From Ensifer sp. WSM1721 (GTDB lineage: Bacteria; Pseudomonadota; Alphaproteobacteria; Rhizobiales; Rhizobiaceae), in assembly GCF_000513895.2 (NCBI RefSeq), contig NZ_CP165785.1, positions 290,667 to 354,666 of the forward strand: a DNA stretch of 64,000 nt. The letters are read 5' to 3'. How positions within the stretch are numbered: position 1 is the stretch's first letter; each line of letters starts with the position of its first letter. This document shows positions 1 through 64,000 of this stretch, piece after piece. The position numbers and the translations under genes are program-made. Under the pieces are notes generated by a model. It saw only the letters and a list, made by a program, of their open reading frames with translations. It was not told where the DNA came from and made no database searches.

Positions 1-1580
1 TCGCATCTGAGGCCGATCGGCAAGCCCTGTATGCTCGGGCCGCTGATGAAGTTTTCCTTCTCAAAGGCAATTCGCCTCTGGAGACCTATCTCAACCAGGC
101 GGCGATCCTTGGAATTGCGGATGAAAGTGGCGCGGATGCAGTACACCCCGGATATGGTCTTCTTTCGGAAAACGAAGAATTCGCAGCCGCTGTCGAGGCC
201 GCTGGCCTGATCTGGATCGGTCCGCCAGCCGAGGCGATTGCGCAGCTCGGGGATAAGGTTAAGGCGCGCGCCATTGCTCGCAAGGTCGGGGCGCCACTTT
301 TGCCTTCAATGGATGATGGCACCGCGACGATCGACCAGGTCCGCAAATTTGTAAAGGCGCATGGCCTCCCGGTCATTATCAAAGCCCAGAACGGCGGCGG
401 CGGTCGCGGCATGCGTATTGTTCGCACGATGGACGAGTTGGAGCCGCAAATGGCGGCGGCAGAGCGTGAAGCAGGGCTTGCCTTCGGCCGATCCGAATGT
501 TTCGTCGAAGTGTATGTTGAAAATGCGAGGCACGTAGAGACACAGTGCCTCGTGGATGCCGACGGGACGATAGCCGTGCTGGCCACGCGCGATTGCACTC
601 TGCAGCGGAGGCAGCAAAAACTTATCGAGGAAGCACCAGCACCTTTCCTGTCCAACGCGCAGCGGAAACAGCTGAAGGAGGCTTCGGTTGGTATTCTCAA
701 AGAGGTCGGCTATCGTGGCGCGGCCACCTGCGAATTTCTGATAACACCCAGGGGCGAGATTTACTTTCTTGAAGTTAACACCCGCGTCCAGGTGGAGCAT
801 CCCGTCACCGAAGAAGTCACCGGCATCGACATCATTCGCGAGATGTTCAACATCGCCGAGGGAAAGCTCCTAACCTTCACGGATCCGCCGGTGCGTGGCC
901 ATTCAATCGAGTTCCGCATCAATGCGGAAGATCCCTGGGCGGACTTTCGGCCGGTCCCAGGCAAGCTAACGCGCCTTCGGGTTCCAGGTGGTCCAGGCGT
1001 TCGTGTCGATTTCGGTTATGGCGAGGGGGATACGATCCCGCCCTACTATGACTCTCTTATGGGGAAGCTCATAGTGACGGGCTGCGACCGTGCGCAGGCG
1101 TTGGCGCGAGCTTCGCGGGCTCTGGCTGAACTTGAAGTGGAGGGTGTCCAGACAATCGTTCCGCTTCACCGGGCAATCCTAAACCGGGAAGAATTCATCG
1201 GGACGTACGAACCGGAATTCATCGTCCATACGCGCTGGATCGACTCAGAAATAGAGCGACTGTCAAAGGAGGCACGGGAGCTCGCTGAACAACCTTCTAT
1301 CCAGCAGGAAATAAATGTCGACGAGCCCGAACCTAGTAATGGAGAGATTTCTGAACCGCCGATGTATCGGCGGGGCATCAAGGCGCCCCTCTCCGGCATA
1401 GTGTTGGAAATGTGCGTCAAGGAAGGGGATAAAATCAGTCGAGGCGACGTGGTTGCCATCATGGAGTCGATGAAGATGGAGCAGTCGATCGTGGCCGAGG
1501 AGGGGGGCGTCGTCGCTAAGATCAACGTTGAAAGGGGTGCATTCATAGAAATGGATGCCGATCTGCTGGGGCTAGACTAA
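1..1580 (+). CDS. Biotin carboxylase with C-terminal biotin carrier domain (acyl-CoA carboxylase alpha-type subunit), 5' end outside window
   Basis: The frame is open from the left edge, so the N-terminus (about 35 residues by family comparison) is missing. The protein should carboxylate its own biotin with ATP and bicarbonate, for transfer to an acyl-CoA by a partner carboxyltransferase not seen here. Visible marks are the ATP-grasp glycine loop GGGGRGM, RDCTLQRRQQKLIEEAP, EVNTRVQVEHPVTE and RINAED of biotin carboxylases, then a lipoyl/biotinyl domain with the biotinylated lysine in MESMKME near the C-terminus. The linker between the two parts is short, as in AccA3-like proteins rather than full-length PccA. 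The stop codon overlaps the start of the next gene (TAATG), so the two are co-translated. The acyl substrate cannot be told. Confidence 0.9.
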   Translation, partial: ASEADRQALYARAADEVFLLKGNSPLETYLNQAAILGIADESGADAVHPGYGLLSENEEFAAAVEAAGLIWIGPPAEAIAQLGDKVKARAIARKVGAPLLPSMDDGTATIDQVRKFVKAHGLPVIIKAQNGGGGRGMRIVRTMDELEPQMAAAEREAGLAFGRSECFVEVYVENARHVETQCLVDADGTIAVLATRDCTLQRRQQKLIEEAPAPFLSNAQRKQLKEASVGILKEVGYRGAATCEFLITPRGEIYFLEVNTRVQVEHPVTEEVTGIDIIREMFNIAEGKLLTFTDPPVRGHSIEFRINAEDPWADFRPVPGKLTRLRVPGGPGVRVDFGYGEGDTIPPYYDSLMGKLIVTGCDRAQALARASRALAELEVEGVQTIVPLHRAILNREEFIGTYEPEFIVHTRWIDSEIERLSKEARELAEQPSIQQEINVDEPEPSNGEISEPPMYRRGIKAPLSGIVLEMCVKEGDKISRGDVVAIMESMKMEQSIVAEEGGVVAKINVERGAFIEMDADLLGLD

Positions 1581-2110
1581 TGCCCAGCGCGACATTCTCA
1601 TCCATCGCCGATCACGAGCGACCGCAGCTTAACGCCCTACTGACGTTGAAGACCGTCGTCGAGAAGGACTGGATCGACTACAACGGTCATATGACGGAAT
1701 GGCAATATTACAAGGTTTTGGCAGACGCCGGTGAGAATTTCCTGCGTGCGATGGGCTTCACCGAGGAATACAGGCTGAAGGGGTTTAGCTTCTTTTCCGT
1801 TGAGGGACATTTGAGGAACCTGAAGGAATGCCGTACCGGCACGCCATTGCTAGTTTACACTGAGATGATTGGCTTCGATGACATCCGCCTCCAGATCTAT
1901 CAGTATGTGTTGAATGAATCTGAGGATGTCGTCGTGGCGACGGGGGAACACATGATGGTACATGTTGATACCAATTATCGGAAAGCCACCCCCGTCGGCA
2001 ACTACATGCGCGAATGCCTGACACGTGCCCTGATGACCTGGAGCCCCTATCAGGAGCCGAAGGGTCTTTCGGCGTCGATCCGGAGGGTGAAATTGCACTG
2101 TCGGACGTGA
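1580..2110 (+). CDS. Hotdog-fold acyl-CoA thioesterase
   Basis: A 176-residue protein with the 4-hydroxybenzoyl-CoA thioesterase-type signature around WIDYNGHMTEWQYYKVLADA, followed by a single hotdog domain. It is predicted to hydrolyse a CoA thioester in the cytoplasm. The DYNGHM...Y..VLADA stretch resembles thioesterases of carnitine/betaine breakdown (betainyl-CoA type), which elsewhere accompany BKACE enzymes like the one at 29.4 kb; this link is an inference. It overlaps the stop of the biotin carboxylase gene by one base, so it belongs to an operon that begins left of the window. The last ~20 residues are not family-like and may be a natural extension. Confidence 0.75.
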   Translation: MPSATFSSIADHERPQLNALLTLKTVVEKDWIDYNGHMTEWQYYKVLADAGENFLRAMGFTEEYRLKGFSFFSVEGHLRNLKECRTGTPLLVYTEMIGFDDIRLQIYQYVLNESEDVVVATGEHMMVHVDTNYRKATPVGNYMRECLTRALMTWSPYQEPKGLSASIRRVKLHCRT

Positions 2111-2462
2111 AACAGGGGCCTGTTTGTTATCCGATACACGCCTCTAGAATGGTGCGCCTAGATTCGAGCCTGCCCTCTTTGATCTGCATATTACCAGTCG
2201 CCGTTTTGGCGGGGAGAGGTCGCCTTTGGTGCCCCACCGATTTTCGTGAGCAACCGGCGGCGAACGCGATCGGAAATGGCCAAAGGCTGAAGGTAACCCC
2301 ACCTGCCCAACGTTTTTCGAGCTGCCATTAGCAAGGGATCTTTGTGCGGCGACGAATGTACCAGAGTCCTTCGAAAAGCATACTGCGTCGGCGACGTTGC
2401 GCAGGCGGAGGAGTAGTGAACGCCGCGGCGTACGGTTTGCTGATCTAAGGCGAGCGTTTAGA
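2111..2462. other. Intergenic region between convergent genes, nothing recognised
   Basis: About 350 bases separate the thioesterase (+) and the hydrolase (-). Short open frames exist on both strands but none has a convincing start site or a recognisable product. No strong terminator hairpin with a T-run is visible. Confidence 0.5.
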
Positions 2463-3395
2463 TTATGAGATCTTCGTAATTGGTGGCAGATCAAGCATTG
2501 GCCTGTCGCCGAGCTTTTGAACAAACCACTCGGCCGCAACACGGCTGGATTGCTCGAATTGATTTGTATAGGGGGAGAAATGGCCTCCAGGCAAAATCTC
2601 GAGCGCTTTCGGCTCTCCAGCGCGGTCGAAGGCATCCAATGCCAAGTCAGTTGGCGTGAGATGGTCGTCCTCGGCCACGATCATTAACAATGGAGTTGGG
2701 CTAATAAGCCTGATGAATGCTCCTGGTTCATTTGCTTTTGCCAGTTCAAGGCTCCGCAGGGTTACTTGCGGATTCCAGTTTGAAGCCACTTCAGCTGAAC
2801 GGCAAAAGTACTCGTAACTGTCCGCTCCTGGCAACGCGCACGGTAGTTGAGGATCACTCGTCACTACATCAACATAGGCGCGGTCGTTTCCAAGGACCCT
2901 AGCCACGCGATCTTCTGAGAGACTTCTCCTCAATTCCGTAGCTTGCGGCGTCGTGGCTCTGCGAACAGCGACTTTCGAGCCGCTAATCGTCGGAACCTGG
3001 GCTACGACAGCTTTTACACGCCGGTCCTGCGCAGCTACTACCAAGACATGTCCACCACTGTAGCTCGTACCCCATATGCCGATGCGCTCGGGGTCAGGGC
3101 CGTTCATGGTCTGGACAAAGGTTACGGCGTCACGGTAGCCCCGTCGCTGCCGCTCCGGATCAACCTCGTATCTCGGTTCTCCCTCGCTCTCGCCAAAGCA
3201 TCCGTGATCGTAGACCAGCACCCCAAGTCCATGCGCGGCAAATACCTCGGCGTATCGGTCGAGATATTGCTCCTTTACGGCAGAGAACCCGTGGGTCAAA
3301 ATCACCGTGGGAAAGGGGGACGCGATTTCTGTCGGCCGATAGAACCAGCCCCGCAGGCGGTCTCCCTCGGACCAGAAGGCCACGTTACTTCGCAT
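2463..3395 (-). CDS. Alpha/beta hydrolase (dienelactone-hydrolase-like / prolyl-oligopeptidase-like family)
   Basis: A 310-residue serine hydrolase. The nucleophile elbow is GTSYSGG (about residue 110), the oxyanion-hole region is [14 protein letters not shown] near the N-terminus, and the catalytic acid and histidine are likely the Asp in [11 protein letters not shown] and the His in LPGGHFSPY. No signal peptide, so cytoplasmic. It probably cleaves an ester, lactone or thioester; the exact substrate cannot be predicted. It is the last gene of the run descending from the aldehyde dehydrogenase gene at 13.6 kb and starts 54 bases after etfA, so it may be transcribed with it. Confidence 0.8.
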
Positions 3396-3449
3396 TGCTC
3401 ACTTCCTTTTGCCGGTCCTGTTTGGTCGACTGTTCAGCGTCCGAGCGAC

Positions 3450-4382
3450 TCAAAACGCCCTCTCGAGCTCCGGAAGGACATCGAAGAGATCGGCAACGAG
3501 GCCGTAGTCGGCGACCTGGAAGATCGGCGCCTCCTCGTCCGTGTTGATGGCGACGATCACCTTGGAGTCCTTCATGCCGGCGAGGTGCTGGATGGCGCCG
3601 GAGATGCCGCAGGCGATGTAGAGGTCAGGCGCGACCACCTTGCCGGTCTGCCCGACCTGCCAGTCGTTCGGCGCATAGCCGGCATCGACGGCAGCACGCG
3701 AGGCTCCGACGGCGGCGCCGAGCTTGTCGGCAACCGGCAGGATCACTTGCCTGAACTTCTCCGAGGAGCCGAGCGCCCGGCCGCCGGAGATGATGATCTT
3801 CGCCGAGGTCAGCTCCGGGCGGTCTGAAGAGGACAGCGCGTCGGAAACGAACCGCGACAAATCGGAAAAAGCGGCTGCCGTCGGGACCTGTTCGACGGCA
3901 GCCGAGTCACCCGCCGAAGCGGGGGGGAAAGACGAGGTGCGGACGGTGATGACTTTCTTCGCTTCGGTCGTCTGCACCGTCTGGATGGCATTGCCGGCAT
4001 AGATCGGCCGCTTGAAGGTATCCGGCGAAACCACCTCGATGATCTCGGAGACCTGCGCCACGTCGAGAAGTGCGGCAACCCGCGGCATGACGTTCTTGCC
4101 GACCGAGGTGGCGGCGGCGACAATCGTGTCATAGTTGCCGGCGAGCGAGACGATGAGGGCCGCCAGCGGCTCGGCGAGATTGTGGGCGAGCGAGGCATCC
4201 TCGGCGACGAGCGCCTTGGCGACGCCCGAGAGCTTCGCCGCCTGCTGGGCGACGGCCTCGACGCCGGAACCCGCAACGAGCACATGCACGTCGCCGCCGA
4301 TCTTGGTCGCCGCCGTCAGCGCCTTCGCCGTCTGGTCGGAAAGGTGGGTGTTGTCGTGGTCAGCCAGAAGCAGAATGGCCAT
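3450..4382 (-). CDS. etfA: Electron transfer flavoprotein alpha subunit
   Basis: Length 310, normal for the family. The N-terminal half carries the alpha/beta Rossmann-like domain ([11 protein letters not shown] start). The C-terminal FAD-binding domain shows the signature [34 protein letters not shown] region, and [17 protein letters not shown]. With EtfB it carries electrons from a flavin dehydrogenase to the quinone pool through ETF:quinone oxidoreductase. It follows etfB by 25 bases. No acyl-CoA dehydrogenase is present in the window; the nearest flavoenzyme is the FAD oxidoreductase at 7.8-8.9 kb in the same run, a possible electron donor (inference). Confidence 0.95.
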
Positions 4383-4407
4383 GATGGAATCTCCCTTTCC
4401 TTGAACC

Positions 4408-5157
4408 TTAGAGGACGCCGGCTTCGGTCTTGAGCTTCTCGACGAGCTCGGCGACCGACTTCACCTTGATGCCGGCCTTGCGGCCCGACGGCTCTTCCGT
4501 CTTCAGAACTTTGAGCCGCGGGCTCGTGTCGACGCCGAAATCGGCCGGCGTCTTCTTGTCGAGCGGCTTCTTCTTCGCCTTCATGATGTTCGGCAGCGAG
4601 GCGTAGCGCGGCTCGTTCAGGCGCAAGTCGGTGGTGACCACGGCCGGCAGCTTCAGTTCCACCGTCTGCAGCCCGCCGTCGACCTCGCGGGTGACATTGA
4701 CCTTGCCGTCACCGATCTCGACCTTGGAGGCGAAGGTGCCCTGCGGCCAGCCCAACAGCGCCGAGAGCATCTGACCGGTCTGGTTGGAATCGTCGTCGAT
4801 CGCCTGCTTGCCGACAATGATCAGCCCCGGCTGTTCGGCCTCGGCCACACCCTTGACGATCTTGGCGACGGCGAGCGGTTCGACCTGGTCCTCGGTCTCG
4901 ACGAGGATCGCCCGGTCGGCGCCCATCGCAAGCGCGGTGCGGAGCGTCTCTTCGGCCTTGGCCGGTCCGATCGAGACGACGACGACTTCGCTCGCCTTGC
5001 CGGCTTCCTTGAGGCGCAGCGCCTCTTCGACCGAGATTTCGTCGAACGGGTTCATCGACATCTTGACATTGGCAAGCTCGACGCCCGTGCCGTCCGCCTT
5101 CACGCGGATCTTCACGTTGAAGTCGACGACCCGCTTCACCGTTACTAGGATTTTCAA
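4408..5157 (-). CDS. etfB: Electron transfer flavoprotein beta subunit
   Basis: With a TTG start at 5157 the protein is 249 residues beginning [14 protein letters not shown], which is the usual EtfB length and start; a GGAGG lies about 8 bases upstream of that TTG. An in-frame ATG lies five codons earlier (5172) but has no clear ribosome site. Family motifs include the AMP-binding region ([20 protein letters not shown]) and the C-terminal ETF-beta signature around [12 protein letters not shown]. It forms the heterodimer with EtfA. The 94-base gap upstream to the SDR gene may hold a separate promoter. Confidence 0.93.
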
Positions 5158-5250
5158 CTTTTCAGCCTCCATTATGATCAGTTCGAAAAGGAGTGGCGCG
5201 TGTTCAGTCTGCAAAGCAGGGGTCTACACGTGCACTGATCCGCGCGCCGT

Positions 5251-6048
5251 CTAGTCCGCAGCACTTGCGGAGCTGAAATATCCAGCCGTGGAGCCACCAT
5301 CGAGCGCGATGATTGCGCCGTTCAGGTAAGATCCTGCCGGGGACGATATGAATGCAGCGAGCTCAGCAACATCGTTCGGACGCGCAAATCGCCCGAGGGG
5401 CACCGTTTTCTCGTAGAAGCCGCGATCGGAAGGGTTATCAGCAAAGAGCTGGTCCAACATCGGCGTTTCGACGAATCCTGGACAAATCGCGTTGCACCGA
5501 ACTCCCTGTGGGCCGTGATCCAAGGCCATCGATTTGATCAGACCTACAACCCCGTGTTTGCTTGCGCAGTAGGCAGCGTAACCCGTCGCCCCCTGTGTGC
5601 CGGCATCGGATGCGATGGCGGTGAAGCTTCCCCTTCTTTTCATCAGGGAAGGCATGGCGTTCTTGGCAAGCAGAAATGTTCCCTTGAGGTTGACGTCCAG
5701 CACAAAATCAAAGCTCGCCTCGTCCATTTCAATGACTGTTCCTAGGCGCGCCACGCCTGCACAATGGACGACGTTGTCAACGCCACCATGCGCGTCAACC
5801 TCAGCGAAGAGGGCCTTGAGCTTCGCGTTATCGGTCACATCAGCTTGGAAAAGCTTGACCGTTCCGCCCGCGGCATCCACGTTCGCGAAAACGCTTCGAA
5901 GACGATCGATGTCCCGGTCGATCAAGAAGACATTTGCGCCACGATCGAAAAGGCGACGCGCAACGGCAGCACCAATGCCCGAAGCAGCCCCTGTAATGAC
6001 GGCGTTTTCGCGCGCCGCCGGCAATCCCATGTCTTGCTGACTGCTCAT
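5251..6048 (-). CDS. Short-chain dehydrogenase/reductase (SDR)
   Basis: A classical SDR of 265 residues: nucleotide motif TGAASGIG, NNAG-equivalent HCAGVA, catalytic Ser in ASDAGTQG and YCASK as the active-site Tyr-Lys. It should oxidise or reduce an alcohol/carbonyl with NAD(P). The start at 6048 overlaps the stop of the upstream SDR (ATGA), which implies translational coupling. It is a close paralogue of the SDR at 27746-28516: both share AYCASKHGVxGLxKxMALD, the CPGFVxTPM segment and a GGSxAG tail. The pair suggests a duplicated step or a duplicated gene set. Confidence 0.9.
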   Translation of the reverse strand: MSSQQDMGLPAARENAVITGAASGIGAAVARRLFDRGANVFLIDRDIDRLRSVFANVDAAGGTVKLFQADVTDNAKLKALFAEVDAHGGVDNVVHCAGVARLGTVIEMDEASFDFVLDVNLKGTFLLAKNAMPSLMKRRGSFTAIASDAGTQGATGYAAYCASKHGVVGLIKSMALDHGPQGVRCNAICPGFVETPMLDQLFADNPSDRGFYEKTVPLGRFARPNDVAELAAFISSPAGSYLNGAIIALDGGSTAGYFSSASAAD

Positions 6049-6878
6049 ACCGGGAGTCCGTTTGCTGTGGACAGCCAACGCGGCTCGCCTCGTTTCGAGC
6101 GATCCTGACGAACCCATTGCGGTTGGCCGTATATAGACTGCCCGCCGTCGACGAGCAGGGATGCCCCTGTTATGAAGCCAGCGGCGGGGCCCGCCAGAAA
6201 CGCGACCGCCTCTGCGACATCTTCCGCCTTACCGAGGCGCCCGACGGGTGTTTCCTGGAGCAATGCTTCCCTGCAGCCAGGAACTTCAAGCATTGGCCGG
6301 GTCATTGCGGTCTCCACAACACCAGGAAGAACAGAGTTCGTCCGGATACCGTAAATACCAAGCTCTGCTGCCATGGTCCTCGTGAGCATCAGCAGCGCTG
6401 CCTTGGTGGCGCTGTATGCGCCCGTCTGGTCGGCGTGGAACAGAGCGAGGCAGGAGGAAATGAGGGTTATGCTGCCTCCCTGGCCACCTGCAACCATGTT
6501 GCGCGCGACTGCCTGGCAGAGATGAAAGGTGCCGTTCAGATTGATATCGACGTGCAGGTCCCAGACCTTTTTCGATGTCTCGAGAAAACCACCAAATCTT
6601 GCGAATCCAGCATTGGCGACAAAGGTCCCGATCGAACCAAATTGGCCGCCGATTTCGGCAATAGCCCTGTTGAGAGCGTCCGGATCGGTCTGGTCAGCAG
6701 GAAGGACGAGCACCTTTCGGGCGCCGTCGCGACGCAGTTCCTCTTCAACCCCGCCGAGGTTGGCAACATCACGATCCAACAGGACGATGTCTCGGCCGTC
6801 GCGTGCAAATCGGGCCGCGAGCGCCCTGCCCATCTCGCCACCGGCGCCGCTGATCACCACGCAGGGAAAATCGCTCAT
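6045..6878 (-). CDS. Short-chain dehydrogenase/reductase (SDR)
   Basis: 277 residues; glycine-rich motif SGAGGEMGRA, ANAGFA, catalytic Ser in ISSCLALF, and YSATK. The tail (about 25 residues after the GASLLVDGGQ motif) is longer than usual for SDRs. It overlaps surE upstream and the next SDR downstream by four bases each, so it is firmly inside the operon. NAD(P)-dependent oxidoreductase of unknown substrate. It does not obviously pair with one of the SDRs at 27.7-29.3 kb, unlike its two SDR neighbours. Confidence 0.88.
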   Translation of the reverse strand: MSDFPCVVISGAGGEMGRALAARFARDGRDIVLLDRDVANLGGVEEELRRDGARKVLVLPADQTDPDALNRAIAEIGGQFGSIGTFVANAGFARFGGFLETSKKVWDLHVDINLNGTFHLCQAVARNMVAGGQGGSITLISSCLALFHADQTGAYSATKAALLMLTRTMAAELGIYGIRTNSVLPGVVETAMTRPMLEVPGCREALLQETPVGRLGKAEDVAEAVAFLAGPAAGFITGASLLVDGGQSIYGQPQWVRQDRSKRGEPRWLSTANGLPV

Positions 6879-7729
6879 CGTCCGCGCTCCTTCAGTGATT
6901 GCTCCAAATCAAGCGCTTTGTTGAGTTCAACAACCGCAGAGCGCGTCCACCGGGCAAATCGGCTTCGCGCACCGGGCAAAGTCCATTCGAAGTTGAGGGG
7001 CGTGAGAGCCGCGTCGCCTCGCGAGAGGACCCAGGAATCAGAACCGGGCCGGTGCTCGAAAATGGGATCGAGTTCTGGATGCGTACCGAAGAGCAGCCAT
7101 CCAGGACCATTTTCAGTTTCGACAGACGGAATGCGGGATGGATCCCAGACGCGGCGATCGAGGCTCGCAATCTTGACCTCGCGAGCGGGGCGGGCGGGTG
7201 CATTGAGGTTCAAAACAGACCGGGCAGGAAGTTTGGACCGATCCCTGATCATCAGCTTGGTGAGCTCTGCCATAATTTTGGCGCCCCAGCTGAAATCATA
7301 GTCCGTCAGATCGACCAGTCGAAACCTTCCATCTCGCGACTGCTGAGATGCGGCGAGTGCCGGAAAACCCAACAACGCACCTTCGATCGCCGATCCGAGC
7401 GTGCTCGAATAGGTTGCGTCATCGCCAAGATTGGCCCCTTCGTTGATGCCGGAGACAACGGCTTCGATTTCAGAGGCAAGGCCGGACAGAACGGCGACGC
7501 GAACACAATCGGTTGGCGTGCCATTCGTGGCATAGACCGGGTTTACTTCGTCACCGCCCGCCCTAGTAAGCGTAATCGCCTTGCGAAACGAGGCGGAGCG
7601 CGATGTGCCGCTTCTCGGTCCGTCGGGCGCAACCGTGAGCACCTGGACTCCGCTTGCGATCAGCGCATCGCGAGCCGCCGCAACGCCGGGAGACTGGTAG
7701 CCATCGTCATTTGTGAGCAAGACTTTCAC
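6875..7729 (-). CDS. SurE family phosphatase (5'/3'-nucleotidase type)
   Basis: 284 residues starting MKVLLTNDDG, with the metal-binding NDDG, SGTSRSAS, NGTPTDCV and SGINEGANLGDD motifs that define SurE. SurE enzymes are metal-dependent phosphatases of nucleotides and other phosphomonoesters. Housekeeping surE normally sits next to pcm or nlpD; here it lies inside a catabolic operon that also encodes an APH-type kinase (11.1-12.1 kb). I infer that a phosphorylated intermediate is made and later dephosphorylated. Overlaps the downstream SDR start by four bases. Confidence 0.9.
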   Translation of the reverse strand: MKVLLTNDDGYQSPGVAAARDALIASGVQVLTVAPDGPRSGTSRSASFRKAITLTRAGGDEVNPVYATNGTPTDCVRVAVLSGLASEIEAVVSGINEGANLGDDATYSSTLGSAIEGALLGFPALAASQQSRDGRFRLVDLTDYDFSWGAKIMAELTKLMIRDRSKLPARSVLNLNAPARPAREVKIASLDRRVWDPSRIPSVETENGPGWLLFGTHPELDPIFEHRPGSDSWVLSRGDAALTPLNFEWTLPGARSRFARWTRSAVVELNKALDLEQSLKERGR

Positions 7730-7756
7730 TTCGGGTCGCCTTTCTGGATGCTATGT

Positions 7757-8911
7757 TCAAGCCGCGAGCGAGAGCCTATCCGGCACGAGCTTCGCAGCAT
7801 TGGGGACGGTGACCGGCTTGCCGAGGATAGCCCACTCCGCAGCAAGGGCTCCCGTCAGGGCGCCGCTCGTAACACCTGTGCCACCCATGCCTGCGACGAC
7901 AATTACGGAAGGATCCGCGGCATAGGGGCCGATCTGGAACTCCCCGTCCAGGCTCAACGGGTAGAGGCCGTGCCAACCGTTCTTGAAGCCGAGATCGTCA
8001 ATTCGCAGCCGATCGCTGACGAGCTGTGCGACGTCGAGAAAATAGTCGTCCCCGTCCGGCGGGCTATAGGCGTCGGGGTTACTGACTTCGTGGCCTTCGA
8101 CCGAGTAATAGGTGTGGAGTCCGGCGATCAGCGAATCCTCGCCATCCTGCCTGAAGTAGATGCCGGCGCCGTTCTGCCCCGGCATATAGAAATTGCACAT
8201 TGGAACGACGTAATCGAGCTTGCGGGGCAGCTTGACGATGATCACCTCGTGTACCTCGGGTTTGATCGGTGCCGCGTGCCCCAGAATATCGCCAACGCGC
8301 CCCGCCCATGCGCCGCCGGCGTTGATCACCACGTCACATTCGAACTCGCCGCGAGTCGTTGAAAGCACGTGCGTTGACCCGCGTTTTTCGTAAGCGAGCA
8401 CTTCGGTGTTGTTCATGACCTTCGCGCCAAGATCGCGTGCTTCGTCGATCAGGGCGGAGCAAAGGAGGTGTCCGTCCAGATGTCCGTCGTTGACGCCGTA
8501 AAGACCAGCGACGACGTCGTCGCATTGCAAATCGGGAACGAGAGCCTGCAACTCCTTCTGCGACAGTATCCGCGTATCGTCTGCTCCGAAGCTTTTGATC
8601 GTGGCGAGCGCGGTTTCAAGTTTTGGAATGTCCGCTTCGGTCGTGGCGATGCGGATGTTGCCGATGCGGGCAAGGGGCAGACTGCGCTTGCGTTCGAGTT
8701 CGAACAATATTTCGCGTGACCGGACGCGGATCTCGATCTGCAACGGGTCGAGCGTCTGGGTGTTGTATACCCCGGCCGATCGCCCGGACGAGCCGCATGC
8801 CGGCGTGCCTTTTTCCAGAACGACAACCTCCTTTGCATGCAATTGCGCCGCCCTGCGTGCCGCGCCGCAGCCTGCGACGCCTGCTCCGATAATGGCGATA
8901 CGTGGGGTCAT
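7757..8911 (-). CDS. FAD-dependent oxidoreductase of the D-amino-acid/glycine oxidase (DAO) family
   Basis: 384 residues. The dinucleotide-binding motif is IAIIGAGVAGCGAARRAA at the very N-terminus, followed by VLEKG and the FAD-contact region CGSSGRSAG. The C-terminus has the second FAD motif VAGMGGTGVTSG. The family oxidises secondary or primary amines (sarcosine, D-amino acids, glycine) or related substrates. No signal peptide. It stands 13 bases below the SDR gene and 28 above surE. It may pass electrons to oxygen or to the EtfAB pair encoded downstream; the sequence does not decide. Confidence 0.88.
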   Translation of the reverse strand: MTPRIAIIGAGVAGCGAARRAAQLHAKEVVVLEKGTPACGSSGRSAGVYNTQTLDPLQIEIRVRSREILFELERKRSLPLARIGNIRIATTEADIPKLETALATIKSFGADDTRILSQKELQALVPDLQCDDVVAGLYGVNDGHLDGHLLCSALIDEARDLGAKVMNNTEVLAYEKRGSTHVLSTTRGEFECDVVINAGGAWAGRVGDILGHAAPIKPEVHEVIIVKLPRKLDYVVPMCNFYMPGQNGAGIYFRQDGEDSLIAGLHTYYSVEGHEVSNPDAYSPPDGDDYFLDVAQLVSDRLRIDDLGFKNGWHGLYPLSLDGEFQIGPYAADPSVIVVAGMGGTGVTSGALTGALAAEWAILGKPVTVPNAAKLVPDRLSLAA

Positions 8912-8923
8912 GGCCGTCTTCCT

Positions 8924-9718
8924 TCAGAACAAGGGGCGAATGGTTTCGTAGACGTAGAGCGTCGCCAGTGTCCCGCAGTCGACCGGCAAGTCCACTCCGG
9001 TAATGGCGGAAGCCTTGTCGGAGGCGAGAAAGACCACGGCGTTGGCGAGTTCGGGTATTTCGACAAGGCGCTTCATCGGCACGCGCTGGAAGTCCGTCAT
9101 CATGTGCCGGAGCGCCTTCTCGGAGACGAACTCCTCCACCATCTGGGTGCGCGTCCAGCCGGGGCTGACGGAATTTATGCGGATATTGTGTTTCGCGAGT
9201 TCGACCGCCGCATTCTTCGTGAGACCGACGAGACCGGCCTTGGCGGCGACATAGGAGCCTTGCGGGCCATCATAGCCGTTGGCGTCAATCGAGGCGATAT
9301 TGATCACCGACCCGCCGCTACCGTCGCGCATCCTGCGCGCTGCTCGCTGCGTTACCAGGAATGCACCTGTGAGATCCGTGCCAACGGTCTTGTTCCAACC
9401 TTCGAGCGAAATATCGAGGAATTCAGCCTCGTCGACGATGCCTGCATTGTTGACGACAATCTGAAGACTGCCATGTTCCGCCCATATTGCGTCCAGCACC
9501 CGCTCGACTTCGTCCGGATCACTGACACTCCCGGTATGGACCGTTGCCTTGCCTCCGCCGGCCGCTATCCGCGCCGCCACTTCTTCAAGTGGAGCACTGC
9601 TCCGGCCCATGAGTGCGACCGTGGCGCCAGCCTGAGCCAGGCCCTCGGCGATACCGGCACCGATCCCCCGGCCGCCGCCCGTGACGAGCGCCACCTTCCC
9701 TTCAAGTTCCCGCATCAT
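8924..9718 (-). CDS. Short-chain dehydrogenase/reductase (SDR)
   Basis: 264 residues, VTGGGRGIGAG, NNAG, catalytic Ser in NIASIDANG and YVAAK. The start (ATGATG at 9718/9715) overlaps the stop of the saccharopine-dehydrogenase-like gene. It is a clear paralogue of the SDR at 28529-29302: both carry FLVTQRAARRMR, VSPGWT and the unusual C-terminus ITGVDLPVDCGxLAxLY. In both places a saccharopine-dehydrogenase-like gene is in the neighbourhood, so a small gene module appears twice in this island. Confidence 0.9.
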   Translation of the reverse strand: MMRELEGKVALVTGGGRGIGAGIAEGLAQAGATVALMGRSSAPLEEVAARIAAGGGKATVHTGSVSDPDEVERVLDAIWAEHGSLQIVVNNAGIVDEAEFLDISLEGWNKTVGTDLTGAFLVTQRAARRMRDGSGGSVINIASIDANGYDGPQGSYVAAKAGLVGLTKNAAVELAKHNIRINSVSPGWTRTQMVEEFVSEKALRHMMTDFQRVPMKRLVEIPELANAVVFLASDKASAITGVDLPVDCGTLATLYVYETIRPLF

Positions 9719-10890
9719 GCCACCTCCCTTGGGCTCAATTCTCCTGCGACCAGGTCGCGAATTCTCAGCCGCTCCGTTGCGACGCCGTCTTCAAGCCGGA
9801 ACAGAGACAAGCCGCCGCCACCGGTGCTGACGCGCCGCAGGGTCTCAAAGAAGTCTGCGGGGCGGACCACTTCCGGCGCAAAGGCCCCTCGGCGTTTGAT
9901 CTTTCCATCCAACATCAACAACGCTCCGGCCGCAGCCGGGATGCCAGTCGAATCGTCCATTCCACCATCGCTACCGGCCGCAAACCTCAAGCCGGAACCG
10001 CCCGTATGCACGTCAATGATCATACCGCTCCCGATACGGGGCGCTCCAACGCGTCTCTCCCTGTAATGACGGAACAGGCTGGCCGCCGGGTCGGTGAATT
10101 CTCCGCCGGAGCGCTGCTCGTCAGCGATATGCGCGAGAGCCCAGGCCGTAATCAGTGCTTCCTCCGGATTTAGTCCACCGAAGTTGGAAGCGCGCTTCAC
10201 CGGAAGAAAACGAGGCACCGTCAGCGGCTCGGGATGGGCGAGTCGTACGACCGACTGAATGCCGACCGGCGCCGGAAAGTCGACCTGCCGACGCTCCAAG
10301 CCGTCCCAACCTGTTACCGCATGTATCGTACCGTCCGCATCAACCAGATTGAAGCAATGCCAAAAGTGTCGGATAGCTGCTTCGGTCAGATCGGCCACAT
10401 CGACGGTCCAATAGATGTCCACGTCGTCGACGGGACCGAGATGGTCGATCGCACTTCGGATCAGTATGTTTGTTGTTCCGGGGGAGGAGCCCATTCCGAT
10501 GAGTGCGGAAATACCGGCCTCCTTCGCGCGCGCATCCCGCTCGAGCATGGGCAGCGTGATGTCCGCGTCGTCGCAGATATCAAGATAGTCCGTCTTCGTT
10601 TCGATCGCTGCATCGAGGATGGTGAAGCCGGTCTTGTAGTAAGGGCCGGCCATGTTCACGACGAGGGATGTCGATTCCAACAGCTTGCGCAAGGTCTCGG
10701 GCTGTGCAAGCGGGTTTAATTCCTGGACTGCGAAGCCCATCTCTTCCGTTGCAGCACGTGCCTGTGGCCGCCAGGCACGGTCGATTGCAAGCCAGCCCTC
10801 AGTCGCATCCGCCCTCGCAATGCCGCGCAACATTGCTTGTGCTTGCGATCCGCCTGCACCGATTACAATTGTCTTCCATTGACGGGCCAT
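9715..10890 (-). CDS. Saccharopine-dehydrogenase-like NAD(P)-dependent oxidoreductase
   Basis: From the ATG at 10890 (MARQWKTIVIGAGGSQAQAM) the protein has 391 residues. It has an N-terminal Rossmann motif, then VVNMAGPYYKTG and DICDDAD, which match the saccharopine dehydrogenase / homospermidine-synthase-like fold. Such enzymes oxidise or reduce secondary amines or act on amino-acid-like substrates. The start overlaps the stop of the 64-residue ORF upstream (TAATG). A distant paralogue is encoded at 30542-31678; both keep VVNxAGPxx, a YxDIxDDA block and a GxGxSPGxxN block. Reaction unknown. Confidence 0.82.
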   Translation of the reverse strand: MARQWKTIVIGAGGSQAQAMLRGIARADATEGWLAIDRAWRPQARAATEEMGFAVQELNPLAQPETLRKLLESTSLVVNMAGPYYKTGFTILDAAIETKTDYLDICDDADITLPMLERDARAKEAGISALIGMGSSPGTTNILIRSAIDHLGPVDDVDIYWTVDVADLTEAAIRHFWHCFNLVDADGTIHAVTGWDGLERRQVDFPAPVGIQSVVRLAHPEPLTVPRFLPVKRASNFGGLNPEEALITAWALAHIADEQRSGGEFTDPAASLFRHYRERRVGAPRIGSGMIIDVHTGGSGLRFAAGSDGGMDDSTGIPAAAGALLMLDGKIKRRGAFAPEVVRPADFFETLRRVSTGGGGLSLFRLEDGVATERLRIRDLVAGELSPREVA

Positions 10891-11084
10891 TAGAGCCACT
10901 CCTTGATTCTCACTACTTCGAGACAAGCCGTTCGGGCGGCCCGGTGATCGAATACTCCCGTTGCAGCTGGTTGAGCGTCTACCTCGATGAGGAGGGCCGA
11001 TCGGGGGTCATTCGACCAATCCTCCCCCAGGGGGGCTTGCGCCCATGGCGAGTCGGCAGCCGTTTGGAAAGTCAGATCGGTCAT
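10890..11084 (-). CDS. Small hypothetical protein, 64 residues
   Basis: Begins MTDLTFQTAADSPWAQAPLG behind a GGAGGG ribosome site 6 bases upstream. It fits exactly between the kinase (stop at 11096) and the saccharopine-dehydrogenase-like gene, whose start overlaps its TAA. This packing argues that it is a real gene. No signal peptide or transmembrane segment; acidic N-terminal half. I do not recognise a family. It might be a small subunit of one of the flanking enzymes. Confidence 0.6.
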   Translation of the reverse strand: MTDLTFQTAADSPWAQAPLGEDWSNDPRSALLIEVDAQPAATGVFDHRAARTACLEVVRIKEWL

Positions 11085-11095
11085 TGAACCCTCCA

Positions 11096-12124
11096 TCAGA
11101 ACAGAGCACCGGCCCTTACGAGGCCTGCCTTGGAGGCAAGCTGATCGGCTGGGTTCTCCCGAATAAGCACCTCGGCCAGACGAATGTTCACGTCGGCGTG
11201 TGACCTGTAGCTCCAACCATCCAGAAGGGTCGTCTTGGCGGCCATGAACGGTTCCGCCATGGCTGCCCACGCAACCTCGCGCAACGCGTTCACGAAGCGA
11301 AGCACCTGCACGCGGGCAATCTGGCTCTCATCGAGGTCCGGATCGTAGAGCCGCAGGAATGCCATGGTCTCATCGTCGGACATCTCTGCTTGAGAGGTAA
11401 CGCTGGCCAGATCTATTGCGACCAAGGCTTCGCCGGCGTAGTCGAAATCGACCATTTTCACGCCGTCCGAACAGGCGATGAAGTTCTGCGGGACGAGATC
11501 ATTGTGGCCGAAGCCGACGGGCGCATCGGCTGCAACCAGAGTGGTTTCGAAACGTTGAGCAATTTCCCAAAGAGCGGCAAAGGAGGTTGGATAAGACCCG
11601 CCCAGCTTCGCAGCCCCCGCAATGAAACCGCGAAGGTCATCGAAGATATCGAACTTTCGAGGCGGAAAGTGATGCGCGTGCAGTCGCTTCAGAGCATCCA
11701 CTATCCTGCGGGCCATGGAAGGCTCTCGGATGTGCTGCGGTCGCAGCGTCTCCCCTTCGACGAATTCTGACATGAAGTGCCCTTCGGGCAGACATGTAGC
11801 TATGACCGCTGGTGCCAGACCGATGCTCGCCGCCACGGACTGGGCCTCGATCGCAGCGGTAACCGATGTGCCGGCAAACGACGCATCCGGCTCCCGGATC
11901 TTCAAGGCCCATTTTTTGTCGCCGTGTTCCAGAATGAGGTTGATATTGTTTGCGCCGCCGGGAAGAATCGAGAGGCGAATGCCGTGCTCGCCCGGAAGGA
12001 ACCGCCATTGGTCCAAGAGGTTAAGGGCGGTGTCGCGTACCTGGACAGGCACACCTTCCTCAAACAAGCATCGAGGCTGTTGGTCAACGGTTTCCGAGTG
12101 GGTTGACGTCCTCACCGAGATCAT
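11096..12124 (-). CDS. Aminoglycoside-phosphotransferase-fold kinase (choline/ethanolamine kinase-like)
   Basis: 342 residues. The protein-kinase-like catalytic loop is GHNDLVPQNF and the metal-binding segment is KMVDFDYAG; an ATP-binding N-lobe with GGANNINLIL and the lysine in WALKIRE is also visible. The family phosphorylates small amines, alcohols and amino acids (choline, ethanolamine, hydroxylysine, homoserine). The start overlaps the stop of the aldehyde dehydrogenase gene. Together with the SurE-type phosphatase encoded in the same run it suggests an O-phosphorylated pathway intermediate. Not expected to be a resistance gene in this context. Confidence 0.85.
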   Translation of the reverse strand: MISVRTSTHSETVDQQPRCLFEEGVPVQVRDTALNLLDQWRFLPGEHGIRLSILPGGANNINLILEHGDKKWALKIREPDASFAGTSVTAAIEAQSVAASIGLAPAVIATCLPEGHFMSEFVEGETLRPQHIREPSMARRIVDALKRLHAHHFPPRKFDIFDDLRGFIAGAAKLGGSYPTSFAALWEIAQRFETTLVAADAPVGFGHNDLVPQNFIACSDGVKMVDFDYAGEALVAIDLASVTSQAEMSDDETMAFLRLYDPDLDESQIARVQVLRFVNALREVAWAAMAEPFMAAKTTLLDGWSYRSHADVNIRLAEVLIRENPADQLASKAGLVRAGALF

Positions 12125-13563
12125 CAGATTCGCTCCCGGTGCGTGATGGCGATGTGTTTCAGCTCGGTGTGAGCTTCGATCGCATAGATCGAGAGATCGC
12201 GGCCAATTCCAGACTGCTTGTAGCCTCCGAAGGGCATTTCGGCGGCCGTCGGTCCGTGATCGTTGATCCAGACGCTACCCGCCTTCACACGCCCCGCCGC
12301 GACAATCGCCCGTTCGATATCGGACGTCCAGATCGAAGCGGCCAGCCCGACCTCCAGATCGTTTGCCTTGGCGACGGCGTCGGCCTCATCTTCGAACGTG
12401 GTGACGGCTACGACGGGCCCGAAAATCTCCTTCTGGATGATCTCGGCGCTGTGCTCGACACCATCAACGACAGTCGGCGCGTAAAAATATCCTGGGCCAT
12501 CGATAGGTCCACCAACGACGACGCGACCAGAGGAATTCTTGACGGCTCTGTTGACGAAGCTGGACACGAATTCATGGTGTTTTGCAGAGACGACCGGTCC
12601 CATGTCGATCCCACGCTCGGCATAGCCATTGCCGACCTTGATCCCACTGGCCATCGATGCCAACGCCTCGACGACGTCCTTTTCGCGCTTCTTGGAAACA
12701 TACACCCGGCAGGCTGCTGTGCAGTCCTGCCCGGAATTGCCGAATGCTGCGCTTCTGAGCGTTGTTGCCAAACGGTCGATATCTGCATCGTCAAAGACGA
12801 GAACCGGCGCCTTTCCGCCGAGTTCGAGATGAACGACTTTGATGCTCTCGGCCGCGTCACGCATAACGGCGCGTCCCGTCTCCGTGCCCCCTGTGAGCGA
12901 AACCATCGCGACGTCCGGATGACGCACCAGGTGCGTGCCAGTCGTGCTGCCGAAACCTGTGACGATGTTGACGACGCCTGGCGGGAAGAACTTCTGTGCG
13001 ACTTCGCCCAGGAGGAGGGCGGTTAGCGGCGTCACCTGAGTTGGCTTCAGAACGACGGTGTTGCCAGCCGCCAGGGCCGGACCAATGCGCCAGGCGGTCA
13101 TTCCCATGGGGTAATTCCACGGGGAAATTGCGGCGACAACGCCGATTGGCTCGCGCCGTACCATGCTCGTGATGCCGGGCTTGTACTCGCCCATAGCCGG
13201 AACCATCATTGTTCGGCACGCGCCGGCAAAGAAGCGATATTTGTCTGCAGCGGATGCCATTTCCGCGCGAGCTTTCTCGAGCGGTTTTCCAACGTCGCGC
13301 GCCTCAAGTTCGGCAAACTCATCGACGCGAGCCATGATTTCGTCGGTGAACGCAAGCAAGGCGGCGGCTCGATCCTTCGGAGGAGTAGACGCCCAATTGC
13401 CGAAGGCTTGCTTGGCGGCTGACACGGCCGCGTTCACTCCCTCCGCTCCGACGTCCGGGACGCGAGCGATCACTTCCCCAGTCGCCGGTTCGAAAACATC
13501 AAAGTCGTTTCCCTTTGACCAGAAAGCCTCGCCGATGAGCGGCCGACGTTCCCCGATTTTCAT
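12124..13563 (-). CDS. Aldehyde dehydrogenase, aminoaldehyde (gamma-aminobutyraldehyde) type
   Basis: 479 residues from MKIGERRPLIGEAFW; the ATG at 13563 has an upstream GAGGAGG. Catalytic Glu in LELGGKAP and catalytic Cys in FGNSGQDCTAACR. The GQDCTAACR context is characteristic of the PatD/aminobutyraldehyde group, so an omega-amino aldehyde or similar nitrogen-containing aldehyde is a reasonable guess for the substrate. First gene of the long minus-strand operon; the palindromic operator at 13660-13679 lies about 100 bases upstream. Confidence 0.9.
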   Translation of the reverse strand: MKIGERRPLIGEAFWSKGNDFDVFEPATGEVIARVPDVGAEGVNAAVSAAKQAFGNWASTPPKDRAAALLAFTDEIMARVDEFAELEARDVGKPLEKARAEMASAADKYRFFAGACRTMMVPAMGEYKPGITSMVRREPIGVVAAISPWNYPMGMTAWRIGPALAAGNTVVLKPTQVTPLTALLLGEVAQKFFPPGVVNIVTGFGSTTGTHLVRHPDVAMVSLTGGTETGRAVMRDAAESIKVVHLELGGKAPVLVFDDADIDRLATTLRSAAFGNSGQDCTAACRVYVSKKREKDVVEALASMASGIKVGNGYAERGIDMGPVVSAKHHEFVSSFVNRAVKNSSGRVVVGGPIDGPGYFYAPTVVDGVEHSAEIIQKEIFGPVVAVTTFEDEADAVAKANDLEVGLAASIWTSDIERAIVAAGRVKAGSVWINDHGPTAAEMPFGGYKQSGIGRDLSIYAIEAHTELKHIAITHRERI

Positions 13564-13659
13564 TTGATCCTCCTCGATTGGCGCGCCTCCGGCACTGTTC
13601 GTGGTGGCAGGCCCTTCGTCGCGCTCGCATCCAGACCTCACTTCGGAGGTCGCTACAGT

Positions 13660-13679
13660 ATTAATTAACGCTCATTAAT
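13660..13679. promoter_or_regulatory. Predicted TetR operator upstream of the aldehyde dehydrogenase operon
   Basis: ATTAATTAACGCTCATTAAT matches the palindromic consensus ATGAATGAACGTTCATTAAT that recurs through the island. It lies in the 314-base gap 13564-13877 between the aldehyde dehydrogenase start and the permease stop, which holds no gene. Predicted to control the 12-gene operon descending to 2.46 kb. Confidence 0.7.
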
Positions 13680-13877
13680 TCACCTATCATGAAGCGAGTC
13701 AATATCCTTGGCGGCCTTTTCATAAAATCGATGAACTCCCCGCCCTGAACTTTGATCCCCGTCTCAGCGCATGTTTACGGCCCCGGTGAGCGTGCCCACC
13801 GACGCCGCGCGCACTCGTCAAATGCAGTTCAGGCTCTTAGAAAGCGTGCAGGCGCATCTGCACAGCCACTTGTCCTG

Positions 13878-15353
13878 TTAAAGGGTGGGGACGACTTCAT
13901 GTGACGAAGCGACAGCCGTAGTGTGCCGGTATCCGCCCTTGCCGGCAGGAATGACAAACATCCTCATAACCAGGTAGTACGTCACGCCGGCAACAATCAC
14001 GGTCGGTATGCCTGCTCCCAACGCATGGGCTAACGGATGCATCGCCGCCGTCACCGGATTGTACAGAAAGAGGTACAAGGCAATCGACAGCACCGATATC
14101 GCGACGGCTACCCAATTGACGCCCCCCCAAAACCAATACTGGCTAGCAGGATCGCGCGTGAAAAGATGCGCCGGCGCCAGCGTCTCTTTCCGAAGAATGA
14201 AATAGTCGACAAAGGTGACGCCCGTGATGCCGACGAACATGACGCCATTATAGGAGAGCCAGCTCATCACGATAGAGAGAGTCCATTCCGTTCTAAACGC
14301 CACATAGACGCCCGGTAGCAGCATCAAAGCGATCAAAATATCCCACCGGACGCGCGTCAATGGCTTGATTTGCTGGATCGAAACGCCGGCGAGATAGAGC
14401 ATGATGACCATCGTCGCGACGTTGGCGGCAAGAACGAAGGTCATGATAATCGAACCAAGCACGGGCCCCGCAAGCGTGATCATCCAGATCGTCGGATCGG
14501 GTGTTCCGGCGGACAGGGCCGCGAACGCGGCCACCATGGATATGAATGCAGCGCCAAGCACGCCAACCCCGACAACAGATGGGCCGACTATGTGCGAGCG
14601 ACGCTCCACCAGCCGTGTCAGTCCGCCCATTATCGGCCACCATGTCAGCGAATTGGAGATGCCGAATTCAACAGCGAGGGCAAACCCCTGGCCCGGTGTC
14701 GAAGCGAGGCGCTGATCGGCGGGAACCTGCAGCGTCCAGAGATCGGCGCCGTAATGGTAGAGCAGGATGCCAAGCATCAGCACGGTTACTAGGATATGGC
14801 CTGGCGCGATATAATTGCTGATCCGTTCAAACAGCCAAGGCCCCTTGCTTGCTACGAGCCACACTGCGAACATTGTAAACAGCGCAAGACCGATAACGAT
14901 CGGTTCGGAAGTCGGCACATCAGATCGCTCGACGGTTTGTAGGACGTTTGCCGCTCCTCGTGCGGTAAGCGCAACGACCACGTATGTCCAACCGATGCAA
15001 GTCGCAAGCAGGCCAAACAGCGGCAGCACGATGCCATAAGGGCCAAACGAGGCCTTGGCGGCATCGATCGGCTCGACGCCGTATTTGAAGGATGGCATCC
15101 CAGACGCCAAGACAACGACAGCCATGCCGATCAGCATGCCCGCGAGGTAACCCAGTACCCCTATTCGGACGTCGCCCACATAGGGCAGAAAGCCGCCGAT
15201 GAGGAACGCCCAAGTCGCGGCACTAAAGGCCGTGCAGGTCCAAAGGAACGAGCCGTAGCCTTTGTAGACACGTTCGCTGCTGCGTAGAGGTAGGCGCCCG
15301 GAAAGCGCCTCTTCCATTACTCGAGACTGAGTGAGTTTGATATCGCTGCTCAT
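13878..15353 (-). CDS. NCS1-family permease (nucleobase/hydantoin:cation symporter type)
   Basis: 491 residues, with about 12 hydrophobic segments from residue 33 to 470, so an inner-membrane carrier. The first helix region SFLWTCTAFSAATWAFLIGG and the WWPIMGGLTRLVE segment fit the NCS1 family (cytosine, allantoin, hydantoin carriers). It probably imports the regulon's substrate or a related ring compound with H+ or Na+. It lies 12 bases below a small one-helix protein gene and shares its promoter, which faces the tetR gene across the operator at 15701. Confidence 0.85.
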   Translation of the reverse strand: MSSDIKLTQSRVMEEALSGRLPLRSSERVYKGYGSFLWTCTAFSAATWAFLIGGFLPYVGDVRIGVLGYLAGMLIGMAVVVLASGMPSFKYGVEPIDAAKASFGPYGIVLPLFGLLATCIGWTYVVVALTARGAANVLQTVERSDVPTSEPIVIGLALFTMFAVWLVASKGPWLFERISNYIAPGHILVTVLMLGILLYHYGADLWTLQVPADQRLASTPGQGFALAVEFGISNSLTWWPIMGGLTRLVERRSHIVGPSVVGVGVLGAAFISMVAAFAALSAGTPDPTIWMITLAGPVLGSIIMTFVLAANVATMVIMLYLAGVSIQQIKPLTRVRWDILIALMLLPGVYVAFRTEWTLSIVMSWLSYNGVMFVGITGVTFVDYFILRKETLAPAHLFTRDPASQYWFWGGVNWVAVAISVLSIALYLFLYNPVTAAMHPLAHALGAGIPTVIVAGVTYYLVMRMFVIPAGKGGYRHTTAVASSHEVVPTL

Positions 15354-15365
15354 TGGTCTTCCTCC

Positions 15366-15584
15366 TCAGCCGAGATACATCAAGGTGGCGACCCAGATAA
15401 CCACCCCGAGAACGCCCCAGCTTGCGGCTTCGACAAAGCAGGCGCGGGTGGGGGCACAGCACTCCGAAGCTGTGTGCGGAGACTCTCCCAAGGATTGAAT
15501 ACGCCTGGAGAGCTCCGCATCCAGCGCCGCTTCAAACCGCTCGCGGGTGTCGGGTGGATAAACCCGTTCCAATTCGACTGACAT
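15366..15584 (-). CDS. Small one-helix membrane protein next to the NCS1 permease
   Basis: 72 residues: a charged N-terminal part (ERVYPPDTRERFEAAL) and one C-terminal hydrophobic segment (SWGVLGVVIWVATLMYLG) that would span the inner membrane with the tail almost at its end. It lies 12 bases upstream of the permease. Small membrane partners of secondary carriers are known in other transporter families; for NCS1 I know of none, so a transporter-subunit role is inference. No family recognised. Confidence 0.65.
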   Translation of the reverse strand: MSVELERVYPPDTRERFEAALDAELSRRIQSLGESPHTASECCAPTRACFVEAASWGVLGVVIWVATLMYLG

Positions 15585-15700
15585 TGTTTGTTCCCTTTTC
15601 TGGACGTTCCGGCCTATTGCCGGCTCTCACAATATTGGGCTGCCTTAACAGCGCCGTAGTGCTCGTTCCCCATGCGTCGACTTCTTGAAGCGAGCCTAAG

Positions 15701-15720
15701 ATGAATGAACGATCATTAAT
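15701..15720. promoter_or_regulatory. Predicted TetR operator between permease genes and tetR
   Basis: ATGAATGAACGATCATTAAT, nearly a perfect palindrome, 117 bases upstream of the 72-residue ORF and about 200 upstream of tetR. It lies in the 334-base divergent intergenic region 15585-15918, which otherwise holds only the putative tetR promoter. Confidence 0.75.
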
Positions 15721-15859
15721 ATTCATCCTTTGCCGCTAATATGTCAAGTCATGGTCCGGACGCGACGGGGCGAAATGGGCCTGCTCAGCCAGTTGAAAAA
15801 ACTCGCGTCGTCTCCGCTCTGACGATATTGGACAGCCCGGCGATTTTCTGTTCGCTCCT

Positions 15860-15888
15860 TTGACAGACCGCCGCAGCTGACGCATTAT
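15860..15888 (+). promoter_or_regulatory. Putative sigma-70-type promoter of tetR
   Basis: TTGACA at 15860-15865, a 17-base spacer, and CATTAT at 15883-15888. Transcription would begin about 25 bases before the GTG start at 15919. It does not overlap the operator at 15701. Confidence 0.45.
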
Positions 15889-15918
15889 GTGAATAGGTAT
15901 TCATAAGGACGAAAAATT

Positions 15919-16617
15919 GTGAACGAACTCGCCCGCAGCTATCAGGAAGCCGCTTCTGAGGAGGTCGAACGGACACGGCGTCGAGCCGGCCAAGGCGGCA
16001 AGGTATCAACGAGCCGCTCCGACACCCGCGAGAGGTTGCTCGACGCTGCAATTGAGCTTTTCGGTTCCCGCGGCTTTGATGCCACCTCGATGCGGGACAT
16101 CGCCACCGAGGTCGGAATCAAGGCACCTGCAGTCTACAACCATTACAAGTCCAAGGAGGAACTGCTCGGCGAGGCCGTGACGGAGGCTTTGAGCGCGTTC
16201 AACGAGGCGATCGCAGCAGCCGATGCGGAGGGAAGCTCTCCACTTGAAAGGCTTCAGAGCGCTATAACCGCTCACATTATGTACCAGATCAATCACTCCC
16301 GGATAGCTCAAGCGAACGATCGTCTTCTCGAGTCCGGCATTCTGAACAGGTTGGATCCTGCGGTCAGACATCGGGTGAAAGGCATGATGAGGGAACATCT
16401 CGACCGACTCACCAAGATCATTGAAGCTATACCATCGCCCGCGACCAACTCTCATCCCGAGGCCCGGCTAACGGCGCTCGCAATCATAACGATGTGTGAT
16501 AATGTCCTGAATTGGTATCGGCCCAGCGGGTCCTACACGCCCGAGAAGATCTGCAAGCACTTCTATCGCCTTGTCCATAGCATGCTGCTTGGACCAGAGC
16601 GTGCTTCGGAGAGTTGA
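15919..16617 (+). CDS. TetR-family transcriptional regulator of the catabolic island
   Basis: 232 residues from a GTG start. The TetR N-terminal helix-turn-helix is at residues 34-80 (TRERLLDAAIELFGSRGFDA, then MRDIATEVGIKAPAVYNHYK); the remainder is an all-helical ligand domain. An N-terminal extension of about 33 basic residues precedes the HTH. The only regulator in the first 33 kb, it is divergent from the permease and surrounded by units that all carry the same palindrome, so it is the obvious candidate to bind them and to release them on sensing a pathway compound or acyl-CoA (inference). Confidence 0.9.
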   Translation: MNELARSYQEAASEEVERTRRRAGQGGKVSTSRSDTRERLLDAAIELFGSRGFDATSMRDIATEVGIKAPAVYNHYKSKEELLGEAVTEALSAFNEAIAAADAEGSSPLERLQSAITAHIMYQINHSRIAQANDRLLESGILNRLDPAVRHRVKGMMREHLDRLTKIIEAIPSPATNSHPEARLTALAIITMCDNVLNWYRPSGSYTPEKICKHFYRLVHSMLLGPERASES

Positions 16618-16690
16618 GAAGCGGCCCCTCCTGCCCGTGGCGCTGATCGAAGGGCATTGATTTTCGGCGCCTTTGTTGGGTGCCGAGCGT

Positions 16691-17059
16691 TCACACCTGC
16701 TCCGCTTCGCGTTGGAGCCTGATGCGCCAATCAACTGGAGCAATCGCGATAAATACCAGACTCTCAACGCCATTGTATGCGAGTTCGGTGTCCTTGGGGA
16801 TCCAGACCACGTCGCCTGGATTCAACGTGTGCAGTGTTTCTCCAGTGCGGAGGTGAAACTCGCCCTCGATACAAACAATTACCTCATCGTACCGCACAGT
16901 CCAGGGCACGGAACGCCCGTGAAAACGAGCGAGATAGGCACCCATTGTCGAGCTGTCCTGCGGCCCGACGAGCCGCGCTATTGACGCCTCGCCGGGACCT
17001 TCGCCGTAAGCTGCGAAAGCCGTTAAGCCCTGCCGGAATACCGTCGGTTCGATGTACAT
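16691..17059 (-). CDS. Cupin-domain protein (EutQ-like)
   Basis: With the ATG at 17059 (MYIEPTVFRQG) it has 122 residues. A single beta-barrel cupin: YDEVIVCIEGEFHLRTGE as motif 1 and NPGDVVWIPKDTELAY as motif 2, with the wording of EutQ-type cupins. The canonical metal-histidines are mostly replaced, so it may bind a ligand rather than a metal. It stands alone, convergent with tetR, with a predicted TetR operator 75 bases upstream, so it should belong to the regulon. Possible isomerase, acetate-kinase-like or sensing role; unknown. Confidence 0.75.
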   Translation of the reverse strand: MYIEPTVFRQGLTAFAAYGEGPGEASIARLVGPQDSSTMGAYLARFHGRSVPWTVRYDEVIVCIEGEFHLRTGETLHTLNPGDVVWIPKDTELAYNGVESLVFIAIAPVDWRIRLQREAEQV

Positions 17060-17133
17060 CGCTATGTTCCTGTTCGCGCCGTCGCGATCGTCACGGGCAA
17101 GCGCCATCCGTCTTTCCGATGGGGCATCGCCAA

Positions 17134-17153
17134 ATGAATGACCATTCATTAAT
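17134..17153. promoter_or_regulatory. Predicted TetR operator upstream of the cupin gene
   Basis: ATGAATGACCATTCATTAAT, differing from the consensus palindrome at two central positions. It lies 75 bases upstream of the cupin start at 17059. Confidence 0.7.
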
Positions 17154-17336
17154 ACTCATGGTAGGTCCTGTCAAACCGCGCCACGGGGTCCTCGGACCGT
17201 GAGGTCGACGTCGCAAGTTTTCACGCGGACGGGAGCCTTCGTTGCCAAGAAGCTTGTCGCCGGCAATCTGTTCCGCTTCCAGCAAGCGAATCCATCATAG
17301 ACTCTTGCACATTCTGGCGATTGATGCCGCACGAGA

Positions 17337-18407
17337 TCAGCGCTTCAGACGAAAGTGTCCGACGGTCAATTCTCGCCCATTCATAATACCGGCGGGGCGG
17401 AGGATCATTACCAGAATCATAACGATGCCGAGCCCTACCTCCTGAAAGCCGCGGGGAAGCGCGAGCAAAGTATCGCCGAGGTGGATACCAACTTCGAAGC
17501 GTCGGAGCATCTCGGTTACTGCGGTCAACGCGATCACCCCGACGACGGCACCCGACAGGCTACCCGAGCCCCCCACAATCAGCATGGCAAGGGTCAGGAA
17601 AGTTACGTCGAGATAAAACGCGTCGACGGTTACAATTCCCAGAAATCCGGCCTGCATTGCTCCGCCGACACCCATGATAAGGCCTGAGAGTCCAAAGGCT
17701 ATTGTGCGAACCAGCCACACATTCACGCCGGAGGCCTTCGACGCGGTTTGCTCATCACGCGCAGCGCGTAACATAAGTCCAAAGCGGCTTTGGTGATGGA
17801 GCCACGCAATGAGAACGGCGCCGATAGCCAGAAGGGTGCCGATCGCGGAAGTCATGAAAACAGGGACGTTCGCCAGAGAAGAGGTGCCGCCCGTGACGCC
17901 GGTCCAGTTCCGAAAAAGAGCATATTGACCGGCCAGCAGTGAAAAGGTTGCGATCGACGCGGCCGTTCCCGAAAGTCGCATCAGAATGCTGCCGATTACC
18001 AGAGCACTGCCGCCGGCCAGCGCCGCAGCGGCTGCAATTCCCGCGGGCGATGGCAGCGCCGTCTCCTGTAACACGATTGGCAATCCGGGAAGATACAGAG
18101 GCTTCAACGCCGGCAGCGTACAGCAGCTGATCCAGACGAAGGCGTAGGCCCCGATCGACATGAAGCTGACATGTCCGAAAGAGAGGATTCCGGAATTGCC
18201 AATGAAAATGTAGAGACCGACGACAAGTACGACTCGGATCGTCATCTCTGTCATGGTCTGGGCCAAACTTGAGAAGGGAAGGCTTGACGCCAGCAATCCC
18301 AGAAGCACTAGGCACAAGATGAATGGAGTTTCGAACCGTTTCATAGAGTGGCTGGAGCTCGATAGCGGCACGGCTATGCAAGTAGTAGGGGCGGTTTGCT
18401 CCTTCAC
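17337..18407 (-). CDS. Branched-chain-amino-acid-type ABC transporter permease (LivM-like)
   Basis: 356 residues with 8-10 membrane segments; the cytoplasmic coupling loop is FGLMLRAARDEQTASKASGV. It starts 3 bases after the LivH-like gene. The first ~20 residues are polar and the true start may be the internal Met at MKRFETPF. It is the last gene of a seven-gene unit (binding protein, HyuA, HyuB, two ATPases, two permeases). HAAT-type importers carry amino acids, amides, urea and aromatic acids, so the name Liv reflects family, not substrate. Confidence 0.88.
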   Translation of the reverse strand: MKEQTAPTTCIAVPLSSSSHSMKRFETPFILCLVLLGLLASSLPFSSLAQTMTEMTIRVVLVVGLYIFIGNSGILSFGHVSFMSIGAYAFVWISCCTLPALKPLYLPGLPIVLQETALPSPAGIAAAAALAGGSALVIGSILMRLSGTAASIATFSLLAGQYALFRNWTGVTGGTSSLANVPVFMTSAIGTLLAIGAVLIAWLHHQSRFGLMLRAARDEQTASKASGVNVWLVRTIAFGLSGLIMGVGGAMQAGFLGIVTVDAFYLDVTFLTLAMLIVGGSGSLSGAVVGVIALTAVTEMLRRFEVGIHLGDTLLALPRGFQEVGLGIVMILVMILRPAGIMNGRELTVGHFRLKR

Positions 18408-18410
18408 CGG

Positions 18411-19325
18411 TCAGACCCTTTCTTCGAATTGCTTCAGCCGGATGATGCCGGAGGGGCGTACCAACAGCAGCGCGATTACGAACAGGAATACGAAAACGTC
18501 GCGAAAGGCGCGAATGCCGTCGGGCAAATAGGCCTGCAAAAGCGATGACGCCGCACCCACCAGCAATCCGCCCAACACAGCGCCGGGGAGGCTGCCCATG
18601 CCGCCCACTACCGTCGCGATGAATGCGAATATGATGATGTCGCTAGCCATGGTGGGCGCAAGGACGCCGGTCTGCACGACGAAAAGCAGCGATACGACGC
18701 CCGCCAGCAAACCGCTAATCGCGAAGGACAACGCGATCACAAAATCTGCCCGGACGCCTAGAAACCGTGCCATGCGGAAGTCGTCTGCCGCAGCGCGCAT
18801 CTGGATGCCGAATGGTGTTTTGCGCATGAACAACAGCAGGCCTAAAAGGAGGCCGGCCGTGACACCGATCGTGACGAGTTGTAGGAGCGGTACTCGCAAA
18901 CCGCCGACATCGATCACCTGCGTCAACGACGACCACAGGCCCAACGCCTTGGGGCGGGCCCCGTAGACGGTCATGATGAGGTTCTGAATGACATAGCCAA
19001 GCGCAAAGGAAACGACCATCAGGTTCTGGGGGCTCGCGGTGCGCATTCGTCTGAACACCGCGAAATTGGACAGCAGCGCTACAACCACGCCGAACGTCAG
19101 GATCGCCGCAATGAGGAGCGGCCAGCTCAGGCTGCCGATGAACAGTGTTGAGACCACGTCAGTGGAAGGCAGAATCAGAGCGTAAGCCGAAAGTGCTACG
19201 AAATCGCCATGCGCGAAGTTGATCAGACGCATGATTCCGAACAACAGCCCGATTCCGAGCGCCGCGAGGGCATAGAGACTGCCAAGACTCAAAGCATCGA
19301 TCAGTGTCTGCAGGAAGTGAATCAT
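18411..19325 (-). CDS. Branched-chain-amino-acid-type ABC transporter permease (LivH-like)
   Basis: 304 residues; hydrophobic throughout with the LivH start pattern (LGSLYALAALGIGLLFGIMR) and the coupling loop TPFGIQMRAAADDFRMARFL. Partners with the LivM-like protein to form the membrane channel. Its start overlaps the stop of the LivF-like ATPase gene by four bases. Confidence 0.9.
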   Translation of the reverse strand: MIHFLQTLIDALSLGSLYALAALGIGLLFGIMRLINFAHGDFVALSAYALILPSTDVVSTLFIGSLSWPLLIAAILTFGVVVALLSNFAVFRRMRTASPQNLMVVSFALGYVIQNLIMTVYGARPKALGLWSSLTQVIDVGGLRVPLLQLVTIGVTAGLLLGLLLFMRKTPFGIQMRAAADDFRMARFLGVRADFVIALSFAISGLLAGVVSLLFVVQTGVLAPTMASDIIIFAFIATVVGGMGSLPGAVLGGLLVGAASSLLQAYLPDGIRAFRDVFVFLFVIALLLVRPSGIIRLKQFEERV

Positions 19326-20077
19326 ACCGTTCCCCCCGCGCTGTCATGGTCAAATGTGCCAGCACCGAAATACGCGTCGTGCAGGGTTTCCGCGCCGAGC
19401 GCAGACGGCTTCCCTCGAAGTTGCACGGCGCCCTCACGTAGAACGATGATCTCGTCGGCGTACTTCATGACGCGACGCGAGCTCTGCTCGTTCACGAGGA
19501 GACTTAACCCCTCCTCGGTACGCAACCGCTGCAGGATGTCATAGACTTCGTCGACTATCCGGGGCGCCAAACCGAGGCTTGGCTCATCGATCAGCACCAG
19601 CCGAGGGCGACACATCAATGCGCGACCAATTACAAGCATCTGCTGCTCTCCACCCGACATTTTTCCTCCGGGCTGGCGAAGTCGCTCCTTCAGGCGCGGG
19701 AAGTAACCGAACACCCGCTCAAGATCGATCTCGACCGCGTTCCGGTCCTTTCGTCTGAATGTTCCCACCCTCAGGTTCTCTTCGACAGTCAGACTGGAAA
19801 AAACATGTCTCCCCTCGGGCACAAACGACAGGCCGGCCGCGGCGATCACCTCCGGAGCGGCGCCGGTAATGTCTTTGCCTTCGAAGACGATCGTTCCAGA
19901 GCTTACTGTGTTTCCGCCAGCAATTGCGCCGAGCGTAGACGACTTCCCGGCGCCATTAGGTCCAATGATAGCTATCAGGCCCTTTGTCGGAACTTCGAAA
20001 GACACGCCGTTCAGTACCATCGCTCTGCCGTAGCCGAGACGCAGCCCCCGAACCTGAAGGATATCATCGACCATCAT
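19322..20077 (-). CDS. ABC transporter ATPase (LivF-like)
   Basis: 251 residues; Walker A GPNGAGKSS, signature KMSGGEQQML, Walker B RLVLIDEPSLGLAP, and an LLVNEQSS switch region in place of the usual LLVEQN. The start is ATGATG at 20077/20074, four bases below the LivG-like gene. It energises import with its LivG-like partner. Confidence 0.92.
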   Translation of the reverse strand: MMVDDILQVRGLRLGYGRAMVLNGVSFEVPTKGLIAIIGPNGAGKSSTLGAIAGGNTVSSGTIVFEGKDITGAAPEVIAAAGLSFVPEGRHVFSSLTVEENLRVGTFRRKDRNAVEIDLERVFGYFPRLKERLRQPGGKMSGGEQQMLVIGRALMCRPRLVLIDEPSLGLAPRIVDEVYDILQRLRTEEGLSLLVNEQSSRRVMKYADEIIVLREGAVQLRGKPSALGAETLHDAYFGAGTFDHDSAGGTV

Positions 20078-20080
20078 GGC

Positions 20081-20815
20081 TCATCCCTCTGCACCCAGGT
20101 AGGCGTCAATGACTGCCCGGTCATTGCGGACTTCGGCGGCTCGTCCTTGGGCCAATGTGCGTCCCCCATCGAGGACGTGGACGCGGTCGCAAAGCCCTAG
20201 CACCACTGCCATGTTGTGCTCGATCAGCAGGATACCGCAGCCTTGCTCCAGCCGGATTATGCGGATCAGCGCCGTCAGCTGCTCGCATTCGTGGTCCGAC
20301 ATTCCTGCTGCCGGCTCATCCAGAAGCAAGAAGTCCGGCTTCATCAGGAGTGCTCTCGCGATCCCAACACGGCGCTCATCGGTATAGGGCAGGGTGCCGG
20401 CAAGCTGATGGGCAAATTGCGCGATCCCCATCCAGTCCAACAATTCAGAGGCCTTCCGCTGCGCCGCCCTTCGCGACAGACCGAGCGCCACGCCGGTGAC
20501 TTCGACATTATCGAGCACCGACATGTCACGGAACAATCGGCCGCCCTGAAATGTTCGTGCCACCCCCGCCTTCCGGAAGGCCGCCGCGTCCCAGCGGACC
20601 GTATCTTGCCCGCCGAGCCTAACACGTCCTTCGGTAGGCAGTTGAAAACCTGAGAGGCAGTTGACAAGTGTAGTTTTGCCAGCGCCGTTCGGCCCGATCA
20701 GCCCGAGGATCTCACCCTTTTCGAGAGTGAGCGACACACCTGAGATCGCTCGCAAACCGTCGAACGTCACCGAAACCGCCTCGGCGGCCAAGCTGGGAGG
20801 AACAGCCGCGTTCAT
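20081..20815 (-). CDS. ABC transporter ATPase (LivG-like)
   Basis: 244 residues; Walker A GPNGAGKTT, Walker B DFLLLDEPAAGM, H-loop IEHNM, and the Liv-type signature LPYTDERRVGIARAL in place of canonical LSGGQ. The gap to the upstream HyuB-like gene is 73 bases. Confidence 0.92.
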   Translation of the reverse strand: MNAAVPPSLAAEAVSVTFDGLRAISGVSLTLEKGEILGLIGPNGAGKTTLVNCLSGFQLPTEGRVRLGGQDTVRWDAAAFRKAGVARTFQGGRLFRDMSVLDNVEVTGVALGLSRRAAQRKASELLDWMGIAQFAHQLAGTLPYTDERRVGIARALLMKPDFLLLDEPAAGMSDHECEQLTALIRIIRLEQGCGILLIEHNMAVVLGLCDRVHVLDGGRTLAQGRAAEVRNDRAVIDAYLGAEG

Positions 20816-20888
20816 CTGTGCCTCCGGTAGCGGTCATCGAGAGCACGACGAACCATGATTTGCCTGCGGATGAATTGCGAGAAGGGCA

Positions 20889-22673
20889 TCAGCCAATACC
20901 CCGCAGTAACGCAGTCCCAATCTCGTCCACCGCCAGCGAATCGTTGGCAATGGATCCTGTGAACACCACGCCATAGAGATCACGGGCGCGCTCGATTGTT
21001 TCGTAACCCTCCAAGACATCCTTGCGAACAAGCTCGACGTCGCGCGCTAGCGGATTACCGTAGCCGCCCCCGGACGTGTGCCAACCCCGAAGCCGCTCAC
21101 CCTTTTGTAATGTCCTGACGACCATGCTCGGGAGTTCCTCGGCGGCACCATCTGCGCTGACGAGCCAGTGCTGGGACGTTATACCGTCCCTGCCGCCCCG
21201 CACGCCCTTCGGCGCGGTCTCAAGCCCGTCACAGTTCCAGATGAACTCGATTGGGCTGTCCTTCGGCGTGATCGACATCTCGAGCGCCGGGCCCCCCCGG
21301 AATTCACCTGCGCCGCCAGTTCCCGATTTAAGCCTGCAGTACTCAACCTCGAAAGGATGCTTTAGTTCGTCGATCTCGATTGAGTCGCGATACATCAGAC
21401 CGGCAACAACAGGGATGGAGTAGGTTGGCCAGCCGTCAGCTGATGGACTGCCAGGACCTCCTGCCGATCCAATGCAGATCTGATTCACGTAGGATGTCGC
21501 TCCGTAGCGATGGTCGTTGCCAGAAACAACCGCAAAACCGAGCCCGACACCCACACCGCCTTCTGCGAGTCCCCATTCGGCGCTGACGCGGGCAAATGCC
21601 GACTGCACGACATTCACCACGCGGTCTGCGATGTTCGTGGTTGAGACTGAGCAACTGTGTGGAAAACGCGGTTTTCCGAGGATCGAGCCCTCGCGGAACC
21701 GCAGACGGATGCGGCGGAAGGAGCCATCATTGCGCGGCACCCGAATGCTCATCGAGTTGAACACACCCGCCACAGCTGCCGCAGAAGCAGAGGCCAGGCT
21801 AAGATTCAAGCCAACCGGAAGGCTGTCGACGTTCTCGGTCAGATCAATCTCGATCATGGCCGCTTCCGGATCGATCTCCAGTGATACCCGCAGAGGTACA
21901 CCGTCCGGGAGCAGCCCCGGCAGTGCATCGTGACGGCCTGAATTCGACAGTCGAGTCCGAGGCATCTGCTGAAGCGCCTTAACCATCAGCTCTTCAGAAT
22001 AGTCGAGCCAATCGTTGATGAACGCCCGTATCTGCTCCTTGCCGTACTTGCCGCAGAGCTCTTTCAATCGCCGTTCGGCGATCCTGGCCGATCCGATTCC
22101 TGCCAGAAAATCACCATACCATTGATTGGGAACGCGGATCCGCGCGCGGCACATGCGCACGATATCCTCGTTCATCTTGTAGTCTCGCTGGACTCTCACT
22201 GCCGGAAAAATCAGTGCGCCCTCCGCATACTGGTCGCGCGCGCCTGCCATGTAGGTGGTCGGAAGCGCGTTACCGATGTCGGCCTGATGCGCTTTGGCCA
22301 CTGCGGTGAACATATGTTCGCCGTCGATAAACACAGGCACGAGAAACGCGTGGTCTGCGGGATGGCTGTTGCCGTTATAGGGATCGTTATGGAGGTAGCA
22401 GTCCCCCTCGCGCAGGTCATGGCCGTGGAACTTCTGCATTGCTGATGTCAGCAGATCCGATCCGAAGATGTGGATCGGCAGCCCTTCGGCGGATGCGAGC
22501 AGTCGATTGTCAGAGGTCACGATCGAACAGCTGAAATCTCGAGCACTATTGATCACGGCGGAGCGCGCCGACCTCAACATCGCGTTCGTCATCTCGCGGA
22601 TGATGCTGTCGATGCGGTTAGCAATGATTGCAGTCAGGAAGGGATCGAAGCTCGAGCTTACCGGCTGTTCCAT
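20889..22673 (-). CDS. Hydantoinase B / oxoprolinase family subunit (HyuB-like)
   Basis: 594 residues from MEQPVSSSFDPF; an AAGGAGG lies just upstream of this ATG, and the gene follows hyuA-like by 11 bases. It shows the family marks RDFSCSIV, DCYLHNDPYNGNSHPADHAF, and the glycine-rich C-terminal GGPALEMSI...RGGRDGI and SGGGYGNP. HyuA/HyuB pairs use ATP to open lactam-like or hydantoin rings (5-oxoproline, N-methylhydantoin, caprolactam) or, in carboxylase relatives, to carboxylate ketones. The substrate is not determined by these motifs. Its place between a solute-binding protein gene and transporter genes ties ring opening to uptake. Confidence 0.9.
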   Translation of the reverse strand: MEQPVSSSFDPFLTAIIANRIDSIIREMTNAMLRSARSAVINSARDFSCSIVTSDNRLLASAEGLPIHIFGSDLLTSAMQKFHGHDLREGDCYLHNDPYNGNSHPADHAFLVPVFIDGEHMFTAVAKAHQADIGNALPTTYMAGARDQYAEGALIFPAVRVQRDYKMNEDIVRMCRARIRVPNQWYGDFLAGIGSARIAERRLKELCGKYGKEQIRAFINDWLDYSEELMVKALQQMPRTRLSNSGRHDALPGLLPDGVPLRVSLEIDPEAAMIEIDLTENVDSLPVGLNLSLASASAAAVAGVFNSMSIRVPRNDGSFRRIRLRFREGSILGKPRFPHSCSVSTTNIADRVVNVVQSAFARVSAEWGLAEGGVGVGLGFAVVSGNDHRYGATSYVNQICIGSAGGPGSPSADGWPTYSIPVVAGLMYRDSIEIDELKHPFEVEYCRLKSGTGGAGEFRGGPALEMSITPKDSPIEFIWNCDGLETAPKGVRGGRDGITSQHWLVSADGAAEELPSMVVRTLQKGERLRGWHTSGGGYGNPLARDVELVRKDVLEGYETIERARDLYGVVFTGSIANDSLAVDEIGTALLRGIG

Positions 22674-22684
22674 CTTGTCCTCCT

Positions 22685-24763
22685 TCAGATTTCCAGCAGG
22701 TAGTTGCCGGCGCCGCTGATCGTTGCCGACATTCCCGGATAAACGACCAGCGTGGTCGTCGGCTCCTCGATGATCGCAGGACCTTGGATGCGGAGGCCCG
22801 GAAACATGTCGCGCGGCTTGAGGATCGGAGTTGCGACTGGCGACGCCCCACCGAAGAAACAGTCGCGCTTTGCAAGTCCAGCGCAAAATTCGGGGTCCGC
22901 ACTGCAAACCTCGACTTCGGGAGAGGAGGCGGGATCGCCGCCCAGGGGAATGCTCAGGCGGGCCTTCCAGTTTATGAATTCAACCGGACTGCCCTCGTCT
23001 CGCACAGCAAAAAGCCGCTCATGTACGCGGTGGAACTCCTCCTTCAGTGCTTCGACGTCGGCCAATGTCTTAAGACCCGAGGCGGGAACCGGTGTGTCGA
23101 GTTCCCAGACCTGGCCGGCGTAGCGAGCTTCAGCTATGAATTCTATCCGATGGTTTACGCTTTGATCCAGCTGGATTGCGAAGGCATCAAGTTTGGCTTT
23201 GAGGCGACAAAGGACCGCGTGAACCCCTTCAAAGTTGAAAGCTTGGGTGGATGTCACGAGGCTCGCCGCTTCTTCCGAGACGATGTTCGCATACTGCATG
23301 CCAGCCGCCGACAGTGCCGAGGCGGTCTTAGGCAGGATGACGCGATTACAGCCGAGTTCCTTTGCAATCAGCATTATGTTCAAACCGGCCGCCCCGCCGC
23401 CGGCTACGATGGAGCTTTCGCGTGGGTTGAGGCCTTCGTTGATGGTGATGTCACCGATTGCCCTGATCATCAGCTCGGATGCTAGGGTCAGGATACGATA
23501 GGCGCACTCCTCAGCGCCCAGGCCGATCTTGGAGGACACGGTCCCGATCGCTCGGCGTGCAGCAGGAACGTCGAGTGTCATTCTGCCGCCCAGGAAGAAG
23601 TTTGGGTCGAAGTAACCCAAAACCGCCGCAGCGTCTGAAACCGTTGGCAGCTCTCCTCTACGACCGTAGCAAGCCGGCCCAGGCTCCGAACCAGCCGATT
23701 GCGGCCCCACATGCATCAACCCTCCTTCGTCGATCCATGCAATAGAGCCGCCGCCAGCCCCAACGGAGCGCATGTCCACGGCCGAAATCGCCATAAGGTC
23801 GCCCACATATTGAGGACCAAGCCAGGTGTCGCGCGTGAAGGTAAGGCGACCGTCTCGAACCAGGCCCACGTCGAAAGTAGTGCCGCCGGTATCGCACACG
23901 ATGACGTTGTCGCCGTAGCTTTCCTGTTTGGCGTAGGCGCGCGAGGAGATCGGGGCCATCGCCGGTCCGGAGCCAATCGTATAGATCGGTTTGGCCACGA
24001 CCGCTTCTATGTTGGTACAGCCGCCCGAGGTAATTGAGACGAGGATTTCGCCTTTGTAGCCGGCCTTGCGAAGGTCGGTCTCGAGCTGACGGAGGTGTTC
24101 CTGCATTAAAGGTTTCAGCGAAGCGTCGATTGCCGTGGCCGAGGCGCGGCGGTATTCGCGTACGATCGGGATCAATTGGTGGGACAGAGTATAGGGAGTG
24201 CCGGGGGCCATTTCGTCCAGCAACCGTGCGAAAGCCAGTTCATGAGCACCATTTGCCACAGACCAGAGAAAACAGACCGCAACTGCTTCGAAGCCTCGTT
24301 CGACGATCTGGGCTACCGACTTGCGCGCCTGTGCTTCATCGAACGGCACCGAAACGGTGCCTTCCGAGGACATGCGTTCCACAATCTCGAATGTGCAGCG
24401 CCGCGGTATGTAGGGGTCAGGATAGGGAGTGCGGAAATCGTGTGGGTCGAATTTGCCCGCTTCTCTCAAGACGAGGGTGTCAGGGAACCCGGCGGTGGTT
24501 ACGAAAGCCGTTTTTGCAACGCGCTTGGTAACGATGGCGTTGGTAGCGCGGGTCGTCCCATAAACAAGCAGCTCGGTATCAGCCAGCAGCTCGTCGAGAG
24601 TCATTTTCTTTTCCGCGGCAGCCGCAGCCACCGCTTCGCGCATACCGGAAAAGACCCGTTCATGTGTTGTCAGCGCCTTGCCGATGGCTGGTTTCCCGTC
24701 GGGCCCCCTAATCACTACGTCCGTGAAGGTGCCGCCAGTGTCAATCGAGATGACGTAAGACAT
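22685..24763 (-). CDS. Hydantoinase A / oxoprolinase family subunit (HyuA-like)
   Basis: 692 residues from MSYVISIDTGGTFTDVV, the classical start carrying the ATP-binding phosphate loop of the actin-like fold. The second nucleotide motif is VIVCDTGGTTFDVGLV and the third VAGGGAAGLN. It provides the ATP-dependent activation of a ring amide or ketone together with the HyuB-like subunit. It is about the expected length with no truncation. A short stem-loop lies between it and the binding-protein gene, suggesting that the binding protein is made in excess of the enzymes. Confidence 0.92.
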   Translation of the reverse strand: MSYVISIDTGGTFTDVVIRGPDGKPAIGKALTTHERVFSGMREAVAAAAAEKKMTLDELLADTELLVYGTTRATNAIVTKRVAKTAFVTTAGFPDTLVLREAGKFDPHDFRTPYPDPYIPRRCTFEIVERMSSEGTVSVPFDEAQARKSVAQIVERGFEAVAVCFLWSVANGAHELAFARLLDEMAPGTPYTLSHQLIPIVREYRRASATAIDASLKPLMQEHLRQLETDLRKAGYKGEILVSITSGGCTNIEAVVAKPIYTIGSGPAMAPISSRAYAKQESYGDNVIVCDTGGTTFDVGLVRDGRLTFTRDTWLGPQYVGDLMAISAVDMRSVGAGGGSIAWIDEGGLMHVGPQSAGSEPGPACYGRRGELPTVSDAAAVLGYFDPNFFLGGRMTLDVPAARRAIGTVSSKIGLGAEECAYRILTLASELMIRAIGDITINEGLNPRESSIVAGGGAAGLNIMLIAKELGCNRVILPKTASALSAAGMQYANIVSEEAASLVTSTQAFNFEGVHAVLCRLKAKLDAFAIQLDQSVNHRIEFIAEARYAGQVWELDTPVPASGLKTLADVEALKEEFHRVHERLFAVRDEGSPVEFINWKARLSIPLGGDPASSPEVEVCSADPEFCAGLAKRDCFFGGASPVATPILKPRDMFPGLRIQGPAIIEEPTTTLVVYPGMSATISGAGNYLLEI

Positions 24764-24785
24764 GCTTGCTCTTTTCCACCTAACT

Positions 24786-24801
24786 GGTCGCTCCAGCGAC
24801 C
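24786..24801 (-). other. Intergenic stem-loop between binding-protein gene and hyuA-like gene
   Basis: A GGTCGC/GCGACC inverted repeat with a four-base loop, in the 79-base gap. There is no T-run, so it is more likely a transcript-stabilising or attenuating hairpin than a full terminator. Confidence 0.4.
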
Positions 24802-24842
24802 CCAGCGCTTCGACGCCGGGATCAGTCTTTTTGCCAAGCGGA

Positions 24843-26078
24843 TCAGTTGCGGCCGAACAACACGTCCTGCGGAAGGGGATTCGGCAAGCTGTAGCGATCC
24901 GCCACGTGAACCTTGCCAGCGTCGTGGCTCAGGATCAGCATTTCGGCGTTCGTTTGGATGTGCAACTGTGGAGAGAAGCTGCGTGGACCGATGAAAGTCT
25001 TCTCATCTTTCATTGCGTCCAGGGCGGCTGCAACTTGGGAGCCGTCTGTGCCACCGGTTTTTTCGACCGCTCTGGCCCATAGGTCCAGGAAAGCGTAGAT
25101 AGGATAGCCGTAGGTAGTCGCCGGCAAGCTCCCGTAAGCCGCTTTGTAGCGCTCATTCAGGGAATTGATTTCTGCGCGGGGATCATCGCCGTGCACTGAA
25201 GCGGCGACGGGAAGGTAGAAGTCCTTAAGCCCTGGGACGGCGTCGATCCAGTACGACCCGTCCATCGCACTACCACCGAGAATTGGCAGCTCGACGCCTG
25301 CGGCGCGAATTTGGCGCAGCGCGCTCGCACCACCCGGAACGTAGCTGCAGAGCATGATCGCGTCAGGCTTTTCGGTGGCGGTCGCGAGACGGGTAATTTG
25401 TGACTGAATCGAAGGATCATCGTTCAAGAACGTGTCCTCGCCAACGATCTGCATTCCCTTTGTCTCAGATACGGCCCAGCGGAAGCCCGCGCAGAGCGAC
25501 TTGTCGTATTCCGTCATGGTATCGAGGAGTACGTAAGGCCGCTTCACGCCAAGCTTCTCATTGGCCCAGCGGGCCATGACGGCTCCCTGAACGTGAGCAG
25601 CAACCGAGGTTGTGTAGGAGAGAGGGCCCACGCCCTGCACCCCGGCCTTCGGGTCTTCGGCACAGAGAAACACAGATATTTTGCCTGCTCGCTCGGCCGC
25701 GCCGGCGGCGGGAGAGCCGAAATCATAGTCACATGACACAACGACCAGATCGGCGCCTGCATCGACGACCGTCTGACCAGCACGGGCTCCCTCTATGCGA
25801 TCGGATTTCGTGTCAGAGATCGCGAAATCGATCGGCTTGCCCAGAAGACCGCCTGCTGCGTTGCGGTCCTTGATCCAGAGCTGCGCCATCTTTTGCGCAT
25901 CTCCGTCGAATCCCACCATGAATCCGGACTGCGCAGTGGCAAATCCGATAGTTATCTGATCGGCCCAGGCTGCAGAATACGTCGTGGCAACAAGAAGGGA
26001 ACCCATGATAGATGCGATCGAACCACGTCGCGCGAACCTTTGGGTATTTAGAAAGAAGCTGGTTTTCTCCTGGCTCAT
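24843..26078 (-). CDS. Periplasmic substrate-binding protein of the Liv-type ABC importer
   Basis: 411 residues. A signal peptide is visible: basic FARRGS, hydrophobic IMGSLLVATTYSAAWA, then DQITIGFATAQSGF as the start of the mature protein. The type-1 periplasmic-binding fold continues with ASGGLLGKP-like NAAGGLLGKPIDF and VVSCDYDFGSPA. First gene of the importer/HyuAB unit; two predicted TetR operators sit 12-50 bases upstream. The ligand cannot be told, but the coupling to HyuAB suggests a ring amide or a related compound. Confidence 0.88.
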   Translation of the reverse strand: MSQEKTSFFLNTQRFARRGSIASIMGSLLVATTYSAAWADQITIGFATAQSGFMVGFDGDAQKMAQLWIKDRNAAGGLLGKPIDFAISDTKSDRIEGARAGQTVVDAGADLVVVSCDYDFGSPAAGAAERAGKISVFLCAEDPKAGVQGVGPLSYTTSVAAHVQGAVMARWANEKLGVKRPYVLLDTMTEYDKSLCAGFRWAVSETKGMQIVGEDTFLNDDPSIQSQITRLATATEKPDAIMLCSYVPGGASALRQIRAAGVELPILGGSAMDGSYWIDAVPGLKDFYLPVAASVHGDDPRAEINSLNERYKAAYGSLPATTYGYPIYAFLDLWARAVEKTGGTDGSQVAAALDAMKDEKTFIGPRSFSPQLHIQTNAEMLILSHDAGKVHVADRYSLPNPLPQDVLFGRN

Positions 26079-26089
26079 GTTTTCGTTCC

Positions 26090-26128
26090 CCTTATGAACG
26101 TTCGTTCGTCTAATTAACGTTCATTCAT
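26090..26128. promoter_or_regulatory. Two adjacent predicted TetR operators upstream of the importer/HyuAB operon
   Basis: 26109-26128 reads TCTAATTAACGTTCATTCAT (strong match on the reverse strand); 26090-26109 reads CCTTATGAACGTTCGTTCGT (weaker). The central AACGTTC cores are 19 bases apart, so bound dimers would lie on adjacent turns of the helix. It is the only doubled site in the island and lies 12 bases from the binding-protein start. Confidence 0.7.
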
Positions 26129-26187
26129 CCTTGCGCCGGAAGACATCCTTGTCAAGAGCACCCTGGCCGTCCTCATGGCCCCTTTGA

Positions 26188-27702
26188 CTATTGATCTCGT
26201 TGGGAGAGATATTCGGCTCTAACCGCCCGCCGGTCGAGTTTTCCCGACGCTGTTCGCGGAAGATCATTGCTGACGATGATCGCCTCGGGGACGGCGTAGC
26301 CGGGAAGCTGAGTGCGCAAGAAGTCCAGGACAGCTGCTACGTCTACCGTTCTACCAGGACGTGGCTCCAGCGCTGCGAGGACGCTGTTTTGCAAAACCGG
26401 GTGAGGAACGGCGAAGACCACGGCCTGCGCAACGTCCGGGACATTGGCCATCACGCCCTCTATGAATGAGGGGAGGATCTTTTCGCCCCCGCGATTAATG
26501 ACATCGTCTCGGCGGCCGACATGGTAGAGCAGGCCAAGCTCACGACGCTCGGCAAGGTCGCCCGTCCGAAGCCAATCACCCTCGATCTTTTCAGCGGTGA
26601 CATCGGGCCGACGCCAGTATTCGCGCATCCTGGTCTCGCCCCTAACCCAAATCTCGCCCGCGACGCCATCGGGAACGTCCTTACCGTCTTCGCCAACGAG
26701 GCGCAGGTCAACTCCTTTTGCCGGGTAGCCGATTGAGTCCCCATGGGTGAGGATCTTCTCAGCGGGAAGAAGGGTGCAGCAGGACGTAAACTCCGTCAGC
26801 CCATATCCGTGCACCAAACGAAGGGCCGGCCAACGTTGGTGCATCTCTAGCGACCATGGGGCAGGCATCGGCGACCCGCCGAATAGGACCAATTGCGCCG
26901 GACCATAGATTGCGTCAGCGCCTTCGGCCGTCATCATCATCCTCAGGACGCTCGGAACTGCGGTGACGAAGGTCACCGGTCGCCGGCGGCACGCATCCAC
27001 GGCAGCTTGCGTTCGATAGCGCAGCAGCAGATCGGAACGACCACCGCGAAGAATCATCGTGCAGAGCTGGTCGACGAAACCGGTATTATGAAACAGGGGC
27101 GCAACGATCAGGGTTGATTGCGACGCCTCTTCGCCGAGCAATTCGGCATACACCTGCACCGCTTTCCTTAGGGCATTGTGCGTGATCACCGCCCCCTTTG
27201 GAATGCCAGTCGTCCCTGACGTAAAACTGATCAGGGCGTCTTCGGCGGGAGCTGGCATGTCCGCCGGTTGCCGAACTCCATGGACACCGAAAAATGATCT
27301 CGCGGCATTGCCGGTAATAGAGTACACCTCGATGCCGCGGCAATCATTGAACATTGCCGCATGGCTGTCGTCAGCCAAGGCCACCCTGGCCCCCAGAAGC
27401 TCGACGAGCTCCCCCACCTGCGCAGGCGCCAGCCGATTGTTCATGGGCACGGAAATGGCGCCAATCCGCATCGTTGCCAGATAACACACCACCCATTGCC
27501 AGGTGTTGTTCCCGACAACGATCACCCGATCCTGCCTGCCGATGCCAAGCGCAACAAGTCGCCGAGAGGCAGCTTCCACCTCTGAGGCCAGCCGGCCGTA
27601 CGATATTTCCACATCGCCGTCGGTCAGCGCGATTGCATCGGGCGTGCGCTCACTCCAATCTGCCAAGGCATGAATGATCGTCGGATAGTTGCGGTAAGTC
27701 AC
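26188..27702 (-). CDS. AMP-forming acyl-CoA synthetase / ligase
   Basis: 504 residues of the ANL superfamily: P-loop-like FTSGTTGIPKGA, GYGLTE, the D in DWLRTGDLA, the hinge GRRDDVINRGGEKI and the catalytic lysine in TASGKLDRR. Converts a carboxylic acid to its CoA ester using ATP. It is the last gene of the BKACE-SDR-SDR-ligase operon. The acid is unknown; an activated acid would feed the SDRs, the biotin-dependent carboxylase or the CoA-transferase steps. Confidence 0.92.
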   Translation of the reverse strand: MTYRNYPTIIHALADWSERTPDAIALTDGDVEISYGRLASEVEAASRRLVALGIGRQDRVIVVGNNTWQWVVCYLATMRIGAISVPMNNRLAPAQVGELVELLGARVALADDSHAAMFNDCRGIEVYSITGNAARSFFGVHGVRQPADMPAPAEDALISFTSGTTGIPKGAVITHNALRKAVQVYAELLGEEASQSTLIVAPLFHNTGFVDQLCTMILRGGRSDLLLRYRTQAAVDACRRRPVTFVTAVPSVLRMMMTAEGADAIYGPAQLVLFGGSPMPAPWSLEMHQRWPALRLVHGYGLTEFTSCCTLLPAEKILTHGDSIGYPAKGVDLRLVGEDGKDVPDGVAGEIWVRGETRMREYWRRPDVTAEKIEGDWLRTGDLAERRELGLLYHVGRRDDVINRGGEKILPSFIEGVMANVPDVAQAVVFAVPHPVLQNSVLAALEPRPGRTVDVAAVLDFLRTQLPGYAVPEAIIVSNDLPRTASGKLDRRAVRAEYLSQRDQ

Positions 27703-27745
27703 TGGCTTCTCCCGTCACGAGGCCGCATTTTTCCTGTTCGCCCCG

Positions 27746-28516
27746 TCAGCCCCGCCCGATCATGTGCCCGGCAGAACTGCCGCCATCGATCAGGTAGACG
27801 TTTCCATTGGTGTAACTGGCCTCAGCCGAAGTAAGGTGGGCGACCACATTCGCCACTTCCTCGGGTCTTGCGAAACGGCCCATCGGCACCGCTGCCTCGA
27901 ATGCCTCTCGGGTGCCCTCCGGAGCTTTGGCAAAAATACCGTTCGCCATCGGCGTGTCGACGAAGCCAGGGCAGACAACGTTGCATCGGATCGCCTGCCC
28001 CCCGTAATCAAGGGCCATTGCCTTTACCAGCCCAATCACACCGTGTTTGGACGCGCAATAGGCGCCGTACGCGATTGCGCCCACTACGCCGGCATCTGAA
28101 CCGATCGCTACGAATGCCCCGCCGCCGCGCCGCTGAAGGAACGGAATACCTGCTCGCGCCAGGAGGAACGTGCCTTTGAGGTTGACGTTAATGACCTGGT
28201 CCCAGGCTGCCTCAGACATTCGATGCACGAGCCCGCCCCGCGCGACACCTGCGGCGGCGACAAGAGTGTCCAGCCCATCTGCAGCGGCCACGAATTCAGC
28301 CACCGCGACATCGACCTCTGTGACGCGCGAGACATCGGCAATCAAGACTTTCGCCTGGCCACCTGCTTGCGAGATGAGATCGGCAGTTTCCTCGGCACCA
28401 GTCCTGTCTCGATCAAGCACGCCGACGGTGGCTCCACGCGAGGCAAGGCGGAGGGCGACCGCCCGTCCGATGCCTGAGCCACCTCCGCTGATCAATGCCA
28501 CTTCCTTGTTTGCCAT
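27746..28516 (-). CDS. Short-chain dehydrogenase/reductase (SDR), paralogue of the one at 5.3-6.0 kb
   Basis: 256 residues; GGGSGIGRA, AAAGVA, catalytic Ser in IGSDAGVVG and YCASK. Shares long stretches with the SDR at 5251-6048, including NLKGTFLLA and AxPMGRFARPEEVA-like segments. It is 12 bases from the next SDR and 43 from the ligase, so operonic. Confidence 0.9.
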   Translation of the reverse strand: MANKEVALISGGGSGIGRAVALRLASRGATVGVLDRDRTGAEETADLISQAGGQAKVLIADVSRVTEVDVAVAEFVAAADGLDTLVAAAGVARGGLVHRMSEAAWDQVINVNLKGTFLLARAGIPFLQRRGGGAFVAIGSDAGVVGAIAYGAYCASKHGVIGLVKAMALDYGGQAIRCNVVCPGFVDTPMANGIFAKAPEGTREAFEAAVPMGRFARPEEVANVVAHLTSAEASYTNGNVYLIDGGSSAGHMIGRG

Positions 28517-28528
28517 TGGCGTTTTCCG

Positions 28529-29302
28529 TCACTCGCGAGGAAGCGATTCTGCGATGTAGAGGTTGGCGAGCACGCCGCAATCCACGGGCAAGTCTACCCC
28601 GGTAATTCCGCTTGCCTCGTTGCTGCCGAGGAAGGCGACGGCTCGGGCGATCTCGTCGATCTCGACCAAGCGGCCCATAGGCACGCGCGCGAACCCATCC
28701 TTGATGGCCCGCAAGGCCGCGTCAGGAAGGTGATCACCAACCATCGCGGTCAGCGTCCAGCCTGGACTAACCGAATTGACGCGGATGCGATAGGGAGCCA
28801 GCTCGACTGCGGCCGTTTTTGTTAGGTTGATGAGACCAGCCTTAGCGGCTCCGTAGGCTGACTGACGACCATCCATGCCGCGCGCATCTATCGAAGCGAT
28901 GTTGACGATCGCGCCGCCACCTGTTGCCCGCATTCTTCGCGCTGCACGCTGTGTGACGAGAAAGGCTCCAGTCAGATTGACTTCGACGACCGAGCGCCAG
29001 CGCGCAATATCCATCTTCAGGATCGACTTGTAGTCCGCGACTCCGGCATTGTTTACCAGAAGTGAAAGCGGACTTGCTGTATCTTCAAACCGGGTCATCA
29101 CCCGCTCAACGTCGTCCTCGACAGTGGAATCTGCCACAACCGCATGGACCGGACCAAGAGAGCCAAGCTCGGACGCCGCCTGCGCGAGATCCTCATGGTT
29201 GCGACCAGTAATAGTCACGTCATATCCCCTGCGCAGGAGACAGGCTGCAATGCCGTATCCTATGCCTTTTGAGCCCCCCGTCACCACCGCGTTCAACGTC
29301 AT
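28529..29302 (-). CDS. Short-chain dehydrogenase/reductase (SDR), paralogue of the one at 8.9-9.7 kb
   Basis: 257 residues; TGGSKGIGYG, NNAGVA, catalytic Ser in NIASIDARG and YGAAK. The C-terminus ITGVDLPVDCGVLANLY is shared with the SDR at 8924-9718. NAD(P)-dependent alcohol/carbonyl oxidoreductase; substrate unknown. It follows the BKACE gene by 54 bases. Confidence 0.9.
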   Translation of the reverse strand: MTLNAVVTGGSKGIGYGIAACLLRRGYDVTITGRNHEDLAQAASELGSLGPVHAVVADSTVEDDVERVMTRFEDTASPLSLLVNNAGVADYKSILKMDIARWRSVVEVNLTGAFLVTQRAARRMRATGGGAIVNIASIDARGMDGRQSAYGAAKAGLINLTKTAAVELAPYRIRVNSVSPGWTLTAMVGDHLPDAALRAIKDGFARVPMGRLVEIDEIARAVAFLGSNEASGITGVDLPVDCGVLANLYIAESLPRE

Positions 29303-29356
29303 TTCTCCACCCAGTCACACGCGAGGAGGCGGCACTGGGTGCCGCCCACTCTTGGA

Positions 29357-30370
29357 TCAGATCTTCAGAGTCATTAGATTGCGGTATTCGTCCGCTGTCA
29401 TCAACTCTCGCCCGAGCGCGGCTGCAATGCCCGAGATCTGCTGAAAGACCTCGACATTCGACTGGATCTTGTCGTCCCGATGGGGCCACTTCCAAACCGT
29501 GTCCTCCATGCCGACCCGAACATGCACGCCGAGCAGAATGGCGAGCGTCGCCAGATAGCTGCTGGTACGACCGCCCGTGCAAGCGATGATGGTCGAGTCA
29601 GTATCGATATGGCGAATAAGCCGAACGAGCCGAAGGAATCCATCCACCATCGTTTCGGGGGAGTACATTGGGCTGCATCCCGGAAGGCCAGGTAGCACGA
29701 GCCAGTTGAGCGGACCCTGAATGAGGCCGCTGTCGATCAGGTAGCGGCGGGCATTGTCGATGTCAGCATCGGTGTAGACTGCAATCTGCGGGGTCAGCCC
29801 AGCGTCGATCGCACGCTTGGTCTTCTCGATGATGGCAGCCGGCGATTTGACGAAGTGATTGTCGCCGAGAATGATGGCCGTCGTGTTGACCGGCACGCCC
29901 TCCATCACGCCGAGCTGCATCATCTCGGACATCATACGCTCTTCGTCTGCGTTCACGGCCACCAAACACGCATCCAGTGCAACATGTGGATGGTTTGTGC
30001 GTAGGTGTGTCAGCGTCTCGCGGAACAAGCCGGTGTCGAGCACATTATAGCCGCGTTCGTCTCTCGCGTGGATATGGATGATCTGCGCCCCGGCAGCGAT
30101 GCATTCCTCAGCGGATTGGATGATCTCTTCGGGCGTGATCGCCTGGTGCGGGTTTTCGTTCTTCGTATAGAAAGCCCCGTTAATCGCGGTCGACAGGATC
30201 AGCTTCGGCGGGGCTTCCCACCTCGGCATCGGCTCGGCGTTCGAAAACGCCGTCCGGTCGATCGACATGATCGACGGAAAACCGAATACCTTCCAGTTCG
30301 CCTGAGCCCCCTCGCGGGAAACCCATTTGTTCACCTGCTCCCAGTTCACGGTGTTTGGTTTGCGCGCCAT
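29357..30370 (-). CDS. Beta-keto acid cleavage enzyme (BKACE, DUF849 family)
   Basis: 337 residues from MARKPNTVNWEQ; the ATG at 30370 has GGGAGG five bases upstream. BKACE enzymes are metal-dependent and condense a beta-keto acid with acetyl-CoA to give acetoacetate plus a new acyl-CoA. Family marks are LSTAINGAF near residue 60, AGAQIIHIHARDE (metal-binding HIHAR) and VRVGMEDTVW. An N-terminal extension of about 55 residues before the barrel is longer than in 3-keto-5-aminohexanoate cleavage enzyme (Kce). The acetoacetate would be used by the CoA-transferase encoded at 31.9-33.2 kb. Confidence 0.92.
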   Translation of the reverse strand: MARKPNTVNWEQVNKWVSREGAQANWKVFGFPSIMSIDRTAFSNAEPMPRWEAPPKLILSTAINGAFYTKNENPHQAITPEEIIQSAEECIAAGAQIIHIHARDERGYNVLDTGLFRETLTHLRTNHPHVALDACLVAVNADEERMMSEMMQLGVMEGVPVNTTAIILGDNHFVKSPAAIIEKTKRAIDAGLTPQIAVYTDADIDNARRYLIDSGLIQGPLNWLVLPGLPGCSPMYSPETMVDGFLRLVRLIRHIDTDSTIIACTGGRTSSYLATLAILLGVHVRVGMEDTVWKWPHRDDKIQSNVEVFQQISGIAAALGRELMTADEYRNLMTLKI

Positions 30371-30392
30371 CGGCACCTCCCTAGTTGCTGAT

Positions 30393-30412
30393 ATGAATGA
30401 ACGTTAATGCAT
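30393..30412. promoter_or_regulatory. Predicted TetR operator upstream of the BKACE operon
   Basis: ATGAATGAACGTTAATGCAT, 23 bases upstream of the BKACE start. The left half matches the consensus exactly. Confidence 0.72.
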
Positions 30413-30512
30413 ATGCACATATCTGTAAAGACGTCAGGTCTGGCGAAAGACTGGTTCTATCGCGCATTCGATAGGCATAGAGTACTTGACGACGACAAAC
30501 ATTCGGCGTTGT

Positions 30513-30532
30513 ATGAATTAACGTTCATTATG
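30513..30532. promoter_or_regulatory. Predicted TetR operator upstream of the reductase/CoA-transferase operon
   Basis: ATGAATTAACGTTCATTATG, ending 10 bases before the chosen start codon at 30542. It would block the 5' end of the + transcript if occupied. Confidence 0.72.
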
Positions 30533-30541
30533 GAGAGGCCG

Positions 30542-31678
30542 ATGAGCCCGACAATCATGATGGTGGGGGTGGGGCAGATGGGCAGGAGCGCTCTGTCGAT
30601 TCTGGCTCGCGCGCTGCCCGCCGCCAAATTCATTCTTGTTGATCGTTCCGACGAAAGCCTGAGACGTGGTGAGGCCGTCGCGCCCGACCGCATAAGGACC
30701 CATCAAGCTGACATCGCGCGCGACGGCCTCGATGCGGCTGGCATGGACTTGGTTGTGAACTTCGCCGGTCCATTCTTCCTGGGCTCGGATGGGGCAGCCC
30801 GCGCCGCAATTGCCGCCGGTGCGGCTTACATCGACGTCGGCGACGACGCGGAAGGTACGAAGACGATCCTCGAGCTCGACAACGCTGCGAAATCGAAGGG
30901 CGTGCCGGTGATTACAGGTGGCGGCCTTTCACCGGGCGTTTCGAATTGGCTGGCCTGCAGCCTGCTTGAGAGCCACCCGGAGCTCGATGGTATCAAGATT
31001 GTCTGGATCACTCGTGAACCGGATCCGGGTGGCCTCGCTGTGCTGCGCCACATGCTGCACATGGCAGTGGCGCCTTGCCCTACTTGGCGCAACGGCAAGA
31101 TGGAGTTCACCAAGGGTTTTGTGCCAGAGACCGCAGAAAGCTTTGACGTGCCGCCTCCTTTCAACCGGATCGAGGCCTATGACACGGCCCATCCGGAGCC
31201 GGTCACACTCGGGCGCTTTCGACGCGATCTTGCCCTTGTCCAGTGCAAGGGTTCGCTCTTCCCCAATTGGGCGAATGCCGCCTTCTCGACGCTTGGACGT
31301 ATCGGGTTCGGCCACTCGGAGATTACCGTCGAAATTGACGGCAAGGAAGTGCAACCGATCGAAGTGCTTTGGAAGTTGCTCTGGAAACGCCATGAACTGA
31401 AGCCAAGCGGTCAACGGATCTCGGCGACCCAGGTAAATGTGATCGGGACGAAAGGGAACGTCCCGGTCAGCATGAAGTCGATCACGGACGCGGGAGACAT
31501 GAGCCGGGGCACGGGGCTGGGCATGGCGGCCGCGGCACTGTCGCTTCTAGAGGGTGGCGTTTCAGCGGGAGCCAACGGAGTGGAGGCAATTCCCTACCAG
31601 AAAGGCCTCGACCACTTCCTGCGTCTCGCCGCAGAAGCGGGGACTTTCGCGGACGGCATTGTGACCACCAATTTCTAA
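30542..31678 (+). CDS. Saccharopine-dehydrogenase-like NAD(P)-dependent oxidoreductase, second copy
   Basis: 378 residues from MSPTIMMVGVGQMGRS; the ATG at 30542 follows GGAGAGG by a few bases, whereas the alternative ATG at 30530 overlaps the predicted operator and has no ribosome site. Rossmann motif at the N-terminus, then VVNFAGPFF and YIDVGDDAEG. Distant paralogue of the protein at 9715-10890, with GGLSPGVSNW matching its GSSPGTTN. It is divergent from the BKACE gene and co-directional with the CoA-transferase genes. Confidence 0.82.
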   Translation: MSPTIMMVGVGQMGRSALSILARALPAAKFILVDRSDESLRRGEAVAPDRIRTHQADIARDGLDAAGMDLVVNFAGPFFLGSDGAARAAIAAGAAYIDVGDDAEGTKTILELDNAAKSKGVPVITGGGLSPGVSNWLACSLLESHPELDGIKIVWITREPDPGGLAVLRHMLHMAVAPCPTWRNGKMEFTKGFVPETAESFDVPPPFNRIEAYDTAHPEPVTLGRFRRDLALVQCKGSLFPNWANAAFSTLGRIGFGHSEITVEIDGKEVQPIEVLWKLLWKRHELKPSGQRISATQVNVIGTKGNVPVSMKSITDAGDMSRGTGLGMAAAALSLLEGGVSAGANGVEAIPYQKGLDHFLRLAAEAGTFADGIVTTNF

Positions 31679-31876
31679 ACGCGCAACGGCAGTCCTCAGT
31701 GGTCATCAACAACCACCGGGATCGAACAAGGCCTGCGTTCGATTTTCTAAAACCCGCGCGAGCCAATGGCAGCGATGTGCCCGACTCGAGAACCCCGGAG
31801 GCGGGGAACGCGAAAACGTCACAACCACCCCTGCCACACGCAAGTGCGTCGAGCACAGAATTCAAAGGGGATAGGG

Positions 31877-32578
31877 ATGAACAAGATCTATTCGTCCGCC
31901 GAGGCCGCACTTGAGGGCCTCCTTTTCGACGGAATGACGATTGCGTCGGGCGGCTTCGGGCTGTGCGGAATCCCCGAACTTCTGATTTCCGGGATAAGGG
32001 ACGCCGGAACGAAGGAGATTACCATCGCCTCCAACAATTGCGGCGTCGATGACTTCGGGCTCGGCATCCTTCTCAAGACGCGGCAGATCAAGAAGATGAT
32101 TTCATCCTATGTGGGCGAGAACGCCGAGTTCATGCGACAGTTTCTTTGTGGGGAGCTGGAACTGGAGTTCAATCCCCAGGGCACACTTGCCGAACGCATG
32201 CGCGCTGGCGGCGCCGGCATTCCCGCCTTCTACACTCCTACCGGTGTGGGGACTGTCATTGCCGAAGGCAAGGAGCATAAAGTGTTCGATGGTAGGACTT
32301 ATATTCTCGAACGCGCGATCGTTGCCGACGTCTCCATCGTCAAAGCCTGGAAGGCCGATCCCACCGGCAACCTTGTGTTCCGAAAAACGGCACGCAACTT
32401 CAATCCGCCTGCTGCCACGTGCGGCAAGATCTGCGTCGCAGAGGTAGAGGAGATTGTGCCCTTGGGCTCGCTCGATCCTGACCACATTCACCTGCCGGGG
32501 ATCTATGTCCACCGCCTTATCCCAGGGCAGCACCTGAAACGCATAGAGCAGCGAACTGTTCGCCACCGCGAGGCGTAA
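31877..32578 (+). CDS. scoA: 3-oxoacid CoA-transferase subunit A
   Basis: 233 residues from [15 protein letters not shown] behind AAAGGGG. Family I CoA-transferase alpha subunit: [27 protein letters not shown]. It most likely moves CoA from succinyl-CoA to acetoacetate, the product of the BKACE reaction; 3-oxoadipate (PcaI) is the main alternative. A gap of 198 bases without a gene separates it from the reductase gene. Subunit B follows after 3 bases. Confidence 0.92.
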
Positions 32579-32581
32579 GAC

Positions 32582-33211
32582 ATGGCTTGGGACCGCAATC
32601 AAATGGCCGCTCGTGCTGCTCAGGAATTGCAGGACGGCTGGTATGTAAACCTTGGTATCGGCATTCCGACCCTGGTTTCGAACTATATTCCCGAGGGCAT
32701 AAAGGTGACCTTGCAGTCGGAGAACGGAATGCTGGGTATGGGTCCTTTCCCTTACGATGGGGAGGAGGACCCCGACCTTATTAACGCAGGTAAACAGACG
32801 ATCACGGAACTTCCGCAGACCGCCTATTTCGACAGCGCAACGTCATTTGGCATGATCCGTGGCGGCAAAATAGCCATGGCGATCCTTGGCGCGATGGAGG
32901 TTTCTGAAGAAGGGGATCTCGCCAACTGGATGATTCCGGGCAAACTCGTCAAGGGCATGGGCGGGGCCATGGACCTGGTCGCCGGCGTGGGGCGCGTGGT
33001 GGTTCTCATGGATCACACGAATAAGGCGGGAGAGTCGAAGATCCTGGCGAGATGCACGCTGCCGCTAACCGGAAAAGGCGTGGTGAACCGGATCATAACT
33101 AACCTTGGTGTGCTGGATGTTATGCCGGGCGGGCTGAAGATCGTGGAATTGGCGCCAGGGACGACGGAGTATGATCTCCGAAGAGCAACGGAGGCGCGAA
33201 TAATCGTGTGA
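32582..33211 (+). CDS. scoB: 3-oxoacid CoA-transferase subunit B
   Basis: 209 residues. NLGIGIPTLV at the start and the catalytic glutamate in LQSENGMLGMGP, typical for the beta subunit. With subunit A it makes acetoacetyl-CoA (or a related 3-oxoacyl-CoA). No thiolase gene is in the window, so final cleavage must rely on an enzyme encoded elsewhere. Confidence 0.93.
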   Translation: MAWDRNQMAARAAQELQDGWYVNLGIGIPTLVSNYIPEGIKVTLQSENGMLGMGPFPYDGEEDPDLINAGKQTITELPQTAYFDSATSFGMIRGGKIAMAILGAMEVSEEGDLANWMIPGKLVKGMGGAMDLVAGVGRVVVLMDHTNKAGESKILARCTLPLTGKGVVNRIITNLGVLDVMPGGLKIVELAPGTTEYDLRRATEARIIV

Positions 33212-33438
33212 GATGGCATGCTGAACTGAAGAAGATCAGAAGGGACATTTCTCCACGTCTGATAACGCACCCCTTCGACCAGGGCAGGGGAAAGCCGCCG
33301 CCGCTCCTGTTTCCTGCAAATAGGAAATGCAACTTACATGCTTGTCGCCGTCAAGGCCGTCGCCCTTGAGGAAGTAGTGCCTTTGATGACGGCGCTTTCA
33401 TCTTTGCAGCGAGCTGCAAAGTTGGAGCTGTACAGAAG

Positions 33439-33461
33439 ATGGCCGGGCAGTGCCCGGCCAT
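33439..33461. terminator. Perfect inverted repeat between convergent scoB and chemoreceptor genes
   Basis: Two 11-base arms (ATGGCCGGGCA and its complement) around one base, in the 313-base gap 33212-33524. It has no T-run on either strand but is placed where a bidirectional terminator would be expected. No gene is seen in the rest of the gap. Confidence 0.45.
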
Positions 33462-33524
33462 GGTGCTGGTATTCCTCGGTCCAGCTACTGTAATGCCGGA
33501 CGGTGGCTGGCTAATGAGTTATAC

Positions 33525-35740
33525 TTAGGCCGCTCGTTGGAGGCGGAACGCTAAGTCTTCATGAGCCCTTTCAGAGATACGGAAACGACCCACTGCCTCG
33601 ATTAACAGGCGTGCCTCATCTCTTAAAGATATACTAGCGGCGGTTGTCTCCTCGACCATAGCCGCATTCTGCTGCGTGACTTGGTCCATCTGATCTACCG
33701 AAGCGCTGACGCCTCTCAATCCCAAGGATTGCTCGCCGGCAAATGTCGAGATCTGCTGAACATTTTCATTGATCGCCGTAATCTGCGCTGTAATCCGGCT
33801 CAGTGCGTTTCCGGCCTCTCCGACGAGCTCAACTCCTTCCCGGCCTGTGTTGCGGAGGAGTTGATGAGCCCTTTGATGTCCTTGGCGGCGACAGCTGAGC
33901 GCTGTGCAAGCTCTCGAACTTCTTGGGCGACGACCGCGAATCCCTTTCCAGCCTCACCTGCGCGGGCCGCTTCGACGCCCGCATTCAGGGCAAGAAGATT
34001 TGTCTGGAAAGCGATCTCGTCGATAACGCCGGTAATTCGGGTGATCTCTTGGGACGACCGGTTGATACTTTTCATCGACAGAATTGCCCTGCCGACGATG
34101 TCGCCTGTGGCCAGAGTATCCTCGGTTGCTACCGCAACGCTCGACGATGCCGCGCGAGCCTTGGTCGCACTTGCCTGAACCTGCTCTGTCAATTCCGCCA
34201 TCGCTGCGGCCGTTTCTTCCAGACCTGCGGCCTGCAGCTCTGTCCTGCGCGCCAAGTCGCTAGCACCTGTGCTGATCTCCTCGATGCCGGCGCTGATTTG
34301 GCAGACACCTCTGCCGACGAGCCCGATCGTTTGCTCCAAACTGTCCAATGCTGAATTGAAATCGACCTGCAACTTTTGATATTCCCCAGGGAAATCCTCG
34401 CTGATGCGGCAGGTTAGATTCCCCGTCGCCAGTTCGTTCAGCGCCTCGCCGACAACCCTGACAATATGACGCTGGATTTCGACTGACGCAGCACGAGTTG
34501 CTTCCGCCTCGGCGCGCTCGCGCGAGTTCGCCTGCCTTGCTACCTCGGCATCTTCTTCGGCATGCTTGGCTTGGATGAGTGCGCCACGCAGCTTCTCAAG
34601 TGCGGCTGCGATCACCCCTATTTCGTCCGAGCGCGAAGCGTCGGGGGCAGGCGTACTGTAGTCCCCGATGGCCAACGCTTCCACCGTTGCGACAAGGCGT
34701 GCGATCGGCCGCTGAATCATCGTTTTTGTGGTTATGAAGAGGGTGAGCGCGATCGCGACGACTACAAGGATGCCAGCTGTGACCATTAGGTTGATCTGCT
34801 CATTCACGGCAGAACTGATCACGGTATTGGGGATATCAACGCAAACAACCCAATTCACGTTGAGCCCAGGAACCTCAAACGGCAGCAGAATGCGGCTATA
34901 GGAGACCTGATCCATCTTTACATCAGTGACAATGGCAGGCTTGCCTTCCGATAGTGCCTTGGTCAGCGTCTCCTGCCCAACACCTTCGTATTTTTTTGCA
35001 ATCAGGTCCGGCTGGGGAGCTACGATCCATCGTCCGGTCTGTGAGATCAAACGGATTCTTCCAGAACCAAACGGCCGCAGCGCAGATAGTTTTGCCGAGA
35101 GCGCTGTTAAATCTATGTCAGTGCCGGTCACGCCGATGAGCTGTTTGCCTTCTATCACGGGATAGGAGATTGTGGAAAGCAAGAACGTACCTTGCGCGTC
35201 CGTCCAAACATACGGCTCGGTCAAATGCCCTTTTTGTGATTGCGCAGCCACGCGGTAGTACTCGGCAGTATAGTCAAGCGAGACCGGCGCCATTGACAGG
35301 CGTCCGTCATTTTTTGTCCACGTCGGAGCAAAGGCACCATCTGCTGCGGTACCGAGCGCGGCATTACCCTTCAATTCGGATGCCTTGCCATCAAACGCAT
35401 TTGGCTCTTCCATAAACCAACTGCTGAGCACAATTTCAGATTGGGCATTCACCCGAAGCATGTCGATTACAGAGGCTCGGTCGAGGTAATTCTTTTCCCT
35501 GCCGTGGGCGATCAGCTCCGCCATCGTGGCAGTTGGTCCAGAGAGGGCCGCAAGCTCCGCTGATATCTCGTTTGCGAGTTTCGATGCCTCCAGCCTTGCT
35601 TGCTCAAGAGTAAGGCCTTCCATCCGGTCGCTGGTGGCGACAACAAGCACAGCATTCGACAGAAGCAAAACCATGGTAATCGAAGCGACCATTATAGCGA
35701 TCAACTTGAATGCGAGCGATCGTCCTGCAGTCATTTTCAT
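33525..35740 (-). pseudogene. Methyl-accepting chemotaxis protein, frameshifted near the C-terminus
   Basis: The ATG at 35740 has GAGGGGG upstream. Order of parts: N-terminal membrane helix, large periplasmic Cache-type sensor, second membrane helix near residue 305, HAMP, and the MCP signalling domain with the hairpin tip [21 protein letters not shown]. At about 33832-33840 one G is missing: the reading frame ends 12 codons later, but the next frame continues without a stop through [12 protein letters not shown] and QQNAAMVEETTAA to 33525, the normal end. The lost part is the C-terminal helix of the signalling hairpin, so chemotactic signalling is probably lost. A half-match to the TetR palindrome lies just upstream, so the receptor once (or still) belonged to the regulon. 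Confidence 0.85.
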
Positions 35741-35787
35741 GTTCCCCCTCAATGTGCCCAGTAGCCAGTGGAAACTATTCAAACTAC

Positions 35788-35798
35788 ATTAATGAACG
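35788..35798. promoter_or_regulatory. Half-site match to the TetR operator upstream of the chemoreceptor
   Basis: ATTAATGAACG matches the left half of the island palindrome; the right half is not conserved. It lies about 48 bases upstream of the chemoreceptor start. Confidence 0.35.
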
Positions 35799-36026
35799 GT
35801 TGTTCTCGTTTAATGTTCGCGTCGACCGGCCAAACAAATTTGATTCACCCGCTCGCTTCTGGACTTGAAAGGCGGTTTCACCGTGGAACATTTGGTCCGG
35901 GACGTGAACGGTCGTTCGCTTAGGATCCCTCCGAACAAATTCACCCGGTGACGACAACCAAGTTCCATAATAGATCTTATGTGATATGTTATAGCATAAC
36001 GCTGAGCACCACGCTCAATCTTTTCC

Positions 36027-36739
36027 GCGACGGTCTCGATGCGCGTTCGGAAGGCGAACCGGCCATCCCGCGCATCGGCGACGAGCCCTGGAACTTCACG
36101 ACGCGGCAATTGCGCCGTACGGTCGCCTTGTCCATTGCCAATCGGCCGTTCGGCACCATCGCCGGCAAGACGCAGTACAAGCACGCCTCCGTCGCCATGT
36201 TCGGGGGCTATGCCGGATCGAGCCAGGCCGATTTCCGCCTCGCTGTCGAGCGCGAGCGCGCGCTCGGCCAGCTCGACGACATCGTCGCCCATTACGAGGC
36301 GTTTCTCCGCCAGGAAGGTCCGGCCGGACCGGGTGCCGCCCGATTGCGACGGGAGTTCGCCCGCGTGCAGGACGAGCTCGGTGATCTTCCCGGCCGGATC
36401 ATGGACCGCAGGCGGTTGCGCACCATGCTTGCCCATCTCGGACGGACGCTGCATGTGGGCTTCCTAAACGACTGCCTCTTCGATGCGGCGACCGCCCTCT
36501 GCCTCACCGACCTGGCGGGCGCCGAGCGTGCGGCGCCGGCGCTCTCCCGCTGCAGTCCCGATCGCTGCCCGAACGCCCGTCTGACCGCCCGGCATCGCGA
36601 GCCGTGGCTGGCTTCGATCGCCGAGGGCGAAGGGCTGCTTGCTGCAGGCCGCCTGTCGCCGTTGCAACGCGAAGCCATCGTGCGCGACAACGAACGCAAG
36701 CGCCGGCTCATCGCACCGCTGATAGAGGGCGGAGCATGA
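36027..36739 (+). pseudogene. C-terminal remnant of a large site-specific tyrosine recombinase (TnpB/integrase type)
   Basis: Roughly 235 residues from DGLDARSEGEPAIP onward align by eye with the C-terminus of long rhizobial integrases: TTRQLRRTVALSIANRPFG, then QYKHASVAMFGGYAG containing the histidine and the catalytic tyrosine. The N-terminal 400-500 residues and the first catalytic arginine region are absent; the sequence upstream of about 36020 is unrelated AT-richer DNA. It overlaps the next gene by four bases, as in the integrase-TnpC arrangement of Tn554-like elements. Non-functional. Confidence 0.75.
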
Positions 36740-37073
36740 GCGCGCTCGGCGCCAAGAGCGAGGCGGCGTTGCGGGCGGCGATGGCGCGGCTGCTCGACGG
36801 CCGCCCCGAGCGCACCGATGGCGCACTGACCGTCTCCAACCTGGCGCGCGTCACCGGCGGTCCTCCCCGAGGGTCCTCAAGGAGCGCGTCCGCGCACTCG
36901 AAGCCGAGCTGCGCGCCGTGCGCGGCGCCGAGATCGCCGACCTGCGCCGCCTCGTCCGCACGCTCGCCCAGCACATCCAGGTGCTGACGTTGCAGGTCGC
37001 CGAGCGGGATGCCGTCATCGAGGGTCTGCGGCAGGAGCTGGCCCGATCTGGTAATGCCCGGTTGTTCCCCTGA
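36736..37073 (+). pseudogene. TnpC-like DNA-binding/coiled-coil protein, frameshifted
   Basis: MSALGAKSEAALRAAMARLL begins in one frame and runs to TVSNLARVTGG; from 36873 the rest continues in another frame (VLKERVRALEAELRAVRGAE ... ELARSGNARLFP, stop 37071-37073). The second part is a leucine-heptad coiled coil, as in the small third gene of integrase triads. A few bases were lost near 36861-36872, so the gene is broken. Confidence 0.7.
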
Positions 37074-37314
37074 AGCGCGCGCCGCGAGACGACGCCGGCT
37101 GAGAGCGGCACATCATCCGGGCCGTTCCAGGCGCCGATCATGGTCGGCACCTCCTTCAGCTCGCCGTCGAGGCAGGGCTCGGGTGTGGCAGACGCTGCCA
37201 GCCCATCAACCCTGTTCCGCACCAGCACCGAGAACAGGGTGTGACGGGCCGGCCTCCCGCGTCTGCCCCTGCCGCCTCGCCCTCGACGGAGAGGGCGAGC
37301 TGAAGGAGGCACCC

Positions 37315-38241
37315 ATGACCACAGATCGCAAGCGCCAGACACCGACCGATATTTACGAGCGCGTCACCAGCCAGATCATCGCCGCCATCGAAGCCGGCGC
37401 CGGCGACCACCGGATGCCCTGGCATCACGACGGATCGGCCATCACGACGCCCGTCAACGTCGCCTCAAGCAAGGCTTATCGCGGCGTCAACATCCTGTCG
37501 CTCTGGGCCGCGGCGCACGCTGCAGGCTATCCTGCCGGCATCTGGGGCACCTACCGCCAATGGCAGTCCCTCGGCGCCCAGGTTCGCAAGGGCGAGCGCG
37601 GCCACCTTGTCGTGTTTTGGAAGACCACCGACCGCCACGGCGAAGCGGACTCCCAACACGGCGACGAGGATCGGGACGAGATCGCCCGGCGTCTGTTCGC
37701 CCGAGGCTACACGGTCTTCAACTGCGCCCAGGTCGACGGCTACACGCCGCCCCCAATGCCGGCGCTGCCCGAGGACGAGCGGATCGAGCGGGCCGAACGC
37801 TTCTGCGCCGCCCTCGGGATCGACATCCACCACGGCGGTTCGCAGGCCTACTACCGCCCGTCTACCGATCACGTGCAGATGCCGGAATTCGCCTGCTTCC
37901 GCGACGTGGTCGCCTACTACGCCGTGCTGCTCCATGAATGTGGCCACGCTTCCGGCGCAAAGCACCGCCTCGACCGGGATCTCTCCGGACGCTTCGGCTC
38001 GGCCGCCTACGCCATGGAGGAATGCACGGTCGAGCTCTTGAGCGCGATGATCTGCGCCGATCTCAATCTCAGCGTCGAGCCGCGCCCCGATCATGCCCGC
38101 TACATCGCCTCCTGGCTCGAGGTGCTGCGTTCCGACGCGCGCGCCATCTTCACCGCCGCGAGCAAGGCGCAGCAGATTGCCGACTGGATGCATGCGCAGC
38201 AGACCGACACTCAGAGGAACGAGGTCCAGGGCGCCGCATAG
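37315..38241 (+). CDS. ArdC-like antirestriction protein / zincin-like metallopeptidase
   Basis: 308 residues from MTTDRKRQTPTDIYERVTSQ; the ATG at 37315 has AAGGAGG nine bases upstream. The N-terminal ssDNA-binding domain (DUF1738-type) has PWHHDG, PVNVASSKAYRGVN and GTYRQWQ; the C-terminal domain carries the zinc protease motif LLHECGHASG. ArdC proteins protect incoming plasmid DNA from host restriction during conjugation. GC-rich, typical plasmid backbone. A decayed second copy of its C-terminus lies directly downstream. Confidence 0.9.
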   Translation: MTTDRKRQTPTDIYERVTSQIIAAIEAGAGDHRMPWHHDGSAITTPVNVASSKAYRGVNILSLWAAAHAAGYPAGIWGTYRQWQSLGAQVRKGERGHLVVFWKTTDRHGEADSQHGDEDRDEIARRLFARGYTVFNCAQVDGYTPPPMPALPEDERIERAERFCAALGIDIHHGGSQAYYRPSTDHVQMPEFACFRDVVAYYAVLLHECGHASGAKHRLDRDLSGRFGSAAYAMEECTVELLSAMICADLNLSVEPRPDHARYIASWLEVLRSDARAIFTAASKAQQIADWMHAQQTDTQRNEVQGAA

Positions 38242-38247
38242 GCGCCC
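38229..38247 (+). terminator. Hairpin over the ardC stop codon
   Basis: GGGCGCC, a five-base loop, then GGCGCCC, spanning the TAG at 38239-38241. Strong stem but no T-run, so termination is uncertain. Confidence 0.35.
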
Positions 38248-38390
38248 CGCAAACTCGATCGGTTGAGCAGCCGCTAAGCGCTCGCACCTCACCGATCGGA
38301 GTGCGCGGATTTTCAGGCAAATACCGCAGCAAAATCCGCCTGAGACAGCTTGACTGTTCAGATAACGCGCCGAACTGGGAAGCTGCTTTT

Positions 38391-38581
38391 TATGTGCGGA
38401 CCTCGGCATCGCCCCGGAGCTAGAGCCGAGGGCCGACCATGCGTCTTACGTCGCCTCCTGGCTCACCGTCCTATCCAACGATAGGCGGGCCATCTTTCAG
38501 GCTGCGGCGCACGCCCAGCGGGCTGTGAGCTTCTTGCACGGTCTTCAGCCAATTCAGGCCGACGAGAGGGCCGTTGCGTAG
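38391..38581 (+). pseudogene. Decayed C-terminal fragment of a second ArdC-like gene
   Basis: The + strand reads CADLGIAPELEPRADHASYV, then ASWLTVLSNDRRAIFQAAAH, ending at a TAG (38579-38581). This matches the intact protein's CADLNLSVEPRPDHARYIAS and WLEVLRSDARAIFTAAS in order. Nothing of the N-terminus or the zinc motif remains. It has no start and overlaps an oppositely oriented small gene. Confidence 0.75.
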
Positions 38582-38764
38582 CCAACACAAAGGTCGGTCG
38601 TAGCCACCCGCTGCGGCCGACACCACGATCGGGTTTCTGTCCGGTTGCATGTCCTGATCGGATGTGAGGTCCAGCTTTCCCCAGATCGATGTTTTCCGAT
38701 CGTTGGCCTTGGGCTTTCGGGATTGCTTGATTTCGACGAAAAGCGACTTTGTCTGCTGACGCAT
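38471..38764 (-). CDS. Small hypothetical protein, 97 residues
   Basis: Begins MRQQTKSLFVEIKQSRKPKA behind GGAGGA four bases upstream of the ATG. A basic N-terminal stretch is followed by the motif TSIWGKLDL. The last third lies antisense to the ArdC remnant, so its natural C-terminus may have been replaced. Plasmid-type hypothetical; function unknown. Confidence 0.45.
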   Translation of the reverse strand: MRQQTKSLFVEIKQSRKPKANDRKTSIWGKLDLTSDQDMQPDRNPIVVSAAAGGYDRPLCWLRNGPLVGLNWLKTVQEAHSPLGVRRSLKDGPPIVG

Positions 38765-39217
38765 AAATCCTCCAGACGACGAATCGCGAGCTCACGATAT
38801 CCGGTTGGAAGGCGGCCGCAACTCCCCGTCCGGCAGCCGCTCACGTCGATGTCGCCGCTCCGACGTAGAGACTGGGCAACGAGTTCACCCGGTGCTGGGT
38901 TCCGGCCCGGCAGGCTGGTGACGGGGCGGCCATCGCCTTGTTCCCTCCATCGCTGATGAGGCCACGTCCTCCGCGGGCTCGATGAGGCATGTCTGATCGG
39001 AGAGCGGCTTCGCCTCGATCGTCTTCCCGCAACGGCCCTTTTAGAACTTTCTTCCCCTGGCGGCGAAGCCGCCATTCCTCGCCGAACAACAAGGTTCCTT
39101 CAGGCCGCCCTCCACTTCGTTTCGTCCTTTCAGGTGCGGTCCGATCGTCGCCGATCCTTGCGACAGCCATCGAGGCCGCGAAGGGAGCGGCCCGAAACAA
39201 ACGAAAGGAACATGACA
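38765..39217. other. Intergenic region before the DUF736 gene, nothing firm
   Basis: About 450 bases. No open frame here has a convincing start and recognisable product. The last 200 bases presumably contain the promoter and leader of the DUF736 gene. Confidence 0.4.
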
Positions 39218-39529
39218 ATGGCAACCATCGGCACCTTCACCGCTACCGAAACCGGCTTCTCCGGTTCGATCCGCACCCTCGCCCTCAACGTCAAGGCCCG
39301 CATCGCCCGCATCGAGAACCCCTCCGACAAGGGCCCGCACTTCCGCATCTACGCGGGCAACGTCGAGCTGGGTGCCGCCTGGCAGAAGCGCTCCGAGCAA
39401 ACGGACCGCGACTACCTCTCTGTCAAGCTCGACGACCCGAGCTTCCCGGCACCGATCTACGCAACGCTCGCCGAGGTCGAAGGCGAGGACGGCTACCAGC
39501 TGATCTGGTCTCGCCCCAACCGGGATTGA
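39218..39529 (+). CDS. DUF736 family protein
   Basis: 103 residues from [26 protein letters not shown] lies eight bases upstream of this ATG (an ATG two codons earlier is possible). A small single-domain protein frequent on rhizobial and other alphaproteobacterial plasmids, often near ArdC-like genes and transfer loci. Its end, [15 protein letters not shown], recurs in a decayed copy at 40.5 kb. Function unknown. Confidence 0.88.
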
Positions 39530-39540
39530 GATCCGGCCAG

Positions 39541-39560
39541 GCCCCGCCAACCAGCGGGGC
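39541..39560 (+). terminator. Hairpin downstream of the DUF736 gene
   Basis: GCCCCGC, a six-base loop and GCGGGGC, 11 bases after the stop codon. There is no T-run directly after it. Confidence 0.4.
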
Positions 39561-39576
39561 CAACCGGACCCAATAC

Positions 39577-39607
39577 ACAGCATTTACAGCAGTGCTGTAA
39601 ATGCTGT
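39577..39607. promoter_or_regulatory. 31-bp perfect palindrome upstream of the toxin-antitoxin operon
   Basis: Two 15-base arms (left arm ACAGCATTTACAGCA) around a single G, containing the internal repeat ACAGCA...ACAGCA. It ends 47 bases before the antitoxin start and is followed by TATTTTTG, so it could serve both as the autoregulatory operator bound by the antitoxin and as a terminator for the DUF736 transcript. Confidence 0.65.
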
Positions 39608-39654
39608 ATTTTTGCTGGTATAGTCGACCCACCGCAGATACAACGGAGGTAAAC

Positions 39655-39921
39655 ATGACCCGTCCCAGTGGTTCATATTCAACGAGCGACCTTTCCCGAA
39701 AATCCGGCGATATTATCGCGGAGGCCCTGCGGCATCCCGTGACGATCACACAGCGCAACAAGCCGCGCCTCGTGCTTCTCAACATCGATGACTATGAGCG
39801 GTTGATGCGGCAATCCGATGCGCGGTCGGTGGGCACGCTCGAAACCATGCCGCGCGAATTGCTCGACGAATTCGAGGCGGCGGTCGATACCTACGCCGAG
39901 AGCGACGAGGTTAGCCGATGA
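39655..39921 (+). CDS. Phd/YefM-type antitoxin
   Basis: 88 residues from MTRPSGSYSTSDLSRKSGDI; GGAGGT sits five bases before the ATG. The N-terminal Phd fold is visible (SDLSRKSGDIIAEALRHPVT and QRNKPRLVLLNIDDYERLM). The acidic C-terminal part would wrap the toxin. Its stop overlaps the start of the next gene (ATGA), the usual coupling of antitoxin and toxin. Probably represses its own operon through the palindrome at 39577. Confidence 0.85.
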   Translation: MTRPSGSYSTSDLSRKSGDIIAEALRHPVTITQRNKPRLVLLNIDDYERLMRQSDARSVGTLETMPRELLDEFEAAVDTYAESDEVSR

Positions 39922-40334
39922 GCGGCTATGACGCCATCCAGACCGCGACGGTGATCCGCTATCCCTATCTCTGGGCGAGAGAAGCCGGCAAGGGTGAGAC
40001 TGAGGGCCGCAAGGATCGGCCGGTCACGGTTGGCGTAAGGCTCACACGACCCGATGGAGATTTGGTGGTGTTTTTCCCGATCACCACGAAGCAGCCGGAG
40101 AAGGCTCGCTTCGCCGCGGAAATCCCCGTCATCGAGAAACGGCGGGCCGGCCTTAATGCAGATCTGCGGCTCTGGATCATCCTCGATGAATTCAACAGCG
40201 ACATCGTCGGCCGCTCCTTTTACCTTGAGCCCGAACCACCGCTCGGCCGATTCAGCAAGGCCTTCTTCCTTCCCCTTCTTCGTGAGTTTATCGCGCGCCG
40301 CAAATCGGTTACCGAGATCAGCCGGTCCAAATAG
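39918..40334 (+). CDS. Putative toxin partner of the Phd-type antitoxin (PemK/MazF-like barrel suspected)
   Basis: 138 residues. The N-terminus, YPYLWAREAGKGETEGRKDR followed by PVTVGV, resembles the GD..W..GxE..GRKxRPxxV loop of PemK/MazF-type RNA-cleaving toxins, and a strand-rich pattern follows (DGDLVVFFPIT). It is longer than typical MazF (about 110). I infer an mRNA interferase from this and from the coupling to the antitoxin; I did not recognise a named family with certainty. It would act in plasmid maintenance. Confidence 0.6.
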   Translation: MSGYDAIQTATVIRYPYLWAREAGKGETEGRKDRPVTVGVRLTRPDGDLVVFFPITTKQPEKARFAAEIPVIEKRRAGLNADLRLWIILDEFNSDIVGRSFYLEPEPPLGRFSKAFFLPLLREFIARRKSVTEISRSK

Positions 40335-40485
40335 TGCCCGCAAGGTTTTCCCCTCCGGACTGCCGGGTCAGGCGGGGAGGAACCACGTGAAGGAATGGTG
40401 GTGCCGCCCTTCCAAAATTTTCCGATGTGGCCGTGGCACTCGAGGCCGGTTGACGGTGGAGCGCCGGCATGATGGTGGCCCGGCC

Positions 40486-40590
40486 CGAAGCTCGTTGACC
40501 GAGCTTCCCGGCTCCGATTTACGCGACGCTTGCCGAGGTCGAAATGAAGATGGCTTCCAGCTGATTTGGTCCCGCCCCAACCGGGACTGA
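40486..40590 (+). pseudogene. Decayed C-terminal fragment of a second DUF736 gene
   Basis: The stretch reads like the last 35 codons of the intact DUF736 gene ([14 protein letters not shown], then [10 protein letters not shown] and stop) but with a missing base near the start and another inside the GEDGY region, so no continuous frame remains. Sequence identity continues a little way past the stop. Confidence 0.75.
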
Positions 40591-40874
40591 GGAGCCACCG
40601 GCCCCGCGGGACAGCCCCCTATCTTAGAAGCCGAGAACAGGCATCGAGCCGGTTTCCGGCATTTTTGGCTGCCAAACGAGAGGTAGGGGTCTGCTCAGAT
40701 CGAGCCATTTTGCCGTAATGAAAGGGCAGCCTCAAGGACGAGCGGTTCCCCCAAAATGCTCGCGCATTTCGGCTCCCCCACCCGCCGCGGTGCGGGCGCG
40801 TGCCGCGCTCCTTGACCCCGCCTCTCCTCACGTCCGCGGTCGTCATCTTTCTCAAACATCAGGAGATGACGACG

Positions 40875-41039
40875 ATGACCATAGAACAGGACATCGAAGA
40901 ACTGCGCGCCGAGCTGCGGAGCGCCGTCGACGCTGGCGAGCGTCGCCAGATCGAGGTCGAACTTATACTCGCCCAGGCCGAACGCGAGGTGATCTGGGCC
41001 GAGCAAGACGGCCGCGTAAGCGCCGAGCCTCCGTTCTGA
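40875..41039 (+). CDS. Small hypothetical protein, 54 residues
   Basis: MTIEQDIEELRAELRSAVDA...; AGGAG lies nine bases upstream of the ATG at 40875. Predicted as one amphipathic helical hairpin, acidic. Plasmid-type hypothetical; function unknown. Confidence 0.6.
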   Translation: MTIEQDIEELRAELRSAVDAGERRQIEVELILAQAEREVIWAEQDGRVSAEPPF

Positions 41040-41054
41040 CGGACGCTTATCGCG

Positions 41055-41159
41055 ATGCCCGCAGTTCGAAAGGAGATCCATCATGCAACAGTCGTTCAAT
41101 TCCTCGCCGCCCTCGGCAAGGTGATCTGCCACTTCTTACGCAAGGAGAGCTCGGCCTGA
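41055..41159 (+). CDS. Possible very small protein, 34 residues
   Basis: MPAVRKEIHHATVVQFLAAL then GKVICHFLRKESSA. The second half is amphipathic and helical. No clear ribosome site at its ATG; a good AAAGGAG lies inside it and instead precedes an ATG in another frame that runs only 13 codons. It lies between the 54-residue gene and a strong terminator, so it may be the tail of that transcript. Confidence 0.3.
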   Translation: MPAVRKEIHHATVVQFLAALGKVICHFLRKESSA

Positions 41160-41161
41160 AA

Positions 41162-41233
41162 ATGGCCATCAAGCTTCTGTTTTTCGTCGAGATCGAGGTC
41201 TCCTTCGAGACCGACTGGAACCGGCGCCGATGA
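41162..41233 (+). CDS. Possible very small protein, 23 residues
   Basis: MAIKLLFFVEIEVSFETDWN followed by three arginines, ending 12 bases before the terminator at 41245. An AAGGAG lies about 15 bases upstream, rather far. Listed because it is the last open frame before a strong terminator. Confidence 0.25.
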   Translation: MAIKLLFFVEIEVSFETDWNRRR

Positions 41234-41244
41234 GGTGTTTTCGA

Positions 41245-41267
41245 GGCCCGCTTCGGCGGGCCTTTTT
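41245..41267 (+). terminator. Rho-independent terminator
   Basis: GGCCCGC, TTCG tetraloop, GCGGGCC, then five T. A textbook terminator for + strand transcripts of the small-ORF cluster at 40.9-41.2 kb. It abuts the stop of the WGR gene on the other strand. Confidence 0.9.
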
Positions 41268-41524
41268 CATATCGGCATGGACGCACGCGGCCGATAACCG
41301 CGTTTTCGTTTCTGTCGCAGCAGATCGAGAAACAGCCGAACCGCTTCTTCTTCCCGCCCGAAATGATGCACCATCATCTGTCCCCTTGTTCCAATGCGGC
41401 CCCACTTCCGAAGCAGACAGACATCCCCGAACAGGTTCCGTTCGATCGACATGGCATAGTAGCGGGCCATGTTCCTCGAGGCATCGGAGCGTTCGATATA
41501 GAGATGGTAGGGCTGAGAGATCAT
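41267..41524 (-). CDS. WGR-domain protein
   Basis: 85 residues from MISQPYHLYIERSDASRNMA, the usual start of this family. The WGR motif is in LLRKWGRIGTRGQ. Small stand-alone WGR proteins are common on rhizobial plasmids; the domain is thought to bind nucleic acid. Function not known. Confidence 0.8.
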   Translation of the reverse strand: MISQPYHLYIERSDASRNMARYYAMSIERNLFGDVCLLRKWGRIGTRGQMMVHHFGREEEAVRLFLDLLRQKRKRGYRPRASMPI

Positions 41525-41639
41525 GAGATCAGAATCGCTGATCCCGATGGTTGCGTCCAACGACACTTATGAATCGATGGGAAGGGATCGATTCATTTCT
41601 GTGATGATCTGCGGGAGGTCGTGAAGGGCTTGGGCGAGA

Positions 41640-42050
41640 CGCCTTCGGCGCACGGCTCTATTCGCTGCGCTCTCGCAGCCCGCACGCGGTCTCCATCCAG
41701 TTGGGCGACGATCCTCTCGCGAACCTCAATCACACCATCCATGTCTCTCACCGTCCCAGCGCCTTGCAAGGCCTTCATGGATGAGTGTGCTGCAGGCGTG
41801 CCTTCGCCGCCTCCCCTTTTAGCCGTTCTGCCTCGCATCGCGGCGGGCCCAACTCAGGTGTGTCGACATCGGCAGGCGGATTTTCTCGCCTTCGAGCCAG
41901 AACGTATCGCCATCGACGACGCAGTTGATGTGACGGTCAGCGACGCCAACGATCGCGAGCCCCACGGCCGGCCGTCGCCGCCGGCCTTCCGGGGGCTCCG
42001 GAATGGCGTCACGTTGTTTTGCGCCAATTTCGTCTCCATCCTTTTCGCCA
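41640..42050 (-). pseudogene. Thermonuclease-like (SNase) gene, frameshifted
   Basis: Read on the minus strand, one frame gives AIVGVADRHINCVVDGDTFW then LEGEKIRL; the next frame continues ADVDTPELGPPRCEAERLKG. Together these are the SNase motifs C-V-DGDTFW and R-L-x-x-x-D-x-PE. The switch falls at about 41872, where one base is missing, and a stop follows soon after. The C-terminal part is worn and boundaries are approximate. Confidence 0.65.
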
Positions 42051-42264
42051 GATCTTACGAGGGCATGGTTTCGTCCGGGTTTACCGACAACCTCGCGGCA
42101 CGGCCGGCAAAGCGGTGTGCGAGTGCGGGGCGCAGTCGGTTCCGCCTCCCCTTCGGGCCACTATGTTGAGGCTCCTGCAGCTGCCCTGTTTCCGGCCCTC
42201 GCACGGCGAGAATTCCCGAAATCCCGCCCGTTGGGCGGCGCTTTGCTGATTTCTCCGATACTCT

Positions 42265-44220
42265 TCATTTCCCTGCATCAGCCTTGCTCGCTCCACTGCG
42301 CGCTGGCTGGATCTTGTGAAACCCGTTCGTGCCGACACAAGCCTTCATGTCTTCACGCCGGAACCAGATCGCTCGGCCGCACCGAAGCGGCGCATTCCCG
42401 GCCGTAAACACGATCTGCTCATCGGCGCGCATACGCAGAACCTCGTGCGGCTGGATCAGTGGCCTGGCCGCGAGCTGCTTCGATCGCGTCCGCGACGATC
42501 CCTTCGATTGGGAATTTCGGCTCAACTGGTCGATCTCGACCGTAGTCATGCCGCAGCGCTTCGAGATGTAGTCCGCCGTGTCCGGATCGTTGATCGCGGC
42601 AAACGAGATCCAGCTGGCGCTCTCGAACCATTTGCTGGCCGCATCGCGGCCGCCGTAGGTTTCGCGCATCTGGCCGATCGACTGGTAGATCATTGTCAGT
42701 GAGATCCCGTACTTGCGGCCGGCGTCGCGTGCGGTCTCCAGAATCCGCATGTAGCCGAGGCGGGCGACCTCATCGAGGAGAAACAACGCGCGCCCCTTGA
42801 TCTGACCGTCACGGTTGTAGATCGCATTGAGAAGCGAGCCGATTATGACGCGCGCAAGACCCGCATGTGTCTCCAATGTCTTGAGATCGATATTGATGAA
42901 GACGTCCGTGTTTCCGACCGCAATGTCGCTGGTCGAGAATTTCTTGCCAGACACGAGTGCGGCATAGTTCGGGTAGGAAAGCCAGTGCGTTTCCTTCACC
43001 GCATTGGCATAGACGCCGGAGAAGGTTTCCGGCGTCATGTTGACGAAGGCAGCGACGTTTTCCTTCACGAAATCCGACCCCGAATTGTCGAAGATGTCCT
43101 GCAGCCGCCTGCGCAAGGTCGGCTCGGGCTCCGACAGATTCTTGCGCACCTTGCGCATCGTCTGGTCCTTCTCATCCGTGTGACCGGACAGGCAGACATC
43201 GGCGATGAGTGCCGTCAGCAACTGCAGCGCCGATGCGCGAAAGAAATCGTCGCGGACACCGCGCGCACCGCCGCTGTCGCTCATGATCCATGATGCGACC
43301 GAGGCGATATCCTCTTCCTTCGTTCCCCCGAAACGACCGACCCAGTCCAGCACATTGAAGCCGGTTTCCGGTTTTCTCGGATCGAGTACGAACACGTCCC
43401 TTCCCGCACCGCCGCGATGCGTTGAGACCATCGGTGCGACTTCGTTCGACGGATCCAGCACGATCAGCGCGCCGCCCCACTTGAGCGCCGTCGGGATCGT
43501 CACGGACGTCGTCTTGAACCCGCCGGAACCGGCAAAGACGATCCCGTGCGACGAGCCGAACGAACCATCGAAGCACAGCAAGGGCGATTTGCCGCCGGCG
43601 CCCCACGTTTCCGCGCTGTCGGCGCGAAACGCTTGGTGACCTACGCTGTCCTTGTCGACCCGATAGAGCTCGCCGATGACGATGCCGCCGGCGTCTGGAA
43701 ACAGCTTTGCCGCTTCTCCAAGCTTCAACCAATCCGCTTCGCCATGGAGCGCCCGCTTGCCCTGAATGCGTTTCGGTTCGGCCCTGGCGAATGCCGCGTT
43801 GCCGATCCACGCAACGCGGAGTGCGAAGCAGGCACACAGGAGCGCAGCACTCGCCCCGATCGACGTTGCCGGATCGAGATAGGCAAAGAGCGTCTTGCCG
43901 GCCTGGAGCGTCATTCCGAAGGTGGAAAAGCGCATCGTTTCGCGGATGGCTGCGATCAGGATCGTTACGCTGCTCCCCGCAACCACGCCCCAACCTGCCG
44001 GCTTGATGCTGATCGAGCCGGCGGTCGCGAACAGAAAGATGACGCCGATCGCGCTACTCACCACATAGGGCAAGGCGATGCCCGCCCGCCCCCATGCCAG
44101 TTGCGCGGCTTCTGTCTTTCCGAAACCGGAAAGCCATTGCTCGATCCCGGTCATTCCGATGACGGCCAGGATCATCAAAGCCGCAGGCCCGACAACGAGC
44201 GCAATCCTATTGATCGTCAT
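42265..44220 (-). CDS. traG: Type IV coupling protein TraG (VirD4 family)
   Basis: 651 residues from [16 protein letters not shown] at 44220. N-terminal membrane helices (to about residue 140) anchor it in the inner membrane; the ATPase domain has Walker [11 protein letters not shown] and Walker [14 protein letters not shown]. It brings the TraA-DNA complex from the cytoplasm to the Trb mating channel. The start overlaps traD by 14 bases. Complete in length for Ti/Sym-type TraG. Confidence 0.95.
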
Positions 44221-44422
44221 TGGCGAAGGCCTCCAAGCCGATTGCCGTGAGTCGCGAACGCTCGTTCTCGTCGCCCTCGATGCGGCGGGCGAGATCAATG
44301 AGCGCGCCGAGCAGCAGTGCCCGCTTCTGGTAGCGCAAGCCCGCCTTGACGATCAGACCGCCGAGCTCGATCTTTTCGCGCGTATCCTTCTTGCGCGCGT
44401 CGGATGTCATCGTCCTCGCCAT
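44207..44422 (-). CDS. traD: Conjugal transfer protein TraD
   Basis: 71 residues from the ATG at 44422 ([20 protein letters not shown]); an ATG four codons later is an alternative. The [19 protein letters not shown] block is the family signature. A small relaxosome accessory protein encoded between traC and traG, five bases after traC. Confidence 0.9.
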
Positions 44423-44426
44423 CCGC

Positions 44427-44723
44427 TCAAGCCTCGCCAGTCCCGCCCGCAGCCGCGCCAGATGTGTCCGCCGCGGTCGACGCCGGTCCGCTGCTGTCGC
44501 CGGCACCTTTTTTCCCTCCGGTCGTAGCGTCCTTCCCTGCGCGAAATCGGTTTGCAAAGTCCCCAAACGCTGCCTGAAGCTCCCCTTCCTCGATCTCGAT
44601 TTCGCCAAGGCCTGCCTTGAGCGCGATCCGGCCGATGCGCTCGGCTTCCCTGGTCTCGGCAAGCTTGAGCTGTTCCTGGAGTTTGGCGATCTCATCGCGG
44701 ATTTTCGAGGATGGTCTTTTCAT
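44427..44723 (-). CDS. traC: Conjugal transfer protein TraC
   Basis: 98 residues from [21 protein letters not shown] helical N-terminal half ([20 protein letters not shown]) and a low-complexity Ala/Gly/Ser/Thr tail. Small oriT-processing accessory factor of Ti-type plasmids, first gene of the traC-traD-traG operon, which diverges from traA across oriT. Confidence 0.9.
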
Positions 44724-44779
44724 TCCGTTCGTCTCCGTTGTCTGGAAAGCTTGGTCTCTAGCCAAGATTTTCAGACCGG

Positions 44780-44794
44780 AGTGCGGAACGCACT
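44780..44794. promoter_or_regulatory. 15-bp dyad in the traC/traA divergent promoter region
   Basis: AGTGCGGAACGCACT, two six-base arms around GAA, 57 bases upstream of traC. Its GTGC half-site recalls known tra boxes, but the spacing differs from the 18-bp Ti element. Candidate regulator site. Confidence 0.45.
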
Positions 44795-44799
44795 ACTGT

Positions 44800-44810
44800 G
44801 AATCCTACAA
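44800..44810 (-). promoter_or_regulatory. 11-base element shared with the traI promoter region
   Basis: Reads TTGTAGGATTC on the minus strand, 77-87 bases upstream of traC. The identical string lies at 63767-63777 upstream of traI, in the same direction relative to the gene. Candidate TraR-related control element. Confidence 0.45.
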
Positions 44811-44864
44811 TCGCCAACGGCGATGCTTTGGTGAATGATCCCGGCCGTTTCGAAGAAGCGGCTT

Positions 44865-44897
44865 CCAAGGGCGCAATTATACGTCGCTGGCGCGACG
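44865..44897 (+). other. oriT: Origin of transfer core (oriT, Ti/RSF1010-like)
   Basis: CCAAGGGCGCAATTATACGT is the conserved nick-region sequence of Agrobacterium/Rhizobium plasmid oriTs, whose GGGCGCA core relates to the IncQ nick site. It is followed by an inverted repeat, ACGTCGC-TGGC-GCGACGT, at 44881-44898. It lies between divergent traC and traA, as in Ti plasmids. TraA should nick in this core. Confidence 0.9.
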
Positions 44898-44976
44898 TGT
44901 TGCTGAGAGAGCCTGGCAGGGCCGCCTCTTCCGACGAACTCATTGATTTCGTTTGCAACGGGGAAAGAATTCTGCC

Positions 44977-47900
44977 GTGGCCGTCCCCCATTTCTCCGTC
45001 AGCGTCGTCGCCCGCGGCTCCGGCCGCAGCGCAGTGCTGTCGGCGGCCTACCGGCACTGCGCCAGAATGGAGTTCAAGCGCGAGGCGCGGACGATCGACT
45101 ACACCCGCAAGCAGGGGCTCCTCCATGAAGAATTCGTCATCCCCGCCGATGCTCCGGAATGGCTGCGCACGATGATCGCCGATCGCTCGGTTTCGGGGGC
45201 GTCGGAGGCCTTCTGGAACAAGGTCGAGGATTTCGAGAAGCGTGCGGATGCGCAGCTCGCCAAGGACGTCACCCTCGCCCTGCCGCTGGAACTGACGGCG
45301 GAGCAGAACATCGCGCTGATGCGGGATTTCGTCGAACGGCACATAACCCCGAAGGGCATGGTGGCCGACTGGGTCTATCATGACGCCCCGGGTAATCCGC
45401 ACGTCCATCTCATGACGACCTTGCGGCCGCTGACCGAGGACGGGTTCGGTTCGAAAAAGGTCGCGGTGCTCGGTCCGGACGGCAAGCCCGTGCGCAACGA
45501 CGCCGGCAAGATCGTCTACGAGCTCTGGGCCGGAAGCCTCGACGATTTTAACAGTTTCCGCGATGGTTGGTTTGCCTGCCAGAACCGGCACCTGGCGCTC
45601 GCCGGTCTCGATATTCGGATCGATGGCCGCTCATTCGAAAAGCAAGGGATCAATCTCGAGCCGACCATCCACCTGGGCGTCGGCACGAAGGCGATCGAGC
45701 GAAAATCCGCCGGCGCCACGGAGACCGTTTCGCTCGAGCGGTTGGCGCATCAGGAGCAACGCCGATCGGAAAATGCCCGGCGTATCGAACGATTCCCGGA
45801 GATCGTGCTCGACCTCATCATGCGAGAAAGGAGCGTCTTCGATGAGCGGGACGTCGCAAAGATCCTGCATCGCTATATCGACGATGCCGGCCTCTTCGAA
45901 CGCTTGATGCTCGGCATCCTGCAGAGCCCACGGACGCTCCGGATCGAGCGAGAGCGGATCGACTTTTCGACGGGCCGACGGACGCCGGCAAAATACACTA
46001 CGCGCGAAATGATCCGGCTCGAAGCGGAGATGGCTAATCGTGCCATCTGGCTGTCGCAGCGATCCTCGCATGGAGTCCGCGACGCCGTGCTCTCGGCCAC
46101 CTTCGCACGTCATGACCGACTGTCGGATGAGCAGAAAGCGGCGATCGAGCACGTCGCGGGAGCCGAACGGATCGCCGCGGTGATCGGCCGCGCCGGGGCG
46201 GGCAAGACGACGATGATGAAGGCGGCGCGCGAAGCCTGGGAAGCGGCCGGTTATCGTGTTGTCGGCGCAGCCCTCGCCGGCAAGGCGGCCGAAGGTCTGG
46301 AGAAAGAAGCCGGCATCGTCTCGCGTACTCTATCGTCCTGGGAGCTCCGCTGGAACGAGGGGCGCAACCAGCTCGACGCCAAGACGATATTCGTGCTCGA
46401 CGAGGCGGGCATGGTGTCGTCGCGGCAGATGGCCTTGCTCGTCGAAGTGGCGACCAAGGCCGGCGCCAAGCTCGTTCTGGTGGGCGATCCGGAGCAACTC
46501 CAGCCGATCGAGGCGGGTGCCGCGTTCAGCGCGATCGCCGAACGTATCGGATACGCCGAACTCGAAACGATCTATCGCCAGCGCGAGCAATGGATGCGCG
46601 ATGCCTCGCTCGATCTGGCGCGCGGCAAGGTCGGCGAGGCGGTCGATGCCTACCGAGCCAATGGCAAGGTGATTGGCTCGGATCTGAAAGCGGATGCGGT
46701 CGACAATCTCATTGCCGCTTGGGACCGCGACTATGATCCTGCAAAGACCTCGCTGATCCTCGCCCACCTTCGCCGTGACGTTCGCATGCTGAACCAGATG
46801 GCGCGGATCAAGCTTCTCGAACGCGGGATCCTCGACGATGGTGCCACGTTCAAAACGGCCGATGGCGATCGCAACTTTGCAGCCGGCGACCAGATCGTCT
46901 TCCTGAGGAATGAGGCCTCGCTCGGCGTAAAGAATGGCATGCTGGCGAAGGTGGTCGAGGCTGCCCCTGGCCGCATCGTTGCGGAGATCGGCGAAGGCGA
47001 ACATCGCCGTCGGGTGACGGTCGAACAGCGTTTCTATAACGACCTCGACCTCGGTTATGCCACTACGATCCACAAGAGCCAGGGCGCAACTGTCGACCGG
47101 GTCAAGGTGCTCGCGTCGCTCTCGCTGGACCGGCATCTGACCTATGTCGCCATGACCCGTCATCGGGAGGACCTCGGCGTCTACTACGGTCGACGGTCCT
47201 TCGCCAAAGCGGGCGGGCTGATCGCGATCGTGTCGCGGAAAAATGCAAAGGAGACGACCCTCGATTATGCGGGCGGTCCCTTCTACCTCCAGGCACTCCG
47301 GTTTGCTGAGGCTCGTGGCCTCGATCTCGTCAGGGTCGCCCGCACCCTAGTTCGCGATCGGCTCGAATGGACGGTTCGGCAGAAGCGGAAGCTCGTCGAT
47401 CTCGGCGCGCGTCTGGTCGCAATCGGAGCGACGCTCGGACTGTTTCGCGGCAGCAACAAGCAATCCATCCCGAACACGACCACGGAGGCCAAGCCCATGG
47501 TGTCAGGCATCACCACCTTCCCGAAATCGCTCGAGCAGGCCGTGGAGGACAAGCTCGCAGCCGATCCCGGCCTGAAGAAGCAATGGGAGGGCGTCTCGAC
47601 CCGCTTCCATCTCGTCTACCCGCAGCCGGAAGCGGCCTTCAAGGCGATCAATGTCGACGCCATGCTCAAGGACCGGTCGGTCGCTCAGTCCACCCTTGCA
47701 CGGATTGCCGGCGAGCCCGAGAGCTTCGGCGCGCTCAAGGGCAAGACCGGTCTTCTCGCCAGGCGCGCCGATAAACAGGATCGGGAAAAGGCCATCGCCA
47801 ATGTGCCGGCGCTCGCCCGAAATCTTGACCGCTACCTTCGTGAGCGGTCCGAGGCCGAAATCAGACATGAGACGGAGGAGCGGGCGGCCCGACTCAAGGT

Positions 47901-48288
47901 CTCTGTCGACATTCCGGCGCTGTCGCCTGCGGCGAAGCAAACCCTAGAACGCATGCGTGACGCGATCGATCGGAACGACCTCCCGGCCGGCCTCGAATAC
48001 GCGTTGGCCGACAAAATGGTGAAGGCCGAACTCGAAGGTTTCGCCAGGGCCGTTGCCGAGCGCTTCGGAGACCTGACCTTCCTGCCGCTCGCCGCGAAAG
48101 ACACTGATGGCAAGACTTTCGACACCGTGACGGCAGGCATGACAGCCGGCCAGAAGGCTGAGGTCCGGAGCGCGTGGAACTCTATGCGAACAGTCCAACA
48201 GCTTGCCGCGCATGAACGCACGACAGAGGCACTGAAGCTAGCCGAGACGCAGCGTCAGATGAAGAGCCAGGGGCTCTCCCTGAAATGA
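44977..48288 (+). CDS. traA: Conjugative relaxase-helicase TraA
   Basis: 1103 residues from the GTG at 44977 (read MAVPHFSVSVVARG, matching family starts); an in-frame TTG lies eight codons earlier. N-terminal MobA/MobL-type relaxase with metal-binding histidines in DAPGNPHVHLM; then a RecD/TraI-type helicase with Walker A GRAGAGKTT, Walker B FVLDEAGMVSSRQ and the late motif VAMTRHREDL; then a helical C-terminal domain. It nicks oriT, stays on the 5' end and unwinds the strand. The stop overlaps the traF start. Confidence 0.95.
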   Translation: MAVPHFSVSVVARGSGRSAVLSAAYRHCARMEFKREARTIDYTRKQGLLHEEFVIPADAPEWLRTMIADRSVSGASEAFWNKVEDFEKRADAQLAKDVTLALPLELTAEQNIALMRDFVERHITPKGMVADWVYHDAPGNPHVHLMTTLRPLTEDGFGSKKVAVLGPDGKPVRNDAGKIVYELWAGSLDDFNSFRDGWFACQNRHLALAGLDIRIDGRSFEKQGINLEPTIHLGVGTKAIERKSAGATETVSLERLAHQEQRRSENARRIERFPEIVLDLIMRERSVFDERDVAKILHRYIDDAGLFERLMLGILQSPRTLRIERERIDFSTGRRTPAKYTTREMIRLEAEMANRAIWLSQRSSHGVRDAVLSATFARHDRLSDEQKAAIEHVAGAERIAAVIGRAGAGKTTMMKAAREAWEAAGYRVVGAALAGKAAEGLEKEAGIVSRTLSSWELRWNEGRNQLDAKTIFVLDEAGMVSSRQMALLVEVATKAGAKLVLVGDPEQLQPIEAGAAFSAIAERIGYAELETIYRQREQWMRDASLDLARGKVGEAVDAYRANGKVIGSDLKADAVDNLIAAWDRDYDPAKTSLILAHLRRDVRMLNQMARIKLLERGILDDGATFKTADGDRNFAAGDQIVFLRNEASLGVKNGMLAKVVEAAPGRIVAEIGEGEHRRRVTVEQRFYNDLDLGYATTIHKSQGATVDRVKVLASLSLDRHLTYVAMTRHREDLGVYYGRRSFAKAGGLIAIVSRKNAKETTLDYAGGPFYLQALRFAEARGLDLVRVARTLVRDRLEWTVRQKRKLVDLGARLVAIGATLGLFRGSNKQSIPNTTTEAKPMVSGITTFPKSLEQAVEDKLAADPGLKKQWEGVSTRFHLVYPQPEAAFKAINVDAMLKDRSVAQSTLARIAGEPESFGALKGKTGLLARRADKQDREKAIANVPALARNLDRYLRERSEAEIRHETEERAARLKVSVDIPALSPAAKQTLERMRDAIDRNDLPAGLEYALADKMVKAELEGFARAVAERFGDLTFLPLAAKDTDGKTFDTVTAGMTAGQKAEVRSAWNSMRTVQQLAAHERTTEALKLAETQRQMKSQGLSLK

Positions 48289-48851
48289 CGACAAGGGCCC
48301 GAACACGCCAAGGAATGACCGAGCAACAAAGACGATCGGGAGTGGTTCTGGTCGTTGCGACGGCGGCCGCCGTCCTGGTCATGACGGCTGCCCACTTCGG
48401 CGGTTATCGCATCAATCTGACACCGAGTGAGCCGCTCGGTCTATGGCGCATCGTTCCGCTCGTTCGACCCGCCGCGGTCAACGACTTGATATTCATCTGC
48501 CCACCGGAAACAGCGGAAATGCGGGAGGCGAAAGCACGTGGTTATCTCCGCTTCGGTCTTTGCCCGGCGGGTGTTGCGCCTCTCATCAAGACGGTGATCG
48601 CCCGCGCAGGACAATATGTTGAAATCGGCGCCAGCGTGAGGGTGGACGGGCGAGAGGTTTCCTCATCCGGTCTCGCACCGCGTGATGGAAAAGGTCGGCC
48701 GTTGGCGCCGTTTCCGAGTGGAACTGTTCCGCCAGGACATGTCTTCCTGCATTCCTCGTTTCCGGGCTCCTACGACTCCCGATACTTCGGTCCCCTGCCC
48801 GTTTCGGGCATTCTCGGGCGGGCGCAGGAGGTGCTCACCTATGCGCGTTAG
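48285..48851 (+). CDS. traF: TraF, pilin-maturation peptidase (S26 signal peptidase family)
   Basis: 188 residues. One N-terminal membrane helix, then the catalytic-serine region in LTPSEPLGLWR and the lysine in APLIKTVIARAGQ, and a C-terminal GSYDSRYFGPLP box, as in TraF proteases that process and cyclise the TrbC pilin. Starts on the traA stop (ATGA) and overlaps traB by 11 bases. Confidence 0.93.
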   Translation: MTTRARTRQGMTEQQRRSGVVLVVATAAAVLVMTAAHFGGYRINLTPSEPLGLWRIVPLVRPAAVNDLIFICPPETAEMREAKARGYLRFGLCPAGVAPLIKTVIARAGQYVEIGASVRVDGREVSSSGLAPRDGKGRPLAPFPSGTVPPGHVFLHSSFPGSYDSRYFGPLPVSGILGRAQEVLTYAR

Positions 48852-50004
48852 GCGTCTTCAATCGATGCTCATGATCGTCGCCTCGACCATCGTCGGTGCG
48901 GTGGCTTGGAGTGGTCATGTCCTGCTCCTGCCCATCGCATTGGCGTTCCCAATCCTGTGGTCGAAAGCGCGAAGCAGGCCGGAGGTAATGCTTGTGTCAT
49001 CCGGGTATTTTCTGGCGGCATCCCGCGGATTGCCGCAGGGTGTCGCGGCTTTCTATTCATCGGATCTCTGGCCCGGCTTGTTGCTCTGGCTGTGTGCGTC
49101 CTTGAGCTTTGTCACCGTCCATAGGGTCCTCTGGACAAAGGCCGCCGGGTTTCTTCCGTTTCGCTATTTTCTCGCGGCCGTCATCATGGCCATCCCGCCG
49201 TTCGGCATCACCGGCTGGGCCCATCCGGTCACGGCCGCGGGTGTTCTCTTTCCGGGCTGGGGATGGTGGGGACTTGGGGCTATGACAGCCGGCCTTGCGG
49301 GCCTCGTAACCCGCTTTTGGCCAGCTGTCGCCATAGCCCTGACAGGCCTTTGGCTCTGGTCCGCCACAACCTGGACCGACCCGAAACTACCGGAAGGCTG
49401 GCGTGGCGTCGATCTGGAACTGGGCGCTTCGCTTGGTCGGGAGGTCGGTCTTCAGCGTCAGCGTGACCTGATCGCAACGGTGCGGAAAGCTGCCGGCGAT
49501 GGCGTTCGCTTTGTGGTGCTGCCGGAAAGTGCGCTCGGCTTCTGGACACCAACCATCGGGCGTCTCTGGACCAGCGCCTTCAGCGGGGGCAATTCCACAG
49601 TCATTGCCGGCGCCGCGGTGGTCGATGCCGACGGCTATGACAATGTCCTCGTTGCGATCGACAGGAAGGGTGGCGGCATCCTCTATCATGAACGCATGCC
49701 GGTGCCCGGTTCGATGTGGCAGCCGTGGGGGTTGTGGCTCGGCCAAAGCGGAGGCGCGCGGGCGGACTTCTTCGCAAACCCGGTCGTCTCGATCGGCGCC
49801 GGCCGGGCGGCGCCGCTGATCTGTTACGAACAACTGATCGTTTGGCCGATCCTTCAGTCCATGCTTCACGATCCGGATTTTGTCGTCGCCGTCGGAAATG
49901 GTTGGTGGACCGAGGGGACATCGATCGTTTCCATCCAACGAGCCGCCACGAGCGGATGGGCGAAGCTCTTTGACAAACCGCTTGTTACTGCCGTCAACAC
50001 CTGA
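48841..50004 (+). CDS. traB: Conjugal transfer protein TraB (nitrilase-fold, Lnt-like)
   Basis: 387 residues from MRVRRLQSMLMIVA. Five or so N-terminal membrane helices followed by a carbon-nitrogen-hydrolase domain: Glu in VVLPESALGFW, Lys-equivalent region in YHERMPVPGSMWQPWG and the Cys in PLICYEQLIVW. It resembles apolipoprotein N-acyltransferase. Supports transfer efficiency in Ti-type plasmids; its biochemical role is not settled. Confidence 0.9.
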   Translation: MRVRRLQSMLMIVASTIVGAVAWSGHVLLLPIALAFPILWSKARSRPEVMLVSSGYFLAASRGLPQGVAAFYSSDLWPGLLLWLCASLSFVTVHRVLWTKAAGFLPFRYFLAAVIMAIPPFGITGWAHPVTAAGVLFPGWGWWGLGAMTAGLAGLVTRFWPAVAIALTGLWLWSATTWTDPKLPEGWRGVDLELGASLGREVGLQRQRDLIATVRKAAGDGVRFVVLPESALGFWTPTIGRLWTSAFSGGNSTVIAGAAVVDADGYDNVLVAIDRKGGGILYHERMPVPGSMWQPWGLWLGQSGGARADFFANPVVSIGAGRAAPLICYEQLIVWPILQSMLHDPDFVVAVGNGWWTEGTSIVSIQRAATSGWAKLFDKPLVTAVNT

Positions 50005-50020
50005 GCGCCAAGGAGACACC

Positions 50021-50632
50021 ATGCTCGACGCCGCCCTGATAAAAGAATGCGCCGACCCTTCTCTCAAGCCCGCTATCGTCGAGCAGTTCGTGATGGCTGC
50101 GGGTTCGGCCGATCCCCTCACCGTCACCGTCAAATCGGGTGGCCGATTGATCCTCGTGCCGAAAACGACTTCGGCCGAAGAGGCGATGGCGATCGTACGG
50201 CAATACGCTGGTCATGCGGTCGTCCGCGTCGGCCTGACACAGTTTCCCGCCGGCATTGGCGCCAAGGAACCGGCGGATCTGAAGCCTAACCTTGTCGATG
50301 CCTGCCAGAACCTCCGCAAAGGTACGGCGATGTTCGCCAAGGTACTGAGGATCGTAGCGAAATGGTATGGCAATCCGACGAGCAAGGACGTTTTCCCGCA
50401 GATCTTCGAAGATGCCGTCTACGCATGGAAGACCGGGGAGTTCGAGGGCGTGAGTGTGTTTCAGGCGGAGGATCCGGGAATATCGGTTGAAGTGCCGCAG
50501 CAAGGCAGAGAGGAGGTCCCTGCCGAGGAAGAGGAGGCCGGAGCGAGACCAGGAGAGGAGCAGCCGGAGGCGGCGCAAGACGTCGAGCGCGCCAAGATAC
50601 GGATCGACCTGTCCCGCATCGGCGGGAATTGA
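50021..50632 (+). CDS. traH: Conjugal transfer protein TraH
   Basis: 203 residues from MLDAALIKECADPSLKPAIV behind AAGGAGAC. A compact conserved N-terminal domain (QFPAGIGAKEPADLKP, KWYGNPT) and a Glu-rich, disordered tail of about 45 residues. No signal peptide. Last gene of traA-F-B-H; accessory role in transfer. Confidence 0.9.
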   Translation: MLDAALIKECADPSLKPAIVEQFVMAAGSADPLTVTVKSGGRLILVPKTTSAEEAMAIVRQYAGHAVVRVGLTQFPAGIGAKEPADLKPNLVDACQNLRKGTAMFAKVLRIVAKWYGNPTSKDVFPQIFEDAVYAWKTGEFEGVSVFQAEDPGISVEVPQQGREEVPAEEEEAGARPGEEQPEAAQDVERAKIRIDLSRIGGN

Positions 50633-50635
50633 TCC

Positions 50636-51011
50636 TTATTCCGGCAGTGCATAGCGTGTCAGGACGGCTTCACTGTCTTCAATGGCAATCTCGACCACTT
50701 CATTCACAATGCCTTGGGACATGGCGAGTTCTTGCAGAACAGCCGAGAACAGTTACCGCTGCAGCGTGGGTAGAACCTGGGGAACGATGATGACAAGGTC
50801 GGCGTGCAGCTCCTCTTTTGCGTAGAGTTTTCTGAAGTCGCGCGCGTTGTTCGTTACGAAGGTGAAGTCGTCCGCGAACGATGCGCGGCATCAGATCCCA
50901 GTCCGTCTCACCGCTCAGGCCAAGCCAATTGACATGAAAACAGTCGTGGCCATGGTTTTGAGTCACGGCCACGAGCGACGTGTGCAGGCATTCGTCGATG
51001 AGGAACTTCAC
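50636..51011 (-). pseudogene. DUF5615 PIN-like toxin gene, broken
   Basis: Starts MKFLIDECLHTSLVAVTQNH, the family start with the first active-site Asp, its ATG overlapping the upstream stop. At about 50876 an extra base shifts the frame; the true continuation is ADDFTFVTNNARDFRKLYAK. An in-frame stop at 50753-50755 then interrupts LQR*LFSAVLQELA, and the normal end is at 50636. With two lesions the toxin should be inactive. Confidence 0.75.
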
Positions 51012-51639
51012 GAAGCCGTGCCCGAGGCCTTCCGGCCACCAGCCTTGGAGATAGCCAGGCGCTTCACCGACTTCACCGTCAGTCCTTGTTCCGACAGCTT
51101 TTTCGGCCGTCCTCGGGCCGGGTGAGCTGCCGTCCAGATTTCGGCGAGCTCCACCATGCGCGCCGTGAGTGCGGGATAGCCCTCAAGGATCTCCCCGGTG
51201 CTAGCGCCTTGCCGTTTCATCGCAGCGATCGTTCGCACTGGAACGCGCGTGCCTTTGAAGACCGGCTCGCCCCCAACCAAGCCTTTCACGCTGTGAATGA
51301 TCTTGTCCGCTTCCCTCAGTGCCTCACCCCGGGCGGCCAGGTGCTCTCTCGCTTTCGCGACATCGACGATCAGATAGTCGTCCGCTCTCACAGTATCCGC
51401 ACTGGAATTCTCGTCGATCGTGTCGAACAGGCGTTTGCGACGCTCCGCCGACAGGATCGAGCCGACGCCATACCAGAGCTTCAACGAAGCAAATCATCAT
51501 CTGTGAGCGCTCGGCCGGAACGGCGCGACAATCGGGTCGAGACGATGCCCTTGCCGATGGCATTGTGAACCGCCTTCACAGCAATCTCGCTGACAGCCGC
51601 AGCCTCGGCGGGCGTATATTCACGTAGGGCGCTGACCAT
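51008..51639 (-). pseudogene. DUF433-domain antitoxin gene, apparently split by a frameshift
   Basis: The ATG at 51639 opens MVSALREYTPAEAAAVSEIA and runs to TDDDLLR (stop 51481). The next frame continues LKLWYGVGSILSAERRKRLF and contains the DUF433 core PVFKGTRVPVRTIAAM, ending at 51008. In related plasmids this is normally one protein of about 210 residues, so a single-base slip is likely; a two-gene reading with a TTG start (TTGA overlap) is the alternative. It pairs with the broken toxin downstream. Confidence 0.6.
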
Positions 51640-51810
51640 AATCATTCTCCCTATGGAGAACATATAGCAAATGACCGTCACCGTATCGACCGCTCGTGTA
51701 CGTTCGTGGTCGTGCTTCTGGAGAAGATCTTCGCTGAAGAATGCGAAGGCACATGTACCGTCTTGCCAAGCCCTCTAAATCCTGCCTGATCTGGCGCCAA
51801 GACGCGCCGT

Positions 51811-52023
51811 TCAGCCTGACTTCGTCACAAGCGCGGCCGGCTCGACACCCAGCGCCTCCGCGATCTGACCGAGGACGGTGACGCTGGCCGAGACATCGGC
51901 ACGCTCGATCGCTCCGATATAGCGCGCGCTCAGGCCCGATCGGTCCGCCAGCTCCTCTTGCGTCAGTTGCTTGCCATGACGGATCCGACGCAAATTTATC
52001 GCCATGACCTCCTTGAGATCCAT
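51811..52023 (-). CDS. XRE-family helix-turn-helix regulator
   Basis: 70 residues, a single Cro/C1-type HTH: MAINLRRIRHGKQLTQEELA, then YIGAIERADVSASVTVLGQI. Ends just after the domain, so it is a minimal repressor. A near-perfect 29-bp palindrome lies 22 bases upstream of its start, so it probably represses itself. It lies inside the transfer cluster between traH and traM and might couple transfer to another signal. Confidence 0.85.
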   Translation of the reverse strand: MDLKEVMAINLRRIRHGKQLTQEELADRSGLSARYIGAIERADVSASVTVLGQIAEALGVEPAALVTKSG

Positions 52024-52044
52024 GACGTGAGCGGAACCTGAATA

Positions 52045-52073
52045 GGAATGATCGTTCCAGGAACGATAGTTCC
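52045..52073. promoter_or_regulatory. Palindromic operator upstream of the XRE gene
   Basis: Core ATCGTTCC-A-GGAACGAT (52051-52067) is perfect; flanking GGAA and TTCC extend the symmetry to 29 bases with two mismatched base pairs. It sits 22 bases before the XRE start. Confidence 0.65.
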
Positions 52074-52216
52074 GATTCAGCGCGCCATGTGATACTCAGG
52101 GCCGGCAGGTTGAAAACACGTTCGCGAATTTTACCTGACACCCAGGCCGTGCAGTCGTGGTTCAAACCGTGCACTCGGATTGAGGCCGGTCTAAGTTGGG
52201 CGTAGTGGAGAAACAA

Positions 52217-52534
52217 ATGACAGATGCAGGTTCCTCGGGCGTTGAAGGAAACGAGGGGAAACATCTGTACCATTCAATGGAAAAGTTGGAGCTAGAAGCA
52301 CTGGCGGTTTCCGCCATTCTGGAACACCGCCGGCTCCTCGAGGCAGATGAGGTCGTTTACGAGGAGTGGTTGCGCGCAAGCGACGATCCGTCGATCTCCG
52401 GTTCAGTCCTCCAAACGCTCCAGGATGAATATCGCGCACGCCAAAAAAGGTCGGAGGCCCAACAGGAGGAGCTCTCGGACATTCTGGACGCACTCGGCTT
52501 CGTGCCCGACGTGCCTTTCGAGGGCGCCAACTAA
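52217..52534 (+). CDS. traM: TraM-like antiactivator of TraR
   Basis: 105 residues from MTDAGSSGVEGNEGKHL; GGAG lies about 7 bases upstream of the ATG. The conserved TraM elements are AILEHRRLLEADEVVYEEWL and the C-terminal LSDILDALGFVPDVP, in the positions of the Ti protein. Helical. It binds TraR and blocks activation of transfer genes at low population density. Convergent with traR, with two bases between the stop codons. Confidence 0.8.
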   Translation: MTDAGSSGVEGNEGKHLYHSMEKLELEALAVSAILEHRRLLEADEVVYEEWLRASDDPSISGSVLQTLQDEYRARQKRSEAQQEELSDILDALGFVPDVPFEGAN

Positions 52535-52536
52535 GC

Positions 52537-53556
<1,020 letters not shown>

Positions 53557-54846
53557 CTAATTCCCACGATAGGCGGACGGAAAGATGATGTCCTGGTCGA
53601 CGAGGACATTGAACTTGTAGCCGGGTCGAATGCGGATTGTGGGCTGGACGTTCAGGTTCTTCGAAATGGTCTGCTCAGCCACTCGGCCGAATGATTCAGC
53701 GAAGTTTCGGCGTGCGGCGTCCGAGGCGGTATCCTGTGTCGCCAGCGTCGAGCTCTCGGGCATCGACATGTCGATCCCGGTTCCAATCAGCGCGATCAGC
53801 GCTGCCGAACCGAATGTCCGCCAGAGATGCCGATCGACCTTGTCCTTGAAGCCCCCATAACCTTCGGCGTCGGTCCCTGCCATGCCGCCGATCTGCAGCG
53901 TCGAGCCATTGGGGAATATGAGGTCGGTCCAGACGACGAGAACACGTTCCTGACCGAATGAGATCTTTGAATCATAGCGCCCGAACAGCCTCGCGCCTTG
54001 CGGGATTAGGAGCCGGTAGCCGGTTGCGCTGTCATAGACATTCTGGCTAACCTGCGCGGTAATCCTGCCAGGCAAGTCGGAGTTGAGGCCGGTGATCAAT
54101 GTGGCCGGAATGACCGAGCCGCGCTTCAACTCGTAGGGCGACATCTGCGGCACGACCTTGTTCGGCAGATAGCCGAGGTCCTTGATATCCTGATTGAAGA
54201 AATCCTCCTTCGACGTCTGGCCGTTTTGATCAACGTTCTGCCCCACGAGCCCGGATTTCATGGCGGCCGCGTAGAGGTCCGAGGCATCGTTTGCTGTCGC
54301 CGTCAAATTCTGCCGAGTGTCGGTAGGATTTGCCGCAGTCTTCTCGGCATCGGAGATGTCGACCTTCAAAGGAGAGTCGAGAGCTGTGGCGCGCGCCTGA
54401 AGACGTGCCATCCGCTGGCGCTGCGTTTCACGGATATACTGCTCGTCCTGCTCCCGCTTCAGCCGGGCTCTCCAATCTTCCTCAGACTCGAGCCGCGGTC
54501 GGCGCTCTCGTCGTTGGGGCTCGACAGCGGGTTGCTGTTTGTCCTCCTTCTGGACGATGACGGGTGTTGGCTGGAAGACGTCCTGCCTTTCAGGTTCGCC
54601 GATGATACCGTCCGAGATCCCTCTTTTCAGCTGGTCCCCAAAGTTCGTCGCAGGCGAATTCGATGCGCTCTCGAGATCACTGCCGCGGTTGAATGTCAGC
54701 CCACGCCACGAAAGTCCGATCACAACGACTCCGAAGAACAGCACAATCACGACGATAGCGATAATGATCGGCAGCCGGTTGAGACGGCGCATCCCCGGCT
54801 GCTCCTCGGCATTGCTGGATGTGCCGAGCTGAAGCGACTGGACCAT
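53557..54846 (-). CDS. trbI: TrbI, VirB10-like channel protein
   Basis: 429 residues. One membrane helix near residue 30 (IIIAIVVIVLFFGVVVIG), a proline/charged periplasmic linker, then the conserved VirB10 C-terminal barrel (VIPATLITGLNSDLPGRITA, RLLIPQGARLFGRYDSK). It bridges inner and outer membranes. Last gene of the trb operon. Confidence 0.94.
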   Translation of the reverse strand: MVQSLQLGTSSNAEEQPGMRRLNRLPIIIAIVVIVLFFGVVVIGLSWRGLTFNRGSDLESASNSPATNFGDQLKRGISDGIIGEPERQDVFQPTPVIVQKEDKQQPAVEPQRRERRPRLESEEDWRARLKREQDEQYIRETQRQRMARLQARATALDSPLKVDISDAEKTAANPTDTRQNLTATANDASDLYAAAMKSGLVGQNVDQNGQTSKEDFFNQDIKDLGYLPNKVVPQMSPYELKRGSVIPATLITGLNSDLPGRITAQVSQNVYDSATGYRLLIPQGARLFGRYDSKISFGQERVLVVWTDLIFPNGSTLQIGGMAGTDAEGYGGFKDKVDRHLWRTFGSAALIALIGTGIDMSMPESSTLATQDTASDAARRNFAESFGRVAEQTISKNLNVQPTIRIRPGYKFNVLVDQDIIFPSAYRGN

Positions 54847-54858
54847 GTGTTTCTCCCG

Positions 54859-55296
54859 TCAGTTGCGCTGCATGATTGAAAGCGGGCTCGCCGGTGTGGC
54901 TCCAGCTGCCGTAGGCGTATAGGCACGGCCGAGCGCGATCGATGGCGTCGTCAGGCGGGCAAGAACCTGGCCGTCAAAGCTGTCGAGCGACCACGCAAGT
55001 TCGACCGGCTTCTGGTCCTTGGCGACCTTTCCATCGGTGACGACGGTATACCCCCATCCCTTCAGGGCCGCCTCGAGGGCAGCGGCATATTCCGAGGTGT
55101 CCTTGTCCATCGTGATTGCTGTCGTGGCGACCGGGCCGATTTGTTCGGCAAGCCGACTTGCCATATCGCCGGCGATGGCACCTGCGGCCGGTCCGCTGAC
55201 GGCGGCGGGGGTGGAGTTCGTAGTGAGAGCATCGTCGGCAGTCTGGCAACCGGAAAGGAGCGCGGCGCCGATGACCAAGGGGAGCAGCTTGCGCAT
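54859..55296 (-). CDS. trbH: TrbH, lipoprotein (VirB7-like role)
   Basis: 145 residues with a lipoprotein signal: [20 protein letters not shown], the lipidated Cys in LSGC. The mature part has [18 protein letters not shown]. Outer-membrane partner of TrbG/TrbI. 12 bases from trbI, 3 bases after trbG. Confidence 0.92.
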
Positions 55297-55299
55297 CGA

Positions 55300-56112
55300 T
55301 CAGCCTCCCCGCCGGATGGTGATCTTCTGTTGGCGCCAGCCGACACCGGAAACGAGGATCGCCTTATCGACCGCATAGTCGACGATCATCATATCGTTCT
55401 TCATGCGATAGTTGACGATGCGGTTCTGGCCGCCAGAAACAACGAAGAGGACGGGTGCGTCCTGTCCCGAGATCGACCTGGGGAACTGGATGTAGGTCTT
55501 CACGCCGTCAGAATAGACCCGCTTCGGTCTCCACGAGGCGCTGCCGCTGACTGCATAAGAGAAGTTCAACTTATTCGGCGCCGTGCCGGGAATGCCGCCA
55601 GTCTCGAGCCGGGCATTGATGTCCGCGAGCTTGGTCGAGGTGTCTTCGGGATATTCGAAGCCGATGCGGGCCATGTACTGGCTCGGATGGGACTTGAGCT
55701 GGATGTGGTAGGTGCGACGTGACGTCGTGACCACCATCGAGGTGACGAGACCGGGCTCGGATGGCTTGACGATCAAATGGATCGCTTGTCCGCCAGCGGC
55801 GCCAGAGGTCGCCGGTTCGACCTTCCAGCGCACAGTGTCACCAACCAGAACGTCCCGGACGATCTCGCCGCCCTGCAGCTCGATATCGCAAACCTGCAGC
55901 GGCGAGCAGACCACGGAAGGTTGGGTTTCGCCGAACAGGAACACAACTTTCCCATCCGGCCCGGTGGTCACGAGGCCCGGCGTGCCGCGCCACTTCCTGG
56001 AAATGTTCGTTCCCTTCACCTCATTCGATGTCATGCTCTGGGCGAAAGCGCCGCTCGCAAGGACGAGCCCGGCCATGCAGCCGGCGGCTGCGATCAATCC
56101 TGTCTTGTGCAT
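55300..56112 (-). CDS. trbG: TrbG, VirB9-like outer-membrane complex protein
   Basis: 270 residues from [20 protein letters not shown], a Sec signal peptide with cleavage near AFAQ. The VirB9/CagX domain is visible ([35 protein letters not shown]). It forms the outer-membrane ring with TrbH and TrbI. Confidence 0.94.
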
Positions 56113-56129
56113 TGGCAAATCCCCTGCCC

Positions 56130-56792
56130 TTAAAGCTGTGCCGTCCAGTCAAAATCCCGGACATAAAGACCAATCGGATTGAGGCGGATCGTCGCCTCGT
56201 CTTGCGGCGCGGTTAGTGCGACCGTGGCAATCCCGCGGAACCGGCGCGTGCCGGTTTCCTTGCCTTTGCGATCGCGCTCGTATTCGGTCCAGTCGATCTG
56301 ATAGGTCTGGTTCGAAAGCGCCACGATGTTGTTGACCTCGATGGCGATCGTGGATGTCTTCGCCTTTTCGAACGGCGAATTGCCCCGGAACCACGCGTTG
56401 ATCTTCTCCGTCGAAGGATCGGAGGTCCGAAGGAGCGCGTAAGTTCGGTCGATATATTGTTTCTGCACCACGGCGTCCGGCGTGATCGAACGGAAGCTGA
56501 TTACGAAATTGCCGAGGGTGGCACGCACTACGCGGACGTCCGCATACTCGATCTGTTCGGGGAAACCGGCCGTGACCGACGTGCCGAGTTTGTCGACCTC
56601 CACGATGTACGGCACGAGCCTCACTTGCGTGCTGAGATACATTGCATATCCAAAGCCGATCACCGCCATGGTGAGACCCAGCACGCCGACCATGCGCCAC
56701 GCCGCGGCCGCCTGCACATAGGATCCGTATCGTTCCGTCCATTCCTGGCGTGCGGCAAGATAGGGGTTTTCGGGGGCGCCGTTCGCTGCCAT
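56130..56792 (-). CDS. trbF: TrbF, VirB8-like assembly factor
   Basis: 220 residues: short cytoplasmic N-terminus, one membrane helix near residue 35 ([20 protein letters not shown]), and a periplasmic VirB8 domain ([37 protein letters not shown]). Follows trbL by 24 bases. Confidence 0.94.
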
Positions 56793-56816
56793 CGATCCAT
56801 TACTTTCTGGTTGTTG

Positions 56817-57992
56817 CTAGGCTTTGTGTTCGGGCGGTGGCTTTGGGCCGTTATAACCACTGCGGGCCTCGTCGAGCTTGGCATTGGCGAGCCCGAGGAT
56901 TGATCCAGCATAGGCGCCGGGTGAACCGATCGCCTTCTCTTTGGCCGCCGATCCCGCAGCACTGCCGGCGGATCCGATCCCTGCACCGAAGCCTCGAAGG
57001 GCCGCACCAGCGAGTGATGAACCGGCTGCTCGTGCGGACTGACCGGCCGTAACACCCGCTCGTGCGGCACCCGCGGCAAGGAATCCAGCGCCTGCGGCGA
57101 ACGATGCCGCATGGCCACCGTGACGGATCGTTTCCATTCCTCCGGAAACCGAGGCGCCCTGGACAACACCCTGGATGATGCTCGGCACGTACATGGCGAT
57201 GATGAAGACCACGACGGAGATGCCGGCGATCGCGAGCGTCGTGACGAACTGGTCGGAGGTCGCGGTCGGAGCATTCGCCAAACCCAGGAGGACCTGCGAT
57301 CCGATCTTGGCGATCATCACCAGCGCCATCAGCTTCATGCCGACGCCGAAAGCGTAGACGAGATAGCGGATCGCGAAATCCTTCGTATATGAGGATCCCC
57401 CGAGGCCCAGCATGATCATGCCGGCGAGCAGGCCGACATACATCTCGACCATAACCGACACGAAAATCGCGGCGACTAGGGAAAAGCAGATGACGACGAC
57501 GCCCATCGCCAGTACGGCGGCGATCGCCAGTGCATTGTCTTCGAATACACCGAACTGCGCTTGCTGTGACATTTGCGAGGCGACTCGAATGCCGGCGTCA
57601 AAGATTTCGGCGGGAGAAGCTGAACCGCCGCCAGCGCCGATCTGGAACAACCTGTCGACCACCGCTCGCGCGAAGGTTGGACCCTGTGTGAGGACAAAAG
57701 CGAAGAACCCGATGAACATGATCCGTCGGACAAGTTCGGCAAACCAGCTGTCGAGAGAAGCGGCCTGGATTGCGAGCCAGACCGCGGCTATTCCAATCTC
57801 GATGGTGGCCAGGATCCAGAACAGCGATTTAGCCGCGTCCATGATGGTGGTTTCCCATCCTTTCGCAGCCGTCGAAACCTGGTTCTCCAGCTCGGTCAGG
57901 ACCTGTCCTTCCCGCGCGAAAGCGGGCGCCGTGAAGGCGATGCATACTAGTCCTGCGATGAGGAAAGAACGTATAAGGCTGCTCTTTACCAT
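56817..57992 (-). CDS. trbL: TrbL, VirB6-like polytopic channel protein
   Basis: 391 residues. Signal-like start, then five to six membrane segments between residues 50 and 270 and an Ala/Gly-rich cytoplasmic tail (HGGHAASFAAGAGFLAAGAA). Inner-membrane part of the mating channel. Starts inside the end of trbK. Confidence 0.93.
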   Translation of the reverse strand: MVKSSLIRSFLIAGLVCIAFTAPAFAREGQVLTELENQVSTAAKGWETTIMDAAKSLFWILATIEIGIAAVWLAIQAASLDSWFAELVRRIMFIGFFAFVLTQGPTFARAVVDRLFQIGAGGGSASPAEIFDAGIRVASQMSQQAQFGVFEDNALAIAAVLAMGVVVICFSLVAAIFVSVMVEMYVGLLAGMIMLGLGGSSYTKDFAIRYLVYAFGVGMKLMALVMIAKIGSQVLLGLANAPTATSDQFVTTLAIAGISVVVFIIAMYVPSIIQGVVQGASVSGGMETIRHGGHAASFAAGAGFLAAGAARAGVTAGQSARAAGSSLAGAALRGFGAGIGSAGSAAGSAAKEKAIGSPGAYAGSILGLANAKLDEARSGYNGPKPPPEHKA

Positions 57993-58186
57993 CTCGGGCG
58001 CATCTCCTGGCCGTCCTTGATCGGCGGAAGCTCCTTGCCGGAGCCAAAGAGTTTCTCGCGCACCGCGCGTTGCTCCTCGGTGAGCGCAGGTTGGTTGGAG
58101 GCCTTGGTGTTAATGATCAGCACCGTCGCGGCAGACGAGACAGCAGCAGCAAGGACAAGAAGGACGATGACGATGGCGCGGCTCAC
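57986..58186 (-). CDS. trbK: TrbK, small entry-exclusion-type protein
   Basis: 66 residues: one N-terminal hydrophobic segment (AIVIVLLVLAAAVSSAATVL) and a polar tail. There is no lipobox cysteine, unlike RP4 TrbK. Its last residues, REKLFGSGKELPPIKDGQEM then RPRW, closely resemble the C-terminus of TrbJ encoded just upstream. Presumed entry-exclusion role by position. Overlaps both neighbours by 4-7 bases. Confidence 0.85.
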   Translation of the reverse strand: MSRAIVIVLLVLAAAVSSAATVLIINTKASNQPALTEEQRAVREKLFGSGKELPPIKDGQEMRPRW

Positions 58187-58986
58187 CAGCGGGGCTCCAT
58201 CTTCTGGCCTTCCGGAATGGTTTTGACCTCAGCGTTAAAGAACTTCTCCCGGCGTGCTTGCGCCAGATCCTTGTCGGTCTGCTCTGTCTGCAGCCAGGTG
58301 CCCATCATGGTCATCTGCTGAGAGACGAGACCGCGGAGCTTTTGCATCTGTGCCACCTGTTGTGCGGCGATCTGATGACCCACCTGGAGAGCCTTCATCT
58401 GCCCGTCGGCCGTCTCGGACATCGACCGCAACGAGGACATCGTGCTTTCCTCGCTGTCGAATTGGTCGGCAGTTAAGCTCACAGCTTTGAGTGTGCTGGC
58501 GATCGTGTCCCGGTTCGTGTCGGACCACGCCTGGTACCTCGATGAGAAACTTTCGGCGTCCGGCAGGTTGGTCCTGAGGCTCGAATAGCTCTCGAAGCGT
58601 TGCTGCAGCACGTCATCAGCATTGCCCATCGAAAACGAAATGCTCTGGCCGTGGTCGATGATGCTGCGGAGCTGGTTGAGGTCGCTTTCGACCTGCCCCC
58701 ACATGTGAGACGGGAGGGTTGCGGTGTTCTGCAGCAGGTTTTGGTAGATGTTGAGCTGCGTTTCGATCTGTTGCGCCAACTGGCTGATCTGGGTGAGTTG
58801 GTTCTGGATTTGCTCGCCGGATTGGCCAACCAGCGATACGAGCTCCCCATTGTTGAGGACCTGCGTCCACTCAGTCGCGGCGCCAGTTGCAGTGCCCGCC
58901 ACCGCAGGCTTTGTGGCGCCAATCGCGAATGCGACCGCCACCACGCTGGCGAGCAGTCTAATCGAAGTCAAGCAGCGATGCGGCAT
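58183..58986 (-). CDS. trbJ: TrbJ, VirB5-like pilus-associated protein
   Basis: 267 residues with a Sec signal peptide (VVAVAFAIGATKPAVAG) and a long helical, Gln-rich body (LVGQSGEQIQNQLTQISQLA). The C-terminal tail REKFFNAEVKTIPEGQKMEP then RW recurs in TrbK. It should be secreted to the pilus tip. Overlaps the 3' end of trbE by 29 bases. Confidence 0.93.
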   Translation of the reverse strand: MPHRCLTSIRLLASVVAVAFAIGATKPAVAGTATGAATEWTQVLNNGELVSLVGQSGEQIQNQLTQISQLAQQIETQLNIYQNLLQNTATLPSHMWGQVESDLNQLRSIIDHGQSISFSMGNADDVLQQRFESYSSLRTNLPDAESFSSRYQAWSDTNRDTIASTLKAVSLTADQFDSEESTMSSLRSMSETADGQMKALQVGHQIAAQQVAQMQKLRGLVSQQMTMMGTWLQTEQTDKDLAQARREKFFNAEVKTIPEGQKMEPRW

Positions 58987-61414
58987 CGTGAACCCCTCTC
59001 ATTTGAAGCCAGTGGATCGGCCAATCGCGGCCGTGTTCGGAATTCAGTATGCGGATGCGCTTCAAGTCTTCCTTGCCCGAGGCGCCGACGAAGCTGAGCG
59101 CCACAGGGGCCAGCGCCATATCGAACAGCCGCCGGCCCTCAGGGGTGACGACGTAATACTCACGCTTGGGGATCGCGTTCGAAACGATCTCGATCTGGCG
59201 CGCATTGAACCCAATCCGTTCATAGAACTCGCGCGTGCCGGGCTCGCGCGCCGCGCCGTTCGGAAGGCAGATCTTCGTCGGGCAGGATTCCTTCAGGACA
59301 TCGATGATGCCCGAGCGCTCGGCGTCCGAAATAGACTGCGTCGCGAGAACGACCGCGCAGTTCGCCTTGCGCAAAACCTTCAGCCATTCTCTGATTTTGT
59401 TGCGGAAAACCGGATGACGGAGCATCAACCAGGCCTCCTCGAGGACGATCAGGCTTGGTGAGCCGTCAAGTCGCTTCTCGATGCGTCGGAACAGATAGGT
59501 GAGAACGGGTACCAGATTCCGCTCGCCCATGTTCATCAACTCTTCGATCTCGAAGGTCTGGAAAGCGCCAAGCGAGAGCCCATCCTGTTCAGCATCGAGA
59601 AGCTGCCCCATCGGGCCGTCGACTGTGTAATGATGCAGGGCATCCTTGATCTCGCGCATCTGCACGCCGCTTACGAAATCCGAGAGCGACCGGCCGGGCG
59701 CCTTGGCCATCAGACCGACCTGCCGCGATATGGCATTGCGATGATCGGGGGTGATGGCGACGCCCTGCAGCGCGACCAGCATCTCGATCCATTCGGTCGC
59801 CCAGGCCCGATCGGCGTCACTCTCGAGATCCGACAGCGGGCAGAACGCGAGAGCGGGTCCCGTCTCCTGTACATCGCCGCCGATCTCGTAGTGATCGCCA
59901 CCCGCGGCGAGCGTCAGCGGCAACAGCGAGCTTCCTTTGTCGAAGGCGAAGATCTGGGCTTGGTCATAGCGCCGGAACTGCGCCGCGATCAGCGCCAGGA
60001 GCGTTGACTTGCCCGAGCCGGTCGGACCGAAGATCAACGTGTGGCCCACGTCATCGACATGGAGGTTGAGCCGAAACGGCGTCGAGCCGCTCGCGACCTG
60101 CATCAGCGGCGGAGAATTGGCAGGATAGAATGGGCAAGGTGCGATCGGGTTTCCCGACCAGACCGAATTGAGCGGGATCAGGTCCGCGAGGTTGCTGGTG
60201 TTGATCAGCGGTTCGCGGATATTGCAATACCAATTGCCCGGCAGGCTTCCGAGATAGGCGTCGGTGGCGTTGAGCGTTTCGATCCGCGCCCCAAAGCCTT
60301 CGGCCTGGATCAATCGGCGGATTGCTTCGGCCCTTTCCTGCAATACTTCGCGATCGCTGTCGAAGAGCACGATCACGGGCGTGTAATAGCCGTAGGCGAC
60401 CAGCTGCGACGAGGCCTGCGAGATGGCGTCCTCGGTTTCGGCAACCATTGTCATCGCGTCCTGATCGACCGAGCGGCTTTGCGTCTGGAACAATTGGTCG
60501 AAGAACGGTCGGACCTTCTGCTGCCACTTCTTGCGCGTCCGCTCCAGCTTTTGACGCGCCTCTTCCGCGTCGAGGAAAATGAAGCGCGACGACCAGCGAT
60601 AGGTCAAAGGCATCAGATCGAGGCTGTTGAGTATCCCTGGCCAGCTCTCGGCGGGGAGCCCGTCGATTGCCACGACACCGAGAAAACGGTTTTCGACTTT
60701 CGGGGTCAGCCCATGCTCGAGTTCAGCGGTCGCGATCCAGTCGAGATACATGGGAGCATCCGGCAGGCGGATCGGGTGGTTTTCGCCGGTGATGCAGAAG
60801 CGGACGAACTGAAGCAGTTCGTCATAGCGGGTGACACGCTCCCCTCCCCTTTCGACGACCTCGCGTGTTTCCATGCGCCGGATCGAAAGCGTGTTGGCGA
60901 AATATTGCTCGATCTCGCGGATGGCGTTCCGGAAGATCAAGAGCACCGTGTCGGCATAGGTCTTCTTGCGGCTCTCCTCGTCCGAATAGATGTATTTGCT
61001 GAGAGCCGTCCTTTTGGACTCCAGCGGCCGATAAGTCAGGATCAGCGCGTGCTTGCTCTCGAAATGGCCCCGCTCGCGCGCGAAATGCGCCCGCCGCTCC
61101 GCGTCGATCGCGCGCGTGACAGCATCAGGGAAATGGCAACGAGCTTCCGAAGGATAATCGAACGTTGGAATACGGATGGCCTCAACCTGGATCATCCAGC
61201 CGCTTCCGAGGCGCGACAGGATTGCGTTGATCTGGCGCGACAGTTCGTTGCGCTCGAGGTCGGTAGCGCTTTCTGAGTCCGGACCAGCAAAATACCAGCC
61301 GGCCATCAAGCTTCCATCCTTCAACAGAAGCACGCCATTATCGACCAGACCAGCATAGGGAACGAGATCCGCGAAGGACGGGCCAGTGGCCCGGAAGCGT
61401 TTGAGAGCGACCAT
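58958..61414 (-). CDS. trbE: TrbE, VirB4-like ATPase
   Basis: 818 residues. Walker A is FGPTGSGKSTLLALI (near residue 450) and Walker B is PSLIVLEEAWLML; the RNKIREWLKVLRKANCAVVL region and C-terminal SFVGASGKEDLKRI follow. Energises pilus assembly and substrate passage at the inner membrane. Normal length. Confidence 0.95.
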   Translation of the reverse strand: MVALKRFRATGPSFADLVPYAGLVDNGVLLLKDGSLMAGWYFAGPDSESATDLERNELSRQINAILSRLGSGWMIQVEAIRIPTFDYPSEARCHFPDAVTRAIDAERRAHFARERGHFESKHALILTYRPLESKRTALSKYIYSDEESRKKTYADTVLLIFRNAIREIEQYFANTLSIRRMETREVVERGGERVTRYDELLQFVRFCITGENHPIRLPDAPMYLDWIATAELEHGLTPKVENRFLGVVAIDGLPAESWPGILNSLDLMPLTYRWSSRFIFLDAEEARQKLERTRKKWQQKVRPFFDQLFQTQSRSVDQDAMTMVAETEDAISQASSQLVAYGYYTPVIVLFDSDREVLQERAEAIRRLIQAEGFGARIETLNATDAYLGSLPGNWYCNIREPLINTSNLADLIPLNSVWSGNPIAPCPFYPANSPPLMQVASGSTPFRLNLHVDDVGHTLIFGPTGSGKSTLLALIAAQFRRYDQAQIFAFDKGSSLLPLTLAAGGDHYEIGGDVQETGPALAFCPLSDLESDADRAWATEWIEMLVALQGVAITPDHRNAISRQVGLMAKAPGRSLSDFVSGVQMREIKDALHHYTVDGPMGQLLDAEQDGLSLGAFQTFEIEELMNMGERNLVPVLTYLFRRIEKRLDGSPSLIVLEEAWLMLRHPVFRNKIREWLKVLRKANCAVVLATQSISDAERSGIIDVLKESCPTKICLPNGAAREPGTREFYERIGFNARQIEIVSNAIPKREYYVVTPEGRRLFDMALAPVALSFVGASGKEDLKRIRILNSEHGRDWPIHWLQMRGVHDAASLLDFD

Positions 61415-61426
61415 GCCAGGTCCCCC

Positions 61427-61726
61427 TCAATACCGTCGCCAAGGCGAGGTGGTCGCCTTGTAGTAGGGCTTGTACGAGATATGGCGGACATAGACCTGCC
61501 GCATGAGCGGGTCCGACTTCGCCATCATCCGGAGCAGCCCGACGATCACGAACCAGACGGCGATCCCGAAGAGCGCGGAATAGACCGTCAGGACCACGAA
61601 AATCAGGATGACGGCGGCAAGCCCGGTGATCAAAACCAGTTCCCTGTCCGCGCCCATCAGGAGGTTCGGCCGGGAGAGCGCACGGTGAATGCGATTGCGG
61701 TGAAGTCCGGATAGCGCCTCAGCCAT
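61427..61726 (-). CDS. trbD: TrbD, VirB3-like membrane protein
   Basis: 99 residues from [20 protein letters not shown]. One long hydrophobic hairpin ([20 protein letters not shown]). Starts 8 bases inside the trbC end and lies 12 bases before trbE. Confidence 0.92.
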
Positions 61727-62102
61727 GAGCCCCCTCCCCTCCTGCACTCGAGCGTATCGAAGTGACCCAATCATCGGTCACGCCAATCGAAGCGCCGGTC
61801 GCACCGAACAGGCCGACAATGGTCGTGGCGCCGAGGAGGATGCCGGCAACAAGCACGACATACATCAGCCGCCGCGCGAAATCGTTCAGCTCCCCACCGA
61901 AGATCAGCATGCCGCCCGCGATTGCTACTGCTGCAAGTGCGATGTAGCCCGCGACCGGGCCTGTGATGGACTCCTGGATCTGCTCGAGCGGTCCTTCCCA
62001 GGGCAGACTACCGCCTGAACTGGCCAGTGCCGGTGCCACCGACGCCAAAATGACTGGCGCGGCAAGAAGCGCGATGGAGACAAACTCATACTTACGCGAC
62101 AT
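61719..62102 (-). CDS. trbC: TrbC, VirB2-like pilin precursor
   Basis: 127 residues from [20 protein letters not shown]: a signal peptide ending near [11 protein letters not shown], then two hydrophobic segments as in pilins ([20 protein letters not shown] and [20 protein letters not shown]). Likely processed and cyclised with help of TraF. Overlaps trbB by 11 bases. Confidence 0.93.
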
Positions 62103-63069
62103 GCCGCGCCTCCTGTTCTTCGGTGAGTTGGTCGGATTCGATCTCGTATTGGCCGTTGGCGAAGCGCTCGACCTGGACGATGTCGCAAACACGCCGGCCT
62201 CGCGGCGTACGCTCGATGGAAACGATGAGGTCGACAGCCTCCCCGATCACCTCGTGCATCGGCTGTTGGCTTGCTTCGGCCGTCAGTTGCTCCAGTCGGC
62301 GGAGCGCGGAGGTCGCCGTGTTCGAGTGGATTGTTGCCACGCCGCCAGGGTGACCTGTGTTCCAGGCCTTTAGAAGCGTCAGCGCCGCGCCGTCACGGAC
62401 CTCGCCGACAACGATGCGGTCGGGGCGCAAGCGCATCGTGCTCTTTAGAAGGCGGGCCATATCGATTGCGTCGGTCGTGTGCAGGAGAACCGCGTTCTCG
62501 GCCGCGCATTGGATTTCGGCGGTGTCTTCAAGGATGACGAGCCGATCTTCTGGTGCGCTCTTCACGATTTCGTCGATTACGGCATTCGCGAGCGTCGTCT
62601 TGCCGGAGCCGGTCCCACCGGAAATGATGATGTTCAGACGCGAGGCAATTGCGCTGCGGATCGTCGCAGCCTGGGCCTCGGACATGACGGCAGAGCGAAC
62701 ATAGTCATCGAGCGGGATCAGACGGGATGCCCGCCGACGGATCGTGAACGCGGGTTTGGCGACAACCGGGGGCAGCAGGCCTTCAAAGCGGTGACCACCG
62801 ATCGGCAGTTCTCCGGAAATGATGGGTTGGTCGGTGTCCACCTCGGATTGGAGCGCGTGAGCAACTGTTCCAATCACCATTTCCGCCGCAGCCGACGACA
62901 TCTCGCCAGCGGGCGCGACGCCGTGCCCGAGCCGCTCTATGAATAGCTTGCCATCAGGATTCAGCATGATCTCGACGACGTTGCTATCGTCCAAAGCAAC
63001 GCAGAGCTGGTCGCCAAGCGCCTCCTGAAGCTTGCGGACGAGGCGAGGATGAGAGCGAAGCTGTTCCAC
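62092..63069 (-). CDS. trbB: TrbB, VirB11-like traffic ATPase
   Basis: 325 residues if it starts at the GTG at 63069 (read [20 protein letters not shown]), which has AAGGAG seven bases upstream; a start nine codons earlier would overlap traI and lacks a site. Walker [16 protein letters not shown], Asp box [12 protein letters not shown], Walker B region [18 protein letters not shown], and the His box [13 protein letters not shown]. Hexameric ATPase at the base of the channel. It follows traI by 10 bases. Confidence 0.94.
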
Positions 63070-63079
63070 TGATTTCTCC

Positions 63080-63706
63080 TTACGCTGATTGGGCAAAAGG
63101 GCTGATGATTTGAGAGCGGTAGTTGGCGGTGCGGAGCTTCATGAATGTGTCGGCGTTTGCCGGCAGAGTGCCCGCCACGGCCACGGTCGCTCCGATCATT
63201 GTTGGCTCGCCAATGCGCTGAAGCGGCCAACAGGCGCGAGCGAGAATCCGTTCGAACCGAAGATCCGTCACCGTGACGATTTCGGTGAAGCGGTTCGCCA
63301 CCGACCATTCGATAATCCCCGCGAACATGGTGAGCGTCGCCTCATGAATGGCGCCGTCTCCCCTGCCCTCAGCAAGAGAGGTATCCACGCAAAAGCGCGA
63401 GCTCTCTATCATTGCGGGGTGAGCCTCTAGGCGGCCGGAAGGAAGGAGCGAAGGGAAAACGTTGGCCACCATCGTGGGGCCGAGTGCGGGAAGCAGACGC
63501 GCACATCCAACCACTCGATCGTTGCTCGACACGGCCAGGATGTAGGTCGGATGAAGATTGTCGAAAGCATCCGACTCACAGCCTCCGGCGACACTGACGT
63601 CCCAGCCCAAACGATCGGAAAAGACGCGGGCGCGCAGTTGGTGGTGGCTATGGAGAAGTTGGGCTTCTTCGATATTTCGCGGCTTTGAGATCGCGAGAAC
63701 CTGCAT
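63080..63706 (-). CDS. traI: Acyl-homoserine-lactone synthase TraI (LuxI family)
   Basis: 208 residues. The conserved LuxI residues are in order: R..VF..RLGWDV, DAFDNLHPTYILA, GCARLLPALGPTMV, and the E..RF pair in ESSRFCVD. It makes an N-acyl-homoserine lactone from S-adenosylmethionine and an acyl-ACP, which activates TraR. First gene of the traI-trb operon, a self-reinforcing circuit. The element at 63767 lies about 60-70 bases upstream of the ATG. Confidence 0.94.
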   Translation of the reverse strand: MQVLAISKPRNIEEAQLLHSHHQLRARVFSDRLGWDVSVAGGCESDAFDNLHPTYILAVSSNDRVVGCARLLPALGPTMVANVFPSLLPSGRLEAHPAMIESSRFCVDTSLAEGRGDGAIHEATLTMFAGIIEWSVANRFTEIVTVTDLRFERILARACWPLQRIGEPTMIGATVAVAGTLPANADTFMKLRTANYRSQIISPFAQSA

Positions 63707-63766
63707 GAATTTCTCCGTCGTTGTTGGGCGGCGGGGAAATCAGCACGAATCGGAATCGGGCGGCAG

Positions 63767-63777
63767 TTGTAGGATTC
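63767..63777 (-). promoter_or_regulatory. 11-base element shared with the traC promoter region, within an imperfect dyad
   Basis: The + strand reads TTGTAGGATTCGACAA at 63767-63782, an imperfect dyad with TTGT/ACAA ends. The first 11 bases are repeated (minus strand) at 44800-44810 upstream of traC. Candidate TraR binding element. Listed with strand as for traI regulation. Confidence 0.45.
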
Positions 63778-63782
63778 GACAA

Positions 63783-64000
63783 GGTCGGCTGAAACGAGCT
63801 GGCGCAAATTGGAGTGGAAAACTGGGGGACAGGGCAGAGCGTTTGTCGGATTCACAGGAGAACAATCAGGGATCAAGGGGAGCGGCGAAATCGGCTAAGC
63901 CCCAGTGTACAAACGGAAAAAAGCCAAGAACTGCCCTCTGGCTTCTTGGTGGCCGTTAAGCCTTTGTTAACCCTAAACTTCTGGACGGGTCTGGAGAATC
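63783..64000. other. Right-edge intergenic region
   Basis: No gene with a credible start and product is seen from 63783 to the edge. On related plasmids repABC begins beyond this point, transcribed away from traI; nothing here proves it. Confidence 0.35.

Follow-up and report, generated by a model that had tools for sequence, protein, structure and literature searches.

A 20-bp palindrome at the promoters of a catabolic island in Ensifer sp. WSM1721 as the probable operator of the island's TetR-family repressor

The window, that is, the whole stretch of 64,000 nucleotides of Ensifer sp. WSM1721 that was analysed (NZ_CP165785.1, positions 290,667 to 354,666), holds a catabolic island with a gene for a TetR-family repressor, and a tra/trb transfer region. 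The island genes were grouped into units by strand and spacing, and those 3' of the first gene in each unit are predicted to be co-transcribed with it. Counted in this way, the regulon proposed below would comprise about 29 genes plus tetR, roughly the size that an earlier note on this DNA had given (about 28 genes). The genes are as follows.

2463..13641, minus strand: unit 1, 11 genes, for an aldehyde dehydrogenase (first listed), choline-kinase-like APH, saccharopine-dehydrogenase-like protein, SDR, DAO-type FAD oxidoreductase, SurE, two SDRs, ETF beta, ETF alpha and an alpha/beta hydrolase
13878..15584, minus strand: unit 2, two genes, NCS1-family permease (13878-15353) and a 72-aa protein (15366-15584)
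15919..16617, plus strand: tetR, TetR-family repressor gene with GTG start (PF00440 and PF17932; recognition helix ..APAVYNHY)
16691..17059, minus strand: unit 3, EutQ-like cupin, start placed by homology
17337..26078, minus strand: unit 4, seven genes, for a substrate-binding protein, HyuA, HyuB, two ABC ATPases and two ABC permeases
26188..30376, minus strand: unit 5, four genes, for BKACE, two SDRs and an AMP-forming acyl-CoA ligase
30542..33211, plus strand: unit 6, three genes, for a saccharopine-dehydrogenase-like reductase and 3-oxoacid CoA-transferase subunits A and B
33800..35782, minus strand: unit 7, methyl-accepting chemotaxis protein with a PDC-type sensor domain, ORF as listed

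The dCache_1 match of the chemotaxis protein scores below the model cut-off, and its true start may lie downstream of the listed one. The TetR protein carries a TetR_N domain (PF00440; 65.4 bits against a cut-off of 24) and a C-terminal ligand-binding domain (PF17932, TetR_C_24; 59.9 bits against 26.4). Seven NCBIfam models match it at E up to 1e-10, the best with 68.5 bits where the cut-off is 250, and none of the NCBIfam equivalog cut-offs for named TetR proteins (FasR, BetI, AcrR, MtrR and others) was reached. No prior description of this protein, its operator or the gene cluster was found in the literature available outside subscription papers.

Near-copies of a 20-bp palindrome had been listed in the earlier note before most of these units, and pattern and matrix scans of the window located every one of them where it had been reported. 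The sites (no strand assigned) and the putative -35 boxes are given below.

13660..13679: operator 1, promoter of the aldehyde dehydrogenase operon (matches, matrix, conservation)
13698-13703, minus strand: -35 box ATTGAC of operator 1, 28 bp from the dyad
15701..15720: operator 2, promoter of the small protein and NCS1 permease (matches, matrix, conservation)
15743-15748, minus strand: -35 box CTTGAC of operator 2, 32 bp from the dyad
15890..15903: 14-bp inverted repeat in the tetR promoter, with half-site spacing unlike that of the operators
17134..17153: operator 3, 5' of the EutQ-like cupin (matches, matrix, relatives)
17170-17175, minus strand: -35 box TTTGAC of operator 3, 26 bp
26090..26109: weak second site, its dyad 19 bp from that of operator 4 (rank 3 in the leave-one-out scan)
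26109..26128: operator 4, 5' of the liv importer/hyuAB unit (matches, matrix, relatives)
26151-26156, minus strand: -35 box CTTGAC of operator 4, 32 bp
30393..30412: operator 5, 5' of the BKACE operon (matches, matrix, conservation)
30425-30430, minus strand: -35 box CTTTAC of operator 5, 22 bp
30485-30490, plus strand: -35 box CTTGAC of operator 6, 32 bp
30513..30532: operator 6, 5' of the reductase/CoA-transferase unit (matches, matrix, conservation)
35788..35807: operator 7, degenerate, 5' of the chemoreceptor (comparison with relatives)

A search of the window allowing up to three mismatches returned nine strand-matches at six places (13660, 15701, 17134, 26109, 30393 and 30513), which front six units inside about 17 kb around tetR, while 100 dinucleotide-shuffled windows gave no match. 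Genome-wide questions were addressed by protein, pattern and family searches, and in the whole genome of 6,326,810 bases the same pattern occurred only at these six places. When the window was scanned with leave-one-out weight matrices, six of the seven sites ranked first among the non-training positions with 24.8-29.7 bits, the next best position reaching 13.5-15.3; the site at 26090 ranked third with 13.6 bits, so the earlier label of "weak" was right. With the all-site matrix, and with the listed sites and their register-shifted overlaps excluded, the highest score was 11.3 in the window (position 1213) and only 9.2 between 36 and 64 kb (45629), which bears out the absence of sites from the tra/trb region; hits of equal score, at random places or within that region, were sought in both window and genome and none appeared. 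The maxima of 50 windows simulated with a first-order Markov model (mean 13.2, largest 21.4) lie below the six strong sites, which thus exceed chance, whereas neither 26090 (19.9 with a matrix that includes it) nor 35788 (13.9) stands above chance by itself.

The site at 35788 had been described as a half-site. Its position held, but comparison makes it a degenerate full site that is better preserved in relatives: all four relatives aligned have a site of 16.0-21.3 bits (six-site matrix) at the matching position before the related chemoreceptor, and 35788 itself scores 17.5 with an extended matrix whose training took in the relatives' chemoreceptor sites and left it out. The membership of the chemoreceptor in the regulon nevertheless appears less secure than that of the other units. 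The site at 17134 lies upstream of the cupin, as had been claimed; it overlaps the listed ORF (16691-17149), but homology puts the true start at 17059 and the site therefore falls outside the gene, 84 bp upstream.

At all six strong sites, a conserved CTTGAC-like -35 box lies on the strand of the target gene, 22-32 bp before the dyad, and no antisense-strand box is in range at any of them (0/6); as background, such a box is in range of about 6% of the positions on each strand of the window. A box at this distance means that the operator would span the -10 and start region, the classic position for a repressor. Judged from the -35 geometry only, the operators would thus occupy the promoter core, which fits occlusion. 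The site at 26090, with no -35 box in range, is possibly that of a second dimer beside operator 4.

We consider it very probable that the palindromes are operators of the island TetR (15919-16617), which would repress the uptake, chemotaxis and catabolism units. This agrees with the regulon proposed in the earlier note and draws on sequence comparison, namely the identity of the sites, their confinement to the island, their conservation, the -35 geometry and the association with the TetR subfamily in co-occurrence and at distant loci. A TetR dimer would bind each palindrome directly, over the -10 element and predicted start of a sigma-70-type promoter whose -35 box precedes the dyad by 22-32 bp on the target strand, and bound TetR would block RNA polymerase, repressing rather than activating. 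A ligand, perhaps the substrate and more probably a pathway intermediate, would bind the C-terminal domain and make TetR leave the DNA, and the importer, permease, catabolic operons and chemoreceptor would then be induced together.

The same TetR on the same sites might instead be an activator or dual regulator at some units, such as the chemoreceptor and 26090/26109. TetR-family activators exist, FasR being termed one in the abstract of PMC7382501, and both the chemoreceptor site, near which no CTTGAC-like box was found, and the pairing of 26090 with 26109 would suit such a role. We regard this as unlikely, since the geometry at six of six strong sites places the operator where a repressor would occlude the promoter.

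It is also rather improbable that the operators belong to another regulator, chromosomal or plasmid-borne, with the island TetR controlling something else or only itself. The tetR promoter offers some room for such an account, as it has no operator of the island spacing: the nearest operator (15701) is 209 bp from the tetR start, and the repeat at 15890..15903, possibly an autoregulation site, was set aside as a further operator because its half-site spacing differs. Of the 35 TetR_N genes above the cut-off in the genome, 31 were read; around the 30 read among the 34 others (about 3 kb each) no site exceeds 11.5 bits, whereas the surroundings of the island tetR reach 34.3, and the recognition-helix motif YNH[FY], picked out post hoc, is found in the island protein alone among the 31. 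Across 394 sampled genomes of the family, the site cluster tracks this TetR. The protein is encoded in two (G000 and G257), and only these have more than three matching places, G000 five on one contig (8 strand-matches) and G257 six (9 strand-matches); among the others the maximum is three (G065, spread over three contigs), or two on a single contig (G118, G168). The two carriers are close relatives, their TetR proteins sharing 98% identity, and together weigh scarcely more than a single case.

More distant TetR proteins, from other alphaproteobacterial families (28-31% identical to the island TetR, in the six of seven aligned by tblastn), also speak for the island TetR as the regulator. A strong palindrome lies just 5' of the protein's own gene in four of seven, at a distance of 29-93 bp from where the profile match begins; a fifth locus has a weak palindrome and two (L127, L130) have none. 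In about 131 kb of these loci, no further site above 12 bits was found except register-shifted overlaps. The palindrome class also stands beside other TetR proteins in other genomes, which favours a TetR protein as its partner but would suit a different regulator too: among 20 chosen windows with isolated look-alike palindromes, 15 contain a TetR-like ORF, in 14 of them no more than 175 bp from the site, and five do not; of 20 control windows, one does (Fisher p = 1e-5). Of these 15 adjoining proteins, nine have the YNH[FY] motif and six lack it. Loci with relatives of BKACE (Agrobacterium fabrum L-11, L026; Arthrobacter NicSoilB8, L027) or of HyuA (Aminobacter, L028; NZLR1, L029) have no site above 8.2 bits and were therefore kept out of the regulon.

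Orthologous islands in other rhizobia retain the sites at corresponding promoters. In four promoter alignments of 8, 8, 7 and 7 sequences, 19/20, 19/20, 18/20 and 16/20 site columns are invariant, compared with 31/129, 28/128, 42/130 and 38/121 flank columns (22-32%), the orthologues not being independent, as the aligned flanks suggest close kinship among R. phaseoli, R. esperanzae, Kim5 and Pop5. Near-copies confined to a plasmid-borne island, with relatives of the island on plasmids of several species, might also be a dispersed repeat or chance likenesses of no regulatory meaning, a notion that we give almost no weight, as the sites stay while the flanks differ between species, the promoter geometry is fixed, the genome has no matches elsewhere and palindromes occur 5' of distant TetR genes.

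As operators of the island TetR, the sites recall known systems. According to the available part of PMC3920632, BkaR, a mycobacterial TetR-type protein, represses a branched-chain keto-acid operon, with scoA among its targets in M. tuberculosis, and, as proposed for the island TetR, has a local catabolic regulon with a conserved palindrome at several promoters around its own gene. Its operator core, GTTA(N)T(N4)A(N)TAAC, differs from the island sites, and BkaR is autoregulatory, as the island TetR may or may not be; the likeness drawn here is one of mode of action. The TetR-family FadR of Thermus thermophilus is likewise a repressor with a palindromic operator, but it controls fatty-acid genes, another pathway, through the consensus TTRNACYNRGTNYAA (available text of PMC5597230). 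The nearest solved sequences (the best 60 of 189) include KstR2, which responds to a CoA thioester, and the PDB TetR proteins 3vpr, 3him and Mce3R (9b7y), all distant in sequence (E 2e-17 to 4e-11).

The core of the island may be shared between bean-associated rhizobia and tomato-soil Sphingobium. Two plasmids of the latter (AP027315, AP027328) encode a TetR 46% identical to that of the island and, near it, homologues of 11 island genes (38-63%; TetR and hydantoinase genes excluded), with EutH in place of the NCS1 permease and without a chemoreceptor or CoA-transferase match. Operator-like sites, weaker than those of the island, lie 5' of SurE/BKACE (17.3 and 21.1 bits), beside a second TetR (15.4 and 15.2 bits), which faces HyuA in AP027328, and 5' of EutH (14.5 bits, where the dyad has a CTTGAC box at 31 bp). 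The available text of PMC10653915, on Sphingobium and tomatine, gave no hit for TetR or SurE.

The island genes suggest as substrate an amine or amino-alcohol, its carbon ending in acetoacetate; the clues are an amine-type FAD oxidoreductase with ETF, an aminobutyraldehyde-dehydrogenase-like aldehyde dehydrogenase, a choline-kinase-like kinase, SurE, an acyl-CoA ligase, BKACE and a 3-oxoacid CoA-transferase. These families do not fix the pathway, because only broad NCBIfam models pass their cut-offs (SurE, two CoA-transferase subfamilies and, for the SDR at 8924-9718, one SDR subfamily). The compound is probably plant-derived. Tentatively, and with doubts that outweigh our confidence, we picture a mobile, self-contained plant-metabolite regulon, shared by rhizobia and Sphingobium, in which one repressor couples catabolism with chemotaxis and modules join via the operator. 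The proposed regulon makes the island a testable unit: a single repressor acting at seven target promoters, an operator that can be read and promoters ready for use in reporters. Each of these might lead to the inducer and, by way of it, to the compound on which the bacteria feed and to which they respond.

The island would also be an example of a regulon growing by inserted operons that carry or gain the operator of the resident repressor. Among eight rhizobial islands, unit 4 (at the corresponding place) and operator 3 are present only in the window and in USDA 6670, unit 4 being missing from the other six. In the window's lineage the liv-hyuAB module interrupts the run of cupin, ligase and BKACE genes, and both the module and the separated cupin have their own operator and promoter, of like geometry.

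The window corresponds to C4:290667–354666 of the genome. When it was scanned for the 20-bp palindrome proposed in the earlier note, copies were found at all of the positions listed there. In leave-one-out weight-matrix scans of the window, the six strong sites (13660, 15701, 17134, 26109, 30393 and 30513) each ranked first and the site at 26090 ranked third, and across the whole genome (6.33 Mb, 4 contigs) only the six strong places matched the 20-mer with three or fewer mismatches. Once the listed sites and their register-shifted overlaps were removed, the all-site matrix found nothing above 11.3 bits in the window and nothing above 9.2 bits in the region 36–64 kb, so the statement that the transfer region lacks sites stands. 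The scores of the weak site at 26090 and the degenerate site at 35788 are, taken alone, within reach of simulated windows (mean maximum 13.2, largest 21.4).

Seven units were defined by strand and spacing, and the genes within each are probably co-transcribed:

Unit 1 (11 genes), 2463–13641, minus strand: aldehyde dehydrogenase, choline-kinase-like phosphotransferase, saccharopine-dehydrogenase-like protein, SDR, DAO-type FAD oxidoreductase, SurE, two SDRs, ETF beta and alpha, alpha/beta hydrolase
Unit 2 (2 genes): 72-aa protein and NCS1-family permease
Unit 3 (1 gene): EutQ-like cupin
Unit 4 (7 genes): binding protein, HyuA, HyuB, four importer genes
Unit 5 (4 genes): BKACE, two SDRs, AMP-forming ligase
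Unit 6 (3 genes): reductase, CoA-transferase A and B
Unit 7 (1 gene): chemoreceptor

By this count the regulon would comprise tetR and 29 further genes, about as many as the roughly 28 first suggested. The 72-aa protein (15366–15584, minus strand), encoded upstream of the NCS1 permease, has one likely membrane helix as judged by eye, and all five annotated plasmid relatives have a small hypothetical protein in this position, matched by location only.

All six strong sites have, 22–32 bp ahead of the dyad and on the target gene's strand, a hexamer that agrees with CTTGAC in 5 or 6 letters; such a hexamer is expected by chance at about 6% of window positions per strand, and none was found in the same range on the opposite strand at any of the six. 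Both the hexamer and its distance to the dyad are kept within 1 bp in orthologues. The spacer of sigma-70 promoters is about 17 bp; given the position of the hexamer, the -10 element and the start would then fall on the operator. No CTTGAC-like box accompanies the chemoreceptor site or the weak site at 26090. The tetR promoter contains a 14-bp inverted repeat (15890–15903) whose outer arms are kept in all eight rhizobial sequences and whose half-site spacing is unlike that of the operators.

As for the protein that would bind the sites, the island TetR was present in 2 of 394 sampled family genomes, the window's own and that matching Ensifer sp. USDA 6670, which held 5 and 6 matching places, respectively, on one contig each (one mismatch allowed, by which the 17134 site of the own genome was missed). 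In another 49 sampled genomes there were between one and four strand-matches, spread over three places at most. From 20 of these, 20 look-alike windows were picked by eye for good palindromes. A TetR-like ORF, read from stop to stop, was present in 15 of these 20 windows (within 175 bp of the site in 14 and at 836 bp in one) but in only 1 of 20 control windows, which came from 16 of the genomes so sampled; the palindrome class is therefore a class of putative TetR operators. Seven distant TetRs besides the island's own came out of a profile search through 385 genomes from the same taxonomic class. Four of their loci carry sites of 25.9, 27.5, 26.7 and 22.5 bits, 29–93 bp upstream of the profile match, a fifth reaches 13.8 bits, and two have no site above 12 bits; throughout these surroundings (about 131 kb in total) matches above 12 bits occur only beside the TetR gene. 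The own genome has 35 TetR_N matches above the cut-off; among the 31 examined, the island TetR alone bears YNH[FY] in its recognition helix, and no other lies near a strong site (next best score 11.5). Nine of the 15 look-alike TetRs share this signature, which was picked out post hoc.

In Sphingobium clusters, a "hypothetical protein" beside BKACE (18940–19644 in L025 and 15790–16494 in L022) is a second TetR, whose recognition helix (IKAPAIYNHFKSK) differs little from that of the island TetR. Palindromes of the same class lie in L025, on a Sphingobium plasmid, at 33581, 37915 and 38459 (28.6, 13.8 and 26.0 bits), in front of the genes for a TonB receptor, a hypothetical protein and a cytochrome P450, at distances of 44–58 bp.

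The island TetR reaches no cut-off among the named NCBIfam equivalogs, and no report on it or on the island was found in the openly accessible literature searched. The island system would resemble BkaR in working, with a local TetR acting on several promoters through one palindrome, but the island operator differs from the BkaR operator (PMC3920632); it also differs from the T. thermophilus FadR operator (PMC5597230).

The enzymes encoded in the units bear on the pathway and the inducer. BKACE cleaves a beta-keto acid to acetoacetate, which 3-oxoacid CoA-transferase re-activates, and the presence of both fits such a sequence here. From the DAO-type oxidoreductase, ETF, aldehyde dehydrogenase, kinase and SurE, the upstream compound looks like an amine or amino-alcohol. 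Most probably a pathway intermediate acts as inducer, perhaps a CoA ester from the ligase, although this more specific identity is less likely than not; the island TetR is only distantly related to known acyl-CoA sensors.

TetR relatives with 81–98% identity occur in Ensifer sp. USDA 6670, Rhizobium esperanzae and 17 plasmid records of S. americanum, S. chiapasense, R. phaseoli, Kim5 and Pop5. Phaseolus vulgaris is named as the source in 16 of the 17, and the sources of the carriers point to a substrate from plants; since 13 of the records are R. phaseoli isolates with equal or almost equal identity values, they do not amount to independent evidence of a host link. The comparison covered seven relatives, namely five of the plasmid records as full loci (of a sixth, 1.7 kb was read) together with the loci L014 and L015, which end 10 kb either side of tetR and leave some units outside. 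In all seven, operators lie at the same promoters as in the window (for L014 and L015 within their extent), and in alignments of the rhizobial islands site columns are far more conserved than flank columns. The chemoreceptor palindrome is better than that of the window in S. americanum, R. phaseoli, Kim5 and Pop5 (16.0–21.3 bits, six-site matrix), and S. chiapasense has two palindromes (25.0 and 20.3 bits) at an inverted, more distant chemoreceptor (48%). In S. chiapasense S24 the IS5-family element ISRsp18 (20774–22132 of its locus) is inserted between tetR and the cupin gene, with the four core operators still there. The S. americanum CCGM7 island is on plasmid A; the smaller plasmid of this bean-seed isolate reportedly has no relation to the one in the nodule strain CFNEI73 (PMC5011921).

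Cupin, ligase and BKACE genes follow one another in R. esperanzae and the five plasmid relatives, uninterrupted by importer or hyuAB genes. Of the eight rhizobial islands examined, only the window and USDA 6670 carry the liv importer and HyuAB module (17337–26078 in the window) at this place, between the cupin and ligase genes; in the window two SDR genes also separate ligase from BKACE, a point short of which the USDA 6670 locus ends. The module possesses its own operator and -35 box, as does the cupin gene that it parts from the BKACE promoter. TetRs of this subfamily accompany HyuAB repeatedly, as seen in the distant loci L124 and L126, where HyuA-HyuB-HyuB is transcribed away from a related TetR gene and a palindrome lies in the gap (weak in one locus, strong in the other), and in Sphingobium TomTYG64, where HyuAB (55–59%) lies in the cluster of a 46% TetR.
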